Of a DNA stretch of 24,120 bases, positions 1 to 24,120 are shown piece by piece (position 1 is the first letter of the stretch; each line of letters begins with the position of its first letter). The notes beneath the pieces were generated by a model that worked only from the letters and a program-made list of their open reading frames with translations, was not told the DNA's origin and searched no databases. Position numbers and translations under genes: made by a program. Source of the stretch: a virus; the IMG/VR virus record IMGVR_UViG_3300025128_004349, positions 1 through 24,120 of that record; one strand, 5' to 3'.

Positions 1-1
1 C

Positions 2-946
2 AAGCGTGTGGATGTCTCTAGTCCCGGCCCGCCTTCGGGACATTTTTACAACGTATGCACGGGAGGCAACTGGAAACAGTACCATGTAACAGCCTTCGAT
101 TGCCCACATCTCTCCGAGGAATACATTACAGAAATCAAGGAGTCCTACGGCGAAACCTCCGCACTCTACAAGTCCATGATAATGGCTGAGTTCGGGGGGA
201 TGGATGAGCAAGTAGTCATCAATCACCAGAAGCTTGTTGAGCTAGACAAGATGGAGATTGAACACGTTGAAGAAGAGACTAACACAGCCGGTCTCGACCT
301 GTCGGCTGGTGGTGACGAGCAAGTCCTAGTAGTTCGGAACGGCAACAAAACACTAGCGGTTGAAGCCTTCAACTTCAGAGACACAGTTGCCCTAGTAGAC
401 CACCTAGAATTCCTATTCAAAAAATACGAACTAACAACAATCTACGGTGACGCGGGTGGTCTGGGTAAACCCATCCTAGACCAGTTACGAATCAACTGGG
501 ACATCAAATACGTTTTAAACCAAGCCAAACCATACAACAGCCTCGCCTATTTGAATCGTGGTGCTGAACTTTGGTTTAGTGTAGCCAAGCTTATAGAGTA
601 TGGTGACATTATAGTCCCACGCGAATCCAAGCTACGCAAGCAACTAGCCTCACGCTACTATGTGGTCACCCCACAAAACAAACTTCAACTTGAGAGCAAG
701 AAACAGGCACGGTCAAAAGGTCATGTTTCACCAGATAGAGCTGATGCTTTTGTTCTTGCCTTTGCAGATTATCGGGGTAGAAAGCCGAAGAAGTTAGCCG
801 TTAAAAAGGTTAAAAAGCATGAACACAAACAATTTAGGCTGAATAAGCCACGGGTCACTTTCGGTAAAGGATATAACGTAAGAGCAAATAATTGGTTACA
901 CGATGAAATACAACAACTACAAGAATTATCAGGACGCAGCAACTAG
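2..946 (+). CDS. terL: Terminase large subunit, C-terminal part (5'-truncated)
   Basis: This is the nuclease half of the ATP-driven DNA packaging motor, which docks on the portal and cuts concatemeric DNA. The reading frame is open to the left edge, and the GTG at 8 lies inside what looks like the end of the ATPase domain (SSPGPPSGHFY resembles the conserved S-x-P-x-x-x-G-x-F segment), so the true start lies outside the window. Counting from that GTG, the RNase H-like nuclease acidic residues appear as D97 in GLDLSAGG, D148 in IYGDAGG, and D243/D246 in SPDRADAFVLA. The last 50 residues are Lys-rich and form a basic tail. The 3' end overlaps the portal gene by 44 bases. The family assignment rests on motif order and the neighbouring portal gene. 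I have not assigned it to a terminase subtype. Confidence 0.9.
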   Translation, partial: KRVDVSSPGPPSGHFYNVCTGGNWKQYHVTAFDCPHLSEEYITEIKESYGETSALYKSMIMAEFGGMDEQVVINHQKLVELDKMEIEHVEEETNTAGLDLSAGGDEQVLVVRNGNKTLAVEAFNFRDTVALVDHLEFLFKKYELTTIYGDAGGLGKPILDQLRINWDIKYVLNQAKPYNSLAYLNRGAELWFSVAKLIEYGDIIVPRESKLRKQLASRYYVVTPQNKLQLESKKQARSKGHVSPDRADAFVLAFADYRGRKPKKLAVKKVKKHEHKQFRLNKPRVTFGKGYNVRANNWLHDEIQQLQELSGRSN

Positions 947-2666
947 CATAAATAAGTTAGCTGACATCTGCGATAATCAACACGTTACAGCGCAGGATCA
1001 AAGGCAACAGAGGCGGTTGAATATAGACCTAGATTTGGAGCGGCGAGACGGCTATCTAGCTCCAGATGAAATCTACATACCAACCCACATAATCGACAGT
1101 AACATTCGTCGTGAACAGGCCAAGTATGTTTCGTACATAGTCAACTCACGGCGTACTGCAATCTTCTCTAGTTCAACAAATCCTGCGTTTAACACGGGGC
1201 CACTTGAGCGCGATTTCACAGAACGTTGCCGCTACGATGGTTGGCAAATTCCGCTCTTTCGCACGATAGACTGTATGCAGCTCCACGGTTATTGTGCTGC
1301 TGAGATTCAGTTTGACGATACAAAGCCGGGACACTTTGCTGTTGAATCGGTAAACTACGAGGACTTTGCATTTCCAGATGACACACGCGACATACAGTCT
1401 TGTGGTATGTTGGTGCATCGACATTATTTTACTCGTGAGCAACTCATTGACATGACAAAAACTCGCGAGTTTAGTGCAAAAGAGGTCGAGTCGTTAATCG
1501 GTAAAGAGCCGGTAGATGAACAGACTGAATCTCTATTCAAAGTGGAGAAGGTCATGTTCAGGAATAACGGGATAGTTCAGGTGGGGTGGTCTTGCGTAGC
1601 CAGATGCAACGAATGGTTACGCAAGCCACGCCCGCTGTTCTTGGGCCGTCGAGATATGTCAGGCGAGGTTTACGAGACAGATTATCCTTACGTCATTTTT
1701 CATTACATGATAGCAGAAGATATGACTATCAAGAATTGTGTGGGTCGCGCTTACCTAGATAAACACACGCAGGAAGCCGTTAGCTCCCTAATGTCCTCAT
1801 TTGTCACGGCACACCGTCGTGCATCAAACTTCTACTTCTCCAAGGACGCAGATGATCCAAACCAGAGCAACGAGCAGACTAGCGTACAGTTTGTGCCGGG
1901 AGCATTGATTGACGCGAATGTCAGGCAATTCCAGCTATCCCCACCTAACTCAACGATGCTCTCAGCCATCCAGACGCTTGTGACGCAAAATTCACAAGAA
2001 CAATCCCAAATGAATTATGCGGCTATGAATCGGCAGGATAGCCGTAAGACAGCCACCGAGATACAGACGGCATCGGCAGAAGCACAACTTTTGTCGGCAA
2101 CACAGGTTTCGCTGTTCAGCATATCAATCAAGAAGATATATGAGCATTGCTGGGAAATCTATAAGTCTAGGGTAATTGATGGTCTTTTAGAACCCACAAT
2201 CCCCCTGCATTACTTTGTTGATCACGAATACAACATCAAACCAGCAGGTGACACGGATGTTGTTGAGCGACAGGAGAAAGCGCAAAAAATGTTACAGGTG
2301 TGGCCCGTTATTCAGCAGAACAGCGCATTGGCCATGGTTTACATGGAGGATATGCTGACGATGCTATTCCCTGACGAAGCACCGAAATATCTAACGCAGA
2401 TGAAGCAAGATAGCACCAAGACACAATTGCTACAGCAATTATCAGCAATTGTTCAGAGTCTTGTTATAGACCCGCAGACAGGCCAGTTGACGGAAGAAGC
2501 ACAACCGTATGCACAGCAAATACAACAAATACAACAGCAAGTCCAACAGCTTGCAGGAGGCGACCAAGGCGGCTCTGGAGGAGCAAGCATGGGGGCAATG
2601 GGTGGACAACCCAACAACCAAGGTGTTCCTATCACTCCTCAGGCAGGAGCGGGAACGCCTAGTTAA
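903..2666 (+). CDS. Portal (head-tail connector) protein
   Basis: At 587 residues, directly after terL and before a scaffold-like gene, this is best read as the portal, the dodecameric ring through which DNA enters and leaves the head. Features seen: an N-terminal charged region; a segment REQAKYVSYIVNSRRTAIFS followed by a Cys/Asp-rich beta region, as in many portals; a helical stretch around residues 290-400 (MSSFVTAHRRASNFYFS, then Gln/Ser/Thr-rich helices with SRKTATEIQTASAEAQL, typical of the portal stem/wing region); and a Gln-rich, then Gly/Ser/Asn-rich, tail from about residue 535. The ATG at 903 has no visible Shine-Dalgarno sequence and sits inside the end of terL, which suggests translational coupling. 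The last ~40 codons also encode the next protein in another frame. Function is inferred from position, size and these sequence features. Confidence 0.82.
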   Translation: MKYNNYKNYQDAATSINKLADICDNQHVTAQDQRQQRRLNIDLDLERRDGYLAPDEIYIPTHIIDSNIRREQAKYVSYIVNSRRTAIFSSSTNPAFNTGPLERDFTERCRYDGWQIPLFRTIDCMQLHGYCAAEIQFDDTKPGHFAVESVNYEDFAFPDDTRDIQSCGMLVHRHYFTREQLIDMTKTREFSAKEVESLIGKEPVDEQTESLFKVEKVMFRNNGIVQVGWSCVARCNEWLRKPRPLFLGRRDMSGEVYETDYPYVIFHYMIAEDMTIKNCVGRAYLDKHTQEAVSSLMSSFVTAHRRASNFYFSKDADDPNQSNEQTSVQFVPGALIDANVRQFQLSPPNSTMLSAIQTLVTQNSQEQSQMNYAAMNRQDSRKTATEIQTASAEAQLLSATQVSLFSISIKKIYEHCWEIYKSRVIDGLLEPTIPLHYFVDHEYNIKPAGDTDVVERQEKAQKMLQVWPVIQQNSALAMVYMEDMLTMLFPDEAPKYLTQMKQDSTKTQLLQQLSAIVQSLVIDPQTGQLTEEAQPYAQQIQQIQQQVQQLAGGDQGGSGGASMGAMGGQPNNQGVPITPQAGAGTPS

Positions 2667-2817
2667 AGATGTTAGTTATCTTGCCACAAAACGATCAGTT
2701 CCAGATGGTGATGTTCGGACGGTGGCGACTCAGATAAAAACAGTAGACGAAGTAATACAAATACTAAATGACAAAGACCGATACAAAAACAGCGGAAGCA
2801 ATCGAGCAAGAATTTGA
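2509..2817 (+). CDS. Small helical protein overlapping portal and scaffold genes
   Basis: This 102-residue hypothetical protein is out of frame with both neighbours. It overlaps the portal 3' end by 158 bases and the scaffold 5' end by 50 bases. The part from about residue 15 on (EATKAALEEQAWGQWVDNPT, then LLRQERERLVKDVSY and VATQIKTVDEVIQIL) looks like a real helical protein: aromatic and hydrophobic residues at helical spacing and mixed charge. Small proteins of this look are common between portal and scaffold genes in podoviruses. The portal frame over the same bases is low-complexity Gly/Gln/Ser. The start is uncertain: ATG at 2509 gives a Tyr/Asn/Lys-rich head that may not be real, and TTG at 2551 or a later start is possible. 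Role unknown; it could be a head-assembly accessory protein. Confidence 0.6.
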   Translation: MHSKYNKYNSKSNSLQEATKAALEEQAWGQWVDNPTTKVFLSLLRQERERLVKDVSYLATKRSVPDGDVRTVATQIKTVDEVIQILNDKDRYKNSGSNRARI

Positions 2818-3901
2818 TTTTGGCTCAATTGACATTGGTGATCAGCTTGAGGTTGATGAACTAGACACGATAAAGCCAGCCGAGGAACCTGAAGAAACAG
2901 ATAAGGAGTCAGATGAATCAGATGAGAAACCAGACGAGACCGAAGCATCAGCAGAAGAGTCTGAAGAGTCAGAAGAAAAGCCAGAAGAAGAGGCAACTGA
3001 AGAAGATAAGAAAGAGGATGAAGAAGAGCTGACTACTGAAGATGTCCTTGGTGATCCCCTGAAAGAAGAGGAGGAAGAGGACGAGCCAAAAGGCCGCACA
3101 TATGAGGGATTCGATGATGAGGATAAGCAATATGCCAAACAAATGTCTAATGCCGCTTATGATCATTTCACCAAAAAACTCCAAACATTAAAGGCGGGTA
3201 AATCTACAGCAGAAGAAACACAAGACCTTCTATCACACCCCGAAGCCTACTCACTTAATCCTGAGTATCAACAACTTGTGACAGATTACGACAAAGCCTC
3301 ACAAGAAAAGGCGCATTGGCGTAAGCAACTCGTAGCCATTCGCAACGGTGAAAATTGGCGTTCTGTTGAGGGATACGACAAAAATGGCAAGATAGTGCAT
3401 GGTCGTGACGAGTATCAGCCCACAGCAGAATCCGAGATTGACGTACAAGCTGCGCTGACGGAGGCACAAGCCATGAGTAAATCCTTCAGTCAACGCGCTC
3501 AGTCGATACAACATAACCACGCAACCAACTATAAAGACTCTGTTCAGATGCTTGAAACGGAGCAGCGTAAGCAGTTTAAGTGGTTGGAGGACAAGGAGAT
3601 GGGTAAGAAAACGATAGACATACCCAACTTTGGCAAGACCTCGATCAACAAGATGCGTAAGACATTTACTGACGTTTTACCTAAAGTTTTCGCCAATCAC
3701 CCAATGGCCGAACTAGCTACAAATCTCTGGATAAACAACCAGATCATGGCCAAGCAACAGCTAGAATTAACCGAAAAGGTTAAGAAACAGACTAGAAATA
3801 AGAAGGATATGCTGCGTGGTGAGCCAACATCCAAATCATCCAAAGCTGACGATGATGAGATGTTTACAATGGACGATTTAATGAGCGAATTTATCTCGTA
3901 A
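2768..3901 (+). CDS. Putative capsid scaffolding protein
   Basis: This 377-residue protein lies between portal and capsid genes, the usual place for a podovirus scaffold that guides procapsid assembly and is then expelled. About residues 10-115 are extremely acidic and Glu/Asp/Ser-rich (runs such as EEEEEDEPKG). The middle is helical and charged (residues ~125-300), and a Lys-rich stretch precedes a short acidic-amphipathic C-terminus (DDDEMFTMDDLMSEFIS), reminiscent of scaffold ends that bind the capsid protein. No enzymatic motif is visible. The ATG at 2768 overlaps the preceding gene by 50 bases. Scaffolds are poorly conserved, so this call rests on position, composition and the C-terminal helix. 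An acidic internal head protein is the main alternative. Confidence 0.72.
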   Translation: MTKTDTKTAEAIEQEFDFGSIDIGDQLEVDELDTIKPAEEPEETDKESDESDEKPDETEASAEESEESEEKPEEEATEEDKKEDEEELTTEDVLGDPLKEEEEEDEPKGRTYEGFDDEDKQYAKQMSNAAYDHFTKKLQTLKAGKSTAEETQDLLSHPEAYSLNPEYQQLVTDYDKASQEKAHWRKQLVAIRNGENWRSVEGYDKNGKIVHGRDEYQPTAESEIDVQAALTEAQAMSKSFSQRAQSIQHNHATNYKDSVQMLETEQRKQFKWLEDKEMGKKTIDIPNFGKTSINKMRKTFTDVLPKVFANHPMAELATNLWINNQIMAKQQLELTEKVKKQTRNKKDMLRGEPTSKSSKADDDEMFTMDDLMSEFIS

Positions 3902-4013
3902 TTTGGCAGACTTTCTGCTCTAATCCTGTTGCTTCTATTGGTAAGGGCATACCACGCTACTCGTGTGAAGGGCATCACAACTCGTGTTTAACAATTGAAT
4001 ATATTAAAACATT
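3902..4013 (+). promoter_or_regulatory. Gap upstream of the major capsid gene, with imperfect direct repeat
   Basis: This is the only gap of more than 100 bases in the window, and it precedes the gene that must be expressed most strongly. It holds a weak 5-bp hairpin just after the scaffold stop (GCAGA-ctt-TCTGC, 3906-3918), an imperfect direct repeat (AAGGGCAT...ACTCGTGT at 3943-3966 and again at 3968-3987), and an AT-rich leader TTTAACAATTGAATATATT before the ATG. No convincing sigma70 -35/-10 pair or T7-type promoter was recognised. The scaffold frame stays open for 29 codons past its stop, to a TAA at 3989-3991, so a tiny peptide is an alternative reading. A regulatory role is inferred from position only. 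Confidence 0.35.
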
Positions 4014-5414
4014 ATGGCTGTAACAGCAGTTGATCCTAGTAGTACCCTCGCACAAGCGATGGCTACAACGGCAGTATCCAACAACTTTAATAAGTTGGAT
4101 TTCTACCTAGTTAAAAACGAGGTTGCCCTTTTTCCCAAATGGAATGTCTATGACACTCTGTATGGCTCGATTAAGTGGCAACCTAATATGGGAGACACCC
4201 TTCAAGGGTTGACTCCAACGCCCAGTCCCGTGAGTCGTTCTACATTCGCGCCGAATGTATTGGCTGACGCGCCACTCAAGGACATCTACAAAATTGGTGA
4301 GCGGAATGAGTCTGCGAAACTTTCTTACCACAGGTATGAGAGTACGCGGTTTCGGTTCCTCAACAGTTTTGAGTCGTTCTGGCGTGACCAGTTATCCTAC
4401 GCTCACAAGGACATCGTTCGTCAAATCCAGACATCACAGAATCAGTTCATCCGAACCTTGATGTGGTATCAGACACCTGACGTATTTCTTGCTGATGGTG
4501 GTGCTGGTCGTTTGACTAGTTCGGTGAGTCTTCCCGGTGGTGCTGCGAAAGTTTCGCTGACACAAGATCAGATTCGCACCATTGATGGTGATGATGACCG
4601 TACTGCTTCCACAAGTGGCGCGATTGGTGAGGGCGGTGGGCAGGAGTTCCGTGATGCAATCTGCATACAATCCTCCCCTGCCGATACTGATGCTGGTTAT
4701 TTGACGTTGAAAGACCTCTATCAAGCCATGTTGGTTTTGCAGGAGGATGTTCAAGCACCTACGTTTGATCGTCAACACGGCGTTCCAAAGAGTTCTGAGA
4801 TGATTAAGGGTAAGTACGTTCTTGTCTGCTCAACTGAAGCATGGGCATCGCTCATGTGGGATGCTGATTTGGCTGGAACGGGTGGTCGCCGTCTTGCTCC
4901 CGCCAACATGAACCTCATCAATGATGGTTTTGCTGGTGACTTGTGGGGTAAGATCACAGTTAAGTTTGACCCACATCCATTGCGCTTTATGGACAATGGT
5001 GCGTGGATCAATCCGCAAACTGTAACTAACAACAAGGTTGTGCCTAACTCGGCTTATACCAAGATTAGTACAACTGCATCAGATGCAGTTGCCTCTAATG
5101 AGGTTGCATTCTTGTGTGGTGCAGATGCCTTTAAGGCAATCTCTGTTGGGCCACCGCCCAAGGAGTTTGCTGGTAAGAACGTCTCCAAGAAGAAACTGTA
5201 TGGCATGAACTGGAATGGTCAGATTGATTTGACCGATCAGTTCTTGGTTCCGACAGCCTCAACTACCGATGTAGCAGATGGTGGTGCAGAAGGTTGGGAC
5301 ATGAACGTCTACGGTGACTTCCTGAAGTTCATCTCGCAGACAATACACGGTGGTATTCCGGGTGATGCACGGCATTGCCTTCCCATTGTATATCGTCGCA
5401 GACGCGTTTCGTAA
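4014..5414 (+). CDS. Major capsid protein
   Basis: This 466-residue protein follows the scaffold gene and is closed by a strong terminator, the normal setting for the main shell protein. Seen: a flexible N-terminus rich in Ala/Thr/Ser, a long alpha-helical stretch (FESFWRDQLSYAHKDIVRQI), Gly-rich beta segments, a segment with LTLKDLYQAMLVLQEDVQAP and a YVLVCSTEAWASLMWDADL strand-helix typical of capsid P/A-domain pairs, and a C-terminal basic tail (RRRRVS). An HK97-like fold is expected for the family but was not demonstrated. The ATG at 4014 sits in the context AACATTATGGCT, shared exactly with the gene at 5454, and has no Shine-Dalgarno sequence. A perfect 10-bp inverted repeat lies at 5071-5091 inside the gene. 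Confidence 0.83.
   Translation: MAVTAVDPSSTLAQAMATTAVSNNFNKLDFYLVKNEVALFPKWNVYDTLYGSIKWQPNMGDTLQGLTPTPSPVSRSTFAPNVLADAPLKDIYKIGERNESAKLSYHRYESTRFRFLNSFESFWRDQLSYAHKDIVRQIQTSQNQFIRTLMWYQTPDVFLADGGAGRLTSSVSLPGGAAKVSLTQDQIRTIDGDDDRTASTSGAIGEGGGQEFRDAICIQSSPADTDAGYLTLKDLYQAMLVLQEDVQAPTFDRQHGVPKSSEMIKGKYVLVCSTEAWASLMWDADLAGTGGRRLAPANMNLINDGFAGDLWGKITVKFDPHPLRFMDNGAWINPQTVTNNKVVPNSAYTKISTTASDAVASNEVAFLCGADAFKAISVGPPPKEFAGKNVSKKKLYGMNWNGQIDLTDQFLVPTASTTDVADGGAEGWDMNVYGDFLKFISQTIHGGIPGDARHCLPIVYRRRRVS
5071..5091. repeat. Perfect 10-bp inverted repeat inside the capsid gene
   Basis: The arms CAACTGCATC and GATGCAGTTG flank a single central A, giving a near-perfect palindrome within coding sequence (Thr-Ala-Ser-Asp-Ala-Val). 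It could be a dyad protein-binding site or an mRNA hairpin if the centre opens into a loop. It may also be chance. Confidence 0.45.
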
Positions 5415-5421
5415 CAATCAT

Positions 5422-5447
5422 GGGGGGCTTCGGCCCCCCTTTCCTTT
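5422..5447 (+). terminator. Rho-independent terminator after the capsid gene
   Basis: A 7-bp all-GC stem (GGGGGGC / GCCCCCC) is capped by a TTCG tetraloop closed by C-G, the exceptionally stable cUUCGg form, and is followed by TTTCCTTT. It begins 7 bases after the capsid stop codon. The downstream tract is interrupted by CC, so it may be partly read through, which would set a step-down from capsid to fibre expression. This is the clearest transcription signal in the window. Confidence 0.88.
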
Positions 5448-5453
5448 AACATT

Positions 5454-5831
5454 ATGGCTATTATAAAAACACCCTCCGCTATTGAGAGAAATGTTACTTA
5501 TAACACCCCCTCTCAAGTTGACATAGACACGGCTAATGTAGCTGATTCCAGCCTTGGTTGGAGTCCGAATGTGCATTATGCTCAGGCTTTGTTGCAGAAT
5601 ACAGGTTCTACAAATTTATTCTTGCGTTACGGCTCAACGGCTGCAACCACATCTGTTTACCACACAAAGTTGTTGCCGGGAACGCAGGTGGATTTGAGTG
5701 ACAATATAGGTAGCAGTCTCAACATAATTTCAGATGCAAACAACGGTATAGCTGTATTTACGCTGGCTTCGCCAGATACTTCAGTTGCCGCTTATCCAGC
5801 GCAGCCTAGTAACAACATAAACGGATACTAA
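5454..5831 (+). CDS. Small beta-rich protein of unknown function
   Basis: This 125-residue protein starts at the ATG in AACATTATGGCT, 40 bases after the capsid stop and beyond the terminator. The sequence is Ser/Thr/Asn-rich with alternating hydrophobic residues (ALLQNTGSTNLFLRYGSTAA, then TKLLPGTQVDLS), suggesting a compact beta-sandwich. It has no charged coiled coil, membrane segment or catalytic motif. Its place between capsid and fibre genes fits a head decoration protein or a small fibre or fibre-base subunit. It ends one base before the fibre gene, so the two are probably cotranscribed and coupled. I do not recognise a family. Confidence 0.72.
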   Translation: MAIIKTPSAIERNVTYNTPSQVDIDTANVADSSLGWSPNVHYAQALLQNTGSTNLFLRYGSTAATTSVYHTKLLPGTQVDLSDNIGSSLNIISDANNGIAVFTLASPDTSVAAYPAQPSNNINGY

Positions 5832-5832
5832 A

Positions 5833-8800
5833 ATGGCAAGAATTGTACAGCAGGGTGTAATCACCACATCGGGTACGTCCTACGAAAACGAACCCATCAT
5901 CAAGTCGGATGGTGCGGGTGAGGTGATGCAATGGCTTGCGTCTACTGGCGACAGGAACATTACGGTTGATGAAAGTTCGGCCAATGCTTTGTCGCTGATA
6001 GCTGAAAACACCGCACACGCAACTCAAACCGAATTTACGCAAGGGTTGACGAAAGCCGGTTTGATAATTGAAACCACTTACATAAACCCGTCCTATCAAG
6101 GTGGACTGTTTTGGCGAACGTCAGATAACAATGTAACAAAACCGAAAGGTGGAATTTATCTCAAAGAGGAGGGTTCGGGTACATCTATGTACTTTGGCAC
6201 TAGTAGTGCATTTGGGACTGGGATTAACAACGACGCAATAATTATCAACCCAACTGGCACAGTCACTATGGCTGGCCCGATCACAATCGGCTCGCTGGAC
6301 ATTGGCCACGGTGCGGGTGGTACAACTAACACCGCAGTAGGAACAGATGCTTTAGACAGTTCACACGCTAGTGCAACGCATAATACAGCGATTGGCAGTA
6401 ATGCATTAACGGGAACACATACTGCTGCTGCTTTGTACAACACGGCGGTTGGAGCGGACGCCGGTAAAGGTATTACTACGGGGTCAAGCAATACTGCTGT
6501 CGGTGCGTACTGTCTGGATGTCACGGAGACAGGCATCAAAAACACGGCTGTTGGTAATGGTGCGTTGGGTGCAGGTTGCGTGAATGACAACACGGCGGTT
6601 GGTTTTGAGGCACTTAACGATTTCACAGGTAGCAGCGCAACAGCAGTTGGTTCAGGTGCAGCAGAAGCAGCGACGGGTGCGGCTGAACTCACAGCGATTG
6701 GTAAAGGTGCTGGCGCAACGCTGACAGACGAAACTTCCAACACGCTGGTTGGCTTCAACGCTGGTAACACTCTCGCAGGTGAGTCGAACACATTTATGGG
6801 TGCTGATGCTGGCCGGTACGCTACCAGCGTTGAACATTGTACAGCTATTGGCCGACACGCAATGCGCGGTGCGTCTTCTGGCACATTCCCAACAGGCGAC
6901 AATAATATTGCCGTGGGGAACTACGCGCTAGACGCAACGACTACGGGATACTCAAATGTTGCTGTTGGTCGTAGTGCTGGATCAGCAATTACTACGGGAA
7001 ACTCAAATGTTGCGGTTGGTAGAGATTCACTCGCAGTATTCACCGGCAGTAACGCAACTGCTGTTGGATCGGGTGCATTATCTTTATCAACGGGTGCGGC
7101 GCAAGCGACTGCGGTTGGTTATCAAGCATTATCAAATTTGGCAACTGCCTCTTACTGCACCGCATTGGGTTACGCTGCTGGACAGAACTCCATCAACGCA
7201 TCCAACACTTTTGTTGGCACCGCTGCTGGTCAATATCTCGGTGACGCGCAGCATTGTATTGCGATTGGACATGAGGCGTTAAGAGGCGCAACATTTACCG
7301 ACGCCACGCAAGCTGGTGCCATAACGAGTGGAAACACCATTACTATGGACGGTGCTAATGCGGACATAGTTGTAGGTATGGTAGTTACTGGTAGCGGTAT
7401 CGCGGCGGGTACTAGTGTTGCTGGGGTTGCTTCTTCGTCTGCAAACCCACAAGTGTTTACGTTAAACCAAGCCATAGCGTCAACTGTTGCGGGAGGTACT
7501 TCGCTGACGTTCTACAAGAACCAAGGCGACTACAACATTGGCATAGGCAGCAACACGCTGGACGCAATCACTACGGGGTATGCTAATGTGGCCATTGGTC
7601 ATACCGCTGGATCGGCATTAACAAACAACATACATAATGTAGCCATTGGACATGAGGCGTTAAATGCAACCGACGCAGACGGACATTATAACATAGCCAT
7701 CGGCTCGTACACACTTGATGCAGTAAGTTCGGGGGATAAGAATGTTGCCATTGGACACCAAGCTGGTACGGGAATCACGACTGCACTAGGTGCTGTTGCC
7801 ATAGGATACCAAGCACTTTACTCCGAAGATTTAGACGATGGTAATGTAGCTATTGGCTATCGTGCGCTTGCTACGCAGAACACTAACGATTCAAACAACG
7901 TAGCGATTGGTTACGATGCCGCACATGCACTCAACGGTGGTACAAACAGCGTGTATGTGGGTTATCTAGCCGGTGGTGTTGGTGCGATTGATGGCGATGA
8001 CAACGTGGTCATTGGCATGGGCGCTGGGTTGAACGCCGTGGGGATGTCCAACGCGGTTCTTATTGGTAAAGGTGCTGGTGGTACGGGAGTAATTGCCGGA
8101 GTCAACAACATCTGCGTTGGTTTAGCTTCTGGCAACGATCTTGTAGCGGGAGCCAGCAATATCCTAATTGGAACTAATGCCGGTACAGAGTTAACAGCCG
8201 GTACAGAGAACGTTGTCATTGGAACAGCCGCGCTAGATGCCGCTGATACGGAGTCAGACCGAAATTACAACGTAGCTATTGGACACAACGTACTGACAGC
8301 GCAAACCGCCACTTGCGAGTACAACGTAGCTATTGGACACAGCGCACTAGCGTCACAAAACGCCGATAACGTAAAGAACACCGCCATCGGTGGTCTGGCG
8401 GGTGCTGCGATTGTGGGTGGTAGCACTAATACGTTAGTTGGTTACTTGGCTGGTAATGACAATGTGTCAGGAAACAGCAATACTGCGATGGGAAACCACG
8501 CTTACGCCAAAGGTACAGCATCTAACAATACTGTAATTGGTGCATACGCTGGTAGTTCAATTGAGAACAATCCAAGTGCAGCAGCATTTAGTGGTGCTGA
8601 TAACGTATTGGTGGGTTTCAACGCCGGTTACACACTTACAACCGGCGCGGGTAACGTACTCGCCGGGAAGGATGCTGGTAAGGTAATGAACACCGGCAAT
8701 CACAATATCGCCATTGGGTATCAAGCTGCTGATGGGATGGCTGGTGATGCGGATTACAATATTGCGATTGGCCATTCTGCGTTAGGCGGTGCAACTGGCG

Positions 8801-10590
8801 CAGCATCATCGAACATTGCTATCGGTGCAAGCGCACTTGTCGCGCAAAACGATGCGGCTGCAATCAATTTGGCCATTGGCCGAAATGCCGGTACGGCAAT
8901 CCAAGGCGGCTCACAGAACGTGCTGATCGGCCACTCAGCGGGGAGTGCGATTACGTCTAGCGGTGATTATACGGCTGTTGGTTTCAATGCGCTGACGCTG
9001 GCAACCGGCATACGAAACACGGCGTTTGGTGTGAAGGCAGCAGCGCAAGTTCTTGCGGGTACATACAACACCGCGCTTGGCGGTTATGCGTTATACGAAG
9101 CGGGAGATGATTCTGACGGTACTGAAAGCTACAACACAGCGGTTGGTTATGGTGCATTGTACGCACTTGATGTTGATGACGGCGAACACAACACGGCACT
9201 TGGCTATCACGCTGGTCGGAAATTTGCCACAGACGGCAGCACGGATGTAGTAGACCTAGTGCAATGCACTTATTTGGGTTCTGGTACAGAGTGTGGGAGT
9301 ACATCACCAGAAAATGAAATTGCCATTGGTTATGCTACGCACGGTATTGGTAACAATACAGTCGCATTGGGTAACACCAGCATCGGTCACATCAAAGGCC
9401 AAGTAGATTTTGCGGCGTACTCGGACAGGCGCATCAAGCGCGACATCACGAACGACGATACTGGTCTGGCGTTTCTTGAGAAGCTACAGCCGGTTACTTA
9501 CAAGCCGGTTAATCCCGCTGACTATCCAGATGCAATTGCCGAATCGCGATTCAAGTCTGTAGACAGGCAAGAACTCGTCTCCCCAGCAGTCGAAGCGGCA
9601 GAAGCCGTTTACGAAGATGCAATTGTGCAAGAGGCGCGTGATGCGGTAGCTGAAGTCACACGCGAGGAAGTTCATCCAGCCATCGAGGAAGTCACGGAGG
9701 AAGTAACGATCCCAGCAGTTGAAGCGGTGTACGAAGATCGGGTGGTCGTTCACGCTGAAGCCGAGCGCACCGAAACCCGCATCACACAAGAAGCGCGGGA
9801 GGAGATTACGTCTACGCGTCACAAGCACAGCGAGAAAGAAGTCACCGAGACTGTCACAGGCGAAGAGATCGTTGAAGTTGATGGCAAGTGGGTGAAGCGT
9901 GCGACCAGCGAAGAAGTCACGCGCACCGAGCGCACACCGTTGTACGAAGAGTGTGACTTGTACAACGAAGACGGTTCAATCTGCACGCATTGCGTGACGC
10001 CAGCAGTTGAGGCGAAAGATGCAGTTGTTGACGAAGACGGTAACGAGATTGAACCGGCAGTCGAAGCGGTTGCCGAAGTTCGTGCGAACGACGTTCACAA
10101 AGTGCCGGTGATGGAGTCGTACATCTCGCAAGAGGCACAAGAAGAAGTCACCGAGACAACCACAATTCCAGCAGTCGAAGAAGTGACCGAGCGCGTGTGT
10201 GTGCGAGAAGCAGAAGCAGAACGCAAAGAGACGCGAGTGGTTGTGGAAGCGAAAGCCGAGTGGACAGAGACGCACATTGTCACACCGGCTGAACCGGCCC
10301 GTGAAGAGGTGACGGAACGCCGATTGGTGAGTGCTGCGGTAGAAGCCAAAGATGCCGTCTACGAGACAGTCACGGTTCCCGCTGACGCACGACCAGACGA
10401 TGATGACACGGTGCGGTTGGGTCTGATAGCGCAAGATGTGCAGACCGCGATGACCGAGGCGGGTGTTGAGTTCGACATAGTGAACGAGTCGCCGAATGGG
10501 AAGTTGTCGCTGAAATATGGCAATCTGGTGATGCCGCTAATCAAGGCGGTGCAGGAGTTGTCGGCGCGGGTGAAGACGCTTGAAGGATAA
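5833..10590 (+). CDS. Giant tail fibre / adhesin with Hep_Hag-type repeats and S74 chaperone
   Basis: This 1585-residue protein is probably the trimeric receptor-binding fibre. Order of parts: residues 1-165, a beta-rich head that likely attaches to the particle; residues 166-1189, about 54 copies of a 16-20-residue repeat with core N-[TVI]-A-[VI]-G-x-x-A-[LG], the YadA-head/Hep_Hag beta-roll type; an 80-residue interruption at about 487-566 (VVGMVVTGSGIAAGTSV and following); then an S74-type intramolecular chaperone. The chaperone signature SDRRIKRDI gives the Ser1197/Lys1202 dyad, with predicted self-cleavage between Tyr1196 and Ser1197, and the domain ends with RLGLIAQDVQ, LSLKYGNLVMPLIKAVQELS and a coiled coil. 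About 300 residues of Val/Glu/Thr-rich sequence split the chaperone. It starts one base after the previous stop, with no Shine-Dalgarno. Autoprocessing is known for the family and inferred here. Confidence 0.9.
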   Translation: MARIVQQGVITTSGTSYENEPIIKSDGAGEVMQWLASTGDRNITVDESSANALSLIAENTAHATQTEFTQGLTKAGLIIETTYINPSYQGGLFWRTSDNNVTKPKGGIYLKEEGSGTSMYFGTSSAFGTGINNDAIIINPTGTVTMAGPITIGSLDIGHGAGGTTNTAVGTDALDSSHASATHNTAIGSNALTGTHTAAALYNTAVGADAGKGITTGSSNTAVGAYCLDVTETGIKNTAVGNGALGAGCVNDNTAVGFEALNDFTGSSATAVGSGAAEAATGAAELTAIGKGAGATLTDETSNTLVGFNAGNTLAGESNTFMGADAGRYATSVEHCTAIGRHAMRGASSGTFPTGDNNIAVGNYALDATTTGYSNVAVGRSAGSAITTGNSNVAVGRDSLAVFTGSNATAVGSGALSLSTGAAQATAVGYQALSNLATASYCTALGYAAGQNSINASNTFVGTAAGQYLGDAQHCIAIGHEALRGATFTDATQAGAITSGNTITMDGANADIVVGMVVTGSGIAAGTSVAGVASSSANPQVFTLNQAIASTVAGGTSLTFYKNQGDYNIGIGSNTLDAITTGYANVAIGHTAGSALTNNIHNVAIGHEALNATDADGHYNIAIGSYTLDAVSSGDKNVAIGHQAGTGITTALGAVAIGYQALYSEDLDDGNVAIGYRALATQNTNDSNNVAIGYDAAHALNGGTNSVYVGYLAGGVGAIDGDDNVVIGMGAGLNAVGMSNAVLIGKGAGGTGVIAGVNNICVGLASGNDLVAGASNILIGTNAGTELTAGTENVVIGTAALDAADTESDRNYNVAIGHNVLTAQTATCEYNVAIGHSALASQNADNVKNTAIGGLAGAAIVGGSTNTLVGYLAGNDNVSGNSNTAMGNHAYAKGTASNNTVIGAYAGSSIENNPSAAAFSGADNVLVGFNAGYTLTTGAGNVLAGKDAGKVMNTGNHNIAIGYQAADGMAGDADYNIAIGHSALGGATGAASSNIAIGASALVAQNDAAAINLAIGRNAGTAIQGGSQNVLIGHSAGSAITSSGDYTAVGFNALTLATGIRNTAFGVKAAAQVLAGTYNTALGGYALYEAGDDSDGTESYNTAVGYGALYALDVDDGEHNTALGYHAGRKFATDGSTDVVDLVQCTYLGSGTECGSTSPENEIAIGYATHGIGNNTVALGNTSIGHIKGQVDFAAYSDRRIKRDITNDDTGLAFLEKLQPVTYKPVNPADYPDAIAESRFKSVDRQELVSPAVEAAEAVYEDAIVQEARDAVAEVTREEVHPAIEEVTEEVTIPAVEAVYEDRVVVHAEAERTETRITQEAREEITSTRHKHSEKEVTETVTGEEIVEVDGKWVKRATSEEVTRTERTPLYEECDLYNEDGSICTHCVTPAVEAKDAVVDEDGNEIEPAVEAVAEVRANDVHKVPVMESYISQEAQEEVTETTTIPAVEEVTERVCVREAEAERKETRVVVEAKAEWTETHIVTPAEPAREEVTERRLVSAAVEAKDAVYETVTVPADARPDDDDTVRLGLIAQDVQTAMTEAGVEFDIVNESPNGKLSLKYGNLVMPLIKAVQELSARVKTLEG
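6328..9399 (+). repeat. About 54 tandem YadA-head/Hep_Hag-like coding repeats
   Basis: These degenerate ~50-base coding repeats each encode a variant of NTAVGxxAL or NVAIGxxAG. Spacing is mostly 16-18 residues, with some longer loops containing Asp/Asn/Gly. Copies have diverged in DNA, but stretches such as AACGTAGCTATTGGACACA recur (near 8269 and 8323). In the YadA head family each repeat forms one turn of a left-handed beta-roll, so the array would be a long trimeric shaft. The array is broken once, at 7291-7530, by a different beta-rich segment. Such arrays can gain or lose copies by recombination and can be misassembled. Confidence 0.88.
9421..10590 (+). other. S74 intramolecular chaperone domain with large insertion
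   Basis: This is the C-terminal 389 residues of the fibre, predicted to be released by autoproteolysis after trimerisation. The N-terminal half carries SDRRIKRDI and FLEKLQPVTYKPV. The C-terminal half resumes at RLGLIAQDVQTAM near residue 1527 and ends in a heptad-like helix. Canonical domains join these halves by a short loop. Here about 300 residues intervene, made of repeated PAVEA-x-x-AVYE, REEVTE and RxETR phrases, with a small Cys cluster (C1374, C1384, C1387). The insert is probably a beta-hairpin or coiled extension of the chaperone. Its function is unknown. Confidence 0.8.
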
Positions 10591-10595
10591 AAACT

Positions 10596-10937
10596 ATGGC
10601 AAATTATGGTAATAGAATTAAAGGTGGCCAGAGGTTAACAGGGCCACGGAAGAAACCAACAGCAGCGGGTCGTAGGCGGCTCGAAAAAGGTATAAAGACT
10701 ATATCGAAAGGCGTAAAGAAAGCCGCGCCGGTGGTTAGGGCTGTTGCGAATCCTAGCGGGATACCAACGCGAGTTGTAAACAGATTAACACGCCCACTAC
10801 AAGAAAAAGCTGCTCGTGGTGCTGGTAAGATAATAAAAAAGGTTGTCAACAGATCTAGAGGGCTTTCACCTAAAGCTGCACCTAAAAGAAAGACTGCTCC
10901 AGTAGGTTCTCGCAGTATGCGAAGAACAAGAAGATAG
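10596..10937 (+). CDS. Highly basic protein, possible nucleic-acid binder
   Basis: This 113-residue protein has a very high Arg/Lys content and almost no acidic residues (PRKKPTAAGRRRLEKGIKT; ISKGVKKAAPVV; KRKTAPVGSRSMRRTRR). A short hydrophobic, Pro-containing middle separates two basic arms. It starts at ATG 10596, five bases after the fibre stop, with a reasonable ribosome site (GAAGGA, 8 bases upstream). The composition suggests binding to DNA, RNA or an acidic surface, such as condensing packaged DNA or acting as a virion-internal basic protein. No named family is recognised. It resembles in style, but is not a clear paralogue of, the basic protein at 12610. Confidence 0.72.
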   Translation: MANYGNRIKGGQRLTGPRKKPTAAGRRRLEKGIKTISKGVKKAAPVVRAVANPSGIPTRVVNRLTRPLQEKAARGAGKIIKKVVNRSRGLSPKAAPKRKTAPVGSRSMRRTRR

Positions 10938-10946
10938 AATTTGGCT

Positions 10947-11189
10947 ATGGCTAAAAACACAGAAACAGAAAACAAGCAGACCGTTGTTATCAGCGGTGAG
11001 GAACACAACGTAGCGGACTTGTCACAAGAGCAGGTGACGTTACTGAATCATGTAGCCGATCTTGAGAACAAGATTCGACAGATCAGCTTCAACTTGGATC
11101 AAGCTCATGGTGGTAGAAATCACTTCATGAGTTTGTTGACGGCTAGTTTTGTCGCTGAACCTGAGGTTAAGGAGGAAACTGGCGGGTAA
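10947..11189 (+). CDS. Small coiled-coil phage protein (DUF6447-like pattern)
   Basis: This 80-residue protein starts at ATG 10947; a TTG two codons earlier is possible but less likely. The pattern VVISGEEHNVADLSQEQ followed by an amphipathic helix with LENKIRQISFNLDQAHGGRN and a C-terminal LLTASF resembles the small cyanophage-type proteins grouped as DUF6447 (a short beta hairpin, 'dLs' motif, then a coiled coil ending near a conserved Ala/Gly-Arg). That likeness is from memory and unverified. It lies nine bases after the basic protein and four before the next gene. Function unknown; such proteins are typically found near fibre and lysis genes. Confidence 0.65.
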   Translation: MAKNTETENKQTVVISGEEHNVADLSQEQVTLLNHVADLENKIRQISFNLDQAHGGRNHFMSLLTASFVAEPEVKEETGG

Positions 11190-11192
11190 GAT

Positions 11193-11486
11193 GTGGGAAC
11201 AGACACGGCAAATCTTATACAAACGCTGGGATTCCCTGTTGTTGCAGCAGCGGCAGCAGGAATCTTCGGCTATAAGATTGTCTTCTATGTCCTACGAGAT
11301 TTGTCAAGCGAGATCAAAGACTTGTATACGATAATTGTCAAATTGATTGACAGATTGAATGGACATGACAAGGAAACGAACAAGCTCGCCAAAGAACTCG
11401 CAATGTTGCGGGTTGAGGTTAGCGGGCTATACAAGTGCATGGGGGTAACAAAAAAACCAGTAAATGAAAAACGACGTAATGAGTAG
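11193..11486 (+). CDS. Small membrane protein with coiled coil (holin- or i-spanin-like)
   Basis: This 97-residue protein starts at GTG 11193; a strong AAGGAGG lies 17 bases upstream, too far for ideal use. LIQTLGFPVVAAAAAGIFGY and the following residues IVFYVL form one transmembrane segment (about residues 8-35). After it comes a charged amphipathic helix up to about residue 80 with heptad-like leucines (IVKLIDRLNGHDKETNKLAK), then a basic tail. The N-terminal 'LIQTLGFP' plus single helix is reminiscent of BhlA/UviB-type holin-like proteins. Alternatively, it could be an inner-membrane spanin, because the next gene overlaps it by 23 bases and encodes a tiny lipoprotein. Positive charge after the membrane segment argues for a cytoplasmic C-terminus, which favours the holin-like reading. 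Confidence 0.7.
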   Translation: MGTDTANLIQTLGFPVVAAAAAGIFGYKIVFYVLRDLSSEIKDLYTIIVKLIDRLNGHDKETNKLAKELAMLRVEVSGLYKCMGVTKKPVNEKRRNE

Positions 11487-11634
11487 AGAAGCAAAAGATG
11501 TTATTTATATACTGGCAATCCTTGGGAGCATTTTGTTGTTTCTCATGTTGGTAGGTTGCAAGTCGTTGCCCGGCAATCTTGAGATTGATACACCGTTTAT
11601 TGACATAGAATACGAAGGGAAAACAAATGCCTAA
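11464..11634 (+). CDS. Tiny lipoprotein (possible o-spanin)
   Basis: This 56-residue protein has a classic lipoprotein signal: a charged N-terminus (MKNDVMSREAKD), a hydrophobic core (VIYILAILGSILLFLM) and a lipobox LVGC with Cys32 as the predicted lipidated residue. The mature part would be only 25 residues, acidic and with two prolines (SLPGNLEIDTPF). Lysine rather than Asp follows the Cys, consistent with outer-membrane sorting under the Escherichia coli rule. The gene overlaps the upstream membrane-protein gene by 23 bases and the downstream gene by 8. A small outer-membrane spanin (Rz1-like) is the natural guess, although it is less proline-rich than Rz1. ATG 11479 is an alternative start. 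Confidence 0.75.
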   Translation: MKNDVMSREAKDVIYILAILGSILLFLMLVGCKSLPGNLEIDTPFIDIEYEGKTNA

Positions 11635-12607
11635 TGTTGGAGGAGTACAATATCCATACACGCCACAGGGCGTAGCAGCTGCGGAACAAGCGCAACGGCA
11701 GATACAAAAGACAGGCCCATACATACCACAACCAACTGCTGGTCTTGATCCTGCTCGTATGTCGCCGCCCTTAACGAGTCCATCGCACCCAATGGCTCAA
11801 CGCCAAGTGCCAGACTTACAACCAGCAAAAGAAAATTACAATGCAATGAATTTCTATGGTTGGCGCGGTCAGGCTGGCAATCCCTTATCACCAAGGACTA
11901 AAGCCCCGACATATGAAGACAGATACACCATGCAATCTGATCCGAATAGATGGACAAGCGGCGCAGCAATGAGAGGTCAGTATAATTATAGAAATAGTCC
12001 GTCTAATCCTGCGGTACAGAGATCAGTACAAGATTTACAACCATACAATGATCCACCAATACAAGGCACAATGTCGGGTCAAGGTATTTTGGGAACACTT
12101 GGTTATAGTAACGAAGCTATGCCATCAAGACAGGATTTAAGCAATGTAGTTGCTTATGGTGATTCTGGTTTGAGGTATGGGGATAATCGCATAGTCTTTA
12201 GCCGACCACAATTACTAGGAGGCCCATCAAGTCCTTGGTATCAACCTATTGCACAAGCTCCTAGAGGTCGGACGATTGAGACAACTGATCCCGGTGTAGG
12301 TTATGGTAATAGTCCATCCAATCCCAATTGGGGTCAGGAGAGGGGTGGTTCAGTAGGTAGAATGGGGCCAATGAATGCTCCAGTCAGCGCAAACTATAGT
12401 GCGATAAGCCCGTCAAACAGGATTGCTGGTAACATTGCGGCGGTAATGCAAGGTAGAACGGGGCCAAGTCCCGGCGTTACCCCACACTTAAATCAGTCAG
12501 GTAGACTCGAAAGTCCACCTAATGCGCGACCGTGGACAGGCTTTGGCCCAACAGGGCAACCCGTACCAAGCAGACAACCCGTACAAAAAGGGATACCTAG
12601 AGGATAA
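11627..12607 (+). CDS. Disordered Pro/Ser/Asn/Gly/Gln-rich protein
   Basis: This 326-residue protein is low in Leu, Lys and Cys and rich in Pro, Ser, Gly, Asn, Gln and Arg, with many Tyr and Trp scattered through it, and is probably largely unfolded. A phrase recurs: SPSHPMAQRQVPDLQP (from about 11780), SPSNPAVQRSVQDLQP (from about 11998) and NSPSNPNWGQ (about 12310). No signal peptide, membrane helix or catalytic motif is seen. The ATG overlaps the lipoprotein stop by 8 bases, and the stop is followed two bases later by the histone-like gene. No family recognised. A structural linker, minor virion protein or RNA-binding disordered protein is possible. Unbiased codon use throughout and a long uninterrupted frame support it as real. 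Confidence 0.72.
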   Translation: MPNVGGVQYPYTPQGVAAAEQAQRQIQKTGPYIPQPTAGLDPARMSPPLTSPSHPMAQRQVPDLQPAKENYNAMNFYGWRGQAGNPLSPRTKAPTYEDRYTMQSDPNRWTSGAAMRGQYNYRNSPSNPAVQRSVQDLQPYNDPPIQGTMSGQGILGTLGYSNEAMPSRQDLSNVVAYGDSGLRYGDNRIVFSRPQLLGGPSSPWYQPIAQAPRGRTIETTDPGVGYGNSPSNPNWGQERGGSVGRMGPMNAPVSANYSAISPSNRIAGNIAAVMQGRTGPSPGVTPHLNQSGRLESPPNARPWTGFGPTGQPVPSRQPVQKGIPRG

Positions 12608-12609
12608 TT

Positions 12610-13731
12610 ATGGCATACAAAAGAAAAAAAGGCGGACAAGCTTTAATGGAGATGTCTCGCAAGAGTGGTCAACGCAAACGTGCGACAGCAAAGAAATTGC
12701 GTGATCAAGTTAGGCGTAATGTTGCAGCGGGTTCTAAAACTCCTGCTCAACGCGCTAGTTCCAAGGCTGCGGTAACTAAACGTGGTGGTACAACAATAAC
12801 GTACAAACCAAAGCCCAGTCCACACCTAAAGCCAGCGACCAAGAAAGCAGCCAAGAAAGCAGCACCAAAGTCTGTTGTTAAAAAAGCTGCACCAAAACCT
12901 GCTGCAAAAAAGACTGCACCAAAGAAATTAACAGATAAAGAGCGTAAACTAAAGTTGCAACGATTGCGGAATCAAATGTCTGAAGCTCGTGGTATGTCCA
13001 AGCTTGCGGGAGATCAAGTTAAAGACATAGATTGGGCAAGAGATGTATTTATTGGAGGTGCTACAACAGCAATTCCCGGTAGTGGCGCATTGAAGTTAGC
13101 TGGTGGTGCAGTAAAACTAGGTAAAGCAGGACTAGCTCTTGCTAGAGCTAAAACAGCGTCTGGAGCTAAAAAAGCACTTACTGGTGTTAAGGCTGGCGTA
13201 AAAGCAACAGGCGAAGCTGCAAAGAAAGCTACCACAGCCACAAAACGTGGCGCGAGAAAAGCTAGAGTTGGCTTGAAGAAAGCTGATCGCAAGTTGTTGA
13301 AAGCTCAAGGATTGAGCCGTCAAGGTGGTAAAGTCCGCAAGATCAAAGAGCCGAATCCATTTGGTAAAAATGCTGCTAAAGGATCGAAGCCCAAACCGAA
13401 AGCCAAGTCCGGCAAAAAGAATCCTTTTGCGGGATCAGCCAAGCCAAAGGCCAAAGGCAAACAACTGGATGAACACGTTAAGGCACGACGTAAATCCATG
13501 CAGCAGGATGAACACATTAAAGCACGGCGCAAAGCTAGAGCGAAGGCAACTAAAGCTAAAAACGATCCCGGCAAACTTGCTGATGAATTGGCACAATCAA
13601 AGAAAGCAATCAAGCCGATAAACAAACCTTACAAAACGCCTGCCACGCACCCGCTCAAGTCTTGGAAAGCACCTGCCACAAAGAAGGCCAAGAAAAAGGC
13701 AGCTAAAAAAGCCAAGAAAAAGAAGAAATGA
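12610..13731 (+). CDS. Histone H1-like Lys/Ala-rich protein
   Basis: This 373-residue protein is dominated by Lys, Ala, Arg and Pro. The N-terminal basic arm (residues 1-110) carries H1-tail-like phrases (KPATKKAAKKAAPK; VVKKAAPKPAAKKTAPKK). A less charged central region (about 135-185) has a Gly/Ala-rich hydrophobic stretch, VFIGGATTAIPGSGALKLAG, that could insert in a membrane. It then returns to KKA and RKA repeats, includes a near-tandem pair LDEHVKARRKSM / QDEHIKARRKARA, and ends in KKAAKKAKKKKK. A ribosome site AGAGGA precedes ATG 12610. Likely roles are DNA condensation in the capsid or on host DNA. This combination of H1-like arms and a hydrophobic core is not a family I can name. Confidence 0.75.
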   Translation: MAYKRKKGGQALMEMSRKSGQRKRATAKKLRDQVRRNVAAGSKTPAQRASSKAAVTKRGGTTITYKPKPSPHLKPATKKAAKKAAPKSVVKKAAPKPAAKKTAPKKLTDKERKLKLQRLRNQMSEARGMSKLAGDQVKDIDWARDVFIGGATTAIPGSGALKLAGGAVKLGKAGLALARAKTASGAKKALTGVKAGVKATGEAAKKATTATKRGARKARVGLKKADRKLLKAQGLSRQGGKVRKIKEPNPFGKNAAKGSKPKPKAKSGKKNPFAGSAKPKAKGKQLDEHVKARRKSMQQDEHIKARRKARAKATKAKNDPGKLADELAQSKKAIKPINKPYKTPATHPLKSWKAPATKKAKKKAAKKAKKKKK

Positions 13732-13886
13732 CCGAGAGACAACAACTGGATGAGTTCACTCGTAGAGTTTGTCACGCAGTTGAGTATTCCGAACAGGAAT
13801 TGGACTTGACTTTGGAGCAAATGATTGGTGTAATAGAAGTTGCCAAGCAAATGTTAGTTGAGCGATTTTTACATGAACCTAGATGA
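13728..13886 (+). CDS. Short helical protein of unknown function
   Basis: This 52-residue protein starts at the ATG of an ATGA overlap with the histone-like gene's stop, a typical coupled junction. It is largely amphipathic helix with balanced charge (MTERQQLDEFTRRVCHAVEY; LEQMIGVIEVAKQMLVERFL). It ends at TGA 13884-13886, overlapping the next start by 14 bases. No family recognised. Its tight placement in a run of overlapping small genes is the main support. Confidence 0.6.
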   Translation: MTERQQLDEFTRRVCHAVEYSEQELDLTLEQMIGVIEVAKQMLVERFLHEPR

Positions 13887-14025
13887 TATAAAAGTCCTTG
13901 CGGCTTCGGTCTCAGGATTAGGAAACTGGTTACTTGAAATTGATATTTTATTAAAAGTTGCAATCAGTCTAGTAACGCTATTGTATATTGCACTTAAAGT
14001 GCAGGAGTTATTGAGGAAAAGATAA
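13873..14025 (+). CDS. Small single-span membrane protein
   Basis: This 50-residue protein has an N-terminal amphipathic part (MNLDDIKVLAASVSGLGNWL), one hydrophobic segment (LLKVAISLVTLLYIAL, about residues 26-41) and a basic end (VQELLRKR). It overlaps the upstream gene by 14 bases and shares one base with the downstream holin-like gene (TAATG). The size and company suggest a holin, antiholin or other lysis accessory. Positive charge after the membrane segment suggests a cytoplasmic C-terminus. No specific family recognised. Confidence 0.62.
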   Translation: MNLDDIKVLAASVSGLGNWLLEIDILLKVAISLVTLLYIALKVQELLRKR

Positions 14026-14198
14026 TGCTATCAGGAAAGAAAACATATATGACGGCAGTTGGCGGGATACTCGCGGCTGTGGGTGCTTATTTCTCCGGTG
14101 AAATGGAGATGGGCGTGATGATAAACGTGGTGATCACATCGTTACTGGCAGTCTTTCTGCGGAAAGGTGTGAAGAGCGACACGAATGGGGGTAGTTAA
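14025..14198 (+). CDS. Holin-like two-segment membrane protein
   Basis: This 57-residue protein has two hydrophobic stretches (YMTAVGGILAAVGAYFSG, about residues 8-25, and VMINVVITSLLAVFLRKG, about 31-48), joined by a short acidic turn, with basic residues at the N-terminus (GKKTY) and after the second segment. The KKTY...G-Y-x-x-G...LRKG layout recalls the small phage membrane proteins often found in lysis cassettes. The ATG is in a TAATG overlap with the previous gene and has GAGG 8 bases upstream, one of the better ribosome sites in the window. It is most likely a holin, or a membrane accessory of the lysis module. Confidence 0.72.
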   Translation: MLSGKKTYMTAVGGILAAVGAYFSGEMEMGVMINVVITSLLAVFLRKGVKSDTNGGS

Positions 14199-14466
14199 AC
14201 TACTTGCAGCGTTGTTTAAGGCCATACCGTCATTGGAACGGTTGGTCTATAAACTTGCAGACGCCTTGAAGGAAGCCAATGCAAAGAATCGGCTGGAAGA
14301 CAAGTTGGGCCACATTGATGCTCTTATCGATGGTGAGCGCGTGCAGCACGCCACAGTTGGAGGGGGTAAAGGAGTTAAGCCAACATCCACAGTTTCAAAA
14401 GGCAAAGGAAGCGGCACCAGAGTTCACAAGGGCCGCACTAAAAAAGGTAGCAAAACTGGAGTATGA
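14185..14466 (+). CDS. Small helical protein with basic tail, lysis-cassette neighbour
   Basis: This 93-residue protein begins with an amphipathic helix (VVKLLAALFKAIPSLERLVY, then KLADALKEANAKNRLEDKLG) and ends in a low-complexity Gly/Lys/Ser/Thr tail (TKKGSKTGV). Small proteins with an 'LLaaLfkaIPsLe' start are commonly found directly after holin-like genes in podoviruses, but their function is unknown. There is no clear transmembrane segment; the first helix could lie on the membrane. It overlaps the upstream gene by 14 bases and the downstream one by 4 (ATGA-type). A spanin or holin partner is possible, but no signal peptide is seen. Confidence 0.7.
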   Translation: MGVVKLLAALFKAIPSLERLVYKLADALKEANAKNRLEDKLGHIDALIDGERVQHATVGGGKGVKPTSTVSKGKGSGTRVHKGRTKKGSKTGV

Positions 14467-14663
14467 AATTGAGCGCAGGTGACAGGGATGGATTGCAAGA
14501 CAGCGTGAATGAATTGCTAGATGTTGTACGGGAACTAAAGCATGAGTTGGACAACGATAACGAAGAGATCAAGTCAAGCGGTGGTCGCCATCACAAAAAG
14601 AACTACAACAACGGTGGCGGCTATAACAAAAAGAACAAAGCCAACAATCGTCGCAATCGTTAA
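14463..14663 (+). CDS. Small protein: helix plus Asn/Lys/Gly-rich tail
   Basis: This 66-residue protein starts at ATG 14463, overlapping the previous stop by 4 bases. Residues 1-35 form an acidic coiled-coil-like helix (LQDSVNELLDVVRELKHELD). The rest is a low-complexity basic tail of Asn, Lys, Gly, His and Arg (KKNYNNGGGYNKKNKANNRR). Such tails can bind nucleic acid. GGAG lies one base before the ATG, too close for normal use, so coupling to the upstream gene is likely. It ends three bases before the adaptor gene. No family recognised. Confidence 0.62.
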   Translation: MKLSAGDRDGLQDSVNELLDVVRELKHELDNDNEEIKSSGGRHHKKNYNNGGGYNKKNKANNRRNR

Positions 14664-14666
14664 ACG

Positions 14667-15734
14667 ATGAGTGCTGAATACATAATTGACAGGTTTGGGC
14701 GCAAGGTCGGCCTTAATGCAGGTGACGCCAATCAACGCTACGTCATTCTCGACTTCCTCAACGAGGCAATGCAGTCAGTATATGAACACGTTGATATTCC
14801 CGGCTCATTGGTTGAAGAAGAATTTTACGTTGCCGGTAAGCAACGAATTGCGTTGAGTCGTGATGTCCACGCCATTCGTGCGATGCGCGAAAAGGAGTCG
14901 AAGCTAACATGGAGTATTAACAATCTCCTGTCAGAATATAACCAGAACAACTGGCGAAGTGACAATCGTTGCTGGCGTGTTGTCGGCTACGAGCCACTCA
15001 AGAAATCCTTATCCACAGCAATTACTGGCTCTCGTGGTAGTTCTGCAACTGGTCTAACAGTCCATTGGTTTGCCAACATTGCAGCCACAGAAAAACTTGC
15101 GGTAACATTTGAGACATCAGCTTCAGACAGGCAAACACTTGAGGTGTGGCCAAACTACCCAAGCGCAGCAGCGGCCTACACAACTGCATCGTCGCCACAC
15201 TCAATAGCACTCACGCTGGACAACAATCGCACCATCACATCTGTTGTGGGCATGAGACGGTTTGATACAAACAACGAACGGTTTGGTGGTTATACAGCTA
15301 ACGATGGCGGGTTGGTCAGGTTGGTGGATACAGCCGACACATCAATTATTTATTCTGAGATACCACACGACGAGACCGAGGCTCAGTATATGATAGTGGA
15401 CATCTCCGAGTTTCCTTGGGATGACACAGCGGCACAGGACGATTCACACACTCTACAAGTCTTGTACAAGAAGAAGCTGAAACACATCAAGAGCGACAAC
15501 GATCCATTCCCACTCTACGGTTTTGAGAATATCGTGATGCACAAGATGATGCAGTTGTTCATGGAGGAGCAAGGCAAGCTGCAAGAGGCGATGGTTTATG
15601 ACGGCAAAGTGACACGCGATTTGGGTCGCAAGATAGCTGACCTTGAACGTGGACAAAAACGCCTAATGCAATTCGGGCGACACGGGCATGATGCAATTAC
15701 GCTGGCGAGACGCTGGCATTATCACCGTGGCTGA
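14667..15734 (+). CDS. Putative head-to-tail adaptor / neck protein
   Basis: This 355-residue protein has a helical N-terminus (YIIDRFGRKVGLNAGDANQR; VILDFLNEAMQSVYEHVDIP), a beta-rich middle with Thr/Ser/Ala, and a helical C-terminus (ENIVMHKMMQLFMEEQGKLQ; DLERGQKRLMQFGR). This helix-beta-helix plan, with 'DIPGSLVEEEF' near the start and an 'LQVLYKKKL' strand before the last helices, is typical of podovirus neck proteins (T7 gp11-like adaptor) that seat on the portal. The next gene, overlapping by 47 bases, looks like the gp12-type nozzle, so the pair fits the adaptor-nozzle order. Function is inferred from plan and neighbourhood. There is no Shine-Dalgarno before ATG 14667. Confidence 0.68.
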   Translation: MSAEYIIDRFGRKVGLNAGDANQRYVILDFLNEAMQSVYEHVDIPGSLVEEEFYVAGKQRIALSRDVHAIRAMREKESKLTWSINNLLSEYNQNNWRSDNRCWRVVGYEPLKKSLSTAITGSRGSSATGLTVHWFANIAATEKLAVTFETSASDRQTLEVWPNYPSAAAAYTTASSPHSIALTLDNNRTITSVVGMRRFDTNNERFGGYTANDGGLVRLVDTADTSIIYSEIPHDETEAQYMIVDISEFPWDDTAAQDDSHTLQVLYKKKLKHIKSDNDPFPLYGFENIVMHKMMQLFMEEQGKLQEAMVYDGKVTRDLGRKIADLERGQKRLMQFGRHGHDAITLARRWHYHRG

Positions 15735-17724
15735 TTACTCACAACAATCGTTTGTTGGCGGCATGAATATGTCGGTGGATGACACTCGGCTGGGAGAAGA
15801 TGAGTACAAGTTTGCCAAGAACATTCGCAACCGTTTCGGCACACTTGAAGGGATCAAGAATGTCAACGACATCTCCAGCAGTATTGGCGCATTCACTTCA
15901 AACCCGCCAATCCAAGCAATCTATTCTATTGGCGAGTTCGTCTTCCTCTTCTTCAAGGGCGGCTGCAAATATCGTAAGCCATTAAACCCCGACAGTACAT
16001 GGGCCGTTCTCTATAGTGGCGGCACAATGGATAAAACAGCTGAGATATTTGTTCAGGCAGTTCCAGCTTCCACGCAAAACTTTCTACGCAAGGAAACACA
16101 AGTAGCAGGTGCATCACTTGAGTTGGATACAGACAATGCTGTGCAGAGAACAGTTGCAGCTATTATTGTGCAGGACGGCATAAACCAACCAAGAATCATA
16201 GAAATTTCTGGAGGAACAGCAACCGACAGGACATCCAAGAATTATGCAGAGTGGGTGTATGGTGGCACTATCACAGGTGTTATTGATCTTACACCAACAC
16301 CAAGTACAGCATGGCAAGCAAGCCAAACTCACTCGGCTTTTGCTGCAACAAGCACAAGTGGTTATGGTGTGAGCGCAACCTTCTCGGCAACGACAGATGG
16401 TAGTGGAAATCCAACATTCACCTTGGTTGCTGGGGGTCTTGATTATAAAAAGAATGATACACTAATTTTTACTGATCCCGGCTCAACCTCAAATACAGCA
16501 ACCTTAACAGTAACCACAAGGTCATCAGCAGCGCGTGAGTACGTTCCAATAGGGAAGCAAATGGCCTTCTTTAATAACAAGCTATTTGTTGTTAGTACTG
16601 ATGGTACAGAGATTTATCATAGCGTGAGTGGTCGCCCAATGGATTTTACCATCCCGGTTACAACTGAGGGTGACAAGATAAACACAGACGAGACAATTGG
16701 TGGCGCACCGGCAACAGCTTACACAGTTGGTTACAACGTGATTACAGCGTTGTCCGTGTTAAATAATGAGGCACTTTTCGTCTCAACAGTTGGTGGAAGT
16801 TATGGTGTTTCGCTGGACTACACAATGACTGTGTTTGCCGAGCCGATGTTTAGGAAGCAATATCTGTTCACGGCCAACTCAATCAATCAACACTCGTTCG
16901 TTGATTTGTTGGGTGACTTTGCCTTCATTGATCCAGAGGGCTTGAGGTCGTTCAATGCTGTGATGCAATCAAAGAATGAGGGACGCAACTCAATCTTCTC
17001 GCTCAAGGTCGCACGGCTATTCAAGGATGTTGTGCAGGAAACGAAGAAGTGTGCCGCAATTGTCTTTGATGACTACGCCTTGTTCGCTTGTAACACAATC
17101 TTTGGTCACGGCATTCTCGTCTTTGACACGCTCACAAAACAGTTTGTAAGTTTCGATCAACTCACGGATGACAGCAACTCTAACATTGGGCCAGTCATAA
17201 ACTTTGCCAAGGTGGAGACAAACAACAAGCGTGAGCTATTTGCAATCACACATGGAACAACAACCAGCTCAGGCGACCCAGCCTACAAATGCGTTAAGTT
17301 ATATGAGGGTTCTAACTTCGCAACGGCATACGTCGAGACTAAAGCATTTTGCACCAACGATACCAGAGTCGAGCAGAAGCCACAGGAGCTTCGCCTTCTA
17401 TTTAACAAGATACAATCAGCCTCGTCGGTCACAGCAACCCAACGTGTGAACGACGAAACAACGCCTGACACGTCGGCTGGCTCACAAGCCAAGACGTTGT
17501 CGGCACAGGTCACGCCCATCACATTCCCCGTCACTCTATCGACGGTATGGAGTGGGCCGAAACAAATACAAAATTTACTTTACAATTTTCAAGGCGGTCA
17601 ACAGGGTTGGAAAGTGTCTTACGCATTGAAATGGACAAATGGAATTAACCTGTCGAACATCCAACTTCAGACGCAGGACATCACTCCTATGAACCCAATG
17701 TTATCACAAGCTTATGTCAGTTAA
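15688..17724 (+). CDS. Tail nozzle / tail tubular protein B-like
   Basis: This 678-residue protein has the start typical of podovirus nozzle proteins: SFVGGMNMSVDDTRLGEDEY followed by KNIRNRFGTLEGIK, the F-x-GG-x-N...D...NxRNRxG signature seen in T7 gp12-like and other tail-stabilising proteins. The body is rich in short beta strands with Gly/Thr/Asn turns and many aromatic residues, consistent with the six-bladed propeller-like platform that forms the tail tip. An internal Thr/Ser/Gly-rich stretch (about residues 220-260) may be an inserted beta domain. Two adjacent ATGs (15688, 15691) lie inside the preceding gene, so coupled translation is likely. The tail tube and fibre attachment role is inferred from the family. 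Confidence 0.75.
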   Translation: MMQLRWRDAGIITVADYSQQSFVGGMNMSVDDTRLGEDEYKFAKNIRNRFGTLEGIKNVNDISSSIGAFTSNPPIQAIYSIGEFVFLFFKGGCKYRKPLNPDSTWAVLYSGGTMDKTAEIFVQAVPASTQNFLRKETQVAGASLELDTDNAVQRTVAAIIVQDGINQPRIIEISGGTATDRTSKNYAEWVYGGTITGVIDLTPTPSTAWQASQTHSAFAATSTSGYGVSATFSATTDGSGNPTFTLVAGGLDYKKNDTLIFTDPGSTSNTATLTVTTRSSAAREYVPIGKQMAFFNNKLFVVSTDGTEIYHSVSGRPMDFTIPVTTEGDKINTDETIGGAPATAYTVGYNVITALSVLNNEALFVSTVGGSYGVSLDYTMTVFAEPMFRKQYLFTANSINQHSFVDLLGDFAFIDPEGLRSFNAVMQSKNEGRNSIFSLKVARLFKDVVQETKKCAAIVFDDYALFACNTIFGHGILVFDTLTKQFVSFDQLTDDSNSNIGPVINFAKVETNNKRELFAITHGTTTSSGDPAYKCVKLYEGSNFATAYVETKAFCTNDTRVEQKPQELRLLFNKIQSASSVTATQRVNDETTPDTSAGSQAKTLSAQVTPITFPVTLSTVWSGPKQIQNLLYNFQGGQQGWKVSYALKWTNGINLSNIQLQTQDITPMNPMLSQAYVS

Positions 17725-17956
17725 TGTAGCTCACACGGATTTCACAGACGCAACTACGTTGTTTGCTGACCTTGCGGCAGCAAACGCCATGCTTGACGGT
17801 CTGACAGTACCAGACGCGACAACCAGCACCGATGGTGTTGCGAAGATGGCAGTACTTGTAGCCGATCCCTCTGGTAATAGTGCAACGAATAATCAAACGG
17901 CAATCATTGCCATCTTAACAAGTCTTAAAAACGCTGGCATCATGTCCAGCTCATAA
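17714..17956 (+). CDS. Small head-fibre-like protein
   Basis: This 80-residue protein overlaps the nozzle gene by 11 bases. The C-terminal half (TSTDGVAKMAVLVADPSGNS, then AIIAILTSLKNAGIM) resembles the short conserved end of phage head-fibre proteins (the Phage_fiber_2 type, pattern 'GvVk.A..vAD...n.L...Lk.aGlm'). The N-terminal half is an Ala/Asp/Thr-rich helix. In those families the end segment probably trimerises or anchors a fibre. Here the protein lacks a long shaft, so it may be only the anchor piece or an unrelated small tail protein. The family likeness is from memory and unchecked. Confidence 0.58.
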   Translation: MSVNVAHTDFTDATTLFADLAAANAMLDGLTVPDATTSTDGVAKMAVLVADPSGNSATNNQTAIIAILTSLKNAGIMSSS

Positions 17957-17960
17957 CGTC

Positions 17961-19109
17961 ATGCCTAGTATTGAAGATATTTTAAATCCCGCAAAGTGGC
18001 TCGAAAAACTCAGCGAAGCTGGGCAAGCCATATTAAAGCCGTTCATAGATAATATTGGTGGAATGTTTAAGGAGGGTGGTATTTTGTCTGGTGATATGAT
18101 GGGCAATATACTGCAAGCATTTATCATATCTGAAACCTTTGGCAAAGATGACACCGCAAAGGATGCTATCAGACAGAATACAGAAGCATTTAAAAAAGCA
18201 CTTCCAGAGTTTGTTGAGGCAAAAATTGCCGCCGGTAAAATAGAAGCAACTGCATTGGCAGATGCTAATGATTTAATTGAATTTGGTTTCTTAACTAAAC
18301 GCAATCCTGACGGCACAGTAAAATCTCAAACACAAATAAAAGACGCTCAAGGTCGAGGTACTGGTAAGCGTGATTTGTATAATAGAGTAAACTTTGGGAC
18401 AGAAACACAGTATCAAACTGATGAGCAAGGTAACATTGTTAAGCAAATTGATGAGCAAGGTAAGCAAGTTCCAGTTGTATTAAAAGAGGGTGTAGAGGGT
18501 CAATACCAACTAGAGAATAGACAGCGCCGTGAGCAAGATAGGAAGGATCGTACTGCTTACGCTCGTAATCAAGCTGATATTTATTCTAAAGATGCTGATA
18601 CTGTGAAGACTGTTGGTGAAGGATTTCGCGCTTTTGAGGAAGCGGCTGCGCCTCATCTTGCTGATACGCAAGCACAACAAGCTGCAAGCCTTCAAGCATT
18701 GCTGGCATCACAAGACCCCACGAAGTTGTCTGGTTCAGAGATGTCCAATGTTGAACGCGGCTTAGGTCGGATGGGTATTGGCGTTGGTCGAACGTCTGAG
18801 ATGGACAAGTACAAGGCAGCGATGACCTTTGGTGATGCCTTGGCGCAGAAACAACAGCGGCTTGGTCAAGCCTTGGCACAGACTGGATCAGTCGCATCAA
18901 GTTTTGGTAGTGGTTACAATCCCGGCGTATTGCAGGGACAGACTGGTGTTCAGAATGTATCTCAACCGGGAAATCAAGCCAACTTTGGTAATGCAGCGGC
19001 CAATGTTTATAGTGGCACTACTGGTATGACTCAGAAATTTCAAGACCCAAGCGCAACCAAGTCAGGGATATTCCAAGATTTAATTTTAGGTGGTGGTAAG
19101 GGAGATTGA
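17961..19109 (+). CDS. Putative internal virion / ejection protein
   Basis: This 382-residue protein has an amphipathic N-terminal helix region (LEKLSEAGQAILKPFIDNIG), a long charged helical middle with EGQYQLENRQRREQDRKDRT, and an Ala/Gln-rich stretch (AQQAASLQALLASQDPTKLS) followed by SGSEMSNVERGLGRMGIGVG. The phrase 'LSgsE...vERglgRmgi' followed by a Gly-rich, Gln/Asn-rich tail recurs in podovirus internal proteins released with the DNA (T7 gp14-like position). Placed directly after the nozzle genes and before the giant protein, it probably belongs to the ejection machinery. The ATG 17961 has no Shine-Dalgarno. Confidence 0.6.
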   Translation: MPSIEDILNPAKWLEKLSEAGQAILKPFIDNIGGMFKEGGILSGDMMGNILQAFIISETFGKDDTAKDAIRQNTEAFKKALPEFVEAKIAAGKIEATALADANDLIEFGFLTKRNPDGTVKSQTQIKDAQGRGTGKRDLYNRVNFGTETQYQTDEQGNIVKQIDEQGKQVPVVLKEGVEGQYQLENRQRREQDRKDRTAYARNQADIYSKDADTVKTVGEGFRAFEEAAAPHLADTQAQQAASLQALLASQDPTKLSGSEMSNVERGLGRMGIGVGRTSEMDKYKAAMTFGDALAQKQQRLGQALAQTGSVASSFGSGYNPGVLQGQTGVQNVSQPGNQANFGNAAANVYSGTTGMTQKFQDPSATKSGIFQDLILGGGKGD

Positions 19110-19111
19110 TT

Positions 19112-20005
19112 ATGGCCAGTTTATTTGACGTAGTAAATAGAAGGCGACGCTCAAAGGAGTTAGCCGATAAGTTCCGTGAAGGCGCAACGCCAGAGGAGCT
19201 TGAATACTTTGACCGCTTTTACCAAGAGCCATCGTCCAGCCCAGTAATGGCGCGTGGTGCGCTTGAGGGTGAGTTGGATGCAGCAGATGCTTTGCAGCGA
19301 CAATTGATGGCGCGAGGCATGAACAACCTACAGGCTCAAGACGCAACTAGACGCGCCTTGGAGCAGGAGGAAGCTGAGTTAGACAGAACTGCACAGAGTA
19401 TTGCCACGCAATATGGCCCCGGCGGTCTTAAAGGTACTGGCGAGGGTAGCTTTGAATCTTATCAACAAGGATTAAAGCCAGACTCAAGTTCAGTTGGTTG
19501 GGGGATTCACCCTGACGATCAAGACCGTGGCTTGTCACTTGATGATTGGTCAAGACAACGCGCTATGGCTAGGCAAGATGCGAGCGGTGTCTCTGCTGAA
19601 TCAAAGGCCCGTTATGACGAGCAGACGGTTGATGATCGTATTAGCATGATCGAAGAACAAGCGAAGTCATTGCCCGCAGAACTTCAGGCTAAAGGCGCGA
19701 GCGCAGAGGTAACTACCGCGTATATGCAGGAGTTGGGTAGGCAAATACAAATCACAAGGGAGAACGCGCCAGATACTTCTGCATACCAGAATGCTGTGAC
19801 TGCGGTAGAGAACTTGCACAAACTTTACAAAGGCACTTCGGGCGGTGGCGGCTTTAGTTCGTATGGCGCACAAGGCTTTATTAACGAAACGCTAAAAGAA
19901 GGTATAACTCAATCACAAGCATCGGGTGATACCGTGGTTGAGCAAGACGGTCAGCAACTTATTGTTCCAAGACAAACTCACGTTGAAGGTGAATACCCGA
20001 AATGA
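19112..20005 (+). CDS. Hypothetical protein, probable internal virion component
   Basis: This 297-residue protein starts at ATG 19112, chosen over TTG 19106 because GGGAG lies 7 bases upstream, one of the few strong ribosome sites here. The protein is mostly charged helix (VNRRRRSKELADKFREGATP; ALEQEEAELDRTAQSIATQY), with a Gly/Ser/Pro-rich linker and a Gln-rich C-terminus. No membrane segment or enzyme motif is visible. It sits between the internal virion protein and the giant HEVAH protein, with an ATGA overlap to the latter, so it may be the T7 gp15-position protein of the ejection complex. That is inference from order; no family recognised. Confidence 0.55.
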   Translation: MASLFDVVNRRRRSKELADKFREGATPEELEYFDRFYQEPSSSPVMARGALEGELDAADALQRQLMARGMNNLQAQDATRRALEQEEAELDRTAQSIATQYGPGGLKGTGEGSFESYQQGLKPDSSSVGWGIHPDDQDRGLSLDDWSRQRAMARQDASGVSAESKARYDEQTVDDRISMIEEQAKSLPAELQAKGASAEVTTAYMQELGRQIQITRENAPDTSAYQNAVTAVENLHKLYKGTSGGGGFSSYGAQGFINETLKEGITQSQASGDTVVEQDGQQLIVPRQTHVEGEYPK

Positions 20006-23000
20006 CCCTTGAAGAAAAGAAGGATAGACTACGCAAAAGACTTGGATTACCTGACGATCATCCTGTCTTCACACCAGAAGAGTACGAGGCTAATAGACAA
20101 GCGCAGCAGACAACTGCTGTAGGTGCGGCCTTTGAGGCGGCAAAAGACGAGGCAGTTCCCGGTCTCTTTGGTTTAGCTGGTCTCAAGGCTGGCGCACAAA
20201 CCATAGGAAAGCTACCACTTCCCGGCGTGTGGGGTAAAGTTGCTAAAGGTGTTGGTATATTTGGTACTGCAATTGGTAGCGCAATAGCTGGTCATAAAGT
20301 GCAGGACGAAGTTCTTGAGGCGGTCAGGGACGAGGACACGAATCAAGCCGACAAACTTCTCTCACAAGAACTTCGCAAAGAACATCCAATTGCATTTACG
20401 GCTGGTGAAGTTGTTGGTGGATCATTGGGTGGTGGCATTGGGCCATCAACGAGAAACCTTAAAGGCTTGGGTGAGATCGTGAGGACTGGTGCTGGATGGC
20501 GCGGTAAAGCTAACAAGGAGCTTGTTAGCCACACACTACAAGAAGCTGGTGTTGGTGCGGGCGTTGGTATGGCACTTGAAGGTGCGCGACAATACTCCGA
20601 GGGAGACTTTAAACCCGGCGCAATGATAACCACCGGCATTGGTGGTGCGCTGTTTACCAAGCCAATTTTGCATGGTAAGAAGTTGATGGGTACACCTGTT
20701 GTGCCGCACAGCGAAGCAGAGTATGCCAAGCAAACACGCGATCTCAGTTTTGTTAAGGTAACGCAACCGAAGGTAAGTGCTGAAGCACAGTTTTCTGCTG
20801 AAAACATTCCCCCAACTCTTGAGCATATAACCGCAGAAGAAGCTGTCTATTTAAATGATCCGAGATTATCGGATGTGCAACGGGCTGCACGAATTGATGA
20901 TTACCAGAAAGTGTACATGAGCAAGAAGGCTGGTGATGATGCCGCCAAGAAGCCCACCAAAGATTCTGCTAAGGATAGTTCCCAGAAAAGAGCCAGCGAT
21001 CTTGCAAAGAAAGAAGACGTAGCATCCAAGCCAGACGGTGCAGAAGAGGCACTTACCACGTTTGCGGAAAAGCAAGGTCTACAAGATAAAGTTAAGGCGA
21101 GTGTTAATCGAGCAGTTGCAAATGCCTCTGATAAGCAATTGAATCAGACTGAGCGCATGGCTCAACAGGGTGCTGCCCGTAAGTACGCTGATGAGATCGA
21201 GAAGACTCCAGAAGAACTCCGCATAAAACTTGAAGAAGAGATCACCAAGAAGCTTGGCTCTGATCCTTGGTTGACCGTCAAAAATCTGATGGCCCAACGT
21301 AACGTTGGAATTAGATTAGCGGTAGATGACCTTGTTGATCAAGCTGGTCGCACAATTTACGGCTTCACGCCAAGAGGCAGTCGTGATGTTGTGCTAACTC
21401 CAGCCATGCTGCCAGAAACTCCGTTCCATGAAGTCGCTCATGTGTGGGTGAGTGATATGCTTGGCTCAATCAGCCGTGATGCCAAGACCTACGGTGAGCC
21501 AACTGCTGACGCTAAAGCCATGAAAGGATGGCTTAAAGAGTTGTACGAAGTAGATGCGGTGACTGATGAAAGAGCGAAGTCATCAACTGAAAGTAGGGAT
21601 GATGCGTTGGAAAAGTTTGCAAAGGAGACAGGAAGGAAACTAGCTGATAGGATGTTGAACTTGCCGAAGGGTAAGTTTGCTAAAATGCGTCGTTGGTTTT
21701 CTGATATTCAACGTGGCCGTCGCATGGCAGGGAAGACCAATAGCACGGATGACATCTTGGATTTCATGGCGCAACGCATTGAGATTGATCGGAACCCGCT
21801 TGCAGACACCGACTTGATGGCAAGGCAAGGTCAAAGCCTTGCAAGTTTCGTAAACTCATCGAAGGTTTTTGACACGCAGTTGGGTGATCCATCAGAGAGT
21901 CACAAGGCAACAACCACAATTGACGGTGTTAAGTATGAGTCAGTTGCAAATGCTTACGCTGTCCCAACAGAGATTTCCAAACTCTTTAACATTCCCGATA
22001 TGCCGAAGGGCTTTGCCAAGAAGTATGCGGGTGAGTTGAACAAGCTGAAGGCATCCATCGTGGGAGGAACTGAGTACACTCCCAGCCTAGACTATGTTCA
22101 ATCGTTTAGCTTGGCCGAAGTTGAGAATTATCCGGCAGCTTACAAGAGCATGATGCAAGGTTTGCAGAAGCGTAACACAGGTGCGCTCAAGCAAATCTTC
22201 AAGATGTTTGAAGACGATGTAATTGACATTACCTTGGAGACAAGTCAGCCCGATATGTACCGAGGCTTGTACGATGAGACCGAGATCAAGATTAACATTC
22301 CCACAATAGATGATAACTTTGATATGGTCTTGGCTCAACAGTTGGTCAAGCGGCACTTGAGAGATAATCAAGATGTCTTGAAAGACCTCACAGGTGTCTG
22401 GCAACGGTTGACGTTTGGTGATGGTTGGTTCCAAGGCTACGAGCCTGAACTTGTTACAAGATTTCTGAGGTTCGCATCTCAGCATGATATGCCCGAAGAG
22501 TTCGCCTCGGTAGTTGCACGTTACAACGAAGACCTTGGCGTGGACGGGATTCAGTTTGGTTATCGTGGTCAGTCAAAGTCGATGCGCGATAACTACGCCA
22601 GCTATCACGACAAGATGTCGAACCAAGGCAACTCATTGCATTTCGCAATGAAAAACTTGCCCGATGATGTACGCAAAGCTTTTGCCCAGACAATGCTGAA
22701 CAAGTCTAGTATGTGGGATGACGCTGATACATTCCTCGCAGACTTTGATGCCATGATAAACACGTTTGGCATAAGTGGTTCACACGCTCGCAAAAAATTT
22801 AACAGGTTGAGCCAATCACCAAGGCACGTTATGGATGGCTTAACGAGTAAGGAAGCGTTCAAGTCACTTGATGGTTTCAACAGGCTTTGGCCGCGTGTTG
22901 ATGCAGCTCCCCACGTTAGTCCTGTTGATCATCCCAATCCATATGTCTTGAGGGATTTATGGTCAAAAGATGTTGTCCCGTTTGAGCAGTCCAAGTTCAC

Positions 23001-24120
23001 AACGACATCAGCGTTGGATGCCATAACCAGTTTATCTGAGGAGGCTATTGGCATTAAAGGTTTGCGGAATGTTTTTGAGCGAGTTGTTACACCGCCAATA
23101 CCACCAAGGCGCGTTGACTATCATATGGGAGAAGAGGTGACTGGGAAAGGTGAGTCTCCCGTCATAGGTATGGTCAAGAATATGCTCAAGAATGAGAAGC
23201 TGGATGCTGACTCAATAGACCTTGAAGGCCATATTTCCCGTAAGAAAACTTTGGATGCAGAACGTGCCAAGAGATATGCGACTCTACCAGATTTCAAGAT
23301 TAGAGAGCCGAAGACTTGGAAACCATTTCAGATGGCGTTACGCGGAATGCGCCCAGTTATTGACAGGATTAGGGAGATTGGCCTGACACCAGCAGCAAAG
23401 AAGTTGGCAAATGATGTTGCAGATGCTTTCAACGCAACGCTCAAGGATGAGACGCTGTTGAACGGTCAATATCTGGAGAAGCTAATGCTAATCCACAGCG
23501 AAGTTAAGATGTCACCCGCTGAACTTGATGACCTTGGCGACTTCCAGTTACAGCGTTGGCACAAGAAACTTGGGTTGCGTGAGAAGTATGATGAAGAGTT
23601 ATTCAAGCGATACATAGCGAATCCACGAATGCGTTACTATGATCGTGCGATTCAGAATATCATGCGCGACACACGCCAGTATCAGAATGATATTGGAATG
23701 ATGGTGGAATCATATCGGGACGGTAAGCCAATGCTTTCTCCCGGCAAGTACACGCAGGAATACACGCCAGAGATCATCACACAAGAAGTTCGTACCGTGA
23801 TGATGAAGCGCGTGACTGCGAGTCCCGAATATCAGAAGCTATTGAAAGAAGCCGTTGATTACTGGACAGGACTTGCCAAACGCTTCGATGAGAAGCTAGG
23901 TTCTGATGATCTCGATACAACGTTGAGTATTGGTGAGAATGGCGAAGAACTTAAAGGCGGTGGTAAAGATGATGCCGAGCAACTTCGGATAAAGTTTGAG
24001 CAGTTGTTTGATAAGCTCTCGCTGAGTTTCCAAGGTAAGGAGAAGAAGCTTGGCGCACACAAGTTCAAGGCGTTGCGTGTTGCCACAGGTAAGTACGGTC
24101 TACCCCCACATTGGGTTGAG
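20002..24120 (+). CDS. Giant virion protein with HEVAH metallopeptidase motif (3'-truncated)
   Basis: The frame opens at ATG 20002 (ATGA overlap) and runs without a stop to the right edge: at least 1373 residues, so the true protein is larger. Parts seen: Gly/Ala-rich hydrophobic stretches at about residues 52-95, 128-150, 181-194 and 204-225 (for example FTAGEVVGGSLGGGIGPS), a Lys/Asp/Ser-rich linker near 310-350, then a zincin-like region with HEVAH at 476-480 (ligands His476, His480, catalytic Glu477; E537 in ALEKFAKETG is a possible third ligand), followed by about 840 residues of charged, mainly helical sequence. Podovirus ejection proteins of the T7 gp16 position are similarly huge and often carry embedded peptidases or lytic domains. 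Function is inferred from size, place and motif. Confidence 0.78.
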   Translation, partial: MTLEEKKDRLRKRLGLPDDHPVFTPEEYEANRQAQQTTAVGAAFEAAKDEAVPGLFGLAGLKAGAQTIGKLPLPGVWGKVAKGVGIFGTAIGSAIAGHKVQDEVLEAVRDEDTNQADKLLSQELRKEHPIAFTAGEVVGGSLGGGIGPSTRNLKGLGEIVRTGAGWRGKANKELVSHTLQEAGVGAGVGMALEGARQYSEGDFKPGAMITTGIGGALFTKPILHGKKLMGTPVVPHSEAEYAKQTRDLSFVKVTQPKVSAEAQFSAENIPPTLEHITAEEAVYLNDPRLSDVQRAARIDDYQKVYMSKKAGDDAAKKPTKDSAKDSSQKRASDLAKKEDVASKPDGAEEALTTFAEKQGLQDKVKASVNRAVANASDKQLNQTERMAQQGAARKYADEIEKTPEELRIKLEEEITKKLGSDPWLTVKNLMAQRNVGIRLAVDDLVDQAGRTIYGFTPRGSRDVVLTPAMLPETPFHEVAHVWVSDMLGSISRDAKTYGEPTADAKAMKGWLKELYEVDAVTDERAKSSTESRDDALEKFAKETGRKLADRMLNLPKGKFAKMRRWFSDIQRGRRMAGKTNSTDDILDFMAQRIEIDRNPLADTDLMARQGQSLASFVNSSKVFDTQLGDPSESHKATTTIDGVKYESVANAYAVPTEISKLFNIPDMPKGFAKKYAGELNKLKASIVGGTEYTPSLDYVQSFSLAEVENYPAAYKSMMQGLQKRNTGALKQIFKMFEDDVIDITLETSQPDMYRGLYDETEIKINIPTIDDNFDMVLAQQLVKRHLRDNQDVLKDLTGVWQRLTFGDGWFQGYEPELVTRFLRFASQHDMPEEFASVVARYNEDLGVDGIQFGYRGQSKSMRDNYASYHDKMSNQGNSLHFAMKNLPDDVRKAFAQTMLNKSSMWDDADTFLADFDAMINTFGISGSHARKKFNRLSQSPRHVMDGLTSKEAFKSLDGFNRLWPRVDAAPHVSPVDHPNPYVLRDLWSKDVVPFEQSKFTTTSALDAITSLSEEAIGIKGLRNVFERVVTPPIPPRRVDYHMGEEVTGKGESPVIGMVKNMLKNEKLDADSIDLEGHISRKKTLDAERAKRYATLPDFKIREPKTWKPFQMALRGMRPVIDRIREIGLTPAAKKLANDVADAFNATLKDETLLNGQYLEKLMLIHSEVKMSPAELDDLGDFQLQRWHKKLGLREKYDEELFKRYIANPRMRYYDRAIQNIMRDTRQYQNDIGMMVESYRDGKPMLSPGKYTQEYTPEIITQEVRTVMMKRVTASPEYQKLLKEAVDYWTGLAKRFDEKLGSDDLDTTLSIGENGEELKGGGKDDAEQLRIKFEQLFDKLSLSFQGKEKKLGAHKFKALRVATGKYGLPPHWVE

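Follow-up and report, generated by a model that had tools for sequence, protein, structure and literature searches.

The phage DNA analysed here (the window: 24,120 bases of IMG/VR record IMGVR_UViG_3300025128_004349) contains no CCWGG or GGWCC site, and many other palindromic words are missing from it or nearly so. The set of missing words changes from clade to clade in a family that has no cultured member, and the phage, for which our searches returned no methyltransferase, very probably evades Type II restriction-modification in its host through loss of recognition sites. An earlier note on this DNA had proposed escape from EcoRII/Dcm-like and AvaII-like restriction. Our analysis supports escape through the palindromic nature of the missing words, their changes between clades, sites not shared with a relative (G005) and the failure to find either a deamination footprint or a methyltransferase; the naming of two enzyme types, however, understates the case, because dozens of palindromes are avoided.

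IMG/VR classes the window as linear, so it is probably a fragment, a partial phage contig; the genome beyond it was judged from relatives. The window begins within the terminase large subunit gene, reads rightward and ends within the gene for a very large probable virion protein (Table 1). The terminase gene is truncated by the contig start (its homologue in relative G005 has 504 amino acids). The names portal, scaffold and capsid derive from position and conservation, without family matches; for the probable portal protein both PHROG and Pfam were searched and gave no match. Identity in relatives is 82–97% for the probable portal protein and ~40–47% in distant ones; the corresponding values are 69–87% within the family and 35–43% in distant phages for the probable major capsid protein, and 60–90% and ~30% for the 355- and 678-residue proteins. 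The tail spike (1585 residues in all) has its S74 match at residues 1197–1224, with ~360 residues beyond the start of the chaperone domain (window positions 9420–10590); a repetitive stretch rich in Glu and Val precedes its C-terminus.

Table 1. Genes and sites of the window, with the basis for each
Feature	Position	Strand	Basis
Terminase large subunit, C-terminal part	8..946	+	PHROG 2 (E 2.6e-13); Pfam Terminase_6C (E 4.9e-6)
Probable portal protein, 587 aa	903..2666	+	Position and conservation
Probable scaffold protein, acidic, 377 aa	2768..3901	+	Position; family match searched for, none
Probable major capsid protein, 466 aa	4014..5414	+	Position and conservation
Tail spike, repeats and Peptidase_S74 chaperone domain	5833..10590	+	PHROG 4636 (E 2e-101); Pfam PF13884
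Two conserved proteins, 355 and 678 aa, probable head-tail or tail	14667..17724	+	Position
Very large probable virion protein	20002..24120	+	Open at contig end
Zero CCWGG, GGWCC, CASTG, YACGTR, GDGCHC, CYCGRG (whole contig)	1..24120		Exact counts
Sole RCATGY site, ACATGC	7923..7928		Exact search
Sole RGATCY site, AGATCT	10851..10856		Exact search
GGGCC, tolerated GGSCC site instead of GGWCC	12365..12369		Exact count
CCCGG at Pro-Gly pair, CCS choice avoiding CCWGG	14799..14803		Exact count
CCCGG, second Pro-Gly example	16477..16481		Exact count
CTWAG site, first of two remaining	18761..18765		Exact search
CTWAG site, second of two remaining	20969..20973		Exact search

Exact counting over the 24,120 bases bore out the absence that had been read by eye: CCAGG, CCTGG, GGACC and GGTCC each occur zero times. 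An order-2 Markov model predicts 35.8 CCWGG and 28.8 GGWCC sites. These expectations were checked against 1000 synonymous codon shuffles, in which each protein and the codon usage were kept, since the two kinds of null may differ; the shuffles, a control that the earlier note had called for, gave 32.1±4.5 CCWGG (minimum 13) and 21.3±3.8 GGWCC (minimum 10), and none of the 1000 reached zero for either word. The S forms are present, as had been claimed, and stand at shuffle expectation (CCSGG 22 versus 20.1; GGSCC 23 versus 22.1). The avoidance is visible in codon choice, again as reported: in the 20 Pro-Gly pairs Pro is encoded by CCC (15) or CCG (5) and never by CCA or CCT, although CCA is the most frequent Pro codon (137 of 312); in the 14 Gly-Pro pairs Gly is encoded by GGG (8) or GGC (6) and never by GGT or GGA, although GGT is the most frequent Gly codon (347 of 680). 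The examples that had been cited near positions 14800, 16474, 12364 and 12461 were found again in the sequence.

Composition or codon preference might make such words rare by itself; GGACC and GGTCC do hold uncommon dinucleotide steps, and the Markov and shuffle expectations for GGWCC differ somewhat. This explanation is refuted by the codon-preserving shuffles, and CCSGG, GGSCC and CAWTG lie at or above expectation and the avoided words are palindromic; we give it almost no credence.

The two named words are real but the list was incomplete, the codon shuffles showing many more missing palindromes. Observed counts in the window, against shuffle means, are 0 versus 43 for CASTG, 2 versus 32 for CTWAG, 0 versus 29 for GDGCHC, 0 versus 15 for YACGTR, 3 versus 22 for GGYRCC, 2 versus 21 for RGCGCY, 1 versus 13 for RCATGY and 0 versus 8.6 for CTGCAG. 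Summed over all 6-bp palindromes, the window holds 116 sites versus 348±17, nearly every one of these words being strongly depleted. Overall, GATC stands near expectation (72 versus 79), in agreement with the first reading, but the RGATCY sites among them are avoided (1 versus 17); GANTC is not avoided in the window phage, as had been stated.

Among the 5-mers the avoidance depends on the central base: CASTG is absent while CAWTG occurs 84 times, and CCWGG and CCSGG are split in the same manner. An unbiased scan of all 5-mers returned CCWGG, GGWCC, CASTG and CTWAG exactly as the avoided classes of the window, that is, 4 of the 32 classes with palindromic arms versus none of the 480 others (P = 1e-5). 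By counts alone a W- or S-centred 5-mer is equivalent to one asymmetric 5-mer plus its complement, and the palindromic reading is preferred because of this enrichment among words with palindromic arms. For 6-mers, pooling the sequences of the window's clade showed avoidance of 25 out of 52 testable palindromes, 9 out of 282 words that have a single degenerate pair and 3 out of the 1692 remaining words. Most of the avoided words with one degenerate pair we take to be known degenerate Type II sites (RCATGY, RGATCY, YACGTR, CYCGRG, and GDGCHC). We know of no enzyme specificity that matches CTWAG, AGAGCT, GCAGGC, or AGCCCT; in the literature searched, CTWAG appeared as a word in no paper and a search for CASTG gave nothing relevant.

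Scans with the terminase, capsid, and polymerase identified several dozen contigs of one family, as well as distant capsid relatives (~35–46% identity). Family genomes are about 42–45 kb; one contig (G011) has a terminal overlap of 181 bases and so is probably complete. The family, the window phage included, is apparently marine, judging from the IMG sample numbers. The contigs scanned yielded no tRNA, and no integrase was seen among the proteins searched (small open reading frames [ORFs] were covered in part, and the window is partial). Two further proteins of the family are encoded at locus L018: a 242-residue AAA+ protein with a match to the sigma-54 activator domain (15602–16327, minus strand; Pfam E 9e-55), unusual for a phage, and a 94-residue protein (17936–18217, minus strand) that is hardly more than a DnaA DNA-binding domain (Bac_DnaA_C, E 1e-8) and might bind host DnaA boxes. 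In IMGVR_UViG_3300002514_003772 (2093–3854) the portal gene lies in two overlapping frames; it is intact in relatives, and the split is a frameshift or sequencing error. Contig IMGVR_UViG_3300030372_002239 (loci L020–L023) looks like an assembly chimera of another phage and a family member, joined at 20236–20290 by a perfect 55-base repeat that lies within a tail gene. Its foreign part, the first ~20 kb, encodes an SU10-type capsid protein and itself lacks CCWGG (0/32, here and below observed/expected sites), GGWCC (0/35) and CTWAG (0/17) and keeps CASTG (49/41).

The missing words turn over between clades of the family. Wherever a clade offers enough sequence, CCWGG, GDGCHC, and GGYRCC are near zero. 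Two clades (G017, 20/32; G023, 25/32) carry GGWCC freely, and the others have almost none. CASTG, CTWAG, RCATGY, RGATCY, and YACGTR are on in some clades and off in others, as are the HindIII, PvuII, FspI, and BclI words; the PvuII word stands at 0/39 in clade D2 versus 42/20 in clade C, the HindIII word at 0/86 in D2 versus 37/34 in clade A2, and the FspI word at 79/67 in D2 versus 0/18 in A2. On the polymerase tree, the minimum number of changes under parsimony is 2 for GGWCC, 4 for CASTG and 3 each for CTWAG, RGATCY, and the HindIII word, counted over contigs of unequal length, some of them fragmentary; no change is required for CCWGG, GDGCHC, or GGYRCC, nor for the controls CAWTG and CCSGG.

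This turnover bears on a selection against palindromes in general, for structural or replication reasons. Six-base palindromes are indeed somewhat depleted in every cultured phage measured, and as this depletion is partly general in phages, a separate enzyme is not needed for each missing 6-mer. But TGGCCA (33/28) and CAATTG (42/44) are normal next to neighbours such as CGGCCG (0/9) and CTGCAG (0/14); CAGCTG, AAGCTT, TGCGCA, and TCGCGA are free in one clade and absent from the next; and a general pressure would not split W from S centres, CASTG being absent and CAWTG normal. We therefore regard general selection as a very unlikely source of the pattern.

Site content at homologous positions also differs between the window and G005, which are 85% identical in DNA over 17.8 kb. 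None of the 20 CASTG sites of G005 is shared with the window, versus 29 of its 53 CAWTG sites (P 6e-6), and none of its 14 CTWAG sites, versus 12 of 26 CTSAG sites (P 0.003); 12 of the CASTG changes and 10 of the CTWAG changes leave the protein unchanged. CCSGG is the best-conserved 5-mer class between the two (13 of 15, versus 55% overall; P 0.016), the outcome predicted by a bar on CCA and CCT in front of Gly.

Mutation rather than selection could also remove sites, through Dcm-like methylation of the CCWGG cytosines and their deamination to T. CCWGG is the classical Dcm site, and its methylation has been reported on some marine virus genomes (PMC9516812). Deamination should leave its products in excess, but in clade A1 CTWGG/CCWAG (1.18) shows no special excess over the other one-base neighbours (1.08–1.26), and the process leaves CASTG, CTWAG, the HindIII word and others unexplained; it is most improbable as the cause.

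A methyltransferase of the phage itself was considered as the cause of the restored sites in some clades, and none was found: no methyltransferase motif occurs in any ORF of at least 120 residues in all contigs, and searches of selected family proteins with Pfam, PHROGs, and PADLOC returned none, these searches being blind to other DNA modifications and to diverged enzymes, which could escape them. The family does encode nucleases (a staphylococcal nuclease [SNase] homologue and PD-(D/E)XK proteins), and a sequence-specific phage nuclease directed against host DNA would make the phage's own sites harmful. Such a nuclease would, however, need many specificities that switch among close relatives, and the companion methyltransferase was not found by these searches; the matched nuclease families are not known for short-palindrome specificity. 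We consider this origin extremely improbable.

A library or assembly artefact has as little to recommend it. All the sequences are metagenome or virome contigs, but a single metagenome (IMG 3300025099) yields two profiles, G011 with GGWCC at 0/40 and RGATCY at 2/46 and G023 with the GGWCC count given above and RGATCY at 54/55; the same absences recur across many samples, and fragmentation cannot produce codon-level avoidance within genes. The chance that an artefact underlies the pattern is minimal.

Avoidance of this kind is already known, and in breadth the window ranks high. Across 14 cultured phages to which the same measurements were applied, the observed/expected ratio for 6-bp palindromes is 0.36–0.80, versus 0.31 in the window. 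T7 and roseophage SIO1 share the absence of CCWGG with the window, as do two broad avoiders, one a Nostoc and the other a Methylophilales phage; no 5-mer is missing from the Polaromonas, Microcystis, Akkermansia, and Sulfitobacter phages or from one Vibrio phage, and in the other Vibrio phage the absences are confined to words containing GGCC. Escherichia phage T7 resembles the window in having no CCWGG and depleted 6-bp palindromes (ratio 0.43), but it also avoids GATC-containing words, tolerates GGWCC, CASTG, and CTWAG, and has Ocr against Type I systems. Nostoc phage Nsp-JY18 (CCWGG 0/96) avoids 21 of 34 testable 6-bp palindromes, although the words differ in part and GANTC is among those avoided. 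Methylophilales phage Venkman EXVC282S (CCWGG 0/22) avoids 13 of 30 and likewise lacks GGWCC, but it avoids CTNAG and has an annotated methyltransferase. Site elimination is a known answer of non-temperate double-stranded DNA phages to orthodox Type II systems; the lytic phages of Rusinov et al. (2018; PMC6286503) had known hosts, whereas here many words are involved and are gained and lost within one family. A single-motif precedent in marine phages comes from pelagiphages, in which GANTC is depleted and the phylogeny is partitioned by loss of this methyltransferase target word (Seong et al. 2022; PMC9516812); that case concerns one motif and a host methyltransferase, in contrast to the many palindromes and repeated switching described here.

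The two motifs had been offered as a handle on the host, which our analysis does not support: such motifs are commonly avoided (CCWGG by T7, SIO1, and the Nostoc and Methylophilales phages, GGWCC by the Methylophilales phage), so that a lack of either word tells little of the host by itself, and our searches identified neither a host nor a host restriction system. Comparison of the terminase, portal, capsid, polymerase, and sigma-54-type protein with cultured phages gave only distant matches (terminase roughly 24–32% identity, polymerase 22–24%) or, for portal and capsid, none, and the contigs scanned held no tRNA gene that could serve as a clue. Alignment of the capsid protein against 84,980 genomes returned one phage contig, 35% identical, in a Deltaproteobacteria metagenome-assembled genome (MAG; RA.bin139), with no capsid match in other genomes of that class. 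At 49.9 kb this contig (L088, G033:C112) is as large as an entire phage genome; it shows no avoidance of the 5-mers tested and may be mis-binned in the MAG. The capsid and terminase of another phage, whose sequence is attached to contig G010, were also followed as a host clue; they match cultured phages of several hosts, only distantly.

Selection by host Type II restriction accounts for the whole pattern, and such restriction is established as the reason why double-stranded DNA phages eliminate sites (PMC6286503). If it is the agent here, mutations that remove a site, often synonymous ones, would be retained and bring that class of site close to zero, and mutations that recreate it would be counter-selected; the third base of a Pro codon before Gly, for example, would be held at C or G. 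The broad list of missing palindromes would imply a host population that jointly possesses many Type II specificities, and once the hosts no longer carry a specificity, the corresponding sites would drift back, so that the returned sites in some clades may mark lost pressure.

The window is thus a strong fresh example of a known strategy, and the clade-by-clade turnover is the interesting part. Close relatives reveal which classes of site stay at zero in every clade and which come and go repeatedly, and with such a family the pace of site loss and return becomes measurable in nature. For any proposed host population, the avoidance profile amounts to a set of predicted enzyme specificities. It is conceivable, and we put it forward tentatively as less probable than not, that the family records how restriction systems have turned over in an uncultured group of hosts with dozens of Type II specificities, some of them without an enzyme known to us (CTWAG; AGAGCT and AGCCCT in clade D2; GCAGGC), the avoidance profile differing even between phages with ~95% polymerase identity.
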